Assembly: GCA_031835245.1 (NCBI GenBank)
Contig: JAVKOQ010000005.1
Span: 372,001-436,000 of the forward strand
Direction of reading: 5' to 3'
Origin: Balamuthia mandrillaris
Taxonomy: Eukaryota; Discosea; Longamoebia; Balamuthiidae
Length of the DNA stretch: 64,000 nt
The translations under genes were made by a program, and so were the position numbers. The notes below the pieces were generated by a model. It worked only from the letters and a program-made list of their open reading frames with translations, was not told where the DNA came from and ran no database searches. Below, piece after piece: positions 1 to 64,000 of this stretch; position 1 is the stretch's first letter; every line of letters begins with the position of its first letter.

Positions 1-573
1 CTGTCACAAAAAAAAGATATGCTTTCACACGTCGACATGAAAGTCGACATCAATGTGTTGCTTGGGCAGAAATTGGAGAGTTTGTGTCGACAAATTCCTT
101 CTTCCTTCTCGATTTTTTTTATTTTGTTTGGGGGGCGAGAACGCAATAGAAAAAGGGGGGAAAAAAAAAGGCTGAGTGAGAGAGCTCGTCTTGCAAGTGT
201 TCTTTCGTTTCGCTTCTTCTTCTTCTTCTTCTTCAAATCTTCTTCACTTTTTTTTTTCTGTTGCGTTGCAGGTAAGAACACAAACCCTCTTTTATTTTTC
301 ACTGTCCTGAGATCGCTTTCTCGATTGGGATTTCTCGATTTGATTTTCTCGATTGGTTCTTCCTTCTTTTATTTGTTTCTTATTTTTCAATTTTTTTCCC
401 TTCTCTCTGCTCCGAAGACAAGTCCTTTGCTTTTTTTTGTTCGCTTGACTTTTCGGATTTAATCTCTCGCTCACTCGCTCACTTCACTAACCGCTCGCTA
501 CATTTTTTTTTTGGTACAGCTTCTCAATCAATCAACAACCCACACTCAGTGAGTCACAAATCATCAAATCAGA
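1..573 (+). promoter_or_regulatory. Upstream region of the eIF3c gene
   Basis: No gene is seen here. The stretch holds three copies of the heptamer GTCGACA (near 32, 47 and 86), a long pyrimidine-rich tract and a TTC microsatellite near 215-235 that ends in a plausible splice acceptor (TTGCAG at about 266-271). A 5'-UTR intron is therefore possible. The last 60 bases before the ATG at 574 are A/C-rich. The short open frames here are low-complexity shadows. Confidence 0.5.
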
Positions 574-3500
574 ATGTCTGGCAAATTTTGGGGCGGCGGT
601 TCCAGCGAAGAAGAAGAGAGCGACTACTCCGAGGAGGAGGTACAAACACCCGTGCGACGACCCGGCTTTGATGAACTCGAGTCCGACGCCGAGGAGAGCG
701 AGGGGGAGCAGGAGGACAGGGAGACGGGAGAGATCGACCTGGGCTTCAGCTCCTCCTCTGAGGATGAGGGAGAGAGAGAAAAGCCCAAGAGCTTGAAGGA
801 CAAGCGCTATGAGGAAATGAACAAAATCATTGACGGTCTCTCCAATCACCTCAAGATCAACGACTGGAATGCAATCGCCGCTGGTAACTTTCTGCTTCTC
901 CCTTCTCTTTAGTGCCTCTTCCTCTCCTCTCCTCTTCCTTCTCTCTTACATCTGATTCCCAACGCTTTTTACACTCCGCTTGCCACACTTTATTTGCTCA
1001 CTCAAACACCACAAAAAAAAAGACTTTAACAACCTGGTGGCGTGGATTAAGAAGGCCAACAACATCATAAAGCAGGATGGTAAGGGCCTACCTGGCCCTT
1101 ACATCGGCACTTTGATCCGCCTGGAGGATGCCGTCACGCAGAGCGCTGGCAAGGATGCCAAGAAAAAGATGAACGCCCTCAACGCCAGAGCCTTGAACAA
1201 ATTGAAACAGTCGCTCAAGAAACACAACAAAACTTTGGAAAAGGAAATAGAAGCTTTCCTAAAGGTACAAAAGAGCTTTGTTCATTTGTTTGCTTTGAAA
1301 ACGGTTTTTAATGTTGTTAAACAACAAAAACAAATCATAAATAGAATCCGGGATCGTTTTACGTTCCAGGAGAAGAAGAAGAGCCTGAAGAACAGCAAGA
1401 GGATGGTGAGGATGGAGCCTCTAAAACATCAGCAGGAGGAAACTGGGGTGACCTCGTTTCTGATGACGAAGAGGGAGATGCCGCAGCCGATGAAGACGAA
1501 TGGAATGTCGCAGGAGCCAAGAAGCGACCCAGAAAGAGAGGAGCCAAAGGACCTGGCCCCGCCACTGCTGCTGCGACTAGTGGAGCCCCTCAACCAGTCG
1601 TCTGGACGGATGAGTTGGTCCAGAAGAAGTTGAACGAGCTGATGAAGGAACGTGGCCGGAAACGAACGGACTCTAAGAAGCTCGTTGAGAGGCTGAAGGA
1701 GCTCCTGAGCAAAGCTACCACTAATCAGAGGAAAGTGGAGATCAACGTCATGATCCTCTCCTGCATGTTCGAGCCGACATCTGCCAACCTCACCAAGTCC
1801 ATGTCCGTGCAGGAGTGGAAGAACTGCATCGAGCTGATGAGAAAGGTGCTGCGTCTGCTCGAGTCGGACAAGTCCGTGAAGCTCACTGAGACGCGCTCCC
1901 GCGATTTGGCCGCTGAGGAGACCGCCCAGGAAGAGGCCGGTGCTGGCGATGAGTCTTCTCAGACCCTCGTCCTTAACAACCTGCGAGCCTTCATCAACCA
2001 ACTCGACGCCGAGTTCAGCAAATCCCTCCAGAACCTGGACCCCCACAGCTTTGAGTACCTAGAGAGGCTTACGAACGAGGAGCTGCTGCTGAGCATTGCG
2101 GCGGAGGTACAAAAATACTACGAGACCATCGGAGACGTGGAGCAGGCCGCCAGAACCGCCATGAAGCGAGTGGAGCACCTTTACTACAAAAACGAGTCCT
2201 GGCAGGAGAGGTTCGAGGAGGCTTATCGTGCCAAAGCCTTGCTCAAGGGCCGTGCTGCGGCTGCGGCCAAGGCCGAGCGATTAGCGGAGAAGGAGAAGTT
2301 GCTTCAACAACAGCAACAACAGGAGGGTGGCAGTGGTGCTGCCGCTGTTCCTACCACCAGCGAGGAAGAAAAGAAGAAAGAGGAAGACAAAGAAAAGGAA
2401 GAGACCAAGAAGGCCGAAGCAAGCCCTTCTTCGGCGCCAGCAACAACGGAGGGAGAGAAAACTGCAGAGGCCATCGAGAAAGAGTTTCACTTGTTGGAGG
2501 TAAGCAAGCACGACTACACCAAGGAGCTCGAAGACTTGTGCCACCTTATCTACAACCACGGTGATCAGCGCCTCAAAGCTCGCGCCCTCCTCTGCCATGT
2601 CTACCACCATGCCATCCATGAGCGCTATCACCAGGCTAGGGACCTCCTCCTCATGAGCCATATCCAGGACAACGTGCAACACATGGACATTCCCACTCAA
2701 ATCTTCTTCAACCGAGCGATGGTGCAGCTGGGCCTCTGCGCCTTCCGCGCCGGTTCCATCCAGGAGGCTCACTCCTGCCTGGCCGACATTTGCAGCAGCA
2801 GCAAGACCAGGGAGTACCTCGCCCAGGGTATCTCCTCTGCCAGCCGCTTTGGCCAGCAGGACGCCAAGACCGCTGAGCAGGAAAAGATGGAGAAGAAGCG
2901 GCAGGTGCCCCACCACCAGCACATCCCCTTGGAGCTGCTCGAGACAGTTCATCTCACGGCCGCCTTGTTGCTTGAGGTGCCTCACCGCGCTGCCCACCCG
3001 TTTGACGTGCGTGGCCCAAAGGTCATCTCCCGCGCGTTCAAGAGGCTTCTCGACATTGAGAATCGCCAGCCCTTCCGCGGACCCCCTGAGAACACCAGGG
3101 ACCACTGCATCCAGGCCGCCAGGCACCTCCAACAAGGCCGCTGGCAAAAGGCTGAGGAGTTGCTCCTCTCCCTCCCCGCCTGGAAGTTGCTTATTCAGCA
3201 GGGCTCTCCTTCCAACCTTCCCTGTGCCACCCAATACACCGACGCGATGGAAGGTCTCAAAGCCATGCTGCGACGGAAGATCCAGGAAGAAGGCCTCCGC
3301 ACCTACATCTTCACCTACAGCCGCTACTACGACTCGATGAGCCTGGAGGAGCTGTCGCTTCTCTTTGAGCTGCCCAAGCCTGCCGTGCACAGCATCCTCA
3401 GCAAGATGATGATCAACCAGGAGCTGCACGCTAGCTGGGACCAGCCTAGCGGCTCCCTGCTCCTCCACAAGGTGGAGCCCAGCCGATTGCAGTACCTTGC

Positions 3501-3951
3501 CCTCCAGTTTGCTGACAAGGCCAGCATGTTTGTGGAGAGCAACGAGCGATTGATGGACGCACGTACCGGTGGCTATGGTTACAGCAAACAAGAAGGTGGC
3601 AAACAGGAAGGCGGTGCTGCGGGAGAACATCGTGAAAGAGGCGAAAGGGGAGAGAGGGGAAGTGGCGGAGGAGGAAGGGGAGGAAGGCGGCAGTATGGCA
3701 ATCAAGGAGGCAGTGGCGGTGGAAGAGGAGGTGACGGCAGAAAAGACGGCGAGGGAGGCAGACGCGGTGGCGGTGGCCGTAATCGTGGTGGCCGTGGAGG
3801 TCGGGGAAAGGTTTGTTTTTTCCCTCCTCTCTCTCGTTTCTCTCTTCTCTCATTGATTTCTGGTCCTTACTTTTTTATTCTCTCAAAACTTTAGTCAAGA
3901 GGAGGCTATAACAATAGGGGCCGTGGCGGCGGCGGTGATCGCCGAGGATAA
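574..3951 (+). CDS. Eukaryotic translation initiation factor 3 subunit C (eIF3c/NIP1)
   Basis: eIF3c is a core PCI subunit of the eIF3 complex, which binds the 40S ribosome and eIF1/eIF5 in the cytosol. Exons deduced from splice sites and phase are 574-883, 1023-1264, 1345-3810 and 3895-3951, giving 1024 residues. The start MSGKFWGGGSS followed by an acidic Ser/Glu tract is typical of eIF3c. Residues 100-185 (VAWIKKANNIIKQDG) and the long helical middle match the eIF3c N-terminal domain. The PCI winged-helix part lies near residues 836-925 (FTYSRYYDSMSLEELSLLFE). A Gly/Arg-rich RGG tail of about 100 residues, split by the last intron, ends the protein; such tails bind RNA and are commonly arginine-methylated. 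Length is near the family norm of 850-1000. It is transcribed away from the window edge and followed after about 300 bp by the next gene on the same strand. The family call is secure; exon ends are less so. Confidence 0.93.
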
Positions 3952-4246
3952 ACAAAGAGAAACACAACAAAAACAAAGAACCACTGCTCAGCTACCTAGC
4001 CTTCCATTTCTCCCCCTGGAACCACCACCAATTTCGAACCCATCTTGTTAACATGGAACTTTTAAATACATGTTACCTTTTTCCTTTTAAACTCTTTCCT
4101 TCTTCGTTCTCTCTGCTCTCTGCTCTCTGCTCTTTGCCCCCTTCCTTCCTCCCCGTTCTTCCTTTCCTCTCCAACAAAAGGAGAGGGATAAAAACCTGAG
4201 TGTAGCCGATTGGAGTCGAACCGAGTGGTTTCCTGAGACGAAGGAC

Positions 4247-5168
4247 ATGAGCGAGGACAAGAGAGACCACCCAAAACAGTATGTTAAAATAGCGACAATG
4301 GAAAAGAAGAAAGAAGAGGAAGGAAAGGCCATGCAGCGGCCACACGGGGAAGAAGAGTTGAAAGGTAAACATAAACCACATATGCTCGTTCGTGCTCTCT
4401 CTCTCTCTCTCTCTCTCTTGCTTGTCCTCCTCTACGAACGTTCTCACTTAAAAAAAACAGCCTTTTGGGCAGCGCTCGTCGCAGGAGACGTTGATGCAGT
4501 TCAGCAACAGCTCACACAGCAACCTGCTTTAGTCGGTGCCCGTTTCCTTTGTTCTCACCTCGGTCCACAACGCGCCGTCGCCACGGACGAAGAAGAATGG
4601 AAGCAGCTGGAAGCAGGCGAGCCAACGCCTCTCATTTTGGCCGTCAAATTGTTGCTCGAGGACATGGTCCGCGCTCTGCTCTCCACCTCCCCATGCTTGC
4701 TGTCGGCAAAAGATCAGCTCGGAAACACCGCCCTTCATTATGCCGTCACGGCTGAGGTTGCTGGCGAAGAGGGGGAGGAAGAGGAGGAAGAGGAGGAAGA
4801 GGAAGGAGAAGCAGAGGAGGAGAAGGAAAAAGAAGGGAGCAGTGGTGGTCCAGAAGAGAAGACGAAAGAACAGAGGAGGCGGAGGAAGAAGAGAGCGAAA
4901 GGACCGTATTTAGCGTATTTGTTGGTGGAGCATGGGGCGGACCTTTATGTGGAGAATAGGAAGGGATGGACGCCGTTGGACCTGGCTTCAGCTCGTCTTC
5001 GTAAAGTTATTCTTGGTTTGTGTTTTATCTCCCTTTCTCTCGTTCTTTCTCGTTCTTTTGCTCTTTCGTTGATGAAAGTGGTCTCATAGAAACTCCTTAT
5101 AATAACAGAAGCTGCGCAGTCTTATCGTGAACAAAGTCTCTCTCATCTGCTTTTGTTCTTCTTTGCTG

Positions 5169-5199
<31 letters not shown>

Positions 5200-5657
5200 T
5201 CTATGCTTCTATGCTTCTATGCTTCTCTCTCTGTCTCTTTCGCTCTCTCTGACAAAAACAAACAACAGAACAGACAAGTGCAGAGCAAACAACAGTGGAA
5301 GAAGATGGAATGGAGGGAGGACGGCCGGGAAAGATCTCCCAGTTTGTCATACGAGCTAAAAACGGGTTTGCACGCCCTCAATCTAAAGGTGGAGATACCT
5401 TTCGCGTTCGTGTTACTGTGGACGATCCACGCTCTTTGTCTTCTTCGCAACGGGAGGAAGAATTGGAGATGTGTAAAGCCACTGTGGAAGACGGAAACGA
5501 TGGCACTTACCTAGTATCTTATCGCCCGCTGATACCTGGAATTCATCGCATTCATGTCGCATTGGACGTGGCGGGGACATCTCCATCGCAACCGACGCAA
5601 CAAGTGCCCATCTCTGGCAGTCCTTTCGTTACTTTTGTTTCAGCTGGTTTTCTTATC

Positions 5658-5701
<44 letters not shown>

Positions 5702-6518
5702 ACTCCTTCTTTCTCAACTTGTTAACCCAAAACTAAAACACGCAAAACAGAATACGAAGACTTGATAAACGTGTTGATAGACTCATGGCGCCAAAACAAA
5801 GAGTTGGAGCAGCGCTTAGCTGAAGGAAGCTCCAAACTAGAGATAGCTCGCAAAGACAGAGAACAACTTCACGAGGAGCGGAAAACTCTGCAACAGCAAC
5901 TAGAAGACGCAAAGAATAAAGCCTACTCTGCCGTGAAACTTGCCAAAGAGCAATACCAAAAAGTGGAACAGCTACAGAGGGCCATCGATGCAAAGGGAGA
6001 TGGACAACGCCGGTTCGAGTTGACGGCCGGTTCTGCTTCTTCCTCTGATGGTTTGTCCTCTCTTTTGCTCTCTTTGTTGTCTTTGTTTGGAACTTAACGA
6101 GCTCTTGAACTCAGTATTAAAGCAGGATTGGTTGGTAAAACGGGGCACCAAAGTCCAAAACTGGAAGAAGCGCTATGCCATCCTCTTTGGCACGGGCCAG
6201 CTGGAGTACTTTGAGTCCAAAGGCAGCTTGGACCTCAAGCAGGCCGTGCAAGTGAGAGAAGTGGAACAGAGCAGCATCAGCGGTGGGGGCGGCGTTTCCA
6301 AAAGGGATCTTCTTGCCGCTGCTGCTGCTTCTTCTTCTCTCACTTCCTCCTCTTTTGCCAAAGTGATTGCCATCGATCTCCCTGGAAGACAGTATCTACT
6401 TCGGATGATCACGGAAGAGGCGCACAACGGATGGCTTTACACCTTGCAACAAATCATCTCCACTCGCAAAAGAAGAAACAACAACAATGAAGAACAACAA
6501 CAGAAAACAGGTTCGTAA
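4247..6518 (+). CDS. Ankyrin - filamin repeat - coiled coil - PH domain protein
   Basis: This is a probable cytoskeletal or membrane adaptor. Exons: 4247-4364, 4461-5000 (donor possibly 5015), 5269-5646, 5751-6050 and 6115-6518, all joined in phase 1, giving about 579 residues. Residues 40-215 carry ankyrin-like units (AALVAGDVDAVQQQL; TALHYAVTAE; WTPLDLAS) interrupted by a Glu/Lys-rich low-complexity insert. Residues 240-345 form a filamin/ABP280 immunoglobulin-like repeat (FVIRAKNGFARPQSKGGD ... GTYLVSYRPLIPGIHRIHV). Exon 4 is a coiled coil. Exon 5 is a PH domain (WLVKRGTKVQNWKKRYAIL ... NGWLYTLQQII), which usually binds phosphoinositides. Introns contain CT microsatellites. The 3' end is 90 bp from the convergent SCAR gene. 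The domain order is clear, but I know no named orthologue. An upstream exon cannot be excluded. Confidence 0.8.
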
Positions 6519-6607
6519 TATTTAAAAAATACAAAAAGAAACACAAAAAGAAACACAGAAACCTTTTTTTTTTTGTTTTCGCTTCCTTGTGAGGTTGTTC
6601 TTGTTCT

Positions 6608-8701
6608 TTATTCTTCCCAGTCGCTGTCATCGTCGCTGTCGTCGTCATCTTCGCTGTCGCTGAATTCCATGGCCACGCGACGAGCCAAGATGGCGGCGAT
6701 GTTAATGCCACCGCCAGAGTCAAGGCTGGGCTTCTGCTCTCTCTTCAGCTGCTCCGTTTTCTTGAGCTTGAGGCCCGTTTGGATCTGTTGCAAGAGGCCG
6801 GAACGCTTGTCTTCGATCTGTGGAGCCACCATTTGAACGGGAGCACTGCCACCGCCGGCAGGTGGAGGTGGAGGAGGAGCAGCTGCAGAGGGAGGAGGGG
6901 GAGCGGCTGGCGCAGAGGGAGGAGGAGGGGCGGAGGGAGCGGAGGGAGCTGGAGGTGCAGCTGGTGGAGGGGAGGGAATGGAGAATTTTTTGGGTTCGGG
7001 AGGAGGAGGTGCAGCTGGCGCAGGTGGAGGGGTAGCAGGCGGAGCAGGGGTGGCAGCAGGAGCGGGAGGAGCAGAGGCAGGAGGAGCAGGAGCAGGAACG
7101 GAGGATGGAGGTGCTGGAGCATCAGCAGGAGTGGGTGTGAAAGGAGGGGAAGGAGTGGGAGAGGGAGAGGAAGAATCGATGGCAGCGGTGCTGCTGCTGA
7201 GCTTGGAGCTCTTTTTCTTAGTCTTGGAGGGAGAGGTAGACTTCTTGCCGGAGGACTTGGTGCTCTTCTTCTTCTTCTTCTCCACGTCTTTGCTGCTGGA
7301 GTTCTTCCTCTTCGTTTTGGTCGATTTCTTTTTAGAAGCTGAGAGCGACTCTGTAGAAGCCGGGGCGGAAGCAGGAGCAGCAGGGACAGCAGCAGGAGAG
7401 GGAGCGGATGCGCCTTTCGGAGAGCGAGGCGAGGGCAACTCTCCAGGAGCATGTTGAGGCAATGCTGCATCCCCCGGACGTTGAATGTACGAGGCGTCCG
7501 ATGGCGGAGGAGGCAAAGCCGAAATAGGAGCTCCTGCAGCTGCTGCTAAAGTGGCGTTGGTTTGAGAAGGAGGGGCTGGAATAGAGTACATCGATTGCAC
7601 AACTCTTCTTGTACCAACTCCACCAGAGCTAGTTCCTACCCCGGAAGAGGGGGCAGTAGGGGCGACGGGAGGGGAGACCGCTGCTGTGGATGGAGCAGAA
7701 GATGGGATATAGGTCGAGGTGACCATCTTCCTTCCTGCTCCAATGGAATCCATAGAGGTGCTGGTGGTCTGAACCGTGGGAACTTGCTTGGTCGCCGGGC
7801 GTGAATAGTGAGAAACCGGACGAGCCCAAGGATTGGAAGCGTTTGATGACTGAGCAACCACAGGTGAGGAGGGCAAGGAGGTCGCCCCACCAGAGGGACC
7901 TCTCGACCTGGGAGCAGCCGGCCCGTTGCCAGCTTCCTCCTCCCCTTCTTCTATCTTCTCTCCCCACTGGTTCCATCGCGTGACCTTGAGTTTCTGCACG
8001 TTGACCTCTTGGGTAGTCTTTGGCAAGCCCTTGCTGGCCGCTTTCTTCTTCCTCTTGTCTCGCTTTTCGCGGCGCTTCCTGGCCTCCCTGGCCTGTAGCT
8101 CCTGCTCTTTCAGCCACTCCTCGATGAAGAAGTCGGGGTTGGTGTAGAGCTTGAGGCAGCTCTGGCCGTCAGGCATGTACTCCCTCAACTGGTCCACGTC
8201 AGGAGGGGGCTCCGTCTTAGAGTGAACCGCCTTCAAGGTTTCTGAGCGACTGACCTGCGTGAAGAGCTGAGCGGACTCGTCCCTGGTGCTGGCGAAGCTG
8301 AAGCTGGCGTTGTTGATGAAGACCTGGCCAGGGGCAGTGGCGACGTAGTCGGAGAGGGCGGGTACGAACTCCTCAGCGGCGGTGATGCGGTCGGAGAGGA
8401 GGCGCATGCGGGACTCGGTTTGCGAGAGGGATTGGGTGAGGTTGGAGAAGAGGTCCGAGGCATGGCGCAGGAGGTCGCTCATCTGGCCGAGGAGCCCCGT
8501 GGCGGCGTGGGTGTGGCACGCCCGCAGCTGCTTCTGTTGGGCGTTGCCGCAGGAGGAGAGGGCGTCCACCAGGTCGTCGATGCTGCTGTAGTCCTGGCGA
8601 GGGCCGACATGACGCAGGGAGTTGGCGCTGTAGGGAGGGGGCGGTGCACGAAATGGTGTTTTCGAAGTCGACGCCGCGGCGTCCGATGAAGAGGACGCCA
8701 T
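6608..8701 (-). CDS. SCAR/WAVE actin nucleation-promoting protein
   Basis: SCAR/WAVE is the Rac-responsive activator of the Arp2/3 complex at the leading edge, working within the five-subunit WAVE regulatory complex. The 697-residue protein is encoded in one exon. Residues 30-170 form the WAVE homology region with its long helix (HAATGLLGQMSDLLRHASDL ... EEFVPALSDYV) and the family signature for a DPDFFIEEW-like stretch (TNPDFFIEEWLKEQ). A Lys-rich basic region follows, then a long Pro/Ala-rich segment and the C-terminal VCA module: a WH2 motif (RSGLLQQIQTGLKLKK), a connector, and an acidic tail ending in DSDWEE with the expected Arp2/3-binding tryptophan. The size suits the family (about 450-650). 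A second Lys/Ser-rich block lies near the middle (KKKSTKTKRKNSSSK). It is convergent with the ankyrin-filamin-PH gene and divergent from the next gene. Confidence 0.93.
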   Translation of the reverse strand: MASSSSDAAASTSKTPFRAPPPPYSANSLRHVGPRQDYSSIDDLVDALSSCGNAQQKQLRACHTHAATGLLGQMSDLLRHASDLFSNLTQSLSQTESRMRLLSDRITAAEEFVPALSDYVATAPGQVFINNASFSFASTRDESAQLFTQVSRSETLKAVHSKTEPPPDVDQLREYMPDGQSCLKLYTNPDFFIEEWLKEQELQAREARKRREKRDKRKKKAASKGLPKTTQEVNVQKLKVTRWNQWGEKIEEGEEEAGNGPAAPRSRGPSGGATSLPSSPVVAQSSNASNPWARPVSHYSRPATKQVPTVQTTSTSMDSIGAGRKMVTSTYIPSSAPSTAAVSPPVAPTAPSSGVGTSSGGVGTRRVVQSMYSIPAPPSQTNATLAAAAGAPISALPPPPSDASYIQRPGDAALPQHAPGELPSPRSPKGASAPSPAAVPAAPASAPASTESLSASKKKSTKTKRKNSSSKDVEKKKKKSTKSSGKKSTSPSKTKKKSSKLSSSTAAIDSSSPSPTPSPPFTPTPADAPAPPSSVPAPAPPASAPPAPAATPAPPATPPPAPAAPPPPEPKKFSIPSPPPAAPPAPSAPSAPPPPSAPAAPPPPSAAAPPPPPPAGGGSAPVQMVAPQIEDKRSGLLQQIQTGLKLKKTEQLKREQKPSLDSGGGINIAAILARRVAMEFSDSEDDDDSDDDSDWEE

Positions 8702-9267
8702 TGCTATTTCGAGTTTTTTTTTGTTGCCGTGAGGGGATGTTCGCTTGTTTAATGTTTGTGAGTGGAGAGTAACGGTGCTAACAATTTTGGGGAGAAAAAA
8801 ATGGCCAAGTCAAAACTTTCAGCGTTGCGTTACCTGCGCATTAGATTGGGCCAATAATGAATTCGTAAGGAACCCGCGGTTCGGAGTTTAAATCAGGAAT
8901 GCAAAGAATGTCAAGCCGCCCTGCCACGGAATTTTCGAGACGGAAATTCAGGCGAAAGTGCCATGCGGCGATTTCGTCGACATTCCGCACGAAAGGAAGA
9001 AAAAGGGGAAAGCGGAAAAGGGAAGAACAAGACAATCCCTGCAGAAAACACGAGGAATGGACGTCTTGGGGGGGGGGGGGATAAATAACGAAACTTCGGT
9101 TGGGTTTGGAACGTTTTATTCTTATTTTTTTCTTCTCTCTCTCTTTTGTCTTTGACAGAGAACGTTTCCAGGACAAAACAACTTGTTATTTGACTACCTT
9201 CCATTGATTTTCAGCATCTTTTCTTGTTGTCCCCCCACCACCTATTTTTTTTTGTTTGTTTGACGTG
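8702..9267. promoter_or_regulatory. Divergent promoter region between SCAR and a hypothetical gene
   Basis: No gene is seen. This 566-bp spacer separates two divergent starts. It contains one CGTCGACAT site near 8976, a run of ten or more G residues near 9068-9079 and a pyrimidine tract before the downstream ATG. TATA-like elements are not obvious. Confidence 0.45.
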
Positions 9268-9972
9268 ATGGCCCAAGCAGCGCTCTTTCATCCGTTCTGC
9301 TGTCCGACAATGAACACCACCACGACCGAGAGCTTTGCGCTCCCCTCGTCTGCTTCCTCTTCTTCTTTCGTTGGCGGTTGGACCTCCTCCTCTTCTCACA
9401 ACAACGCCCAAAACAACAGCACCGCCATGAACATGATGAACCTGAACCTGGGCAACAACAACACCTTTGATTATAATCCCTTTCAAGCCCCTTCCCCTAC
9501 GTTTTGTAGAAGACGCTCCGCTGCCCCCTTTGGCTTTCAGCCGACAATGGCGGCAGTGGAGGAGGAAACCAAAAGGAGATTCGGAGGAAAGAGAACAAGG
9601 GAGATGGCGGAGGAGGAGGAAGTAGAGGAGGTGGAGGAGAATGAGTCGCCACAACCACAGGCGGTGGAAGGGATGAGCGTGGTGACGACGGAGGAGGAAG
9701 AACCTGGGCCAAGAAAGCGGACGAGAATGTACAAGAGCGAACAGAGCGTGCACAAGCCAACCTCCCTGGCCCTGGTGGTCTACAGCCCGCCAGCCGGGAT
9801 TTTGGAAGAGGCCGTTCGCAGAGAACAAGCCGCACAACAACAGCAACAACAACTGCACAAACTGAGAGGCAGAACGTGGAGCGAGGAGGAGGAAGAGGAA
9901 GAAGAGGAGCCGGGAATGATGGCGGCCACAACGGTGAGCGCTGGCGTGGGCGGATTTGGGTGGAGTGTATAA
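9268..9972 (+). CDS. Hypothetical low-complexity protein
   Basis: A single-exon frame of 234 residues starts at the first ATG (MAQAALFHPFCC). I do not recognise the family. Visible elements are an Asn/Ser/Thr-rich N-terminus, two short basic motifs (RRFGGKRTRE near residue 105 and PRKRTRMYK near residue 145) that could be nuclear localisation signals, several Glu runs, a hydrophobic segment (SLALVVYSPPAGILEEAVRRE) that is the only non-repetitive conserved-looking stretch, a short Gln run and a final acidic block. No signal peptide or membrane segment is present. Composition suggests a nuclear regulatory protein, but this is inference. It is divergent from SCAR and lies upstream of the large corepressor gene on the same strand. 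Confidence 0.6.
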   Translation: MAQAALFHPFCCPTMNTTTTESFALPSSASSSSFVGGWTSSSSHNNAQNNSTAMNMMNLNLGNNNTFDYNPFQAPSPTFCRRRSAAPFGFQPTMAAVEEETKRRFGGKRTREMAEEEEVEEVEENESPQPQAVEGMSVVTTEEEEPGPRKRTRMYKSEQSVHKPTSLALVVYSPPAGILEEAVRREQAAQQQQQQLHKLRGRTWSEEEEEEEEEPGMMAATTVSAGVGGFGWSV

Positions 9973-10907
9973 AAGTGGGTGAAAGGGAGAAGAAGCGCTC
10001 AGGAAAGGGGGGAAAGGACAAATGCTGTTTGGCAAGCGCTGCCCTATTCGCTTTTGTTGCTTTCTTTTTTTGTAAATTTTTTCATTTCCCTTTATTTGAT
10101 GTCGACATATTTCAACCAATGAAAAATCAGAGGTCAAAAACATCCGAATGACCTGACCAATCACGCCCTGTCGACAAGTCACTCTTGAAGTTTCCTGAAG
10201 TGTCGACAATTAAACGTGCCAAACCAAAAAAAAAATTAAAACCCTTTTTATGGAAAAGTTGACAAATTTTTATTAACAACCAAAAAAAAAAAAGGGACGA
10301 AAAGAAAAAAATAAAAAGGAGAAGAAAGAAGAAAGAGAGGCCGAACGGTTGATTCCGTTTTTTTTTTTAAAGAAATAATTGTTTGTATTTTTTTTTCTCC
10401 TTCTTCTTGGGAAACAAACGCGGAAAGGAAACGCACGCAGGTTGTTTTTTTTTTTTTTTGAAAAAAAAAACCCTTTCTTTTTTTCAAAAGAAAAGAAATC
10501 TGCACAACCTCCACCTTCTTTTTTTTTCTCCCCCTTCCCAAAGTTTGGATCTTCCCTCAACAAAGGGAACTTACGCAGCCAAAAGGCTTTTTACGTTGAA
10601 CTTGTACGTCCCTCTCTTTCTGCGTCGTAATTACGAGTTTTGCTACCTTTTTTGTATTTATTTTTTGTCTGCTATTTTTTTTATTCCACATCTTTTTTTT
10701 CCTCGCTCTCTTCTTCTCTCTGTTTTTTTTTTTTTCCTCGATTCACCTCATCATCATCTTCATCCCTTCCTTTTCTTTCTCTCCATCTTTTTCTTGTGAT
10801 GTTGCTACCCATTTTTTTTTTTGCGATTCGCTTCTAGGAATCTTCTCTGCTGACCCCTCGAACAAACACACACAGATTTCTATGCACCCCCACCTCCCCT
10901 CCTCTTT
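9973..10907. promoter_or_regulatory. Intergenic region upstream of the corepressor gene
   Basis: No gene is supported. The segment carries three TGTCGACA sites (near 10102, 10171 and 10201), two CCAAT-type sequences close by (CCAATGA near 10117, CCAATCA near 10158), long A and T runs, and a pyrimidine-rich tract up to the ATG at 10908. Frames in this stretch are Phe/Lys-rich homopolymer artefacts. Confidence 0.5.
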
Positions 10908-13900
10908 ATGCTGAGCTACAACACAACCGCCTCGAAACCGCCGCCCCGAGGGCCTGAGAACGGCCCCGGAGCCGCCCTTCCTGCTTCCTATGACATGGAG
11001 CCCTCCTCCTGGGACCAACGGTAAAAACAACTACCAATTATTTTTCTCGTCTTTCCCTAGATTTGCTTTCTGCTCACCCTTCCCCTTTTGTTTTAAAAAA
11101 CAAATATTTGTGCTTCTCCTCTTTTTCCTCCTCTTCTCGTTGCGTATTTTTTAGGCGGGAGAGGGACTCTAGAGATTTTAGTGGAGGTGGAAACAGAGAC
11201 AGCGCTCCAGGGAGAGGAGGGTTTAGTGGTGGACCTGCCAAACGTGGAGACTGGAGAGACAGAGACAGAGACAGAGGCATGCGTGAGTTATCTCCCCCAA
11301 AACATCGAAGGAAGAGAGACGAATCTCTGGAGCCCGGAGCTAGTGGTGGGGGTTCCTTTCTTTCTTTTCTTTGAACTTCGCCTAGCGTTGTTGATCAGGT
11401 GAGCTCACGTTTCGATTTCAAATTAAGGTCCTGGCTATCCAGGTGGCCCGTTGGAGTCAGAACGCTCTCGCTCACGTTCTCCAAGAGGAGTGCCTGACTA
11501 TTACTTTGATAGCAGAGAGGTAAGTGACTGATTGGAGTTTTGTCTTCGTTCTTGCTAATTTTTCTCCTTTCACGCAGCCTTATTCTCGGCCGTACGGAAG
11601 AGACAGAGGAGGTCATCCCCGAGGAGGGCTATCCCCAAGAGGACACCCAGGAGCGCCTGCCTTCTTTCGAGATCGTCCTCCCCCAGGAGCTCCTCCCGAG
11701 TTACTGGCAGGACCCATGGGTATGGCTGCTGCCATGGGCTACCCTCCTTATCCCCTCCCCTACGGCTTTCACAAACCCTATGAGCTCGCAGCCGCAGCAG
11801 CGGTGGCAGCTGGCGCAGGATCTAATAATGGCAAAGGAGACTTGTTGGTTGGTGGAGTAATGTATGAACGAGAGCGCTCGCGCTCGAGGGAGAGAGATGG
11901 CGGAAGAATGCGTAAGCCATCACGAGATTTGAGCTCTTACGAACCACCTTCCTCGTATGATGGCAACGGATCGTTGTATGATCGCGATAGGCGCGATCCT
12001 AGGCTTCCAAGACCTCCTCGGGGTCGTTCCAGAGAAAGATTATCTGCCTCGGAAGGAAGTAGATCCCCGCGGCGCGAACGAGACTCGTCACCGTCTCTCC
12101 GATCTTCTTCACGAAGACACTCTCCCCGAGGACACCGGGAATACAGCACATCCAGAGGTCGCTCTCCCTCCCCAAGATACAAAGACGATGGCATTAGTAG
12201 AGAACGTTCTGGACGACCCCACTCACGGGACCGAGGAGAGCATCACCATCGCCATCGTTCCAGCCGAAGGTTGAGTGCAAGCGAAAGCCACCTCCGAAGC
12301 CCCTCTCACTTGTCATCCTCTCCATCTCCTTCTTCCACTAGTCGACACTCTTCTCCGGCCTCTGAATCACCCTCTGGCAACACAACAGATAGAGACACCA
12401 CAACAAACGCAACGAGTGGCCAAAGATTTTCTTCGGACTCAAGTACCAGCAGAGGCTCATTGGATGACAGCTCATCGCCATTAGCATCCTCCAGAGATGC
12501 CAACGATGGACAGCAGACCGCTAAAGCCTCTTTGGAACAAGAACAACCTAAACGAGTGAGCTTGGGTTGGGGAGAAGGATTGGTGAAGTTTGAACGCCAG
12601 CGGCAACGGGAACCTACTCCTCCGCCACCAGCATATCCCCCTCCTCCTCCCGAGGAGGAGGAGGAACCCGAGGCTTCGTCCTTGACGGAGAAAGTCACAG
12701 AGGAAGCTGCAACAAGTGATGATCTTCGTGCACCATCAGAGGACATGAAAGAGGACGGGGAAGAACAAGAGAAAGAAAAAGAGAAAGAAAAAGAGAAAGA
12801 AGAGAAGGCAGTAACCACTCCCCTACTGCGTCCTCCATCTCCTCCCTCTCTCGATGACAGTGACGACATGAAGGCAGAGAGTAGACAAGACAATACAACA
12901 CTCTCCACTACGGAAGAGAGTAAAGACAAACGTAACAAGCGAAAGCTAGTGGAGTTGGAGGAGGAAGGTCAATTACCGGAATGGGATGACCGAACCGGGA
13001 AAAAACATCGTGGCACAGAGGCAACAGAGCAAGAAACCGGAGGAGAAGAGCATTCTGTGAGGTCACCCCCCTCGCCTCGACCATATGGAGTTAGAGAAAG
13101 AGAGCGAGAACGTTCTAGGGACAGGGAAAGAGACCGAGACAACAGAGACAAGGATAGAGATAGAGATAGAGAGAGGAACAGAGACCGGGACAGGGATAGA
13201 GACAGAAACAGGGAGCGAGATCGATATAGGGACAGAGATAGAGAACGGGACAGAGAACGAGAGCGTGAACGAGAAAGAGAACGAGAACGAGAACGGGAGC
13301 GTGAGCGAGAAAGGGATAGAGAATGGGAACGTAATCGCGCAGAGTGGGAAAGAGAGCGAGAGGAGTTTTATAGACGGCGTGGCGGTAGTATGCCGCACCT
13401 CGACTCACGTCTCCCATTCTCTATCATGGAGCCTGAACGTTCACGTCGAGATGTTGGTTATGAGGGGGAACAAGGTCTGTTGGGCCTCTACCCCTCATCC
13501 TCTTCCGACCGACTATCCTTGCTTTATCATGGAGGGAGAGGAGAGAGTTTTCCTCCTCGCCACAGACTTTACTACCCTTCTTCTTCCTTATCCCCATCCC
13601 CATCACCGTCATCTTCTTTTTCCACAGAGGGATCCTCTTATCCTGCATCAGATAAAAGCCCACCGTCACCCCCAACACCATCCTCATCTTCGAAGAAATT
13701 GATGATTGATGAAGAGGATGAGACCGATACCTCCTTACCCTCTAAAGAAGACATTGTGAGTAACATAGAGAAGATCGACACAGAGATTGCAAAGACGGAA
13801 TCCGAGATTCGTGCACTTATGACAGAGTCTGAGGATCCGACGTCCTCGTCTTCGGCGTCGAAGAAAGAAGCACTGCACGTGGTCAATGAGGAGATTACAA

Positions 13901-16900
13901 CCAAAGAGAAAAAGCGTCATCACCACCAGCAAAGTGCACGACGCAAGACCAACGATATTTTGTACAACGTCTACGAGGCCAACAAGGAAAAGCTGGCCTA
14001 CGTGTTAGAGCAATTTGCAGCCCTTCTCACTCCAGAGATGAAGGCACAGCAACAGGAGCGTGCCCAAAAAGTCCTGCAAATGCAAGAAGAAGAAATCGAG
14101 CGGATGATGAGCATAAAAGAGCGAATGAAACGAAGGATAGGTACGAAGGGAAAGGAGAATGGAACAGAAAAAGAGAAAGAAAAGGATAAAGAAGTGGTCG
14201 AAGAGGGAAAACTACGCAGTGGAGAAGCCTCATCTGATGATGGCACCGCAGTCGTTAGCCCTTTGAGTGAGCCTCTACCTCTGCTGCCTCTCTATACTTC
14301 CCCTTCGGACCTCCCCTTCTTTCTCGAAAACCAAAAGAAGCACGAAAGGAACGCGCCGCTTATCAAAAAGGTCATCGCCCGGCGAAAGCAAGTCTTGAGG
14401 CAGAAGGAACTGGAACTGGCAGCCACCTTCCGAAAGCTTCAAATCGAATACCAACGCAAACGCCGACGAATGAGCGAGAGACAACGACGCAAACGTGGAC
14501 AAAAGGGAAGCGTAGGTCCACAGCAAACAAGCTCCAAGAAAGGGGCCAAGCACCAAAAAGGAGGCAATCTCGCAGGCGCTGGTGGGTCAGCAACGCAACC
14601 ATCTCAACTCCTGCCGCAACTGATCTCTGGAGCTGGTCGCTCCACACGAAGAAGGTTGACAGACACCGTAAACAGTGAAGCCGAATTCGAAAAGATTATC
14701 TCGGAGTTGGCTGCACAGGAGAGCAGGAACTCTCAAGACACGCGCTACATGCGTACTCTGGCTATAGTGCCTGCCATGGTATTGGACGAACAGGACAAGC
14801 AGGCACACTTTGTGGATCGCAACGGCATATACACGGAGGATGCGCTCTTTGTGGAGAAGCAGCGCAAGCTGGTGAATCCATGGATGGAGGAGGAGAAGCG
14901 CAAGTTCTTGCAAAAGTACCTCATCTATCCGAAGAACTTTCGTAAGATAGCCTCTTACCTACCCCATAAGGACGTGCATGATTGCATCAACTACTACTAC
15001 GCCCATAAGAATATGCTCAACCTCAAGAAGTTGCTACGGGAACATCAGATTAAGCGAAGGGGAGGCATTCGCATTGTGGAAGATATGGGTGCATGCGAGC
15101 AAAGGCCTACTGGCACGCGCGGCAGCAAGGGAAAGCCCTCTATCATGGCTCGTTCTCCTGCTGTTGCTTCCTCTGCTGTTTCTTCTGCTGCTGCTGCTGC
15201 TGCTGCTGCTTCTTCTTCTTCTCGGGACCGCATGGGCAGACCTTCCATCATGGCTCGTTCAAACAGCTTGGTTGGTGGCTCCTCTTCCGCTTCTTCGTTC
15301 GCTGCACAGTCTGCAGCGAACCACGAAGATGAAGTGGACGTGGCGGATGAGGAAGTAGTTGACGTAGGAGGAGTAGAGAATAGAGGACCAGGTGGGACAG
15401 ACAACAGAGCAGGGAAAACCAAGAGAAGAGAACGAGAGAAAGAAAAGGAACGGTTGCGCGAACAAAAGGAACGGGATCGTCAGATTTTGGAAGAGGCCCT
15501 TCTTGATACCTACTACCAGTCCAACCAAGTGGGTGCTAGCCGCAAAACAGGTCTCAAACGCAAAGCTGCTCGTCAATCTCGAGCCAAGACGCGATCCGTT
15601 CTGACCAACTCTAATTTTGGAGAAGGAGAGGATACTGTGACCCTTGCTGCTTCTACTGCTGCCTCCCATGCTACTCCTAGCGTTCCGTCTTTAACTCCTC
15701 AAGCCTCTGCTGTCTCTGGGTTCGCAGAGCCTATCGGCAACAAGAAGAAAACGAAAGAGAAGAGAATGAAGTCGCTGAAAAAAAGGCTCAAGGTGAAACA
15801 AGTGGCCAACAACGTCAATAAGAAACCTCCCGGAAGCAGAAGAGCAGCAGCTGTGGCAGCTGATGCATCAATCTCTATGTCACGACTCGTTGCAGAAGGA
15901 GGAAGAAAGCTCTCTTTGGAGGGGATTAATGGTGAGGAAGAAGCGGAAAGCTCACAGGAAATTCAAGTGGGCAAGAAACGGGGTAGTTTTTCACTCAAGT
16001 CAGGTGGTGCTGACTCCGAGCAAACAAGCGAAAGAGCTGGCAAAGGACTTGAAGACGAGGAAGAAGCAGAAGAGGGTGTTGTAGGAGAGGCCAACGCGGC
16101 GGATGACGAGGAGGCCAACATCAACGACGATGACGACGATGTCTCGGCTCCTATAGACGTCACTTCCATCACCTCTGCTCCCTCCTCCCCTCCCTTATCC
16201 CTCTCCGACATTGTGGCCCTGAAAATGCAACAAAAACCAAAGACAAGAGCGCCTAGGCCACTCCCTGCTGAGGAAGAGGCGCTGAACCGATGGACCGACC
16301 GTGAGATCGAGTTCTTTGCGGAGGCCTTTGCTCAGGTGCCCAAAGACTTCAAGTCCATCGCGGAGTACATCGGCACCAAAAACCAGTTTCAATGCAAGGA
16401 GTTCTACTATAGCAATCGCAGTCGTCTGGGCTTGGATGACCAACAATCGGAGAAGGCTCATCATCCGCGACGCTCTTACGCGGCTACTAGCGATGAGGCC
16501 AACGGAGAGAAGCGAGTGGTCTCCTATTGGACCGCAGCGGAGAAGGCGGAGTTTGAGAAGTACTTTGAGATCTATGGGCGCAATTGGAAAGTGTTGGCTC
16601 AGCACATTCCCTCCAAGACGCGTGGTCAAATCAAGAACTACTTCCAGAACTACAAGATCAAGCTTAACCTGAATAATCTTCAGGAGAAGGACAGTAGTAG
16701 TACTTCACCTTTGGCTTCTCCTTCTCCTTCTGTTGCTCCCTCTGCGGCTTCGCTGGGAGCTGTTGTTGGTCAACACCAACATCACCCACAACATCTCCAT
16801 CACACCCAACATGATACTCCAAGAAGTGATCTTATGGGACTCCATCTCCCAGGCACTAATACAACAAATGCCAACAAGATCCAACAACACATTACTGTTG

Positions 16901-19900
16901 GAGCTTCACAAACAACATCCCCTTCTTCCTCCTCTGTTGCCTTGTCCGCCGCCCAACTTTCGTCTTCTCCCTCTGCTCCCGCTTTTGCAAGCACCAGTGC
17001 TGCAAGTTCCACATCAGTTGGCCTTGGTGTCAAACCCAAAGGTTCCATAGCCTCATTGCTCAACTCACCAGGTCCCACTGACGCATCATCTCACCATCAC
17101 CACGATACTAACTCGCATCATCATCTGCACCATCACCATCACTCTCTCGTTGATCACTACAACAGCACAGCCGCTTCTTCTTCGTCTTCCTCTGCTGCGG
17201 CTTCTTCTGCTTCTTCCGCAACCTCGCCATGGTTCTTACCTCACTCTCATTCCCTAACTCATGTGGAAGTCAAGAAGCATCCCTCCTCTTCCTCTGCCGA
17301 ATTCAATTTAACCGTGCCTCCAACGCTACCACCCCCCACTCCATCCCTTCTCTCCCCTCCCTCTCTCTTCTTCTCTCCCCATCACTCCCCTCATCTCCCG
17401 CGCTCTCCCCATTCTCCTCATCACTCTCACCATCTCCACCATACCTCGCCACACGGAGGAGGCCATGCTTTCTCCTCCCCCGATGCTGCCACCCTGGCTT
17501 CATTGAGGCTGCCGGAGCCCAACATCAACGATGACGAGGGCGCTTCTCCTCCTTTCTCGTCCTCTGCCTCCATATCTCCTTCTGCCACGGTTACCATTTC
17601 TGCAACCCCCACTTCTTCTTCTTCTTCTTCCTCTCGTTCTCGTTCTCCTGGCTCTTCCCATCACCATCATCGTCACTCCCATCATTCTCATTCTCGCTCT
17701 CACCACCATTCTTCCTCACCTGCGTCTGCTGCTTCTGCCACATTGAGTTCCCATACTACTTCTACGCTGGCTACCCCTACCACTCCGCAACGTAGCGGCT
17801 TCCTTTTTGCTTCCTCTTCTTCCTCTTCTCCTTCATCTCCTTCTTCCTCCGAGAGCAGCAGAAAGAAAGCGAAACCCGTTGGGGACTCGCAAACAAATCT
17901 CAAGGAGCAAGAGCTATTGTCTCCACCAACATCATCAACAAGCCACACATCACCATCGATGAGCCGCTCTCGCTCGTCACCCCCGGATCAGAGCTCGTGG
18001 CGCTCTTACTCTTCTGCCACTGCTGCTACTACAACCACAACTTATCATCCTCATCATCACCATTCTTCTTCGTCTCAGCACCATCCCCAACATCATTCTT
18101 CTCATCAACATCGCGCCAACAATGCTACTGTGGGTCAACACGCACATAGCCAACATTCCCATCATCCACAGCCTCACTATCGGTCTTCTTCCTCATCTTC
18201 TAGGGCCTCCTTTTCTTCTTCAACAGGAGAAGGCACAATTGGAGGGGGTCGACTAGCGGAACGCTCCTCTTCGTTCGATTCTACCACCACGCCTTCCTCC
18301 AAGTCCACCGGAACAGCTGGTCCTGCTCTTACCTCGACCACTGCAGCCGCTACCACGCACTATTCTCCGCATCCTCTGACGGCCACGGAGGAAGGGCTAA
18401 TCTCAACCCAGAGAAGGCCTGGCTCCTCGGCTTCGTTGTCAGCAGAGCGAAAGCCACACAGAAGCAAAGAGATAGGTCATGCGCGCAACAAAGCAGAAGA
18501 TGCATCCGAGTACACTCTGTTCCCGCACTCATATCCTTTGCAGGAAGTTGTGAGCTTCTCTTCAAATGGCAAGAACGAGGACTCTGTTTTCCAAATCGAC
18601 ACCCCTCCTCTGTCTAAGGTCTTTGCTTCTTCTTCATCTTCTCAGCACAAACATCAACATCACCACTCGCAACAACTAGATTATAGCCCAGCTAAGACTC
18701 ACCAATCTTCTCATCATTCGCATCAATCTTCTCATCATCGCACTTCTCTTCCTTCAATATCATCTTCCACGTCTTCCTCTTTGCCGAAACGCCAGCAATT
18801 ATTTCAACACGATATCCCTCCTACTGCTTCCTCTTCCTCGTCTTCAACATCGTCCGATGATGACGAAGCAATAACATCGACAGACTCGTCTACCTCAACA
18901 ATGATCAAACCTCAAATCTACCGAGTGGAGGTTGATACGATGCAAACCATATTGACAGGACTTGTTGAGTCTGTCAACAGGCGCATCACTTCTCGCGTAG
19001 GAACGGCAGGAGGAAAAGGAGGCACCAAGAAAGTGGAACCCATTCCTTTACCTAATTTATTTTCGTCTTCTCGTTCGCTGGATCCATCTGAACTCCATCA
19101 ACAACAAGACCGAAAAGAAGAACAAAAGAAAGATAAAGAAGAACGAGAGAAGAAGAACGAGCCAATATCTCCTTCTGCTCCTTTTACAACTGCGATGGTC
19201 GAAAGTTCAGCAACAAATACCAAAGAAGAGAAAGTAGAGAAAGCAGAAAAAGAAAAAGAGGACGACAGACTTCATACTCCAATTGTAGCGATGGACGTGG
19301 AAAAGACAATCGCAGTGGCGATGACGCAACCACAAGAAAAAGAAGCAGAAAAAGAGCAACAAGATGTAGTTGATAAACACGGTGAACATGAAGAAGCAGA
19401 ACAAGAGATGGATGCGATAACAACGACAACAGCGATGGATGTGGAGGCTGTTGATGATGCACAAGAAAAGATGGAGGAAGAACAGAAAGCGGATCAAGGG
19501 GAGAGAACGAGTGCCGCACAACAACAGCTGCCGCCAATTGCAACAGAAAAAGCGGAAAAAGAAAGAGAAGAAAAGGTGGCTTCTGTTCAGGTATATGAAG
19601 AGACCCCTTCTTCTACCATGACCACAACGGCGACGACAGAACCAATTGTAGAGATAGTGGCTTCGGAGTATGACGGTGCTTCCTCTCTTCCTTCTCTTAC
19701 TCCTTTGGAACAGAAACAAGAACATGAACATGAACGTAACAAGCAACAACAACATCAACAAAGAAGAAGCGAAGAAGAAGAAGAGGAAGACGAGGAAGAG
19801 CACAAGCAGGAAGTTGGCTCCACCCTGTCTTCCTCCTCAGCTGTCCCTGAGATGATAGAACAGAAACCATTACCATCTTCTTCAGCATCTGATGTTCTTC

Positions 19901-20328
19901 CTCCTTCCTCTCTTCAAGAAGAAACACAAGCAGAAGAAATTCCATCATCGATGATGGATATTGTTCCCCCTCTATCAACAACTGCAACAACTGATGAAGC
20001 TCAAATCTCAACCATTACCACACAACAGCAACAACCACAAGAAGAAGAAGAAGAAGAAGAAGAAGAAGAAGATAAGGCAAACAGTGGCTATCCTGCCGAC
20101 GAAGTTGATGACGTTGCTGCTGTCCTTCAGCAACAAGAAACCTCTGCAATACTCCAGCAAGAACAACAACAACAACAACAACAACAAGAACAGCAACCAC
20201 AGCTGCAAGAAGACGAGGACACAACGTTGCAAGTCTCTCCGACTTTAGCAGCCTCTGTGGCAGAGATGATAGAGACCCTTTTGCCCTCTTTGGAACAAAC
20301 AGAACGCAACGTCAACAGCCCCCCTTAG
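10908..20328 (+). CDS. NCoR/SMRT-like SANT-domain transcriptional corepressor
   Basis: This is a very large probable nuclear protein of about 3050 residues. Exons: 10908-11020, 11155-11345 (donor possibly 11351), 11428-11519 and 11578-20328. The N-terminus is Arg/Gly/Ser-rich (PPKHRRKRDES), with SR-like and RERE/RDRD repeats (about 13090-13370) and coiled coils near 13750-14480. Near residue 1230 sits an NCoR-type first SANT domain with its leader (FVDRNGIYTED, NPWMEEEKRKF, YPKNFRKIASYLPHK, CINYYYAHK). Two further SANT/Myb modules follow near residues 1700-1750 (WTDREIEFFAEAF, CKEFYYSN) and 1780-1835 (YWTAAEKAEFEKYFEIYGRN, GQIKNYFQNYK). The family recruits histone deacetylase complexes to chromatin. 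The C-terminal 1200 residues are His/Ser/Thr/Gln/Glu homopolymer-rich. The reading frame ends at TAG 20326-20328 just after a C6 run, and a matching frame continues beyond it (next entry). Function in an amoeba is inferred from domains. Confidence 0.85.
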
Positions 20329-20564
20329 CTGAGGAGGCTATCCTCCCTCCTGTTGTGCCGCCTCCCGTTGCTACGTTGGAGGGGCAAGAAGGACAACCTC
20401 AACCACAGCCTCCTCTGCAAAGTGTTCCTGCTGAGCAAACGCAACAACAAGAGCCAGAGATGGTCGATGCCGTTGCAGCTCCTACAAATCTGCCTCCGCC
20501 AACCCAGCTTCCGCCAACATGCCCCGCACCCTCCCCCTCCTCCTCTTCCTCCTCTGGTGTTTAA
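20329..20564 (+). other. Frame-shifted continuation of the corepressor C-terminus
   Basis: From position 20325 the frame offset by one base reads LAEEAILPPVVPPPVATLEG and continues, rich in Pro and Gln, for about 80 codons to a TAA at 20562-20564, followed by AT-rich 3' flank. Its composition fits the preceding Gln/Pro/Glu-rich tail. One extra C in the C6 run at 20319-20324 would fuse the two frames. Either the assembly lacks a base in this homopolymer or the allele is truncated by about 80 residues. An intron at this point would be only about 20 nt and is unlikely. Confidence 0.6.
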
Positions 20565-20708
20565 ATAGAGTTTATTTTCACGTTCAACATTCGAGTTTTT
20601 GTTGTCGTTTATTTTAAGAGTACATCGTTGCAAAGTAGTACACAGCCGTTCTGGAGGGGAGGAGAACAGTAACACCACTCGGGTTCTCTGTTCCGGTTGT
20701 TTGCTTTT

Positions 20709-22507
20709 TCAATCCCTTGCTTTCAGCATCTTCACGATTTCGCTAAAGGTTGGCCTGTATTTTTTGTTTGAGTGGTAACTCTTGAAGAGAGAGAGAGAGA
20801 GAGAGCTGTTTCTTGCAAACCTATCTTGTGGATCAAACGAGAAACATTCTTTCATGACGCTTTGGAGCGCGGAAGGAATGGAAGTAGGAATGTCTGGATG
20901 CTTGCCCTCCTGGATGGCCATGCTGGCTTCTTCGGTATTCATGTCTGGGTAGGGTGTCATTCCCAGGTTGGCCATTTCCCAAAGCGTCACACCATAACCT
21001 GAAAACAAAAAATGGTGCCACATGAGTTCAACAGTGAGAAGGAGGAGGTGAAGAAGAGAGATAGGAAAACTTACTCCAAACATCAGCAGAGGGGCCATAG
21101 GTGTAGGAAGCCAACACCTCTGGCGCTAGCCTAACACCACAAAAGAGGATATTAGCACAAGAGAGGAGAGAAACACAAAGAAAAGGACGTACCACTTGAT
21201 AGGAACTATCTCGTCCTTGCCTAGGCTCTTTTCTTCGCTCTCGTTCTCCTGCTTGTGTGCCAATCCAAAATCTAATTCACATTAGGATAGGTAGAGAGCA
21301 AAGCATACCCAAAAGCAATAACAAACAAACCAGAAACTTTGATGGTCAGGTCCTTGCCCAGCAACAGGTTTCGAGCAGCCAAGTCTCGATGGATGATGCC
21401 CTCTGCGTGCAAATGGCTCATTCCTGCTGCAATCTCTCTCGCCATTCTCAAGAATGTCTTCTCATTTTTCATTGCCATTTTGCCTTCGTTGCTGTGGAGG
21501 AAGTGAAGCAGGTCTCCTCTGGATAAGAGCTCAGTGACGAGGCAGCAGGGACGTCCTTCTTCTATGCAAGCCCCCATCAAAAGTACCACATTAGCGTGGG
21601 GCCGTAATCGCCTGTTGAGAAAAGTTAGAAAAGGAAGAGGAACGAAGAGGAAGGAGGAGGAAGAGGAAGAGGAAGAGGGGCGAACTGCATGAGTTCTATT
21701 TCGGCTTTGAATGACTCCATGTTTTGTTCTGATCCCAACCCAGCCAACTGACACGAATGAGTAAGTGAAAGTATTCCTTGACCAGGAAAAAAAAAGGGGG
21801 GGTTACCTGCTTGATGGCGACTTCACTGTTTCTCCAGAATCCTTTCCAAACCGTCCCGAATGCACTGCGCAACAGAAGAAATTCAACAACCAAAACAAGA
21901 TCCTAATGAAAGGAGGAAACGGTAAATACCCTTCTCCAATCTTCTCTCCGTATTCGAGTTCTGCACTTGGTATTTCCCACTCAATTCCGCCTGCTTCATC
22001 CTCTTCACCTTCTTCAGACAACATTCTTGAAGGCGAAGAGGCTGCACAGTCTTGCGCAAAGTCCTTCTTTGTTCCATATAACTCCGGGGCGTTTTCCATG
22101 TCTCGCATTTCCAGGGACAAGGCCGTCCTTTTATCTCTCCTCAAAAAGTATACGACGACTACTAAAACAGCTCCCAGCAGAAGGAACAGAAAGACTCCTC
22201 CTGCTGATGCTCCTGCGATGATTGGAGTCTTGTCATCTTCGTCATCTTCCGGTTGCACCACTCTATCTTGTGAAGAAGAAGAAGATGAGGAAGAAGAAGA
22301 AGCATCGGATTCAGACGGTGCGGTGCGGGTTGGAATGACAGTGAAATAATGAAGGGGGTTGGTATAATTGGTTTCCAGGATGCGCATCGAAGGGTAGGTG
22401 GGGCTGCAGCTACCGAGGGAGACGGTGAAGTTCAAAGGGTGTGATGCGTTGGTCGCCACTTGGACGCCTGAGACAAACTCAACTATAATTTCGTCTATGA
22501 GAGAGCA

Positions 22508-22549
<42 letters not shown>

Positions 22550-23336
22550 CCGAAGGAGAAGCAATAAAAAGAAAGTAGAAAGTTGAAGCGTACCAGAAGT
22601 TCCATCGTTGGGGAGATAATCAAAGGAGCACGCTATGACATCCATGTCGGGGGTGATGGGCGCACAAACGTACGGCGCCAAGCTGTCCTCTATCCATGCT
22701 CCAGCTTCCTTGGGAGAGATGGTCAATAAACAATCCCCATAGCGAGAACCAGAAGGCCCATCATTACTAATGCTGGCCGAGAATGAAAGAACTCCTCCTT
22801 GGTCAAAGAATGGAGAGGCAGGGGGCAACAAAGTAATCGTCAACGAGACTCGGTACTCCGACTCAATCTGCCAAATGCCGCTAGCTCCGCTGGTATGGGG
22901 GTATCCCCAAGTCGCTTGGCTACTGATGATGGTATAGTCTGTCGTGCTTTTGTAGGCTTTGTTCACGGTGGCAAGGCCAGCGGAGCCCCCATTCCACTCA
23001 CAAATGCCCTCTTCCTCGAAGCATGCAAAGCCAGAGGGACCAGATACAGCCACTATTTTCACAATAAAAACTTGTTAGTTGCAAGGCCAAGAACAGACAA
23101 GGATCGAAGTCGTAACTGGAACCCTCAACGTAATATTCAATGGGACCGACTGCATAGAACCGAATTCTCATCGGCTCGTCCTGCACAAGGTCCAAGTTCC
23201 ACGTCCAGGTGAACGCGCTTCCCGCCAGAAACGGCGCTTCGGGAGTTGTCGTAACCCAAATGTCAAACGAGTTGACCTCGCAGCAGAGGAGAAGCGACCA
23301 TACAACAAAAGCCCAGAACAAATGCTCGGTCTTCAT
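20709..23336 (-). CDS. Receptor tyrosine kinase 1 (RTK1) of the local family
   Basis: A single-pass receptor kinase of about 673 residues. Ten exons (transcript order): 23336-23099, 23052-22594, 22494-21930, 21864-21807, 21747-21686, 21611-21331, 21271-21193, 21130-21075, 20998-20821 and 20754-20709; the sum is in frame. The signal peptide is residues 1-23 (MKTEHLFWAFVVWSLLLCC). The ectodomain has a DUF11-like stretch (LSFSASISNDGPSG) and Cys pairs. A Ser/acidic stalk leads to a transmembrane helix at about 323-350. The kinase domain runs about 408-668: glycine loop GEGAFGTVWKG, VAIK lysine, HRDLAARN catalytic loop, DFG, and PIKWLAPE, which is the tyrosine-kinase form of the P+1 loop. The activation segment has no tyrosine. 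Introns carry GA on the plus strand (CT in sense). It is divergent from the YVH1 phosphatase. The start at 23336 was chosen because it begins the signal peptide; an in-frame upstream ATG exists at 23399. Confidence 0.88.
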
Positions 23337-23641
23337 TGTAACGGTGGTGCTGCGGTAGGTGTTGCGAGTAACGTTTGACTTTGTGTTTTTTTTATGCATT
23401 GATCAAACGGTTTCCTTCGTAATGCATCACCCTCACGTTTTCTGTTCCTCGTGTTGCATTATTATGATTTCATATGAGTCTTGACTTTGTGTGGTGGCAG
23501 GGAAGAAACGGATACTTATCCGCATGACGTCATCTTCCTTGTGCTGATGTCATCGAAAATTCCGTCGACACAAAAGTTTCCCGCCTTTTTTTGTCGGCAA
23601 AAAAACACCACAAAAAAATTGAAATAAACGGAGACAACGGA

Positions 23642-23699
<58 letters not shown>
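23337..23699. promoter_or_regulatory. Divergent promoter between RTK1 and the YVH1-like phosphatase
   Basis: No gene is seen. It holds one CGTCGACA site near 23563, a stretch of T/A runs, and an almost pure GA dinucleotide repeat (23643-23699) that ends directly at the phosphatase ATG. The GA repeat is therefore probably in the 5' UTR or core promoter. Confidence 0.5.
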
Positions 23700-23701
<2 letters not shown>

Positions 23702-25580
23702 GGTGAAGGACGCTCATGAAATCTGTGAGGGGTTGTTCCTGGGGTCGGTCGTCAGCGGAAAGGACCTGAAGGGCATCACGGAGGCTGGCATCACGGCTGT
23801 GCTTATCGCTGCTTGTGACATAGAACCGCATTACCCTGCCGTAAAGCTTTTTATTTTTTTTCCTTCTTGTTGTCGTTTTTTCTTGTCCTTTCTTGTCGTT
23901 TCTTTCTTTCTTTCTTGTCGAGTCTTTCGTCCTCTGATATATTTCTGTGGACGAATGGAATAGGAACTTCGTTATCTCGTCTTGCCGAGACTCTTTGACT
24001 CTCGTCTTCAAGACATTCTGTCCTATTTTGAGGAGTGCTTTGCTTTCATCGACTCTGTGCGAAACAGTGGCTCCGCTGTTCTCGTTCACTGGTTCATTTT
24101 CCTTATCCTCTTCGCACTTCTTTTCTTCTTTTTTTCTCCTCTCACACATTTATTTTTTATTTTTTTTTTTTTTTTGCGAATGATAGCATGGCAGGCGTTT
24201 CTCGGTCTGCTTCGATTGTTATCGGTTACTTGATGCGAACACTCGACATGTCCTTTTCAGACGCGTTAACAAAGACCAAAAATATAAGGCCATGTGCGTA
24301 GATACAGATCTGTATAAAAGAAGAGCAAAGAAAGAGAGAAGAATAAGAAGAAAGAAGAATATTGGAACGACTTCTGCATTAACTTTTTTTGTTTTTCGTT
24401 ATAGGGATAGATCCAAACGACGGCTTTATAAGGCAACTCCAACTTTTTGATGCAATGGGCCGTTCTTGTTCTTTCACACCGATTATGGTTACTTCCGACA
24501 AAGACAACGAGAAGAGGGCAGAAGAAAATGTGCCTGGAGATGAAGAACAAGAGGAAGATGATCAGCAGAGAAGGCGGCTAAAGGAAGCATATCTAAAGTA
24601 CCAATCATGGAAGAAAGTTACCATTCGGCAGAGGAGAATGTACGAGGCAGCACAACGATTTTCTCGTTCAGCGCGCATTGAAGCCAGTTTCTTTGCTCGT
24701 TTTCCTGCTTCTCTTTCTTCTTCTTCTAGTGCTGCTTCTTCTGCTTCTTCTACTTCTTCTCTCTCCTCTTCTGCTTATGCTGCCTCTTCCGCAGAGACGA
24801 CTTCGGAAAGAGTGTACCGGTGCAATACTTGTAAACACCCGTTATATACTGAGGAACATCTTATTCCTCACTCTCCATCCTCTTCGGTACTTTCCTGCTT
24901 CTTTTTCTTTCTCTCTTTCTCCTGCCGCTTTTGCCTCTTTATAGGCTCCTCCTGATATGTTTTTTGGTTTCTTTACAAAAAGACCACAAGTTGCAACGTT
25001 GAGTTCATTCAAGCAATAGAATGGATGTTGCATCATCCACCTCGACAGGAAAGAAGTGAAAAGGAACAAACTGAAAACACTAAAGAGGAGCAGGTGTCCT
25101 CCCCGACGAATAAAGGCGAGAAAGAATGCAGCAAAGCAAAGCATAGAACCACTTCTAACAACAACAACGGCATTGACAATGAAAAGCAGACCAAAAACAA
25201 CGATAGAAGTAGTGATAACGTGACCTATCTTTGCAAAGACGACGATGGGGAAGGTGAAGTATCACCAACATCCAAGTGGCTTGGAGTAAAGGACTTGACA
25301 CCACTTGCACGCATGAGTGGATCCTTACTCTGCCCTTGCTGCAGTACGTCTGCTTCATTTTCTCTGTGTCTCTGTCTTTTTATTTTTTGTTCTGCCTCTT
25401 CTTGTTCTCTTCATTAGTTTCTTAAGTGTATTTGAAACAAACGTAACCAAAACAGAAGAGGAAGTTGGCTATTGGAATTGGCTTGGCAATGGGTGTTACT
25501 GCGGTGAGCGCATAGAACCTGCGTTCCTCATTCGGAAGGATCGCTGTTGTTCTCCTCCTTCTCTTACAAAACAAGCTTAG
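23700..25580 (+). CDS. Dual-specificity phosphatase of the YVH1/DUSP12 type
   Basis: YVH1/DUSP12 is a protein phosphatase with a C-terminal zinc-binding domain that acts in 60S ribosome maturation (release of Mrt4) and signalling. Exons: 23700-23840, 23964-24091, 24187-24293, 24405-24886, 24983-25343 and 25456-25580, giving 447 residues. The start MVKDAHEICEGLFLGSVV matches DUSP folds. Splicing of exons 2 and 3 creates the signature HCMAGVSRSA (catalytic Cys90, Arg96). Exon 3-4 splicing gives RPWIDPNDGFIRQL, the usual DUSP segment after the active site. The C-terminus has the YVH1 zinc pattern: YRCNTCKHPLY, then FIQAIEWM, LLCPCC, and GYWNWLGNGCYCG with PAFLIRKDRC. Lys/Asp-rich inserts enlarge it relative to the human protein (340). 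The 5' end abuts a GA repeat, and 5S rRNA lies convergently downstream. Confidence 0.92.
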
Positions 25581-25751
25581 AATTTAACTCTGTTGAGAAT
25601 TTAACCCTATTCCGCTCTACTTCTCTCTCATAGTTTACACATGCACAGATAACAAAATAATTGTTGGCAAGGGCGATGAAGAAACATAGTCTGTGTCCTC
25701 TGTTGATTGTGAAAGATGAGAAACCAGCCATGAAAAAATAAAGCAAAAAAA

Positions 25752-25869
25752 GGATACAGCACGATGGATTCCCGGGTGGTCACCCACCCCAGTACTAACA
25801 TCGCCTGGCGGAGCTTAACTTCGCTGATCGGACGGGAAGCGGTGCTTTCTCCGCAGTATGGCCGTATCC
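25752..25869 (-). rRNA. 5S ribosomal RNA
   Basis: The minus strand reads as a complete 5S rRNA of about 118 nt, starting GGATACGGCCATACTGCGG and ending GCTGTATCC. The two ends pair as a nine-base helix I. Internal landmarks are CACCGCTTCCCGTCCGATC, the A-box region AGCGAAGTTAAGCTC and the C-box region ending GGTGGGTGACCACC. A run of seven T residues (minus strand) follows directly and fits a Pol III terminator. It is a dispersed single copy between protein genes, not part of an rDNA unit or tandem array in this window. Confidence 0.96.
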
Positions 25870-25883
25870 GACGGAGTGCGACC

Positions 25884-25906
25884 TTTCTTGCAGTATGGCC
25901 CTATCC
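25884..25906 (-). repeat. Partial duplicate of the 5S rRNA 5' end
   Basis: Immediately upstream of the 5S gene the minus strand repeats its first 25 bases imperfectly (GGATAGGGCCATACTGCAAG against GGATACGGCCATACTGCGGA). The copy stops before the internal promoter, so it is probably not a gene. Confidence 0.6.
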
Positions 25907-26354
25907 CTCAATTCTTGGGGGGTTTCGCCCTTTCCCCATCCGCGCGCTGCTCAGTGAGACCGGGAAGCAAACGCTACGAGAAGAAATGAAGTGTCCTTTC
26001 TTGGTGCACCACAACAAGGGTGTTAAAAAAGCCATGTAAATTAATAAATAAAAATAATGCTCGCTTATTATTTTTTTTAAACAGAAGAACAAAAACAAAA
26101 AAAAAAAAAACGCGCCCTAAAAGAAAGTGCACTACTTCTCTTCTGTCGTGCTCTTTTTTTTTTTTTTTTGTGTTTCGTTCATCTTGTTGTCTCCCAAGCG
26201 TCTTGTTCTTCCACCCTTGCCCAATTCTCTCCTCATCAGCCTTCGTGTGTGTACAGTTTGAAAAAAAATAATAAACAAATAAAAAAAGACCATCCCTCTG
26301 TACCACTTCTTCTTCCAACGTTGGTCGTCCTTTCTCGCTTTTGCGGGTCCTCGC
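25907..26354. other. Intergenic, no gene seen
   Basis: This contains A/T homopolymer runs and an AT-rich block near 26035-26110. Open frames are low complexity. It lies upstream of the 5S gene and downstream of the PP1-motif gene, both on the minus strand. Confidence 0.4.
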
Positions 26355-27482
26355 TCACTCCTCGCCCCAAAAGTAGAGAGCGGGAGAGACGCCGTCCTTG
26401 TGAGAGGCGGTGCCTTGAAAGCCAGCGCCTAACCCCTCCCACAACTCGAACCATCCGACACTCATTCCAAACACCAGTTTGTCATTGTTGTTGTTGTTCG
26501 TGTTCGTTGTGGTATCTATATTGGCCGTCAGCGATTTGGCTTCCATTGATGTGGCTGAGCCAGCAAAGTAAGAAGAAAGAGAAGACCACCACGATGACGA
26601 AGAAGAGGCAGTTTCTTCGGTGGTTGTGGAAGCAGCTGCAGCAGCAGGAGAGGAAGGAGAGACCGAAGGAGAAGAAGGAGAAGCGGCGGAAGAAGAACGT
26701 TTCGTTTGGTCAACAAGCTCTCTTGAAGTAAACGAAGAGTGGCGATGAATGTGAGGCTGCGGGAAGCGAGCAGAAGGAGAAGGGCAAGAAGCGGGTCGTT
26801 GCTGATGATGTCTATTGTGTTTTCGCGGCGACGTTTGCTTGGTTTTGTGAAGGTGAGCTTTAGGAGAAGTGGCTTGCTCTGGGGGTTGTTCTTGTTGTTG
26901 CTGCTGTTGCTCGTGTTCTCGACGAGCCAAAGCCATGTGCTCCTCCAGCCGTTCCTCCATCTGCTTCAACTTTTGTCGGTGCTGTTGTTCCATGAAGCCC
27001 GTGCCGTCCCCAAAGTTGATCGTCATGGTGGTCGTCAGCTGTTCTCCTGCGTTTGGTGCTTCATTGTGGTTATTGTTAGCGGTGGTGAGGTCAGGAGGAA
27101 GAGTGGTGGTTGTGGTGGCGGTGATCTTTAGACAAGAGTGAAGCGGGCGTTTGTCGTCCTCCAAAGCCGGGCGTTGTGGTTCTTGCTGCGGTTGCTGCTG
27201 TTGTTGCTCTTCTTGACAGTAGGTACAAATCGGCTCAGCAAAGCTGACCCTTTTCCGCGGGCGACGCTTCTGCAGCAAAGTCATCGTCGTGGCGCCAGCG
27301 TCGGTCGAGGGCGACTCCGTTTCTGATGGAAGCTTGTCCTCTGCGGTTTGTGGCTGCTTCTCCACGGCAGAAGGGGATTGCGGGGAGGGGCGTTGTTCAG
27401 GGGGTTTCTCTTCGGCCTCGCTGCCGCTGGTGCCTTGTAGCAGAGGGAGAAGAACGACCGAGGAGGAGGAGGAAGAGGCCAT
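26355..27482 (-). CDS. Low-complexity protein with a PP1-docking (RVxF) motif
   Basis: A single-exon frame of 375 residues starts at the first true ATG (27482, MASSSSSSVVLL). The frame extends upstream only through a non-ATG codon. I do not recognise the family. Near residue 75 it has RPRKRVSFAEPICTYC; KRVSFA is a classic RVxF docking motif for protein phosphatase 1 with basic residues before it. The rest is Gln/Pro-, Thr/Asn- and His-rich, with a short predicted coiled coil (HRQKLKQMEERLEEHMALAR) and a Ser-rich segment. A compact, non-repetitive C-terminus (FGMSVGWFELWEGLGAGF ... ALYFWGEE) may be a small folded element. No signal peptide is present. A role as a PP1 regulatory or targeting subunit is inference from the motif. 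Confidence 0.65.
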   Translation of the reverse strand: MASSSSSSVVLLPLLQGTSGSEAEEKPPEQRPSPQSPSAVEKQPQTAEDKLPSETESPSTDAGATTMTLLQKRRPRKRVSFAEPICTYCQEEQQQQQPQQEPQRPALEDDKRPLHSCLKITATTTTTLPPDLTTANNNHNEAPNAGEQLTTTMTINFGDGTGFMEQQHRQKLKQMEERLEEHMALARREHEQQQQQQEQPPEQATSPKAHLHKTKQTSPRKHNRHHQQRPASCPSPSARFPQPHIHRHSSFTSRELVDQTKRSSSAASPSSPSVSPSSPAAAAASTTTEETASSSSSWWSSLSSYFAGSATSMEAKSLTANIDTTTNTNNNNNDKLVFGMSVGWFELWEGLGAGFQGTASHKDGVSPALYFWGEE

Positions 27483-28502
27483 TTGTTTTTGGTGTGTGGT
27501 ATTTTTTTTTTCTTTCAAGGGGAGAAGAGAAAAGGTCTGGGAGAATGCAGGCCTAGATGACGAAGATGGACAAAAAAACGTTTTTTTTTTCTCCAATCGA
27601 GAACAGACGCACGAAAAAAAAAATTGAGGAGGGAGTTGATTGATTTTTAAGGAAGAGGACGAGAAGAGAGAGAACGAAAGACAGCGTTTCTCTCTCTCTC
27701 TCTCTCTTCACTCTCTCAATCCCTTCCTTCTAATGTGTGTGTTTGCGTTTGTGTTTGTAGAGTTGAAAGAAAGGAGGTGGACGAAGAAGAAAATAAAAAG
27801 CAACTATGAAAATAGCAGCAATAGGAAGTAGCAGAGATGAAACCAACAAAAAAAGAGGAAAGAGGATGACTAGAAATGAGTGGTGTTGCTTCCAGATTTT
27901 TTCTCTTCTTTTTGCGTGCCACTCCTTTCTTTTCTTCTCTTTTGGGTTGTCATACGTATCAAACCGTCAAAAACAAAAAAAAAGAGCGCTGATCTCGGGG
28001 TTTGCCTTTCCGCGTGTCGCACCTTCCTGGGGCCAGCACGGCGGTATATGGGGAATTCACGGTTCACAGTTACCATGGAAAAGGTACGGAAAATGTCCAA
28101 CCTTGGTTGTCTCAGATTTTGCTGTGCGATTGGCGTTAGGTTGAGATGCGCTTTGAAATGCCTAAAAAAGGAAAGTTGTAACCATGCAATATCCCCGAAA
28201 GTCCACGTCACGTTTGAGCGAAAAGACGGCGAAATTCTACAGCATTTATCGCTTATTTGGAATAGCGGGCATGTCTGGCATAGCATTATGGGTGCGAAAA
28301 AAAGAATGTTAGGAATTCATAGAATGTGTCCACAAATACAGGAGAACAGTTTTTGCTCATGATGATTGTCACGTCGACATTGGAAAATCTCTTCACGTCG
28401 ACATCAAAACACCTGCACGGTGTACAAAGAATGTTTGAAATTCATAGAATGTGTCCACAAAAAATACGAAAAGAAAGGCAGTGATCCGTGAGAGAGAAAA
28501 AG
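27483..28502. promoter_or_regulatory. Long divergent intergenic region with repeated elements
   Basis: No gene is supported in about 1 kb. It contains a short CT repeat (27690-27720), a GT-rich patch, two CGTCGACAT sites (near 28371 and 28395), and a 23-base direct repeat (AATTCATAGAATGTGTCCAC core) at about 28313-28335 and 28439-28461 flanking those sites. The stretch 27990-28340 is non-repetitive, mid-GC and unexplained. Confidence 0.45.
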
Positions 28503-28852
28503 ATGGCGACGCCTTTGCACAGCCCGGTCAGCCCCGCCTTGTATTCCAACCTCGCTATCTCCTTGACGGCTGTTGGCATTCTTTTTCTCGCCTACTTCCT
28601 CGTGTATGTATATCACAAAATCATCATGTGACCCTCCCCAACAAACCACCGCCACAAAAAGCTTGCTACCAACTAATCCATCATCCATTTGTTTTTTCTC
28701 TCGCTCGATTATTTTTTTTTGGCTTGTGCAGCTATGAGCTTACGACCAGAAAGAGAAATATCGGGCTGGAACTGCTGATCGCGCTCCTCTCTTCGGTATT
28801 CTTGGGCTTTGGCACCCTGTTTGTCCTCCTTTGGACCGGCGTCTACGTTTGA
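28503..28852 (+). CDS. TMEM258/OST5-like oligosaccharyltransferase subunit
   Basis: TMEM258 is a small two-pass ER membrane subunit of the oligosaccharyltransferase complex, which transfers N-glycans to nascent proteins. Two exons, 28503-28603 and 28732-28852, give 73 residues, close to human TMEM258 (79). The splice restores VYELTT across a phase-2 junction. Recognisable positions are [19 protein letters not shown], then [12 protein letters not shown] and the second helix ending [15 protein letters not shown], which matches the family C-terminus (FLLLWVGIYV in animals). The intron is 128 nt. Two GTCGACAT sites lie 100-130 bp upstream. Confidence 0.93.
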
Positions 28853-29057
28853 AGCGCATGAGATGAAAGTCATTTGAGACGAACCGCCCTGTGCCACGAA
28901 ACCGATCGTAGTTTCTTTCTTTCATTCTTTCTCCTCTGCCACAAATAATAATAAAAAAAAAACAAAAATATCTTTTTCTTTTCGTTGTCGTTCTTTATTT
29001 TTTTAAACTTTTGTTCGATCGAAGCGACTTTACCACCACTTGTCCCTTCACATTTTT

Positions 29058-31984
29058 TCAGAAATGAAGAGACTTGTCGTACATGACAAAGGCCTCGATG
29101 GCCTCGTACTCGGGCAAGCCTAGCGCATCGTAGAGAGCGGCCGTCGCTCTGTTTCTAGCTTCGGAACGTTGCCAGAATTCACCTGATCGTTTTTTTTATT
29201 GTTGTCAAACCACTGAAGAAGAAAGAAGAAAGAAAGCGAAGGGACAAGAAGGAAGAAGGAAGAAGGGGGCGGGAAGCAGGAAGAAGGAAGGAAGGAAAAA
29301 GAAGGAAGAAGAAAGAAAGAAGAAGAGAAGGAAAAAACATACGAGAATCATTGCCGGGAAATGGGGCCACGTCCTTTTGGGACTGGTGCTTGAAGATGGC
29401 ATATCTCTTCTTCTGCAGCTCCTCCGGCGATAGCGGCACCGCCATATGTATCTTCTCCGGCTCCCACTCTTGCCACGCCCCTCGATACAGCCACACCTCC
29501 GTCCTTTGATCCACGAACCATCTTTCTTCCTCCTTTTCTTCTTCCTTCTTGCCTTCCTCCGAACGTTGTTGCAAACGATCGATGGCGGCTAAGATGGCTT
29601 GCAAGCAAACGCGATGGGTGCCGTGCGGATCGGAGAGGTCCCCTGCCGCGTAAATCTGATGCGGCTTGATGGCGTCCATCAGCCGTAGCACCAGCTGAAT
29701 GTCTTCTTCTCCCAACGGTTTCTTCCGCACCTTACCCGTCTCGTAGAACGGTAACTCCAGGTTGTGAATGCGTTCTGGGGCAACGCCGCAGTAACGAGCC
29801 GCCTCGCGTGCCTCCACGCGACGTACCAATCCTTTCACAAGTTTGAGCTCCTCGCAGTCCGGTTGGGCGGGTTGCTTGGAGGCGATGAATTGCTCGATGG
29901 TGGATTCGATGGATTGCACGCGGGAGAGAACATCTGCGGAAGAGGAGGAGATGCCAAAGAGCTTGATGAACTCAGTAGCAAAATGGGCAAAGCTGCGCGC
30001 GTGATCGTCCCATACTGTTTTGTTCAGAGTAACAAAGTCAGAAAAGGACGTGAAGAAGAGAAGAGAGAATAAAGGAAGCAGAAAAGAGGAAGTAACCTGC
30101 AATGTTGCCAGTAGTTTGGTAACAAACATGGACTTCGTGGCCTTGTTCAGCAAGGCGGATCAACGTGCCTTTGTAATTTTGGTTTTAACGCGCATAAGAG
30201 AAAGAATCGTAAACTCAATGGAAGGTGACGGGAGAAGAGTAAGAATGAACAAATGAAACAAACCTCCCATGGAGATGACATCGTCATCAGGGTGAGGAGA
30301 GAAGACGAGCACACGCTTGGGGAACGTAGCGTTTTTGCCGGTGGTAGGACCTGTGCTCTTACCTCCAGGCCAACCAGTTATAGTTCCGCTCAAGTGGCGA
30401 AAGACGCGAATGTTGATGTTATAAGCTGATCCGCGTTGCTGTTATCATTGTTAAGTTTGAACACACAGCACAGAAAGAAAGAGAAAAAAATTGACCTTAA
30501 TCAGTTGCAGAAGATGGTGCTTGCTGTAGTCTTCCTCAGTGAGCCGGAGGATTGGCTTCTTGGTGGCCAATGCCAACCTACATTACACATTCTCAGGTTA
30601 GTGCGCATCATCCTGCACAACAAGAGTTGAATTACAGGAGAAAATAACAAGGAAGCATCACGTACCAAATAACAGCTTTACGCTCCATAAAGTCATCATA
30701 ACGGAGACTACTGGCAGCTCCACCTAACATCCAAGGACACTTGAACCTCGTCAACTCAGCACCAGCTGCCTCATCTGCGACGACCACACAGTTGTCATGC
30801 TTTTGGAGGAGAGAAACCGGAACATTGGGAGTGACATCGCCTTCTACCAACGAACGGATGACTTTAGCTTTGCCCTCGCTGAATGCCATTGCTATGACTT
30901 CAGTGCTATCCAACAACCAACCCAAATCTGTTTATTTATGGAAGTAAGAGGAAAGAAGGAAAGAAGGACGGAAAGAAACAAACCCAAAGTGACTCCATGA
31001 TTGGGAACATGGTTGACGCCAAAGAAGTCGCTGGCAGCCGAAACCCTCGTTCCTTGCTCCAGTTCCACCAGCATTACTCCGCTCTTGACCGACGTCTCCC
31101 ACTTGTTCCCATTCCAGGTTCGACCCCGTCGCACCGACGGCCCTTTCTTCTTCAGCTGCTCCTGCTCTGTAGCTTTGCTCACTTCCTTGTTCGACTTTTC
31201 CTCTGGTTTTTTGCCGCTGTTGTCGGCGAAAGAGGAGGAGGAGGCTTCTCCTGGCTCATTGAAGCCAACGCGGCCACCGCTCGACATGCCGATCAAGAAG
31301 AGGTCGATGGGAAAGTGTTTGTGGAGGAGAGAGGCATACTCCTCGCACTTCTTCTCCATCTCTTCCATCGGAGCGGTACAATCCGGATAGTGCACATTTT
31401 CTGTTGGTACGGTTTTAAGCAAGTTAGCAGAAACACGTATGCAAACATTTTCGAAAAAAACAAAACAAAAGAAAAGAGAAAAGAGAAAAAAGAAAACAAA
31501 CAAAAAAAAAAAACAACAAACCAGGTAAAATGTCGACATGCTCCAGGAGGTGAGAGTGGAGCCAGTTCTGGAGGCTTTGCAGCGCGGAGGGGGCCATAGG
31601 GTAGTACTCATGCAGGGTGAAGGTGACCACGTTGCGGAAGCTGAGGCCTTCCTCCTGGTGCTGACGGACCAGCTCCTCGTAGACCCCAGCCAGAGCCGAG
31701 TCCGCGGTCAAGCCCAAAACCACCTTGCTGCTGCTGCTGCATAGCTCCTCCGATGATGCGTCGGCGGAGGAGGGCGGCGGCGTTTTGCTGCGGATGAGCT
31801 GCGCCACGTGGTTGGCCACCGATTGGGTAGCAGCGTTGCAAGGGCCGTAGACAAAGGTCGGGAGCTTTTCTTTCTGGCGGAGGTTGGTGGGCGGGGTGGA
31901 GTCCAACGGCGTCAGGAGCCCTTGGTTGGAAAGAACGGGGGCAGCCGAGTAGGAGACGCGCAAGGAAGAAGGTGGTTGTTGCAT
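29058..31984 (-). CDS. NagB-like / LmbE-like (PIG-L type deacetylase) fusion protein
   Basis: Eight exons (31984-31522, 31400-30984, 30927-30666, 30577-30496, 30438-30264, 30168-30097, 30014-29343 and 29182-29058) encode 755 residues. The N-terminal half (about 40-390) is a glucosamine-6-phosphate deaminase/isomerase fold with the FNEP motif at 201-204. Other NagB catalytic positions are altered: DEY reads HEY (His125), and the DGH of the GxDGHIAFNEP motif reads GGR (196-198). The C-terminal half is a LmbE/PIG-L metal-dependent deacetylase domain with SPHPDDDVISMGG (about 453-466) and SDPHGTH (about 618-624), the expected zinc ligands. The same fusion is known from Bacteroidetes. A deacetylase on GlcNAc-type substrates is plausible, while the isomerase half may be regulatory. 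An Arg/Lys-rich, Ser-rich insert separates parts of the NagB half. The gene is divergent from a BTB/T1 gene. Confidence 0.88.
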
Positions 31985-32572
31985 CTCTCGCTCCGCTGCT
32001 ACCTTTTTCTTTCGTCCGGGCTCCTCCTCGTTTGGGCTTGGTGTTCCTCGTGGTGCTTTGCGGCGTTTCTTCTATTTTCTGCCCAGGGGTACCTTATATG
32101 GTATTTTGTCGACGCTACTTTACTGCTTCTAGCTCTTGTCCTGTCTCGGCGTCCACCCAAGAAATTAAGATTTTTGATTGGATGAAATCCATAGTTGGTG
32201 AAAATCTCATGTCCCGTCTCGTGTCTATCTCGGAGTATGATTTCTGATTGGATCAAATTCAAAGAACTTTTAGTATCTCATGTCTTGTCTCGTGTCCATC
32301 CGGAGTGCGATTTTTGATTGGATGAATTATCAATCGTTATAGCCAGGCGGGATTACGGACACCGGAAGTTCCAGCACAAAGCAAGAAAGAAGTGAACATC
32401 GCCATTCGTCACCCCATTTTTTTTTCTTTTCTTTTTAGTTGTTATTTTATTTTTCAGCGACAGTATAACGAGAACTTCTATTTTTATTTTATTTTTTTTT
32501 TGTGTTTTTTCGTTTGCCTCGTCTTCTTCTGAAGCTCAAAAAAAAAAAACTCAACAACACAACAAATAAACG
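31985..32572. promoter_or_regulatory. Divergent promoter with three 72-bp repeats
   Basis: No gene is seen. From 32137 to about 32335 a unit of 71-73 bp occurs two and a half times, with starts near 32137, 32210 and 32281. Each begins TGTCcYGTCTCG and holds TTGATTGGAT, which on the minus strand is ATCCAATCA, a CCAAT-box match. The boxes face the NagB-LmbE gene. A TGTCGACG site is at about 32108. The last 170 bp before the BTB/T1 ATG are T-rich, then A-rich. Confidence 0.6.
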
Positions 32573-32913
32573 ATGACGACCTCCGCTTGTTCATCGTCGT
32601 CGTCGTTCTCCTCCTCTTCCTCTTCCTCTTCTTCTTTTGGAGGAGTTTCGGGAGGAGATTGGTTGAAGTTAAATGTCGGTGGCAAAGTCTTTCACACCAC
32701 ACGGACAACCTTGGCTAATGACAAACGCAGCATGTTGGCCAAGCTTTGTGGCATCGGAGATGACGGTTCAGCGATAGAGTGGCAGACCACACGAGACTCG
32801 GAGGGGTGTTACATGATTGACAGAGACCCGGATTACTTTCAACCACTGCTGAATTATTTGAGGACTGGCAAACTTGTCATCAACGCGCCTCTCAGCCCTG
32901 CTGGTATTTGTTT

Positions 32914-32959
<46 letters not shown>

Positions 32960-33114
32960 TTTCTCTCTCTCCTGCTCTCTCTCTCTCTCTCTCTCTCTTT
33001 CCTCGTCTTCTTCTCCTCTCCTCCTTTCATGGGAAGAAAGAAGAGAGCAGGTACGACTGCGGCTGCAGCTCCTCTCTCTCTCCCTCTCCTTTCTCCCTTG
33101 CTCTCTCTCCCCTT

Positions 33115-33162
<48 letters not shown>

Positions 33163-34497
33163 CCTCTTAGCTTCTCCAAACAAAAAAAAGGAGTATTGGA
33201 GGAGGCACGCTACTACAACATTAAAGGAGCAGTAAGGCTGTTGGAGCGACGGTTGAAGAAGACCTACCACCAAGAGGACCGGCGCCAACACGTCTGCGTT
33301 ACCTACGACGAGTTTGGAGGCTTTCCTGTCACTATAGAGGGTCCTGTGGCCCCTTCTATCCTGCAAGAGCTAAACGGAGGAGTCATTCCCACCAAATCCA
33401 AGTCCAGGTCTCTCGTATGGGGTACTGGCAATGAATGGTACTAGGCGTTGTGGTTGTTGTTGGTGTCGTTGTCGTTGTTGTTGTTGTTCTTTCTTCTTTC
33501 TTCTTTGGCTTTCTCACCACTTTTTTTGTCCACAACAATAAGGCATTTGAGCAGAGGTAACTCACTGGCAAAGATATTCGATGCACTAGCAACTGAAGGA
33601 TGGAAGCTACGAACGTCATGCGGAGCCGGAGCAGGAGGAGAATGGGAGAACTCTGCTTTTGAGAATAGAAACTACATCTTCATTCTCACTCGTCGATTGC
33701 CACCTACATCCTCTTCATCTTCTGACTGTGACTTCGGCATTCATGATGATTCTTTCTTTAGCGACAGCAACGATGAAGCGGGAGATGACGACGACGGCGA
33801 TGATGGAGAAGGTTCGGAGTCGGATGGATTGTATATATCACCTTCCTCTAGTCTTTCTTCCTCCAGTCCTTCAACAGCAAACACAACAGCATCTCTTTGC
33901 ACAACAAACATTCAAACAACGTCAAACGGAGACAGCAAAGAACAAGATAGAAGGAGAAGAGCACGGGGTCGAAGCAAACAGAAAGAAAAAGCAGAAGAAG
34001 AAAAAGAAGGAGACTCCATTTCTGTAAATAATTCCAACACAGAAGAAGAAGAAAACGAAGATAAAGAAGACGAAGCAGAAGGACATCACCGGATAGTAGA
34101 AACTGAAGAAGAATCTGTCTTCTCTTCTGCTCATGAAAATCAAAGAAGAGGATGGGGCAGAGCTCATCTTCATGTTACCGGAAGCGGTCCAAACAGTGGC
34201 AATGGCAGCTCTTCCTCTCGACATGACGACAAGAAAAGAGGACAGGGGGGAAAGGAGAAAGCTAAGGACAAGAAACAAACGACATTCAAGTTGGAGAAAG
34301 CAGAAAAGAAAAAGGTCAAACGGAAAGAAAAAGAAGAACGGAAACGCCGAGCATTGTCCTCTAGTTCCTCTTCTTCTGGTTATTCTTCTTCTGGAAGTGA
34401 TGGAAGCGGTGGAGGGACTGGAAGTGTTTCTTTGAGAAGTGGTAGAAGGGCTATTGTAAGCAAAACTCGTTCTATTGCTTCTTCTTCAGGGACATAA
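32573..34497 (+). CDS. BTB/POZ T1-domain (KCTD-like) protein
   Basis: Three exons, 32573-32903, 33191-33407 and 33543-34497, encode 500 residues. After a poly-Ser N-terminus, residues 28-150 are a potassium-channel tetramerisation (T1/BTB) domain: WLKLNVGGKVFHTTRTTL, then a YMIDRDPDYFQPLLNYLRTG stretch and VLEEARYYNI. Such domains form oligomers and often act as cullin-3 substrate adaptors; no channel helices are present. A middle segment (SLAKIFDALATEGWKL ... NRNYIFIL) resembles the post-BTB region of KCTD proteins. The last 230 residues are Asp/Glu/Lys/Ser-rich, with a basic KKVKRKEKEERKRR block that could direct nuclear import. The first intron is packed with CT repeats and ends in an A-rich acceptor. 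Confidence 0.85.
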
Positions 34498-34692
34498 AAG
34501 TTTCTTCATTTAACACGTTTACACAAGTTTAGCGAGGAGAAGCCATACCATTACTGATATTATTATTTTTATTCTTCTGACTTTTTATACAAGATACTTT
34601 TACTTCTTACAACAATCCAGGAAAATTATAGAAACCAGTGGACGCCCTTGCGATGGGAAGTCACAAAGTTGCTTCCAATGAAGACAGGAGGC

Positions 34693-37600
34693 TCATTTAG
34701 CACGATCCAACAGTTTGACAATCTCAGAGAATGTTGGTCTGAAGAATGTGGGTTAGAATAAGGAGCGAAGAAGAAAAAGCACCAGTATGAAAAGCATACC
34801 GTTCATCGGGATCCGTTGCAAAGCATTGTTCCATGACCTGCTGAAGGACAGCGGGACAAGCATCGGCCTTCGTGCTTTCCAGCTTATGCCCTTTCAGGAC
34901 CGCCACAGCAGCCTCCACAGACGACATTCCAGGGTAAGGCTCCGCTCCTTGGTTCGTCAACTCCCAGAGCGTCACTCCATAACCTTTGGGGTTGAGTGTT
35001 TAGGTTAGAAGGCGAACACACAGAAAGGGAGGCAAGAAAGAATGAAACGACAAGCAAGAGAAAGAAGGAACGTACTCCAGACATCAGTCTTTTCGGAGTA
35101 CTGGTTGCTTTCAAGGCACTCTGGAGCTATCCTGTATTTTTGTTTAAAAAAAGGTGTTATAAGACACGCTTTGATGAAGTAATGGAGGTGATCTTACTCA
35201 CCATTTCAAAGGCATGGGGGTGTCCTCCTCGAATTTGCCATCTTTCAACTTGCTCTGCTTCAGCGCCAACCCAAAGTCTGCGTTCAACAAAAGGCACAAG
35301 TCAGACAAAAAAAGATTTCGAAACGAAATAAAAAGACAAAAACACTAACCAGAGACTTTGATGGTCAAGTCCTTGCCCAGCAACAGGTTACGAGCAGCCA
35401 AGTCTCGATGGGTGATGCCCTCCGCGTGCAAATGGCTCATTCCTGCCGCGATCTCTCTCGCCATTCTCACCAATGTCTTCTTATCCTTCGCCACCAGTTT
35501 GCCTTCTTTGCTGCGCAAGAAGTGACGGAGGTCTCCTCTGGGCAAGAACTCAGTGACAAGGCAGAAGGGATGTCCTTCTTCCATGCACACTCCCATCAAC
35601 AAGACCACGTTAGCGTGTGGACGTAACCGTCTGTTGAGTTGTTCGAATGGAATTGAATGTGAGGAAAGGAGAGGAGAAGAGAAGTGAAGAGAGTGATGAA
35701 GAGAAGAGAAGATAGCAGAAGAGAACAGAAGAGAAAGAGGAGAAGAAAGTACTTCATCAATTCTACTTCAGCTTGGAATGCTTCCACGTCGGACTTGGAT
35801 TGCAAACGCAACAACTAACCCCAATGCAAGGAAGAAACGTAAGACATAAAAAGAAGAATAAGCAGCAGAACGGAAAAGAACCTGTTTGATGGCCACTTCA
35901 CTGTCTCTCCATGATCCTTTCCACACCACTCCAAATGCTCTGCGCGCACCAAAGAGTAAGAAAGCAAGAAGAAAAGCAGCAAAGAAAAAGAAAAAGAAAA
36001 ACAAGAACAAAAACAAAAACGAGAAACAAGGCAACCAACCCTTTGCCAATCTCCTTCTCAAACTCCATCTCGTCAAAAGGAATCTCCCATGCGATCTGCA
36101 CTCCTCCTCTCTCCTTTCTGCCTCCTCCTTCATTCTTGCCTCCTCTCTTGTTGGTGCTGTTCTTGATCACATCCGACTTGTAGCCATACAGTTCCTCGCC
36201 ATCCTCATAACTGCTCTCCAAGTCCCTCTCTCGCATCGCCAAGCTGCGTCGCTGCTTCTTTCTTCTGACCAGGAAGAAGCCCACCACCACAGCCACAATG
36301 ACCACCAAGGCCAACACTGACAACGGCACCGCCACATACACTCCGGTCAAATCGCTTCCGCTTCCTCCTCCGCCTCCACTTTTGTTTTCATCATCCTCCG
36401 AATTGGAAGAAGAGCCTTCGTCAGGGAAGTTTTGGTTGGGCCGAAGAAGGATTAGCTCTCCGGTTTGAACGTTCACCACCGCACGAAGAGAGTCCGTGGC
36501 TTCAAAGCTGTTTGTGGTTGAACTGTTACAGGCCATCGTCATTCGAAAGCTTTCTTCCTCAGCCCACACACTCAAGCTGAAGTTGAAGACCTTGGGCACT
36601 TCTGTTGTCAGCTGTCCCATAACGCATCGCACTTGTTGCAGGTCTTCTTCTTGAACAAGTGGAGAACAAAACTCTGGTCCCACAAAACTGCTGCTTCCGG
36701 TGGCTGAAGAAGAAAGGAAGGTTCCGTGAGAGAATGTCATGGTGCAACTCACATCCTCTGCCCAAGAAGGACCACCGCTCTTCATCTCCATCATGAACTC
36801 CAATTCTTCTTTTGGTTTTTCTTCTTCTTCTTCTTCTTCTTCTTCTTCTTGCCGTTTGGTGTTGGAAGAGGAAGAAGAAGAAGGAGGATTCAACCACAAA
36901 GGACTGATGGAAAGAGAGTTGCACAAGGTGTTGACTATCAGAGGAGCTTCTCCTCTCTCCGTCCACACTCCCAGTTCATCCTTACATTCTACTGCCACCA
37001 TTCTTGTCACTTCTTCTTCGGGAAGCAAGGAAGCATCCAAGAGAACAGCCAGTTTGATGGAGCGACTGCCAGGAAGCACGTTCAATGGCTGGTCCAGGTT
37101 GCATTGCACTTGGCTGCTGCCTTCTTCTCCGTTGCTGGAGGTGATGTTGCAGCCCATGACTTGGGGATCATTGGCCAGAGAGACGCCTTTGGGAAGAGTC
37201 CACCGGCAGACGGTGCCTAGAGAGGAGGAAGGTCCTTGGTTGTTGATGGTGGCTCCCAGTTGCAACTCTTTTCCTGCTGTTCCTTCTTTTGATGCTTTAC
37301 AAACCCAACACAAACAATACCTTAGCAATGAGCGTTGAAGGGAAGACAATAAAGAAAGAAAGAAAGAAACGACAAGAAAGAAAGAAAGAGGAGGGATGAG
37401 GGTACCGATGGCAACACTGAGGTTCATTTCCACGTGATCCATGGAGAAGGAAAACGTGTCTGAGCCCACCACCTCAAACGAAAGCGTCTCCGAGGCGATC
37501 AACCCGCCGCACTCCAACAACTCCACCTGGAATCCTCCTCTATGTGAGGGGTGAGGGATCAGCGCCACACCTTCGGCCACGTTCAAGCTCGCATCAACAT

Positions 37601-38565
37601 CCACCACACTGTAATAGGAGCACTTCAGGATGCTGTTGCCGCTATCCCCTTCGATGGCACAACCGGCAGGCAAAGGGGTGACCCAGGTGGCAGCCCCTGC
37701 AGGAGAGACCTGGAGCCTGCAGGCCCCAGATCTCTGCACAGAGGGTCCTCTGTTGGTCACTACGGCCAGGAACTGAAACTCTTGCTCCGCCTGGCCCGGC
37801 ACAAAGGAGGAGGCAGGAGAGAGCTCATCCACTCGGGAGAAGGTCGCATCGAGGGAGTAGCGGGGCTGACCCATGGCTATGTTGGAGCGGTATGTATCGT
37901 CGCTATCAAACACGAAGCCGTACTTGATGCCGGAGGCATCGGGCGGGGTGTGCATGGTTCTGTTGAAGACGGCCTGCGAACCGGCCGTACCGGACAACCA
38001 GCATAGTTCTTCGTTGCCACTGAAGCCGCAGTTCATGCTGGCCACGCTGTTGCCTTCTCCTGGCACGGCTGCCAAATAAACAAGATGAGATAAAAGATGA
38101 GAAAGGTGAAGGGAAGAGAAGGAAACGAGGAAGAGAAGAGAAGAGAAGGAACAATGAATAGAAGGAAACGAGGAAGAGAAAAGTAGGGGAGAGTAGAGAA
38201 AAGGGTGTTGAAAAAAAAAAACAAAACTTAAACAAAAGAACAGTAAAACTTCTTTAAGAGAAGAACAGAAAAAAACAAAACAAAACAAAACGTCGCTTAC
38301 TTTCTACCGTCCAGCCTTCGCCATAAATGTTGAAAGGCTGTTGGTTCCGCACTATAAAGTCAGAAAACCTAACCAGGTACCCGCTCCCGTCGTAGTCGAA
38401 CGGAATGGTGACGATCATGTTGAAGGGAAGGCCAGGGGTGGGAGGGTCGGGATGCCAATAGTAGTCGGCATCGGGATATTGCCCGTTGCAACAGCAAGCA
38501 GAGAGCAACAAGGACAGAGCCACCAGCAAGCTCAAACGGGTGGAACAGCGCCAGGCCAACAACAT
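34693..38565 (-). CDS. Receptor tyrosine kinase 2 (RTK2), large-ectodomain member
   Basis: Ten exons (38565-38301, 38068-37406, 37294-36040, 35939-35882, 35814-35753, 35630-35350, 35277-35202, 35131-35076, 34983-34800 and 34738-34693) sum in frame to 981 residues. The signal peptide is about 1-27 (LSLLVALSLLLSACCCNG). The ectodomain (to about 625) is roughly twice that of its paralogues, with two DUF11-like repeats (AVVTNRGPS; ATINNQGPSSSLGTVCRWTLP) and a Glu-run spacer. The transmembrane helix is about 626-652 (VPLSVLALVVIVAVVVGFF) and is followed by RRKKQRR. The kinase at about 715-976 has GKGAFGVVWKG, VAIK, HRDLAARN, DFG and PLKWIAPE. The activation segment lacks tyrosine. Intron phases in the kinase part equal those of RTK1, and exons of 62, 281, 56 and 46 nt are identical in size. 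It is divergent from RTK3 across 380 bp. Confidence 0.88.
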
Positions 38566-38945
38566 TTTCCCCAATTGTAATGCAGTTGTTGTTTGTTTCT
38601 TCTTCCAGCAGTTTTTTTTTTTTAAAAAAAAAAAAAGAATGAACCTTCGGAAGAGATAAAAGGAGCTCGCTGGTTTTTCCGCGAGCAAAGCCTTGCTAGG
38701 ACTCGTGTTTTAGGGTCATTATTCAGGTTGTTTTTACCTAACACCATACTATTGGACCATTTATTATAACGACGATGGCCCTATATTGGTTGCACATCAA
38801 TCATGTAAAACTCCTATAATGAATTGCGTTGTTTGACGATCGTCCACTCGCAAACGTTCAGGTTCGCTTCCCCTTGCGAACCAAGCACTACAAAACGTAC
38901 AGGTTTTTATCTTGATAGAAGAACAAGAAGAACATTTGGCGGGCC
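38566..38945. promoter_or_regulatory. Divergent promoter between RTK2 and RTK3
   Basis: No gene is seen in 380 bp. A T8/A12 dyad-like stretch (TTTTTTTTTAAAAAAAAAA, 38611-38630) lies just upstream of RTK2. The rest is AT-moderate with no obvious repeat. No GTCGACA site is present. Confidence 0.4.
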
Positions 38946-39233
38946 ATGTGGACGGGAAGAGGCATTCTTTTGCTAAGTTGGTGCTGTTTGTTTGGCAGTT
39001 TCGTGGGGGTGGCTCGCCCTCAGTTCTTGGCCTACATAGAGACCATCCCGGAGGCTCCCTTTTTGGTTGGCAGCGTCTTCACGGTGGTGTACCATTTGAA
39101 CCTTGAATCCGGCGTGAACGGGGTTCTAAGTTTTAACTTAGATGAGGGTGCCACTTACATTCCTGGCTCTTGTTACGTCTCTCTCTCTCTCTCTCTCTCT
39201 CTCTAACTCTCTCTCGTCCTTTCTCTTTCTCTC

Positions 39234-39281
<48 letters not shown>

Positions 39282-41567
39282 CCTTTCTCTCTTCCTTTTA
39301 TTATACTTGACTTTTTCGAATGTTTGGATGGTATTCTTATTTTTTTGGTTAAAACAGTAACGAGTGTTGGGCCTCCAGAGTTGGATTGCAGCGAAGCTGG
39401 AGCGCAGTGCGCTTTCTCCGGAAGCTACACAGGCCCAGCCACGGTCTCTAGAACCCTCCAGAACAGGCCCGACACCACCTACATCGCTCTCTGGTACAGC
39501 ACCATGGAACAACCAAGCGCCATTTACAACATCAACTCGGAGTACAGAGTAGCTTTGGAGGCTTCTTTGTCGAGCGCTTCTCCTTCTTCTTTTGAGCCAG
39601 GCGAGGTGCTTTCGTTCTCTGCCAACATGAGCAATAGCGGACCCTCACAAACCGGCCATGGCTATTGTTTGTTCGGGATTGAGCCAAAGGAGGCCGGCCT
39701 GTGGGTGGAAGACGAACTGCCGGGATCATGTCAGCTCTTGGACGAGGCAAGCCCTGAAGTGATGTTATGTTCATTCTCGGGCATTCCTGCAAACGATACT
39801 GGTATGGATTCTGTAGACCCTTTTCATCAGTTGGGTTCTATACCTGTTTTAGTTTTCTGATAGTACTTTTTCTTCAAACTCTTTGCAGTGGAATTCATGT
39901 CCGGTTTGAAGCTAGCGACGGACTTTTTCTTCCCTTCAAACCTGACCGTCTCTCTCAGCGGCTGCACTCCATGGTACTCAACAATGAACATCTTGGAGAT
40001 GAACTACACCGACGCCGTCCAACACTTTACGGTCATTCCATCGCCTCCCTCCTCTCAATCCACTTCTTCCTCTTCTGCTTCAGAGAGCGATAGAGAAGAA
40101 GACGGAGGAGACGATGAAGACAAGACGCCAATCATCGCAGGAGCATCCGTTGGTGGAGGCTTGTTGCTCCTCCTCGTCGTGTTTGCAGTTGTTGCAGCTT
40201 TCGTCATATGGCAACGAAGAGGTTCAAGGTCCAGAAACCGTTTCAAGGATCAAAGAGACCTTGAAAACGGGGTGGAGGACTTGTACGAGATGAAGAAAGA
40301 CTTTGTAGCTCCGTCTGCCGGTACTGAGAAAGGCGTGAGACAAGGTAGAGTGGATACCTTGGATCAAGGCATGAGCTGGGAGATAGCATGGCAGGATCTT
40401 GAATTTGCAGAGAAACTTGGAGAAGGGTATTCTTCAGCTTTTCTTCTATTCTTTTGTTATTATTCTTATCTGCTTCTTTCTTCTTTTCTGTTCTCTCCCC
40501 TCACGATTAGGGCATTCGGAACGGTATGGAGAGGATTGTGGAGAAACAGCGAAGTGGCCATCAAACAGGTGTCCGGTCTTGGATCTGAGAAAAGTCTTGA
40601 AGCCTTTAAAGCTGAGGTCGAACTCATGAAGTATGTTTTAACTTTTCTCTTGCTTTCGATCTCGTTTGGTTTCTTGTTTCTTATCCTCATCTATGCTCTT
40701 TCTTCTCGTTACAAATCTTAGACGGTTACGCCCGCACGCCAACGTGGTGCTCTTGATGGGAGTGTGCATGGAAGAAGGCCATCCCTTCTGCCTTGTCACC
40801 GAGTTCTTGCCCAAAGGAGACCTCTTGCGCTTTCTTCAAAGCAAAGAGGGCAAAAAAGCAATGAAAGATGAGAAAACCCTCTTGAGAATGGCGAGAGAGA
40901 TCGCAGCAGGAATGAGCCATTTGCACGCGGAAGGCATCACCCATCGGGACTTGGCTGCTCGCAACCTGTTGCTGGGCAAAGACTTGACCATCAAAGTTTC
41001 TGGTTTGCATCTCTTTCGTTGCTTCCCTCTCTTCTGTGACCTGCCTTCTTATCGCTGTTCCGTTTAGATTTTGGTTTGGCCCACAAGCAGGAAAAGGGAG
41101 GGGAGGAGGAAAGACAACTGGATGAGGATGCTCAGGTGCCAGTCAAATGGTTGCACTCTTCTTTTTATTGCTTCCTCCTGGCTCTTGTCCTTCGTGGTTA
41201 CTGACCCTTTGTGCTCTCTTCAGGTTGGCCCCAGAGGTTCTCAAGTCAAACACTTATGGTCCTGCTGCTGATGTTTGGAGTACGTTTTTCTTTATTCAAC
41301 TTTGTTGTCCTTTTCATATTCCTAACTCTCCTATCAACAAAAGGCTATGGGGTGATCCTTTGGGAACTGGCCAACCTGGGAATGGAGCCTTATCCCGGAA
41401 TGAGCATGGAAGAAGCCAGCTTGGCCGTGCTGGACGGTCAACATCCCGACATTCCCTCTTCCCTCCCTTCCATCCTGCAAGACATCATGGAGGAGTGTTT
41501 TGCTGCAGACCCTGAAGAGAGACCCTCTTTTGCTTCCATTGTAAAACAGCTCAAGCGCAAAGACTAA
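38946..41567 (+). CDS. Receptor tyrosine kinase 3 (RTK3)
   Basis: Eight exons (38946-39171, 39358-39801, 39889-40426, 40511-40630, 40722-41002, 41068-41149, 41224-41279 and 41344-41567) encode 656 residues. The signal peptide is about 1-23 (ILLLSWCCLFGSFVGVA). The ectodomain starts EAPFLVGSVFTVVYHLNL, as in RTK4, and contains the DUF11-like LSFSANMSNSGPSQ. The transmembrane helix is at about 304-331. The kinase domain at about 393-652 carries GEGAFGTVWRG, VAIK, HRDLAARN, DFG and PVKWLAPE. The fourth exon is exactly the sum of two exons of the paralogues (58+62=120 nt), so one intron is missing. The terminal intron found in RTK1/2 is also missing. The kinase exons and one intron are almost identical to RTK4. 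The first two introns hold CT repeats. The start begins a clear signal peptide. Confidence 0.9.
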
Positions 41568-41863
41568 CAGAAGAAAATTCTTGTTTCCGTTCGGGTGCAG
41601 CTGCTCTCAATTTGTTAAACTCATTAACGCAAGTGGTATCCTGCTTCCTCTTCGCGGAACATGCCTCCACCGAACCGCAACCTAGCGTAGGACAGTTTTT
41701 GGCTTTTGTTTTTTTTTGCTATAGTATTAATTATATAATTAATGAGCGCTTATTTTTTTGTTCTACTTTCTGATAACTACAACAACAACGTGCCGACTGG
41801 ATACCGTTTGGCTAAGCCGGTCAAAGCCGTTTATTTATTTTGGGTTGTTCTCCAAGCACGAGC

Positions 41864-44663
41864 ATGCGAGTAACAAGAAGCAGGAGGTCGTCGTTGCCGC
41901 TGTTGGTTTGTTGTTGTTGGTGGCTCTGCTTGGGCGGGTGGAGGATTGGAGGAGCGCAGGCAGCATTCGTGGAGAGCATCAGGACGGACCCGGTGCAACC
42001 GTTTCTGGTGGGGAGCAACTTTACGGTGGAGTATGACCTGAACTTGCAAGCTGGCGTGCAGGGACACATTTCCTTTGTGCTGGACCAAGGCGCGGTTTAC
42101 CGCCCCGGCTCTTGTATCGTTCTCCTTTGTTTTTTATTACTATTGTTGTTGTTTGAACTTACTTTCTTTTTGCCAACCTACAGTGACGAAGGTGTTTGGC
42201 CCGCCCGACTTGGAATGCCTGGCCAACGAGGAGGCTTGCGTTTATTGGGCAGGGTCCTACTCTGGACCAGCAAGAGTCTCTCGTGCCCTCCAAAACCTTC
42301 CTGACGTAACTTCGGTTACTCTTTGGTATGGTCACCCTGAAGGAAGCAGCATATATAGAGTTGTTTCCGAGTATAGGGTCTCTTTGGAAGCTTCCATGTG
42401 GAGCAGCAGCCATGCTTCAGCGTCATCATTTGAACAAGGAGAGGTGTTGGAGTTCTCAGCAAACATGACGAACGAGGGACCCTCCAACGCGAGCTTTGGA
42501 ACATGTTTGATGGCCGTGGAGCCAGAAGGCGCTGGTGTATGGGTGGAGGGGGAACTGTCACCTTCTTGCCAGATGCTCAGCGAACAGTTGGTTCAGTGCA
42601 CCTTCGAGAATATTCCTGCAAGTTCTTCCGGTTTGCTTCTTCGCTCCTATATTGTTTCTTTCTTGATTCTGGTCGTTACTTGCTTTTTTTTTCGTTCTTC
42701 GCTCACGCTTCTTTCGGTGCTTCCATTTCGTTTGGTTCTCGTCTTCCTGTTCGTTTTACTGACCAATCCGACTGTACAGTGGAATTCGTGTCTGGTTTGA
42801 AGTTGGCCACCAACTTTTTCTTTCCATCGGACTTGACTGTCTCCCTCTTCAACTGCTCCGCTGTCTGGTACACGTCCATGCGAATCATAGGAATGAACTA
42901 CACCCATGAGACTCAACATTTCAATGTCATTCCATCTCCTTCCCAATCTACTTCTTCCTCTTCTTCCTCGTCTGCAGCTTCATCACAAGAATATAGAGGA
43001 GATCGTGAAGAAGAAAGCGAAGATAAAACGCCGGTCATCGCAGGAGCTTCGGTTGGTGGAGTGGTGTTGTTGCTTTTGTTGTTGGCAGTTTCAATTGCCG
43101 CGTTCACCGTTTGGAAGCAGAGAAAGCGCAGAAACCGTTTCACGGATCAACGAGACCTTGAAAACGGGGCGGAGGATGTGTACGCGATGAAGAAAGACTT
43201 TGTGGCATCCTCCACTAGTCGTGAGATGAAGGTAAGAGTAGATAGAACACATTCTTTGGATAACGAAGGAATGAGTTGGGAGATCAGTTGGCGAGAACTA
43301 GAGTTAGCAGAGCAAATTGGGGACGGGTATTGTAATCTTTATTACCTTCCTGTCTCTCTTTATGACGTATTTGTTGCTTGTATTCTCTTCGTTACTCTTT
43401 CTCTTCTCACGACCTGCATTCTGTTATGAAAGAGCCTTTGGAACTGTGTGGAGAGGCCATTGGAGAAACAGCGAAGTAGCCATCAAACAGGTAACGTGTG
43501 CTTGTCTGACCCATCATCAATATCTTACTTGTTCTCTCCCTCCTCTCGTTTGCTCGCTTGATCTCTATCCCTTTCGGTCATTACGATAGTTATCTGGACT
43601 AGAATCAGAGAAAAGTGTTGAAGCATTTAAAGCTGAAGTCGAACTCATGAAGTATGTTATACTCTACATTCTTGATGGCCACTTCTGTTTGTCTCCATGC
43701 TCCCTGCATATCTTTCTTCTCATCCGACAAATAACAATTCAGACGGCTACGACCACATGCCAACGTGGTGCTCTTGATGGGTGCGTGCATGGAAGAAGGC
43801 CATCCCTTCTGCCTTGTCACCGAGTTCTTGCCCAAAGGAGACCTCTTGCGCTTTCTTCAAAGCAAAGAGGGCAAAAAAGCAATGAAAGATGAGAAAACCC
43901 TCTTGAGAATGGCGAGAGAGATCGCAGCAGGAATGAGCCATTTGCACGCGGAAGGCATCACCCATCGGGACTTGGCTGCTCGCAATCTGTTGTTGGGCAA
44001 AGACTTGACCATCAAAGTTTCTGGTTTGTATCTCTTTCGTTTCTTCCTTCTCTTGGTTTTTTTACCTGTTGAAGCTCTTGTTCTTGGTCGCTTCTCATCG
44101 TTTAAGTTCTTTTCTCCGCTCCGTTCAGATTTTGGTTTGGCCCACAAGCAGGAAAAGGGAGGGGAGGAGGAAAGACAACTGGATGAGGATGCTCAGGTGC
44201 CAGTCAAATGGTTGCGCTCTTCTTTTTATTGCTTCCTCCTGGCTCTTGTCCTTCGTGGTTACTGATCCTTTGTGCTCTCTTCAGGTTGGCCCCAGAGGTT
44301 CTCAAGTCAAACACTTATGGTCCTGCTGCTGATGTTTGGAGTACGTTTTCCTTTATTCAACGTATCCCATCCTTCTTCTTAGTTAAACTCTTATTCAATT
44401 GTTATCTTCATTTTTCCAAAACAACCAAACGAAAACAAGGCTATGGGGTAACACTTTGGGAGATGGCCAACTCGGGAATGGAGCCTTATCCCGGAATGAG
44501 CATGGAAGAAGCCAGCTTGGCCGTGTTGGATGGCAAACACCCCGACATTCCCTCTTCCCTCCCTTCCATCCTGCAAAACATCATGGAGGAGTGTTTTGCT
44601 GTAGATCCTGAAGAGAGACCCTCTTTTGCTTCCATTGTCAACCGGCTGAAACGCGGCGACTGA
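41864..44663 (+). CDS. Receptor tyrosine kinase 4 (RTK4), tandem duplicate of RTK3
   Basis: Nine exons (41864-42113, 42184-42630, 42780-43326, 43433-43490, 43590-43651, 43743-44023, 44129-44210, 44285-44340 and 44440-44663) encode 668 residues. A basic N-terminus precedes a hydrophobic signal segment (LPLLVCCCWWLCLGGW). The ectodomain is collinear with RTK3 (QPFLVGSNFTVEYDLNL; LEFSANMTNEGPSN; conserved NFT-type sites). The transmembrane helix is at about 317-343, with a short basic stop (RKRRNR). The kinase has GDGAFGTVWRGHW, VAIK, HRDLAARN, DFG and PVKWLAPE and no tyrosine between DFG and APE. It retains the intron after VAIKQ that RTK3 lacks. It lies about 300 bp downstream of RTK3 in the same direction, consistent with unequal crossing-over. 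Ligand and output pathway are unknown. Confidence 0.9.
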
Positions 44664-45186
44664 ACTCATTGAGGCGTGTACTATAACAGAAAGGCAATCT
44701 TACCTGTCGAAAGGTAACTAAATGAAGAAAACAAACCGAAACAATTATTTTCGATCATCCTCCCTGTAACTGATTCTCATGTCGTTGAAATGTTGTTCTG
44801 CCCGTGCTGGAATAGAGACGAGTTCAAGGTTTGACGCCCGGAAGCCTTTTATCGGACCTTTAGTTGAACTTTTTTAAAAAAAAACAAACAAAAACACAGC
44901 AGCACCTCACTCGGCGGAACAGCTGGCAATGCAGCACCTTCCTCGACAAATTTTATTTCGCAAAATTGACATATCAGAAAATATCTCCGATATATTGAAC
45001 ATATTATACATTAATCAATTATCCAAAAGGTTAAACAGTTTTATTCAATTCTATTCAATTTTTTTAATATTATGACCCAAAATATTTTGACAGGGAAACT
45101 GCCAATTAATTTATGAAAAAGCGAAAAAAAAAAAGAAGAAAGAAAAAAGAGAATAAACAACGACAGCAAGCACCGCGCGCGCACGA
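44664..45186. other. Intergenic, AT-rich, no gene seen
   Basis: This AT-rich spacer (notably 44990-45110) sits between RTK4 and the first SPT small-subunit gene, with short CAATT direct repeats (ATTCAATTCTATTCAATT near 45041-45060). It ends in an A/G-rich leader before the ATG. Confidence 0.4.
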
Positions 45187-45770
45187 ATGGAGCACTACGA
45201 ACCACAGGAGAGGCTGCAGGACATCATTGGACGCCGCCGGGAACAACAAACACAGCAGACTCAGGGCGCCATCACGGCGCCCAACCGCTCCTGGCTGTCC
45301 GTCAAGTGGTTGCAATGGCAGATTGTCACCAGCCAATACATGCTCTTCCCCTTTGAACGCTTTGTGCTGAGTACGTTGTTGTCCTCTTCTTCTTCTTCTT
45401 CTTCTTCTTCTTCTTCTTCTTCTTCTTCTTCTTCTTCTTCTTCTTCTTCTTCTTTCTTCGGGCGCCTTCTTCCGTTCCGGAATTTTTCGTTCTCTTCTTC
45501 TCTCTTCTTCTTGTTCTTGTTCTTCTTCTTCTTGTTCTTCTTGTTCTTCTCCTTCTTGTTCTTGTTCTTGTTCTTCTTCTTCTTGTTCTTCTTCTTCTTC
45601 TTCTTCTTCTTCTGCTTCTTCTTCTTCTTCTCTCCTATCTATTTAATAGGAGTTCACTTACCCGCGCCTTCCTTCTCCATTTCAACCGTTGCGCAGATGT
45701 GTTCATATTCTCCATAATGGGGCTCGCCTTGTACAGAGTCATCACCTTTGCTGCCTCCCTGTTCGCCTGA
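45187..45770 (+). CDS. Serine palmitoyltransferase small subunit-like protein, copy 1
   Basis: The small subunits (SPTSSA/B, Tsc3-like) are ER membrane peptides that stimulate serine palmitoyltransferase, the first step of sphingolipid synthesis. Two exons, 45187-45370 and 45697-45770, give 85 residues (human SPTSSA has 71). The core WLSVKWLQWQIVTSQYMLFP followed by FER matches the family pattern of an aromatic helix ending Y-M-L-x-P-x-E. The phase-1 splice restores an Asn and a second helix (VFIFSIMGLALYRVITF). The 326-nt intron is almost entirely TTC/TTG repeat. The N-terminal 35 residues are polar and Gln-rich. A paralogue lies 1.1 kb downstream with the intron at the identical position. 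Confidence 0.82.
45384..45632 (+). repeat. TTC/TTG microsatellite in an intron
   Basis: A near-pure TTC tract (about 45384-45454) and a mixed TTC/TTG tract (about 45490-45632) fill the intron of the first SPT small-subunit gene. Both are pyrimidine-rich on the sense strand. Confidence 0.9.
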
Positions 45771-46018
45771 AGAACAAGAATAAAACAAACTTTCCTTCCG
45801 CTCTCTCTCCTCTCCTCTCCTCTCCTCTCCTCTCCTCTCCTCCTCTCCTCTCCTCTCCTCTCCTCTTTGTGGCACAGCCGGTCTACCCAGTGGTGAGTTA
45901 CTTATTTGGAAAGAAACACAACAGAGGAGAGGAGAGAGGAGGCTGAGAACTCCTCCTTGCTTGGATTGCGAAAAGAGAGAGAGAGAAGAGAGAAGAAGAG
46001 AGAGAGCAAAACAAGCCC

Positions 46019-46063
<45 letters not shown>

Positions 46064-46867
46064 ATAGGAGCTTGTCGCAAGCAGAAGAAAAAGAAGAAGA
46101 AAGAAGAGCAAGAGCAAGAGCAAGAGCAAGAGCAAGAGCAAGAGCAAGAGCAAGAGCAAGAGCAAGAGCAACAACAACAAGGAGAGGAAGGCATTGCCCA
46201 AAACCGACGCTACGCCCCAAAACGAGTGGCCGAATCGGGTTTTTCCGCAGTCGGTTGCCTTTTGACTGGATAGATGCGATGCAGGGCCTAAAGGGGGTAA
46301 TAGGAGGGTTGTTTAGGCTTCGTCCGTTCCAACGTGACCAGAAAATGCCGGCACTTTCCAAACGAATTCTAAAAACTCCAACTGGGACACGATGGAGACC
46401 GAAAATTTCTCCGTTTGCATGGACGCCCGGACAGCTCGAATCGAGTCGCATAACCGCCTGTTACTTCAGTCATCACAGGAGCTGTCCACGGAGGGATCCC
46501 TCCGTTTTGGCAGGATTGCGGGGAGACACCCCGCAGACGCGGGCGGGTCTCCATCCTAGGTTTCGAAGGGCATTAGCACCCAACCCACACGGTGGAAATA
46601 AGGAGACCAAGTTTCCTATTGAGAAAACGAACCAATAAAGGGGCCGAAAAACTCTCCATCCGAATTCCTTTCGCCCTTCTTCCTTCCGTTTTATTCTCCT
46701 CGTAATGGCCTCTCTCCAGTCCTTCCTTCCTTTTTTTTTTTTTTATTTTTCTTCAGAAACTTGAAAGCAAAAAATTCGAAACTCGCATAAAACCGCTGAT
46801 CATCATCCTTGGGGGGGGGAAGGAGAACCAAAAAGGAACGCACCAAGAAAGGCACCTTTACAGCGCG
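45771..46867. other. Intergenic: microsatellites plus an unexplained 430-bp unique segment
   Basis: From 45805 to 45875 there is a CTCTC-type minisatellite, at 46027-46060 a GA repeat, and at 46108-46170 an AGAGCA hexamer repeated about ten times. From about 46200 to 46640 the sequence is non-repetitive and about half GC. It contains a perfect 18-base palindrome (ACGGAGGGATCCCTCCGT, 46488-46505), followed closely by a stem-loop TGCGGGG-AGACA-CCCCGCA near 46516-46534. No convincing protein or known RNA was recognised. The segment ends with AATAAAGG near 46635. Confidence 0.5.
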
Positions 46868-47201
46868 ATGATAGGCATGAGCGGCCAGCAGTGTGGGCAG
46901 CAAAAGGCAATGACAGGGAGATCCACAAAGGTGGAGCCTAAGGAGGAGCTTGTGATCCGAGCGCAGCCCCTCTCCTGGGTGGCGGTCAAATGGATGCAGT
47001 GGCAGATCATTACCAGCCAGTACATCCTCTTCCCCGTCGAAAACGTTGCTCTCAGTACGTTGTTTCTGTTCTTTGTCTCTTTTAAGGCAGCATCTCTCAT
47101 TTCTCTTTCGTTGTTGGTAACTAGACTGCCTCATTTTGTTGGTGGTTTGTTTAATGGTGTACAGACTGCATAGTTTTTTCTCTTATTTTCTTTCTCTTTG
47201 A
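46868..47201 (+). CDS. Serine palmitoyltransferase small subunit-like protein, copy 2
   Basis: Two exons, 46868-47054 and 47125-47201, give 87 residues. The core WVAVKWMQWQIITSQYILFP followed by VEN aligns without gaps to copy 1. The intron sits at the same codon and phase and again restores an Asn. The second helix is NCLILLVVCLMVYRLHSFF, with the shared Tyr-Arg pair. An alternative acceptor at 47163-47164 would give a shorter, poorly matching end, so 47125 was chosen by paralogue alignment. The start could be Met1 at 46868 or the Met at 46877. The N-terminal 40 residues are unrelated to copy 1. The stop is 27 bp from the convergent SDR gene's stop. Confidence 0.78.
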
Positions 47202-47228
47202 GAAAAAAAAAAACAATAAAAATTTTAT

Positions 47229-49165
47229 TTATTTTTCTTTCTTTCTTTGACTCTCTTCGTCCGCTTTTCGAGAAGAAGAGGAAGAGGAGGGAGAAGACGC
47301 TTTTTGTTCCTTCACGTAAGCTTCAAGAGCTTCTTTGGAACTGTATTCGTACTGTTATAAAAAAATAAAAAAAAAGCCAACTGTGAGAAGGGAAGAAAGA
47401 AAGAGAGAGAAGCGAATAATGGAATGGAATGGAAACCTTAAAGCCCAGAGCATCGAGTTTAGTGGAGGCCACAACCATGGGATACTTCAAAAAGTTCAAA
47501 GCGGTGGGAGGCAGTTTGGCCAAGTGCAGCCACCACAGCAGAGCTCCCAACAAATACAGCAGCCAAAATGGAGCTGTTATACGCGTTGTTCCTATTTTTT
47601 TTGAAAATGTTAAGGAAATGAGACTAAGAATAACAGTAGATGAAAACAAACGAACGGAAGGAAGAAGACAAACCAGTAATCTTGGCAATTTCTTTTTGAG
47701 TTAAGGTATCTGTTTTTTAAGTCATAGGAAAAGAGTCAGAGTTTAGAGAGAGAAAAACACCAATACACTTCAGATGGAGAGAGCAAATTTTACCCTTTGG
47801 AGCAATGTTGTATGGTCCCGTTCCTTTTTAAACGAAGAACAGTGAGCATGATACGAAATCAGTGAAGAAAAGAGAGAAAACGAGAAGGAGCGAAGAGAGA
47901 AGAAGAGAAGGAGAAAAAACAAAGCAACTGATGTAACCAACCGTTATTTTCGAGAATAGCAACGCTTGCTGCTCCAACATCGGAAACGTGACCTAGTTGC
48001 ACGGGTGCCGGATTAAAAGGCACCGCACCAAACTTCTCAGCCAATACTGTGTCTGTGATGCTATTGCGAAGGCCATTGCCTACCAAAATGCATGGCCTTT
48101 ATTTTTAAGTTTGCACCAAAGTTAGAACAAAAAGATCCGATGACAGAAGAGAAAAAACAGAGGCAAAAATGAGACAAGGAAGAGGAAGTCTAGATACCTT
48201 ATCCATGAAACTTTGATTTCGGAGTGGTCCTCCGCAAACTTAACGGTCATTTCCTCCAAGAAGGCTTTGTGGGCGGCGTAGTCATAGGTGGACTTGGCGC
48301 CACGGATGGGGTCTGCCTCCGTCAAAGGGATTGGATTGTCTGGAAACACTCCATAGGCTTTTTTTTTTGTGCAATGAAAAATAAATAAATGAGAAGAAGA
48401 GATTGAAAAGAGAAGCCGGAAAGCGACTAGGAAGCGAGCACAATAGAACGAACAAACGAAAGATAGCAAGAACAAAAGAGAGCAGAGGGAAAAGGAAAGA
48501 AGAGAAGAGAGAAGGGAGAAGGGAGAAGGGAGAAGGGAGAAGGGAGAAGGGAGAAGGGAGAAGGGAGAAGGGAGAAGGGAGAAGAGAGAAGAGAGAAGAG
48601 AAGAGCGAGATAAAAAGAGACTCCACCTGTGACGGAAGAGGCGATCATGAGTCGTGCAGGTTTAACGGGGTTTTCGTCGATGGCACGAAACAGGTTTTTG
48701 GTGCCGCCAATGTTGATGTCGTGCATCTTCTGGGTGTCATGCAGCGGGCTCACCACAAACGCCAAGTGAATGACAGTGTCTGGCTGAAACTCCATCAACG
48801 ACAACGACAGTCCTTTTGTTATGTTCGTCAAGCAACATCAAAAAAAAATACATCAAACGAAAATAAATAATAAATAACATATAATAAAATAAAATAAAAT
48901 TAAATAATAAATAAATAAAGAATAAAAAATAAAAATAAAAAACTTTTCAACACACAACAAAAAAAAAGGGAAAATCAAACAAACCAGGGGATCTAATGTC
49001 TCGCTTGACAAACTCATCAGGTTGAGGGGCGGAAGCTGGCGGCCGCGTCACGTCCACGCCCAGTATCTCGGCCTTGGGGAAGCGCTGCCTGAGGGAGGAG
49101 ACGATGGCACAGCCGACGTAGCCAGAGCTGCCCGTGATTAACACTCGTTTTATGTCGCTTGCCAT
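47229..49165 (-). CDS. Extended short-chain dehydrogenase/NAD-dependent epimerase
   Basis: Eight exons (49165-48985, 48812-48627, 48357-48198, 48096-47942, 47823-47794, 47709-47674, 47591-47437 and 47351-47229) encode 341 residues; several phases were resolved by picking A-rich acceptors. The Rossmann nucleotide-binding motif is GSSGYVG (12-18), preceded by VLIT. DTVIHLAFVVSP and the ASSVTAYG segment follow the extended-SDR pattern. The catalytic YxxxK is Tyr149-Lys153 (YDYAAHK). Near residue 255 a hydrophobic stretch (APFWLLYLLGALLWWLHLA) may anchor it to a membrane, as in some sterol or sugar SDRs. The last 40 residues are Lys/Ser-rich. The substrate cannot be told from the sequence. One intron is filled by a GGGAGAA minisatellite. 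Two micro-exons (30 and 36 nt) are unusual. Confidence 0.82.
48504..48606 (-). repeat. GGGAGAA minisatellite in an SDR intron
   Basis: About ten copies of the heptamer GGGAGAA (plus strand), TTCTCCC in the sense of the host gene, decay into AGAGAAG at the 3' side. This is another case of pyrimidine-rich sense polarity. Confidence 0.85.
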
Positions 49166-49737
49166 GTTGTTCGTTGGAAGTGGTGTGGATCGGTTTTTTT
49201 TAACGTTTGAAAGAAATAATAAATAAATCAGTAGTTTTTTTTTTTAATGGTTGACTTCACGTAAAGTCTTTTGCTTTGTGTTTTTGAAAGTCCTCGTTCT
49301 CTCCACTTTTTTTTTTTCCAAGCAAGTCTTTGCTCACCGTCTGTTAGAGGAAAAAAAAAAAGAAATAAGAGGTGAAAAGTGGGCCGCGAGTTCTCTCTCT
49401 CTTGCGTTCTCTCTTTACTGTTTGTTTCCTCGTTCTTTCCCCTTTTTTTTTTTGTTTGCCGTTTTAATTGAGGTATTTGGCGATTCAAACCTCCAATCAA
49501 AAATCAAACTATGATCTGTTCAACGTGAGACGAGCGGGAATTTTTTCTTGGAAATTTTTTGAACGATATTTGACGTCCCAATGGAATAGGTGAGAAAATC
49601 GTCCAGTCAGGGCCATAGACCCACCGCATTCACCCGGTGGACATGATGACTTATACAACGGAAATTTCCAAAAAAAAAAAACAAACCGCTGGCCACCAGA
49701 GTCGAACTGGCGTCATAAACAAAAAAGAAAAGAAAAG
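49166..49737. promoter_or_regulatory. Divergent intergenic region with a tRNA-like 3' remnant
   Basis: No gene is seen. It contains many A/T runs and a CCAATCA site near 49492. On the minus strand 49711-49688 reads GCCAG-TTCGACT-CTGGT-GGCCAGC, which has the form of a tRNA T-arm plus 3' acceptor strand, followed by a T run. The remaining tRNA body is absent, so this is a remnant or coincidence. Confidence 0.4.
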
Positions 49738-52389
49738 ATGCAAAGACATCTTTTGCAGGAGGGACGACGCGGCTTCCTGCGTTCTCGGTTTTCTTGCGCA
49801 CCCTCTCGTTTCCGACCATCACTCTCCGTTACCTCCCCTTCTACCTTTTCCACTCATCACCAACACCGCACACCATTTCTGCCTTCTTTTCGATTCCTCT
49901 CCTCTTCGCTTCCTTGCTTCTCCTTCTCTCATCCACCACCACCACCACAAGCTCTTCCTTCTTCTTCTTCTTCCTCCACCTCCTTCTTGCACCTTCCTTC
50001 TACCCATGCCTCGGGTCGCTGTCGTACCTACGGCACCGCCGCCGGTAAGATAAAAGGCCTCTCCAAAGGCGCCCTCAAGAAGCGAGCCATCCCCCCAGCC
50101 GACCCCCAACGGCAGAAACGCACCAGGGCCAAAGCGGCCGCCAGGGACAAGGTCCTTCGCAAGCGAGACAACAACAGGGCGCAGGCCGCCTCCTCCTCCA
50201 CCGCCGCGCGGAAGGCAAGAAAAGTAGAAGAGGAGGAGGAGGAGGAGGACGAGGGGATGCTGCCAAAGGGAAACCTGCCGGTGGTTGCTTTGGTGGGCCT
50301 GCCGAATGTCGGCAAGTCCACCCTGTTCAATCGGCTGGCGCAGCAGAACAAGTCGTTGATCTCGCGTGTGGCTGGAACCACCCGCGACCGCGTTTATGGC
50401 ACTGCTGTTATCAACGGACGACGACTGATGGTTTGTTGTTGTCCTTTCTCTTTCGCCTTTTTCTCGTCTTCTTCCTTCTTCCTTCTTCCTTCTCCCTTCT
50501 CCCTTCTCCCTTAGGCCTGTGATAACGTTTAACAAACACTACCAGTTGGTGGATACGGGAGGAATGCTAGGCGAGGAGGATTACTTCTCCTCCAAAGTGC
50601 ACGAGCAAGCGCTGGTGGCCGTACAAGAGGCGGATATCATCCTCTTCATGTACGACTACAACAAAGGCCTAACTGACAAGGACTTTGCCATTGCTCGTCT
50701 CCTTCGCAAATCTAACCAACAGTCATCGTCCCCGCAACAAAAAGAAAAACAAGTTATCGTTATAGCGAACAAAGCAGACTCTGAGGAAAGTCGGTGGTAC
50801 ACGGAATTGAAGAGCAGACAGCTGTCGGAGGAGGAGATGGACCAATATTTGGCTGCCAGTCAGTCCAAAGAGGAGTGGATGAAGCAACAGCAGGAAATCG
50901 CACGGCTAGGATTTCCACAGTTAATATCGTTCTTTTGTCTTTGTGTTCACTTTTTCTTTCTTGTTGCTCTATCTGTGGTACTGTTTCTCACTTCTTGTTG
51001 AATAGTGTTGTTGGACTTTCGGCCTATCATGGAGGAGGATTAGTTGCATTGGAAGATGCGCTAGTAGAGGTACTAGATACACATTTTCCGGAAGAACCCA
51101 ATGAAGAGTTTGAAGAAGACGAAAATGTAGAGGAAGAGGAAGAGGAAAAGGAAGAAGAAGCCCTAAGTCTCGAAGAAGAGAACGACGAAAGTGAAGGTGA
51201 AGAAGAAGAAAGTGATGATGATGAAGAAGAAGAGGAAGAGGAAGAAGATGAGGAAAAAGAGAAGAACTATTTTCTTGAAGAAAGCGATGACTTTGACTAC
51301 GTACAAGCAAAAGAAGATGATGTAGAATTTTTTCAACCTGATAGCGATACTTTTTCAGAAGACTTACTCGACAACGACGAACCAACAACAGAAGAGACGG
51401 GAGATGCACATGAAGAAGAACATGAAGAACAACCACAAAAGCGTCAACCAAGAATCAAGATAAGCATTGTCGGTAAACCCAACGTCGGGAAGTCTAGTTT
51501 TCTTAACCGCATTCTCGGCAAAGAACGAGTGATCGTCAGTCCCCAAGCGGGAACCACCCACGATGCTATCGACCACTTTATTCTTTGGAAAGGCAAAAAG
51601 AAGCACAAGAAGACGAAGAACAAGATCCAACAACACGAAGAAGAACAACTAGAGCCAAAGAACGTTCCTACCCCGATAGCTTTGGTAGATACAGCTGGAA
51701 TAAGAAGAAGGGGTCATCACAAGAAAGGCTTAGAACGATCCACCGTTTTGTGGAGCGTCAAAGCCATCAACAGAAGTGACGTGACGTTGATGCTGATCGA
51801 TGCCACAGAGGGCATTTCGGAGCAGGATAAGAAGATCGCGGAGTACATTTTGAACAGCCACAGCTCGGTCGTGGTGGTGGTAAACAAGTGGGACATGGTC
51901 AAGAAGAGCGCCAAGAAGGAGTACGAGAAGTACGTGCGAGAGACATTGAACTTTATGTACTACGTTCCTGTTGTTTTTACTTCTGCTAAAAATGGTACCC
52001 TCTCGGTGGTCTTGGTTCTTTTTCTTTTAACAAACTGAAACGTTTTTTACAAAAAAGGTGTTCAAGTCAGAGAGACAATCGACAAAGCCATTCAAGTCCA
52101 CAACGAAAGGCAAACCTTCATCAAGACTCACGCCCTCATCAAATGCCTCCAAAGCGCAATGCTGCGGCACAAGCTTCCCTCCAAAGGAGGAAGAAAGCTA
52201 AAGATAAAGTTTGCGACGCAGGCCAAATGCAGGAACCCCACCTTTACTTTCTTCGTAAACGACGTTGAGTTGGTTCACTTCAGCTATCAGCGGTTCCTGG
52301 AGCACGTCATCCGGGATCGGTTTCCTTTCTCAGGAACTCCCATGCGACTTATTTTCAAGGACACTCAGAACCGGAAACTTCAGTTTTAA
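49738..52389 (+). CDS. EngA/Der-type double GTPase, probably organellar
   Basis: Der/EngA proteins carry two tandem Era-like GTPase domains and assist 50S ribosome assembly. Four exons (49738-50430, 50546-50919, 51006-51994 and 52058-52389) encode 795 residues. The first 90 residues are Arg/Ser/Pro-rich and acid-poor, as in a mitochondrial presequence. G domain 1 has [15 protein letters not shown] (near 186), TTRDR, DTGG and NKAD. G domain 2 has [15 protein letters not shown] (near 513), AGTTHDA (bacterial TTRD reads TTHD), DTAG, NKWD and SAKN. The C-terminal KH-like domain ends [20 protein letters not shown] ... PMRLIFKD, as in bacteria. A roughly 130-residue Glu/Asp-rich insert separates the two G domains, making the protein far longer than bacterial Der (about 490). 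Its 3' end overlaps the convergent neighbour by 35 bp. Confidence 0.92.
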
Positions 52390-53329
52390 CAACAAAGAAG
52401 GCTTCTTTTTTCGTCACTGTTTTCTTGGTCGTCAGATTTGTATACATGGCAAAGTTTTCCGAGCGAGGTGGAAGTGCGTATTTTCGTTGGATAGCCTCCT
52501 CCATGGAAACCGGGGTTAACATGCACTTGGTTCTCACCATCTCTTTCTCTATGTCAGCGCTGTTAGAGGCCACCATCAACGTTGCTATCGCTCCAACTAT
52601 CGCTATCACTCCAACTATCACTATCGCTATCACTGTCGCTCTCGAAACCTCCATCCACTCTGCCCTGCCAATAGTTTTGAGAAGCAGTAGCCGCTCTCTG
52701 TGGAACCGGAGGTTCGTTCCCAGGAAGGAAAGGTTCGTCCACCACATCGCAGCCGCTGTCGAACCAGAACTGGATGTAGACCTCGTGCTCGGGCATGGGA
52801 GTGCACTCGCCCTCTGTGAAGGGAGTGGGAGGCGATGGAGGAGCTAAACTTGGAAGGAAGGGGGAAAGTGCCAACAGGTCCAACTGGGTTTGAGAGGCTA
52901 GTTGACAACGATAGTTGGAGTAGACCTTGCCGGTCTTGGTGGCGCAGTCAAAAGTGAAGCCGACCACGTATTCAAAGTTGAAGCAGGCAGAAGGGGAAGA
53001 AGCGGAGGCAGAGGAGGAAGAAGGGGATACGACGGTGAGAGCTAGGCAGTTGTCGGTAAAGGTTTGGCAGGAGGGATCGCTGTGAATGACCATCTTAACT
53101 TTACAATCGGCTAACAAAAAAAAAAAAAAAACAATATTGTAAGGGTGAGGCTAACAACAAAAGGGGAAAGGCAAAGATGAAAGATGAAAGAACCGTTTGT
53201 GTGGCGGACAAAGAGTGACAGCAATAGGGCGGACAACCACAACACATTTACCAGTTTGGCTTCTTTCAGCCCTTCCAAAGACTTTCCCAAAGACCTATGC
53301 CGGACATCCCCGAAAAGCATGAACCCCAT
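52355..53329 (-). CDS. Cys-rich type I membrane protein, unknown family
   Basis: The exon model is 53329-53194, 53110-52707 and 52657-52355 (third exon start alternatively 52648), giving about 280 residues. A hydrophobic segment at about 28-42 (LVNVLWLSALLLSLFV) acts as signal or anchor. A Cys-rich ectodomain (DPSCQTFTDNCLAL, FTFDCATKTGKVY, GECTPMPEHE, DSGCDVV) follows with Ser/Pro linkers. The last intron would be only 49 or 58 nt. It shifts from a frame reading SDSDSDSW repeats to one reading a transmembrane helix (VIAIVIVGVIAIVGAIATL) and a 55-residue Lys-rich tail. Without this splice the protein would end at 52563 without an anchor. I do not recognise the family. Its coding end overlaps the Der gene on the other strand by 35 bp. 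Confidence 0.6.
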
Positions 53330-53825
53330 TTTTTTATTTTGTTGAACTCAGGGGGTGTGGATGCGCGTTCCCGTTCTAGCTTTCTTCGCTTTTTTTTTGT
53401 TTATAACCCCCAAAAAAAGAGAAAAAAAAGGTAGTCCGGCCAAACGACACCCATGCGGTTTCATTTGGTAAGCTTACGTGTAACCAGCTTGGAATTACTT
53501 TATTTATTTGGTAATCATCGCCTAGCAACAACACCAAAATGGATCAGTTTTGTTTCTCCGAAAATATTAAGGCGGCTAATTGCAATTTCAAACGTCCAAC
53601 AAAAAATCAAAAAAAACGGACCGTAATTAACCATAAAAACAAGTCGATCTATTTCATTACCATAAAAAGGTATCGACAATTATATTTTACCCATAGATCA
53701 GCAGCTTCTACTGACGTCATTCAGCATTTCCGTCGCGGGCCGATGCTGTCCAAACCCCATATGATTTTGGTGGGCGGATCGATCTCTTTTTTCCGATCAA
53801 CGTACTTGAAACGCAGGAAGAAAAG
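53330..53825. promoter_or_regulatory. Divergent intergenic region
   Basis: No gene is supported. A 105-codon frame (53539-53856) is Lys/Arg-rich, overlaps the true start of the next gene in another frame and has no recognisable domain. The stretch is AT-rich near 53570-53700. Confidence 0.4.
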
Positions 53826-54330
53826 ATGGAGACGACGCGCAAGAATGGCAGGGTAGTGTTTGTGGAGCTGCCGCTGGCGCTGCCGACAGAACATCCAGGC
53901 CTTTTCGTGCAGGCGCTGCAGACGGCTCTCGCCCAACACGAGGACGTGCTACGATTATTTGTCTACCTGTTTCCCTTCCAAGATCTTTCAACTTCCCTCT
54001 CGGTACCTCTTTTCTTCTTGCTCCCGTTCTTCGTCGTTCCTCTTGGTTTTTTCTCTCTCTTCTTGTGCTCTGTGTTCGTTTCTCCTTCTTCCTCTTCTTG
54101 TTCTTCTTTGTTTACACAGTGAAACAAAAAAGTTAGAAGAGGTGGAACACGCCCTGGCGAAAGCCTATCAGCTCTGTTTGGAGAGTTCTGCCCCAACGCT
54201 TGCTGAGGTGGAGGTGAACGTTTTGCCTCCGCGCAGCCTTTGTCCCCAGCCTGCCTCCTCCAACCTTCAGCCATTGGAAACCATTCCTGACCTGGACACA
54301 TTTGTCACGTTTCGAACAGACGGTATCCCT

Positions 54331-54373
<43 letters not shown>

Positions 54374-55563
54374 GCTGTTATAACTCTCCTCTTGTTCTCT
54401 CTCTCCTTTTTTGTCGTTTCTTTCTTTCTAGTCATTTCTTGTCGTTTCTTTCTTTCATCTTTCTTTTGTTCTGATTGTTTGTTATTTTACAGACAACTGG
54501 ACAGAAACACTGAACGAGAGACGAGGAGAGAAGGGCCTATCTGTACTGTCAGTCCAACATTTAGACCTTGTGACTTTGTGGAAGGAAGAAGCGAGTAAAA
54601 ACGGAACAGAAGACACACCTCCATCTTTCGTAGACCCTTCCTCCACTGAGAAGATCCTTTCTCCTGGTTTTTCTTTTTATTATTTTATTTCTTTGTTTTG
54701 CATTTATTTTTCTTATACTGTTTCGTTGCAAACAGGATGGAAAGTTTATCAAAAGACTTGCTTAGGAGGCACATTCGACAGGCTTCATGCCGGGCACAAG
54801 TTGATGCTTACCATCGCCATTCTTTCCACAAGTCGCACTATGATCCTGGGCATTACTGGTAGTCTTTTGTTTCTATCTTTCCTTTGTTTTATTTCTTCTT
54901 GTTCTTGTTCTTCTTGTTCTTCTTCTTCTTCTTGTTGTTGTTGTTCTTCTTCTTCTTCTTCTTCTTCTTCTTGTTCTTGTTCTTCTTCTTCTTGTTGTTC
55001 TGCTTGTTCTTGTTCTTGTTCTTGTTCTTCTTGTTCTTGTTCTTGTTCTTGTTCTTGTTCTTCTTGTTCTTCTTGTTCTTGTTCTTGTTCTTCTTCTTCT
55101 TCTTCTTTGTTTAACCTTTTCGTTCTTCGTTCTTTCTCGTGAACACAAAGGAGCGGTGATGCTGAAGAACAAAAAGTATGGCGATATAATACAGCCCTAT
55201 GCTCTGCGTGCCGAAAACACGCTTTACTTTTGCAACTCCATCTCCCCATTCGTCCATTACAACGTACCGTAACTTCTACTTCCTTCTCGTTCTTATTCTT
55301 GTTCTTCTTGTTCCTCTTCTCTTTTGTTCTGAATGTAGCCTTAAAAACATTCACCAAAATAAAACCGAACAACACTCAAAGGCTGTAGAACTTCATGATG
55401 GATACGGACCAACCACTGATGATACAGAGCTAGAAGCAGTGATAGTGTCAGCAGAGACTAAAGCCGGCGCTTTCGCCATGAACAACAAGCGTCAAGAGAA
55501 CAACGTTGCTCCTTTGGACATTATCGTAATCGGTCTTATTCCAAGGTATGGAAGATGATCCTC

Positions 55564-55597
<34 letters not shown>

Positions 55598-55738
55598 GCT
55601 TTTGGCCTTTTTTTCCTTTTGGTTAACAAAAACAAAAGCTCGTCAGACACAGCAGCCGAAAAGTTGAGCAGCACAGCTTTGAGAGAGAAAGAAGCGCTGA
55701 TGAAGAAAACAGCAGCAGAAACGAAACAACAATGCTAA
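53826..55738 (+). CDS. Phosphopantetheine adenylyltransferase (eukaryotic PPAT)
   Basis: The enzyme transfers AMP from ATP to 4'-phosphopantetheine, the penultimate step of coenzyme A synthesis. Seven exons (53826-54002, 54133-54322, 54493-54666, 54736-54858, 55151-55268, 55339-55545 and 55639-55738) encode 362 residues. The first 180 residues are a poorly conserved leader found in CoA synthase-type proteins. Residues 185-225 carry the nucleotidyltransferase signature YQKTCLGGTFDRLHAGHKLM. Exon 6 has DGYGPTTDDTELEAVIVSAE followed by ETKAG, the eukaryotic/archaeal PPAT pattern, and ends DIIVIGLIP. There is no dephospho-CoA kinase domain downstream, so PPAT is a single-function protein here, as in yeast and plants. 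Exon 1 was joined to an A-rich acceptor (ACAAAAAAG) because the pyrimidine-adjacent one gives a stop. One intron is 290 nt of TTC/TTG repeat. Confidence 0.9.
54890..55110 (+). repeat. TTC/TTG microsatellite in a PPAT intron
   Basis: A mixed (TTCTTG)n/(TTC)n tract fills the intron between the catalytic-motif exon and the next. It closely resembles the one in the first SPT small-subunit gene about 9.5 kb away. Confidence 0.9.
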
Positions 55739-56581
55739 TAAAATTGTAACAATTGCTTTCGTCAATTATTCACAATATTTTTCATTTGTTGAAAAATTTA
55801 TCGGCCAATGTTAATAGTTGTCGATAACCACTCATTATTTTTGGCTGCCAGGAAAAGTTGCGATAGGAATGGCGCTTCGCTGGCCCCGGTTGAAGTTCTG
55901 GCCAGCGATGCCTCCTGCTTCCTGGTGGGTCTCGTGAGGGGAACGTCGACAGAACGCGTTGCGTGGTCTTAGCACACCAAAGAGTGGAGTGTCACTGAGC
56001 TTCCCCGTTTCACTCGAGGAGGTTCAAGGTACTCTCTCCCCGCTTTAACCTCGTTCTCCACTCTCTTCTCTCTTCGCTTGTCGCTTTGGTTTTCCCTCTT
56101 TCTCGTTCTCTCTCTTCATCGTTCTCTTCTCTTGTCTTCTCTTATCTTCTCTTCGTAGTTTTCTGCTCTCTTCTCTCTTCTCTTGTCTTCTCTTATCTTC
56201 GTCGTTCTGTGCTCTCTTCTCCCTTCTCTCCTCTCTCCTCTCTTCTCCCTTCTCTCCGCTCTCCGCTCTCCGCTCTTCTCTCCTCTCTCCTCTCTCCTCT
56301 CTTCTCTCTCCTCTCTTCTCTCTTCTCTCAAAAAAGGGCAGATTGCTATTTTTTTGGGCATCGGCTTGCTCGCGTCGGCCGAAATTCCGAGGAATCCACC
56401 GCAACGTGATTGCCTTTTTTTGGCAGGGGCACCTTTTAGGCCAACAAATGTCGCGGAAACTGTGCCCTAAAGAAGGCCCCTTTCATTAACGCCAGGAGAT
56501 GCGTTCATTCAAATATCCTTCTCGCCGCTCTTCTTCTGTTTCTTCATTCCACCCATCCAGCTCCTCACCACACATTCTTTC
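55739..56581. other. Intergenic with a long CT-rich tract
   Basis: No gene is seen. After an AT-rich 3' flank and one CGTCGACA site near 55944, positions 56030-56335 are an imperfect CTCTT/CTCTC repeat rising towards the next gene. A short unique leader of about 240 bp precedes the ATG. Confidence 0.5.
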
Positions 56582-58621
56582 ATGCGCGTACAAATGATAC
56601 AGCTCTACTCCATTCTGGCACGATTGCTGGTGGTGGGAGCGGTGCTGTTCTTCTTCAATGCCTTCCTGCTGCCTCATGTCCGTGTGGCCCAGCAAACACG
56701 GCAACAACGCTCTCACACGTACATGGTCACTTCCTCCAAAACGATTCCGATCGAGGAAGCAGAGACCTACCCTTTGGGTCCCTCCCGCACAAACACCACC
56801 TCTGTCATTGTTCTCTGGCGAGAATCCATAACCCTCACCGCTGAAACGTTGGCCAACGTTTTGCAGGGTTGCTCCAGCGACACCCAGGTGCTTTACATCC
56901 ATCTCGACCTGAACTTCTGGCGTCCTATCCTGGAGCGTGTGGAGAAGCTGCGAGACAAGTACCCCAACCTTAGGATCCTCACCCTCTCTCAATGGGAGGA
57001 CAGACAAACGACCTATCGCAAAGGATTGGAGCGAGTGCCTTCCCGCTGGGTCCTCTTCCACGACAACAACAACCTCAACACCGAGGTAGACTTGCTCCAA
57101 AAGTTGATCAACGGTTTCCTCACAACTACCCCTGCACCCGTGCTGTTGGCTCCCCAAGTCGACGCCATCGACTCGAAGCACGGTGCCAAAGGAAAGGATC
57201 ACCACGCCGTCATGAAGATCACCCTCTTCAATGAAGAGGCTGTCGCGGCTCGCCTCTTGGACAACAACAACAACAACAAAGAATACGCTGTGTTTGGCGA
57301 GGAAGCATATGATGACAATGACGAACCAGCTTTGCTCCACTGGGCAGGATGGGACGGCATCCCCTTGCAAAACTCGATGGGTTTGAAAGTGGTTTCCGGT
57401 CCCGCCGTAGAGACTCATTCCTACATGCTGGATGCCTCTCGTTTCAGTGAGGATGACCTGAAGATCTTCAACGCTGACTGCGCCTTCTCGTCCTACCATA
57501 TCTGCCTTGGGCTAGCCTTGTACCAGCGCTACGGGTCACATGCCTCTGCGGTGCTGCGCAACTCCTCCTTCCACTACATCTACCCAAAGGCTCACCTCAA
57601 GCCAACAGATATCCCCCTGACGGTCACTCGATGGAACGCCTGGGACTGTCTCCTCTCCAACAGCTTTTTGGAGCATCGCTATGGTGTGAAGTACTTTCAC
57701 CAGTGCGGATGGGATTGGCACAACAGGGTGGCCTTCCACACTATCGAGTTTTGGGGGAAGGAGAACCAGCCTATCTCGAAGGATCCCATGGTTACTGCCG
57801 CTTTGGTCTATTCGATGTATGTGTTGCATCACGTCACTCATGTGCGCGCTGAACAACTCTATCGGGAGGGTTACTTTGAGGACATGGGAGACAAAAAGTT
57901 GGGTAGAAGGCAAGAAGTTAACAACGGATGGATGACGGCTAGAGAGGCGATTTCGTGGATATCAGACAGCCCAGACCTGTTTTCTTCGTCTGAGAACGCT
58001 ATCATGTTAGCTGCCCAACAACGTTCGGTGCCAAACGACTATCACGCTCATTCTAGCTTCGCTGTCAATGCGGATATGGACAGACGATGGATAAGAGAGG
58101 AGCTCGGAGTGCAGCAGAACCAGTTTCCGGAACACGACTATTGGCTTAAGGAAACAGCTAAGCACGACGATATCAACTGGTGTTACGTGAAGCTCGGGTT
58201 CTTGTGGATTCAAGGAAAATTTCCTGAACAGGTGCACAACGAAATGAAAGAGAAGGCCATTGTAATGCTTCAGTCCAACCGTAATACGGGACTCCATCGG
58301 TACTTGTTCCTGGTCAAGAAAGACACGGACACTATCAACCGAATTACGTCCGATGAAAGCATCAACTCCCTCCTTGCGAAGCATCAAGGCTATGAGTCCT
58401 GGTTTAAAGCATCTTTTTCGTGGGTGGATAAACGGGATGAGCTGATGAGAGGAACCTGCTTTTCCATCGAGCGGCGATATTGGTACACCTGTTCTGCCTC
58501 GTTGCCGTTGCATGTACCAGGATTCGACCTGGTGAAATGGGGAAAGAAGACCAATAATGAGGGCGAATATAGACTTCCCGGTGCTGGACTGTCGGTGACG
58601 AAAATACCTGGGGCAGATTAG
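56582..58621 (+). CDS. Type II membrane glycosyltransferase-like protein
   Basis: A single-exon frame of 679 residues. A short N-terminal tail and a hydrophobic anchor at about 9-30 (ILARLLVVGAVLFFFNAFLL) suggest a Golgi or ER type II protein. The lumenal part resembles GT-A (family 2-like) glycosyltransferases: VIVLWRESITLTAETLANVL, then LYIHLDLNF, and RVPSRWVLFHDNNNLNTE where a DxD-like metal site is expected (here His-Asp-Asn). The later two thirds are Trp/His/Cys-containing (WNAWDCLLSNSFLEHRYG; FHQCGWDWHN) and unlike any domain I can name. The donor and acceptor are unknown, and the catalytic assignment is inference. A copy of about 85 bases from its middle (57582-57667) lies 2.35 kb downstream. 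The 3' flank has a CT repeat at 58759-58800. Confidence 0.65.
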   Translation: MRVQMIQLYSILARLLVVGAVLFFFNAFLLPHVRVAQQTRQQRSHTYMVTSSKTIPIEEAETYPLGPSRTNTTSVIVLWRESITLTAETLANVLQGCSSDTQVLYIHLDLNFWRPILERVEKLRDKYPNLRILTLSQWEDRQTTYRKGLERVPSRWVLFHDNNNLNTEVDLLQKLINGFLTTTPAPVLLAPQVDAIDSKHGAKGKDHHAVMKITLFNEEAVAARLLDNNNNNKEYAVFGEEAYDDNDEPALLHWAGWDGIPLQNSMGLKVVSGPAVETHSYMLDASRFSEDDLKIFNADCAFSSYHICLGLALYQRYGSHASAVLRNSSFHYIYPKAHLKPTDIPLTVTRWNAWDCLLSNSFLEHRYGVKYFHQCGWDWHNRVAFHTIEFWGKENQPISKDPMVTAALVYSMYVLHHVTHVRAEQLYREGYFEDMGDKKLGRRQEVNNGWMTAREAISWISDSPDLFSSSENAIMLAAQQRSVPNDYHAHSSFAVNADMDRRWIREELGVQQNQFPEHDYWLKETAKHDDINWCYVKLGFLWIQGKFPEQVHNEMKEKAIVMLQSNRNTGLHRYLFLVKKDTDTINRITSDESINSLLAKHQGYESWFKASFSWVDKRDELMRGTCFSIERRYWYTCSASLPLHVPGFDLVKWGKKTNNEGEYRLPGAGLSVTKIPGAD

Positions 58622-58756
58622 TTGAAGTGAGAACGAAGAAGGAAAGGAAGAGGATTGCAGGAATGAATATGGCATTTCTGGAGTCATGTGCAGCATTCAT
58701 AAAGTTTATTTGTTATAAATTTGTTTTTTCCAACTTCTGTCTTTGCTTGACTTCTT

Positions 58757-58800
<44 letters not shown>

Positions 58801-58865
58801 GTCCCTCTCTCCCCCTCTCCTCTGTCTCCTGCAACATACCACAAGTTAACTGATAAATTTGTTTC

Positions 58866-59700
58866 CAATATGGAACAAGAAAATAACTGGACCAAACTGT
58901 TACGAAGTCCAGACGTCGGTCCATCCCAAGCACTCGACCCTATTTCCAACGCTGCTGACCTCCACAGCGTGGGCAAGCGGTTGGTCCACTGGTATGCCAT
59001 GAAAAGCCACAAAGAACGTTTGGCAGTTCAAAGCGAAGGAAACGGTCCTCCTTTCCATGTCCAATGCAACCCTGACGATGGTGTTATCGCGCAACTGCTT
59101 TGGCTCCCTGGCCGGAGAGCTGAACATTCCGAGTTGAAGGGTGGCCCAAGGCTCCATCCACGCTGCAGATGTACCAACCGCTCTCGTCACGGTTCCTCGT
59201 TGCAGTTTGGTCACTAGAGGTTGGAGCCACACCGATAACCAGGGAGGGATCTTCACGCAGGATAACAGTCCAGCAGTGCTTTTCCGTGCAAACAGCATTG
59301 CTGAGAAAACTCAGAGAATTGTACTAGCCATCGTCACTGACCTTAGATATCACTTGCCCCAAAGCTTGGCAGTGGGGACCCAGTTTGAACTTGGCTGGAG
59401 GTCCGATCTGAAGTCCCTGCATCATCGTCAGCAACTGGATATTTTGCTTCTCCAGAGTCTTGAAGTGAAGAAAGACGTTGCGTTGATGGTGCCACGTGCA
59501 TTCCTTCAGGTGTTCCTCAAGAGAACCTCTGGTCAACGTGACACCGCACCCTATGTCTGCCGAGGCGCATGAGAAGAGCATTGCAAGTTATGGTTTGGCA
59601 CTTGGCGAGGTGCTACGGCAGTTCCGCACCCCCATTTGCACGCTGTTCCACCGGAGAGAAGAGTTAACGGCTCGGGATCAAGCGAGAGAGCGAGAGCGAG

Positions 59701-59755
<55 letters not shown>

Positions 59756-59950
59756 AAGAGCATACACGCTGAGGACACGAAAGAACATGTTCGTTGAGTT
59801 CTCCTCTGCTGTTTTTAAAGGCAGGGCAGACGACGATGACCTCATTCAACGCTTTGCAAACAAAACGTGGAGCAGAAACGAGATTGTCCTCTAGTCCGTT
59901 TGAACTACAATCAGGGCACTTATTGGAGTCCTTGACCCAAAGGCTCACCT
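58866..59950 (-). pseudogene. TRAF-type zinc finger / SPRY domain gene, broken
   Basis: Read on the minus strand, pieces in successive frames show the end of a RING (KCPDC), TRAF-type zinc fingers (RFVCKALNEVIVVCP, GELNEHVLSCPQ, then TACKWGCGTAV and NHNLQC), a further finger (ADIGCGVTLTRGSLEEHLKEC), a coiled coil (LEKQNIQLLTMMQGL) and a SPRY domain (HCWTVILREDPSLVIGVAP, SGWYICSVDG, VRVALDMERRTVSFALN). A GA-rich (CT in sense) intron remains at 59690-59755. The breaks are a frame change near 59560-59585, an in-frame TAG at 59324-59326, and another frame change near 59085. The N-terminal half of the RING is missing, cut exactly where the copied glycosyltransferase fragment begins (59935). It would have been a ubiquitin-ligase-like adaptor. 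Confidence 0.8.
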
Positions 59951-60017
59951 CAAGCCAACAGATATCCCCCTGAGGTCACTCGATGGAACGCCTGGGACTG
60001 TCTCCTCTCCAACAGCT
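59935..60017 (+). repeat. Copied fragment of the glycosyltransferase-like gene
   Basis: About 83 bases match positions 57582-57667 almost perfectly, in the same orientation (ACCCAAAGGCTCACCTCAAG onward, to ACAGCTT), with one base deleted in a CGGTCAC context. It has no coding capacity here and forms the breakpoint of the TRAF/SPRY pseudogene. Confidence 0.85.
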
Positions 60018-60363
60018 TGTTGTAAATGAGACTAGGCAACCAAACGGGAGGATGAGTGCAAAGGAACCATGACATACAAGAGGAAACAGATGATGTGGAT
60101 GATAGTAATTGGGCCACATGCAAGTTGGTGGTCGACGTTAACGGTGGATCAGCTATTAAGATCTATGCTATCGAACAGGAGCAAAATACCACGAAGGCAG
60201 CTACCGGTGACACGGAACGAGAGGTTGATGAAGGAGGGAACAAAGAGGGACAATGCGAAAGATAAACGGATGGAAAACGGCGAGTCTGAGAGTCAGAAGA
60301 AGTCTCTCCGTCAGAGTAGAACAAACAAACTTTAAATAAAGGAGGGCTCTATTTGTCTAATTC
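60018..60363. other. Intergenic, no supported gene
   Basis: A 69-codon open frame (60056-60265) and its neighbours show no domain. The sequence is purine-rich. It may be remaining debris beside the pseudogene. One GGTCGACG site occurs near 60131. Confidence 0.35.
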
Positions 60364-61074
60364 TTAGTTGACCAAGGCGTATCCACTGCGGTGACTCCTG
60401 AACGCGCTTGCAAGCAAGAACAAGGTCACGCCGAAGTAAAAGGGCCAGGCGAGAATGGCCACAAGCCAACCGGGAGCTGCCCAGGCCCAGGTCTGATCGT
60501 TCAAGTCCTTATGGTGAGTGCCGAAAAAGGTTTCCCAAGGTCCCCAGTCACCTGGTGTCCGCCCAACGTCCTCACGGATGGCTTTGGGAAGAGTGGCAGC
60601 AAAGACCACAATGCAGATCGCGAAGAGTACGGTGCCCAGGGCTAACAATCCTCCCGCAATCAAAAGGCCTTGCTTCGAAGGAAGGGACTTGGAGGAAGAG
60701 CAACAGCTTTTGACGGAGATGTAGAGAGCAACTCCCAGGAAGAGGAGCATGCTTATAAAGAGAAGGAAGAAGGAGGCAGCAAACGTTTTGGTGACGTGAG
60801 TGAATCCATCTGCACCCCAAAAGCCGTTCTCCGGGGAGAAAGGAGGAGAAACAACGTCGCAGTTAAATCGGCAGATGGGTTCCGCAGAATCGCGGCATAG
60901 GACGTTGGCCCAGAAGAAGAAGGTGCCGGTGGCACAATTCGTCGAGGAGCTACCGGTGTTGATGGTGTAGGTGGTGGCAAAAGAGTACCAAGGAATAACC
61001 ATGGCGAGCACGATAAACACGGCCGTGGTCCATACACAGCAAAACCCGCAACACTTTTGAACGGTGCAACCCAT
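60364..61074 (-). CDS. Four-pass membrane protein (claudin/PMP22-like topology)
   Basis: A single-exon frame of 236 residues starts at the first ATG (MGCTVQKCCGFCCVW). The Cys-rich N-terminus, beginning Met-Gly-Cys, could be acylated. Hydrophobic segments lie at about 10-30 (TTAVFIVLAMVIPWY), 100-120 (FFLLFISMLLFLGVALYI), 138-165 (LIAGGLLALGTVLFAICIVV) and 205-225 (WLVAILAWPFYFGVTLFLLA). A long first extracellular loop contains several Cys and NCD-type positions. This four-helix arrangement resembles the claudin/PMP22/clarin superfamily, which is widespread in amoebae. Sequence similarity alone does not settle the family, so only the topology is firm. No introns are present. Confidence 0.7.
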   Translation of the reverse strand: MGCTVQKCCGFCCVWTTAVFIVLAMVIPWYSFATTYTINTGSSSTNCATGTFFFWANVLCRDSAEPICRFNCDVVSPPFSPENGFWGADGFTHVTKTFAASFFLLFISMLLFLGVALYISVKSCCSSSKSLPSKQGLLIAGGLLALGTVLFAICIVVFAATLPKAIREDVGRTPGDWGPWETFFGTHHKDLNDQTWAWAAPGWLVAILAWPFYFGVTLFLLASAFRSHRSGYALVN

Positions 61075-61715
61075 TTCCAAGCTGTTCGTTTTCCTCTTCT
61101 TCTGGTTTCTGTGTTATCCGTGTGATGAAGGAAAAAAAAAACAAAAAAAAAAAATGGCTTGTTAGCTATGTACTAAAAGCTTTCGCAACAAGGAAGAAAG
61201 GCCTCGGAAAAGTAGGCCAAGCAAAAAGCCCGCACTCCCACGAAACAACGAGAGGACAGGATAGGTGGATCCAAGAGACGTCTCCTTATAAAGCAAGAAT
61301 TTCGGTATACACGTGTCCTGTCCTTCCGAGCCGTCCGTTGAGAATTCTTTTTAAGATGGTTGACCCAAAGGCATGCCAAGCACGGAGAGATATGACAGGC
61401 ATGCAGGGGGACACCGGCCGCTCGAAGTGCCCTGGTTCCTTACGCTCTCGTAGCGCCGAACACCCAAACACCCCGGAAGCTATTCAAGACGACACGGGTA
61501 ATCCTTGTCCAATTTTCAGGACGACATGAAATTCTATAGTTACTTTTAAAAAACAGATTGAAGAAAGCTTCCGATGGGCTAGCCTTCTAGTCTTCTCCTT
61601 CTCCTTCTCCTTCTCCGTCTCCTTCTGAGTGTCTGTTCTTCTTCTTCTTCTTCATTGACGTGGAGGAGAGCACTCAACAAACAAACAAACAAACAAACAA
61701 ACAAACAAAAAAATA
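61075..61715. promoter_or_regulatory. Divergent intergenic region
   Basis: No gene is seen in 640 bp. It includes an inverted pair GCATGCC/GGCATGC at about 61371-61407, short CTTCTC and CTT repeats near 61595-61655 and a (CAAA)n tract at 61674-61707 that runs up to the next ATG, probably in the 5' UTR. Confidence 0.4.
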
Positions 61716-62157
61716 ATGCAGTCCACCGCGTCCACATCCACCGAGGCATCCGCCTCTCCTCCTTCGGTGAGCCCCACGAAGGCCTTTTTGGGCGGCATCG
61801 CCGTCGCGTTGCTCGGCGCTACTGCCGTTGGAGCTGTCGTTTGGTTTTGGTTGCAGCGCCACCGCAAGCGATCTTTCGCTTCCTCTCCTCCGCCCCCCGC
61901 CAGACCTCTCCCTCCTCTTCCTCTTCCGCTTCCGCTTCCACCGCCCGTGGTGGTGCCCTACCCGCTGCACGCGGCTGCCTTTGACGGAGACGTGGAGGCT
62001 CTGCGCCGTCTGGTGCTGTCCTCCGGTGGCAATGAGGCAGGAGCCGAGCTGGACATCAACGCCGCTGTGCCTGCCACTCCGCTCTTTGTGGGTGAGTCAC
62101 CCACCCTCACGGCTTGTGTCTCTCTCTTCTCTTCTTTTCTTCTCTTGTTCACTTCTT

Positions 62158-62205
<48 letters not shown>

Positions 62206-63637
62206 CTGATTCGTTGTTTCTCCTTCCTCTGCTTCTTCCGAGTAGCATGCCAACAAGGCCGAGCGGAGGCAGTCTCCCTCCTTCTCTCCGTGGCTGGCGT
62301 CCAAGTGGACGCCCCTCACCGCGCCTCAGGCCAGACGCCCCTCTACGTGGCCTCTCTCCACGGGCACGCCTCCGTAGTGCGAGTGCTGTTGGAGGAGGGA
62401 GGGGCCGATCCGAACTTGCCAGTGGTGCAGGACGGGACCACCGCCCTGTTCGTGGCCTGCCAGGAGGGGCATGCGGATGTGGTGGCAATCCTGTTGGAGG
62501 AGAAGTATGGTGTAGACCTCAATAGAGCTACAAGAATGGGAGGTAGGTTCTCTCTGTTCTCTCTCTCTATTCCTGCTCTGTTTCCTTGTTAATCGTCCTC
62601 CTCCTTATCACCTCCTTCTTTCATCCAAAGGAACCGCTCTCTTCATTGCCAGTCAGGAAGGTCATCACCAAGTAGTCTCGCTTCTTCTCTCCCACGGTCG
62701 CCAACTGGACCTCCATGCCCGCACATTGACCGGAAGCAGTGCCCTATCCGTGGCCAGCGCCAACGGCCACCATGGCATTGTCTCCTCTCTGTTGCAAGCT
62801 GAAGGTGAGTTCAAGTTGAGAGCAACTGCGTTGAATGGAATGGCACGCGATGGAACCACTCCTCTCTTCTTGGCATGTGAAGGCGGACATTTGGGGGTTG
62901 TTCGATTGTTGTTGAGACATCAACACGCTCCTCCTCAACAGGATATAGAACAAGACAAGAAGCAGAAAGAAGAGGATAGTGATGAAGAAGGTGAAGAAGA
63001 TGGCAGAGTGAAGCTGAATACGAGAAGATTTAGCGATTGGATGACGCCTTTGTTGGTTGCGGTTGAGCAAGGTCACGACGCCGTTGTTCATGAACTCCTC
63101 TGTTCTTCCGCCTCCGCTCCTCCTCCTTCTACGGAACCATCAACAGCAAACGAAGACGCTAACGGAAGAGTGATCTCGAATGGATTGCAGTTGGACTTGT
63201 TTTTGGAAGCTAAGAGAGAGGATGGATTCGGCGCCTTGAGCTTAGCTGCCAGTCAGGGAGCAGCTCCCGTTGTGGACTGGCTCCTTCAATGCGGAGCCAA
63301 CCCGAACTCTGAAGTTTCTGAAGGTACGAAAACGTAGACAGAGCGCGAGAGAGAGAACAAGCGAGAGTAAGAACATCCGACTCAACCGCGAAACGAACAA
63401 AAAATAGGAGTAACCCCATTATATCTGGCGGCGAGTAACGGCCACATATCGGTGGTGAAGCTGTTGCTTGAGCACAGTGGGGTCATGGTGGATGCGGCCA
63501 CGCCGGACGGTCGCACTCCTCTCTCAGCCGCTGCCCAAGCCGGTCACGGCGATGTCTTCAGAGAGCTGATGAAGGCGGGCGCGCTTCCTCCCTCTCTCCC
63601 TCCTGTTCGCCTGTGCGGCGATCATGTGACGTCATAA
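61716..63637 (+). CDS. Membrane-anchored ankyrin repeat protein
   Basis: Four exons (61716-62091, 62246-62542, 62631-63323 and 63408-63637), all spliced in phase 1, encode 531 residues. A Ser/Thr N-terminus is followed by a transmembrane helix at about 25-46 (FLGGIAVALLGATAVGAVVWFWL) with RHRKR on the far side, so the repeats should face the cytosol. A Pro/Leu-rich hinge leads into about nine ankyrin repeats (PLHAAAFDGDVEALRRLV; TPLYVASLHGHASVVRVLLE; TALFVACQEGHADVVAILLE; TPLYLAASNGHISVVKLLLE). An acidic insert interrupts the array after the sixth unit. Two of three introns coincide with repeat boundaries. It probably serves as a scaffold; its partner is unknown. The first intron holds a CT microsatellite. 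Confidence 0.88.
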
Positions 63638-63895
63638 CATCCACAAAAGGTAAAATTATCCCATATTTTGACCAATCGGAAAGTTTTAACACCATTTACC
63701 CGAAAAAACAGGTCAAGTTGGGCTCCATTTGTGCTGTAGATATCAAAATTTGCCGAAAATTACCAAAAAAAAAAATAAAAAACGAATTTTGAAAATGACG
63801 TAATTAGGGATTATAAATAAAAGGTTTTAATAGATGATCTGATCGTCGACAGAAATGAGTATTCTAAAAAGAAAAAGAAAGAGAGAGAGAAAAAG
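63638..63895. promoter_or_regulatory. Intergenic / upstream region of the last gene
   Basis: An AT-rich spacer with CCAATCGG near 63672, a CGTCGACA site at 63844-63851 and a GA-rich leader that ends directly before the ATG. Confidence 0.45.
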
Positions 63896-64000
63896 ATGAA
63901 CTTCCCAGCAGGAGGAGGAGGGTGGCCACCCCCTCACGGTGGTCCTCCACCACCTTTTCATGACGCTTCTCTTTTTATCCCGAGTCCTTCTCTCTCTTTT
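63896..64000 (+). CDS. Start of a Gly/Pro-rich protein, cut by the window end
   Basis: From the ATG at 63896 the frame reads MNFPAGGGGWPPPHGG and stays open to the edge (35 codons). The GA-rich leader and upstream GTCGACA site resemble those of other genes here. Too little is present to assign a family. Confidence 0.5.
   Translation, partial: MNFPAGGGGWPPPHGGPPPPFHDASLFIPSPSLSF

Follow-up and report, generated by a model that had tools for sequence, protein, structure and literature searches.

In the usual account, receptor tyrosine kinases (RTKs) are an invention of animals whose roots reach back to their nearest unicellular relatives. We analyzed a 64,000-nucleotide stretch of contig JAVKOQ010000005.1 from Balamuthia mandrillaris (the window, whose own numbering is used throughout) that contains four clustered candidate genes, RTK1 to RTK4. 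The locus raises two questions: whether these genes encode tyrosine kinases (TKs) spanning the membrane, and through which tyrosines such receptors could signal.

Gene models and kinase class

RTK1 (20709..23336, minus strand; 10 exons, 663 aa, NCBI P0003), RTK2 (34693..38565, minus strand; 10 exons, 981 aa, NCBI P0004), RTK3 (38946..41567, plus strand; 8 exons, 656 aa, NCBI P0001), and RTK4 (41864..44663, plus strand; 9 exons, 668 aa, NCBI P0002) have exactly the boundaries given in a preliminary description of this DNA. The spliced models contain no internal stops, and all 33 introns are GT-AG. Our models of RTK2, RTK3, and RTK4 are identical to the NCBI proteins, whereas our RTK1 model has 667 aa compared with 663 in P0003. 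The four residues trace to one splice site, the intron-2 acceptor, at which the NCBI choice agrees better with the paralogues. All four proteins have an N-terminal hydrophobic stretch that may be a signal peptide, and hydropathy supports the single membrane helix described earlier in each (mean Kyte-Doolittle 2.6-3.0). This helix joins ectodomain and kinase within one polypeptide and is predicted at residues 312-350 in the AlphaFold model of RTK3.

The kinase motifs were found as previously claimed. The catalytic loop HRDLAARN was located by pattern match in RTK1 (21368..21391) and RTK2 (35387..35410) on the minus strand and in RTK3 (40942..40965) and RTK4 (43963..43986) on the plus strand, and P(V/I/L)KW(L/I)APE is likewise present in 4/4, giving every protein both a TK-type catalytic loop and a P-x-K/R-W P+1 loop. 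Catalytic residues are invariant in 16/16 aligned rows. Chance can be excluded as the origin of HRDLAxRN because its DNA pattern occurs at 106 places in the genome compared with 0 for a reversed control; as the assembly holds allelic copies, 106 is not a gene count. RTK1, RTK2, and RTK3 score 262-267 bits against PF07714 (267 for RTK1), compared with 167-175 bits against PF00069. All 60 matches listed (of 2754) in a PDB sequence search were TKs (EGFR, Src, Abl, Fyn, and FGFR3), and a plant TKL control returned 58 TKLs and 2 TKs among the 60 listed (of 2602).

For the careful tree, 14 of 71 kinase domains were removed (long, partial, or second domains); the rooted tree omitted 18 of the 71 and added three outgroup rows. 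RTK1-4 and animal TKs form a TK clade in the rooted tree (support 99/98), and TKLs are split from the rest at 97/89 when no outgroup is included. The best topologies put the family outside the CTR1, SIS8, and ZAK-type TKL kinases; placing the Balamuthia receptors with TKL was 18.8 log units worse in the rooted test (p-AU 0.088), an arrangement that is disfavored but falls short of formal rejection. Moving only RTK1-4 and two relatives encoded on other contigs (P0005 and P0006) to TKL was rejected (p 0.0004), in a test that also parts them from their Balamuthia relatives. An unrooted test of TKL plus Balamuthia versus animals (p 0.259) is uninformative because its split nearly equals animal monophyly, and was replaced by the rooted tests. 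Nesting among EGFR, Ror, and Eph was rejected: a single clade uniting these three with all Balamuthia kinases has a p-AU of 5.7e-8, although that test also detaches the three from the remaining animal TKs. Motifs, profiles, PDB matches, and trees all favor the tyrosine-kinase class. RTK1-4 are thus very probably membrane TKs, and their sequences suggest that the kinases would be specific for tyrosine. They probably belong to a protist, partly amoebozoan, TK branch beside the animal branch; the wider protist set includes Planoprotostelium and, by incomplete label, Filamoeba.

Ectodomains and the genome-wide family

At least 34 Balamuthia protein entries, including at least one pair that looks allelic (P0025/P0143), share the membrane-kinase layout but differ in their ectodomains, which in relatives include FG-GAP propellers and beta sandwiches. 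A membrane-juxtamembrane-kinase cassette is probably common to the family and joined to ectodomains that vary between members. The four genes, earlier proposed as a possible independent receptor family, are part of this genome-wide set, which evolved apart from animal receptors.

The RTK1-4 ectodomain had been called DUF11-like, and we consider that label weak. In a Pfam scan, RTK2, whose long ectodomain carries three NxGPS-type repeats by eye, reached 22.5 bits for DUF11 (PF01345), under the 24.6-bit cut-off; RTK1 and RTK3 had no DUF11 match, and the precomputed Pfam list for RTK4 holds kinase entries only. The likeness to DUF11 proteins lies in the NxGPS motif, seen by eye in all four RTKs. 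P0006 exceeds the cut-off when the entire protein is scored (29.2 versus 24.6 bits), with no single stretch doing so alone. RTK3 residues 71-230 match RTK2 (E 8e-8).

The description of the ectodomain as unlike animal receptors agrees with the Pfam and PDB sequence searches, which gave no match to them; the RTK2 ectodomain returned only two PDB matches (E 0.23 and 1.2), and Pfam lists no FG-GAP repeat for RTK1-3. An ectodomain search of 5.8 billion proteins returned RTK3 and RTK1 alone, and its silence on other species is no evidence because RTK4, plainly a homologue, was missed. Foldseek with the whole RTK2 model placed the integrin alpha chains 6avu and 7nxd among kinase matches, at ranks 20 and 45 (TM-score 0.15-0.17). 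The Foldseek and VIA searches used whole models, so that kinases filled the results, and the predicted structures are poor (mean pLDDT 65.8 and 59.3). Among the titles and abstract beginnings listed, no paper on point was found for FG-GAP or DUF11 ectodomains on RTKs.

Juxtamembrane tyrosine and receptor output

Each receptor has a conserved tyrosine between membrane and kinase. By alignment, these are Tyr362 of RTK1 (PELYGTK; codon 22076..22078, minus strand), Tyr679 of RTK2 (EELYGYK; 36186..36188, minus strand; invariant in 12/12 aligned rows), Tyr356 of RTK3 (EDLYEMK; 40284..40286, plus strand), and Tyr367 of RTK4 (EDVYAMK; 43181..43183, plus strand). In RTK3 and RTK4 it is the sole intracellular tyrosine outside the kinase domain. 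We reduced 61 family juxtamembranes to 47 distinct sequences and then to 39 under 80% identity. At least one tyrosine is present in 38/39, and when as many tyrosines were scattered at random, the maximum was 37 in 20000 draws, in a test that ignores relatedness although paralogues are not independent. The tyrosine falls in one aligned column in 35/39. This column is the most conserved between the membrane and W-x-I, and the one juxtamembrane without tyrosine carries Phe there. Two or three tyrosines occur in 14/39, RTK2 having three. Because 48/54 readable rows listed for membrane kinases of other species also have a juxtamembrane tyrosine, only its position sets the Balamuthia family apart. 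The surrounding sequence is variable and acidic, and residues 339-385 of the RTK3 AlphaFold model have pLDDT under 50.

Other tyrosines are scarce. An activation-loop tyrosine is present in 1/34 Balamuthia membrane TK entries listed, in contrast to 10/10 readable Ror/Eph/KIT-like rows listed. The loops of RTK3 and RTK4 contain no Ser, Thr, or Tyr and are rich in Glu/Asp; those of RTK1 and RTK2 have two Ser/Thr each, and 23/25 relatives listed have some, so another kinase may regulate the loop. Among the 34 entries listed, the juxtamembrane was readable in 30 and the tail in 27. The C-terminus lies at most 30 residues from the RPx motif in 26/27 entries listed with a readable motif; in RTK1-4 the chain ends 15 residues from where RPxF begins. 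Kinase-domain tyrosine content is 1.50% in the Balamuthia family (n=22), compared with animal and allied TKs at 4.29% (n=15), TKLs at 2.34% (n=12), four other protist TKs at 2.65%, three Ser/Thr kinases at 3.92%, and two other Balamuthia kinase loci at 3.4% and 4.5%. This depletion is not confined to receptors, as P0032, a Balamuthia kinase lacking a membrane helix, is equally tyrosine-poor (1.57%). RTK2 has similar contents in its ectodomain (1.90%) and intracellular part (1.82%). Amoebozoa do not share this pattern throughout, since the six named Planoprotostelium/Filamoeba relatives listed have the juxtamembrane tyrosine in 4/6 and a short tail in 0/5.

A conserved juxtamembrane tyrosine combined with rare loop tyrosines and tails and a tyrosine-poor core suggests one-tyrosine receptors. 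In the mechanism we propose, a ligand would bind the beta-rich ectodomain and cluster the receptors; the kinase, lacking an activation-loop tyrosine, would phosphorylate in trans the conserved tyrosine of the acidic juxtamembrane segment, on which an SH2 protein could then dock. Pfam SH2 matches occur at 72 genomic places, counting allelic copies (14 search controls, all prokaryotes), and our literature search found no paper joining Balamuthia with an SH2 domain. Taken whole, with RTK1-4 as probably active single-pass RTKs that signal by this mechanism, our best explanation is about as likely as not. Output through one tyrosine is a tentative reading. Its extension to a large Balamuthia family is somewhat more doubtful. 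In that reading, the intracellular part would be nearly free of tyrosines apart from a few in the kinase core and one docking tyrosine at a fixed juxtamembrane position, loop tyrosines and tails would be absent, and the cassette would be joined to exchanged ectodomains, among them DUF11-like sandwiches and FG-GAP propellers.

Three other readings compete with this mechanism. The receptors could be true TKs whose juxtamembrane tyrosine is structural or autoinhibitory, with substrate proteins rather than receptor docking as the output. KIT and Eph juxtamembranes pack on the kinase, and the residue is Phe in one member of the family; against packing, the low pLDDT of the RTK3 segment hints at predicted disorder, and the variable, acidic surroundings weigh slightly in the same direction. 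Autoinhibitory juxtamembranes are also mentioned for animal RTKs in PMC8662651. We regard this reading as a real, if lesser, possibility. It is unlikely that the receptors serve in adhesion or particle recognition, with a kinase that directly targets substrates of the cytoskeleton or of phagocytosis and no SH2 protein docked on the receptor. The adhesive-looking ectodomains of relatives and the low-ranking integrin matches of RTK2 would fit such a role, but SH2 domains are present in number, and nothing tested ties RTK1-4 to particles.

Quite improbable is the reading in which RTK1-4 are membrane TKL kinases with Ser/Thr or dual specificity, whose catalytic and P+1 loop motifs came to resemble those of TKs by convergence. 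Plant TKLs (SIS8/EDR1-like) do appear among the sequence matches at 36-41% identity, Thr/Ser replaces the activation-loop tyrosine in most relatives listed, and a clade with TKL retains a p-AU of 0.088. The TK-like loops, the uniformly TK matches listed from the PDB, both tree splits, and the rejected transfer of the six proteins described above argue against it.

Candidate RTKs from Amoebozoa have been published before. These reports describe 7/22 PTKs as membrane-type in Acanthamoeba castellanii, where six PTKs carry SAM domains (PMC4053784), and 3/4 in Physarum (PMC4758236). By description, these resemble the Balamuthia receptors in belonging to Amoebozoa, in having a membrane helix and a TK-type kinase, and in the presence of SH2 domains in the genomes; they differ in the larger number of Balamuthia entries and, for Acanthamoeba, in the SAM domains. 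In PMC8662651, Group B pre-opisthokont tyrosine kinases, like the Balamuthia receptors, lie beside rather than inside holozoan TKs (the study used three Acanthamoeba sequences), and EGFR is stated to be activated without phosphorylation of its activation loop, as RTK1-4 would be. Eph/Ror/KIT-like receptors share the ectodomain-membrane-kinase layout and no ectodomain Pfam match with RTK1-4. EGFR ends in a long tail rich in tyrosines, in contrast to the short C-termini of RTK1-4. What appears to be new is the position-fixed juxtamembrane tyrosine together with scarce loop tyrosines and tails and a kinase core poor in tyrosine. A large amoeba set with its own ectodomains and an output of apparently one tyrosine would be an independent experiment in RTK signaling logic. 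It lets one ask which RTK parts are indispensable; the loop tyrosine and tail apparently are not. The family may also offer a clear example of how selection removes stray tyrosines beside a tyrosine kinase. If the mechanism holds across the family, a single-celled organism would have evolved, independently, a minimal way for receptors to signal by phosphotyrosine.

Local history of the cluster

Local expansion from one ancestor, as first suggested, fits RTK1, RTK3, and RTK4 (clade support 100/99), but not clearly RTK2, which is about equally close to P0005 and P0006; the four-gene clade has support of only 79/41. Intron phases (1,1,2,0,2,1,2,1,2) agree among all four genes as noted before, except that RTK3 lacks the introns at positions 4 and 9 and RTK4 that at position 9. 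Phases were compared among these four genes, and their agreement does not by itself show that the expansion was local.

The catalytic cores of RTK3 and RTK4 underwent gene conversion. The tract, with approximate ends, covers 40761..41331 in RTK3 (excluding the second half of intron 6) and 43782..44391 in RTK4, both on the plus strand. Within it, intron 7 is identical at 72/74 positions and exons at 97-100%, whereas the adjoining intron 5 is only 49% identical. The likeness of the two kinases is thus partly due to gene conversion.

Gene models and kinase class

RTK1 (window 20709-23336, minus strand), RTK2 (34693-38565, minus), RTK3 (38946-41567, plus) and RTK4 (41864-44663, plus) lie in C4:372001-436000 of an assembly of 64.8 Mb. 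Rebuilt exon by exon, each has 8 to 10 exons, a stop-free reading frame, and GT-AG introns ranging in length from 59 to 232 bases. The predicted RTK2, RTK3, and RTK4 proteins are identical to those of NCBI, and for RTK1 the two predictions disagree in four residues, at a single splice acceptor. The NCBI names (abl1, PTK2-beta, MAP3K7, and "non-membrane spanning") do not fit because hydropathy identified one strong hydrophobic helix in each protein. From N- to C-terminus, the proteins carry a hydrophobic stretch, an ectodomain (about 310-320 residues in RTK1/3/4 and 630 in RTK2; 3 to 6 sequons, 8 to 19 cysteines), the membrane helix, a juxtamembrane segment of about 70 residues that is basic and then acidic, W-E-I, and the kinase; the chain terminates 15 residues after RPxF begins. 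A Ser-rich, acidic stalk precedes the helix in RTK1/3/4.

As previously proposed, the kinases belong to the tyrosine rather than the Ser/Thr class: in each of the three scanned proteins, PF07714 outscored PF00069 by roughly 90 to 100 bits. PDB sequence matches were tyrosine kinases (TKs) in 60 of the 60 listed (of 2754), compared with 2 of 60 listed for a plant tyrosine-kinase-like (TKL) control. A tree without an outgroup split TKLs from the rest (support 97/89), and a tree rooted with PKA, PAK1, and CDK2 placed all TKs, Balamuthia included, in one clade (99/98). Within it, animal TKs, three EukProt kinases, and the protein entry P0082 formed one set (100/99), and Balamuthia and three other protist kinases another (92/86). 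Judging from label style, we take the EukProt kinases to be choanoflagellate-like. Uniting EGFR, Ror, and Eph with every Balamuthia kinase in a single clade was rejected (P = 5.7e-8). Grouping the Balamuthia receptors with TKLs was 18.8 log units worse but is only disfavored (p-AU 0.088). With that caveat, sequence comparison argues strongly that RTK1-4 are membrane TKs on a branch beside the animal one. "Group B", as described in PMC8662651, agrees with this placement.

Ectodomains and family relationships

The ectodomain had been called DUF11-like. Among the three proteins scanned, Pfam detected DUF11 in RTK2 alone, below cut-off, and not in the others; P0006, a relative of RTK2, exceeded the cut-off when scored as a whole protein. 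A DUF11 identity is weakly indicated. AlphaFold predicts an all-beta RTK3 ectodomain, best modeled at residues 41-110 and poorly elsewhere. NxGPS repeats resembling RTK ectodomains also occur in open frames at C15:298700-302700, with a hydrophobic helix close to its end by eye, and C32:100000-104000. No kinase was visible by eye in the 4 kb read at each locus, and both may encode non-kinase receptors sharing this ectodomain type.

RTK1/3/4 form a clade (100/99), and a six-row clade adds RTK2, P0005, and P0006 (100/94). The suggested local expansion from one ancestor stands for RTK1/3/4. Several branching orders are possible within the six rows, and a clade of the four genes reached only 79/41; a local tandem origin of all four is weakly suggested. 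RTK3 and RTK4 have a dS of about 2.4 (near saturation) in the ectodomain versus 0.24 in the kinase. Identity is 100% across exons 6/7 and 7/8 and 72/74 positions in intron 7, versus 50% and 49% for introns 3 and 5. Because protein selection would not preserve an identical intron, a recent conversion of the catalytic core between RTK3 and RTK4 is most likely. Their duplication is old.

A membrane helix ahead of an HRDLAxRN kinase occurs in at least 34 Balamuthia entries among the matches in two protein listings. P0025 and P0143, which share a juxtamembrane segment, may be one gene. FG-GAP exceeded cut-off in seven of the relatives scanned (P0011, P0012, P0014, P0016, P0018, P0021, and P0023); some were DUF11-like and others had no ectodomain match. 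Contig pairs such as C15/C335, C39/C43, and C128/C143 share a match whose positions coincide or differ by a fixed offset. Allelic copies therefore seem to be retained in the assembly, and gene numbers taken from it are overestimates. By precomputed Pfam, membrane kinases with a GP(L/I)(K/R)WM loop occur in Planoprotostelium, in Filamoeba (incomplete label), and in unnamed sequences labeled LRR, Kelch, FN3, and more. Two unnamed SH2-kinase proteins, P0121 and P0123, outscore Balamuthia relatives as matches to P0015 at only 31-35% identity. A tyrosine-rich kinase exon (C122:5099-5695) combines HRDLAARN with DSYSFG and GAIKWLAPE, a mixed TK/TKL appearance. Published work reports membrane protein tyrosine kinases as 7 of 22 in Acanthamoeba (PMC4053784) and 3 of 4 in Physarum (PMC4758236), and 163 protein kinases in Balamuthia, whose kinome is said to want further study (PMC8569187). 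Among the papers listed in our searches, none was on Balamuthia receptor tyrosine kinases.

Tyrosine depletion and a juxtamembrane tyrosine

Of about 330 intracellular residues, RTK3 and RTK4 each have 4 tyrosines, one juxtamembrane and three within the kinase core. Tyrosine contents of the ectodomain and the intracellular part are 3.6/1.2% in RTK3, 3.2/1.2% in RTK4, 4.1/1.9% in RTK1, and 1.9/1.8% in RTK2. For the kinase domain the family value is 1.50%. Animal and allied TKs have 4.29%, TKLs 2.34%, four other protist TKs 2.65%, and two further kinase loci of Balamuthia 3.4% and 4.5%. The Balamuthia TK P0032, which lacks a membrane helix, has 1.57%, counter to a receptor-limited pattern. Clarke et al. 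(PMC4053784) describe the Acanthamoeba proteome as poorer in tyrosine than that of Dictyostelium and relate this to selection against stray phosphorylation; by analogy, the Balamuthia kinases described here could be a local case.

A juxtamembrane tyrosine was present in 30/30 readable Balamuthia entries among the matches listed. Among 39 entries and genome loci filtered to under 80% identity, 38 had one, 35 of the 39 in the same aligned column shortly past a D-L/M-E motif; the exception, locus L066, has Phe. From the membrane to W-x-I, no other column is as well conserved. Having a tyrosine somewhere in this segment is not distinctive in itself: 48/54 non-Balamuthia rows do. Among the matches listed, activation-loop tyrosines occurred in 1/34 Balamuthia, 16/51 other-origin, and 0/6 named amoebozoan rows, and chains ended within 30 residues of RPx in 26/27, 19/49, and 0/5, respectively. 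The acidic activation loops of RTK3 and RTK4 lack Ser, Thr, and Tyr altogether. The position-fixed tyrosine and the depletion pattern are the ground for a testable reading, in which the receptors would signal through one putatively phosphorylated tyrosine.

Neighboring features

On the plus strand are eIF3c (window 1345-3891, PF05470) and a 2934-residue open frame (11524-20325) with three Myb/SANT stretches (PF00249) and long low-complexity stretches, an NCoR/SMRT-like layout. A BTB_2 domain lies at 32570-33235 (plus), and sub-threshold matches to WH2 and PIG-L at 6611-8809 and 29179-30159 (both minus). Adjoining RTK1, intron-split pieces at 23628-24300 (plus; ICEGLFLGS..., AGVSRSASIVIGYLM) resemble by eye a candidate dual-specificity phosphatase.
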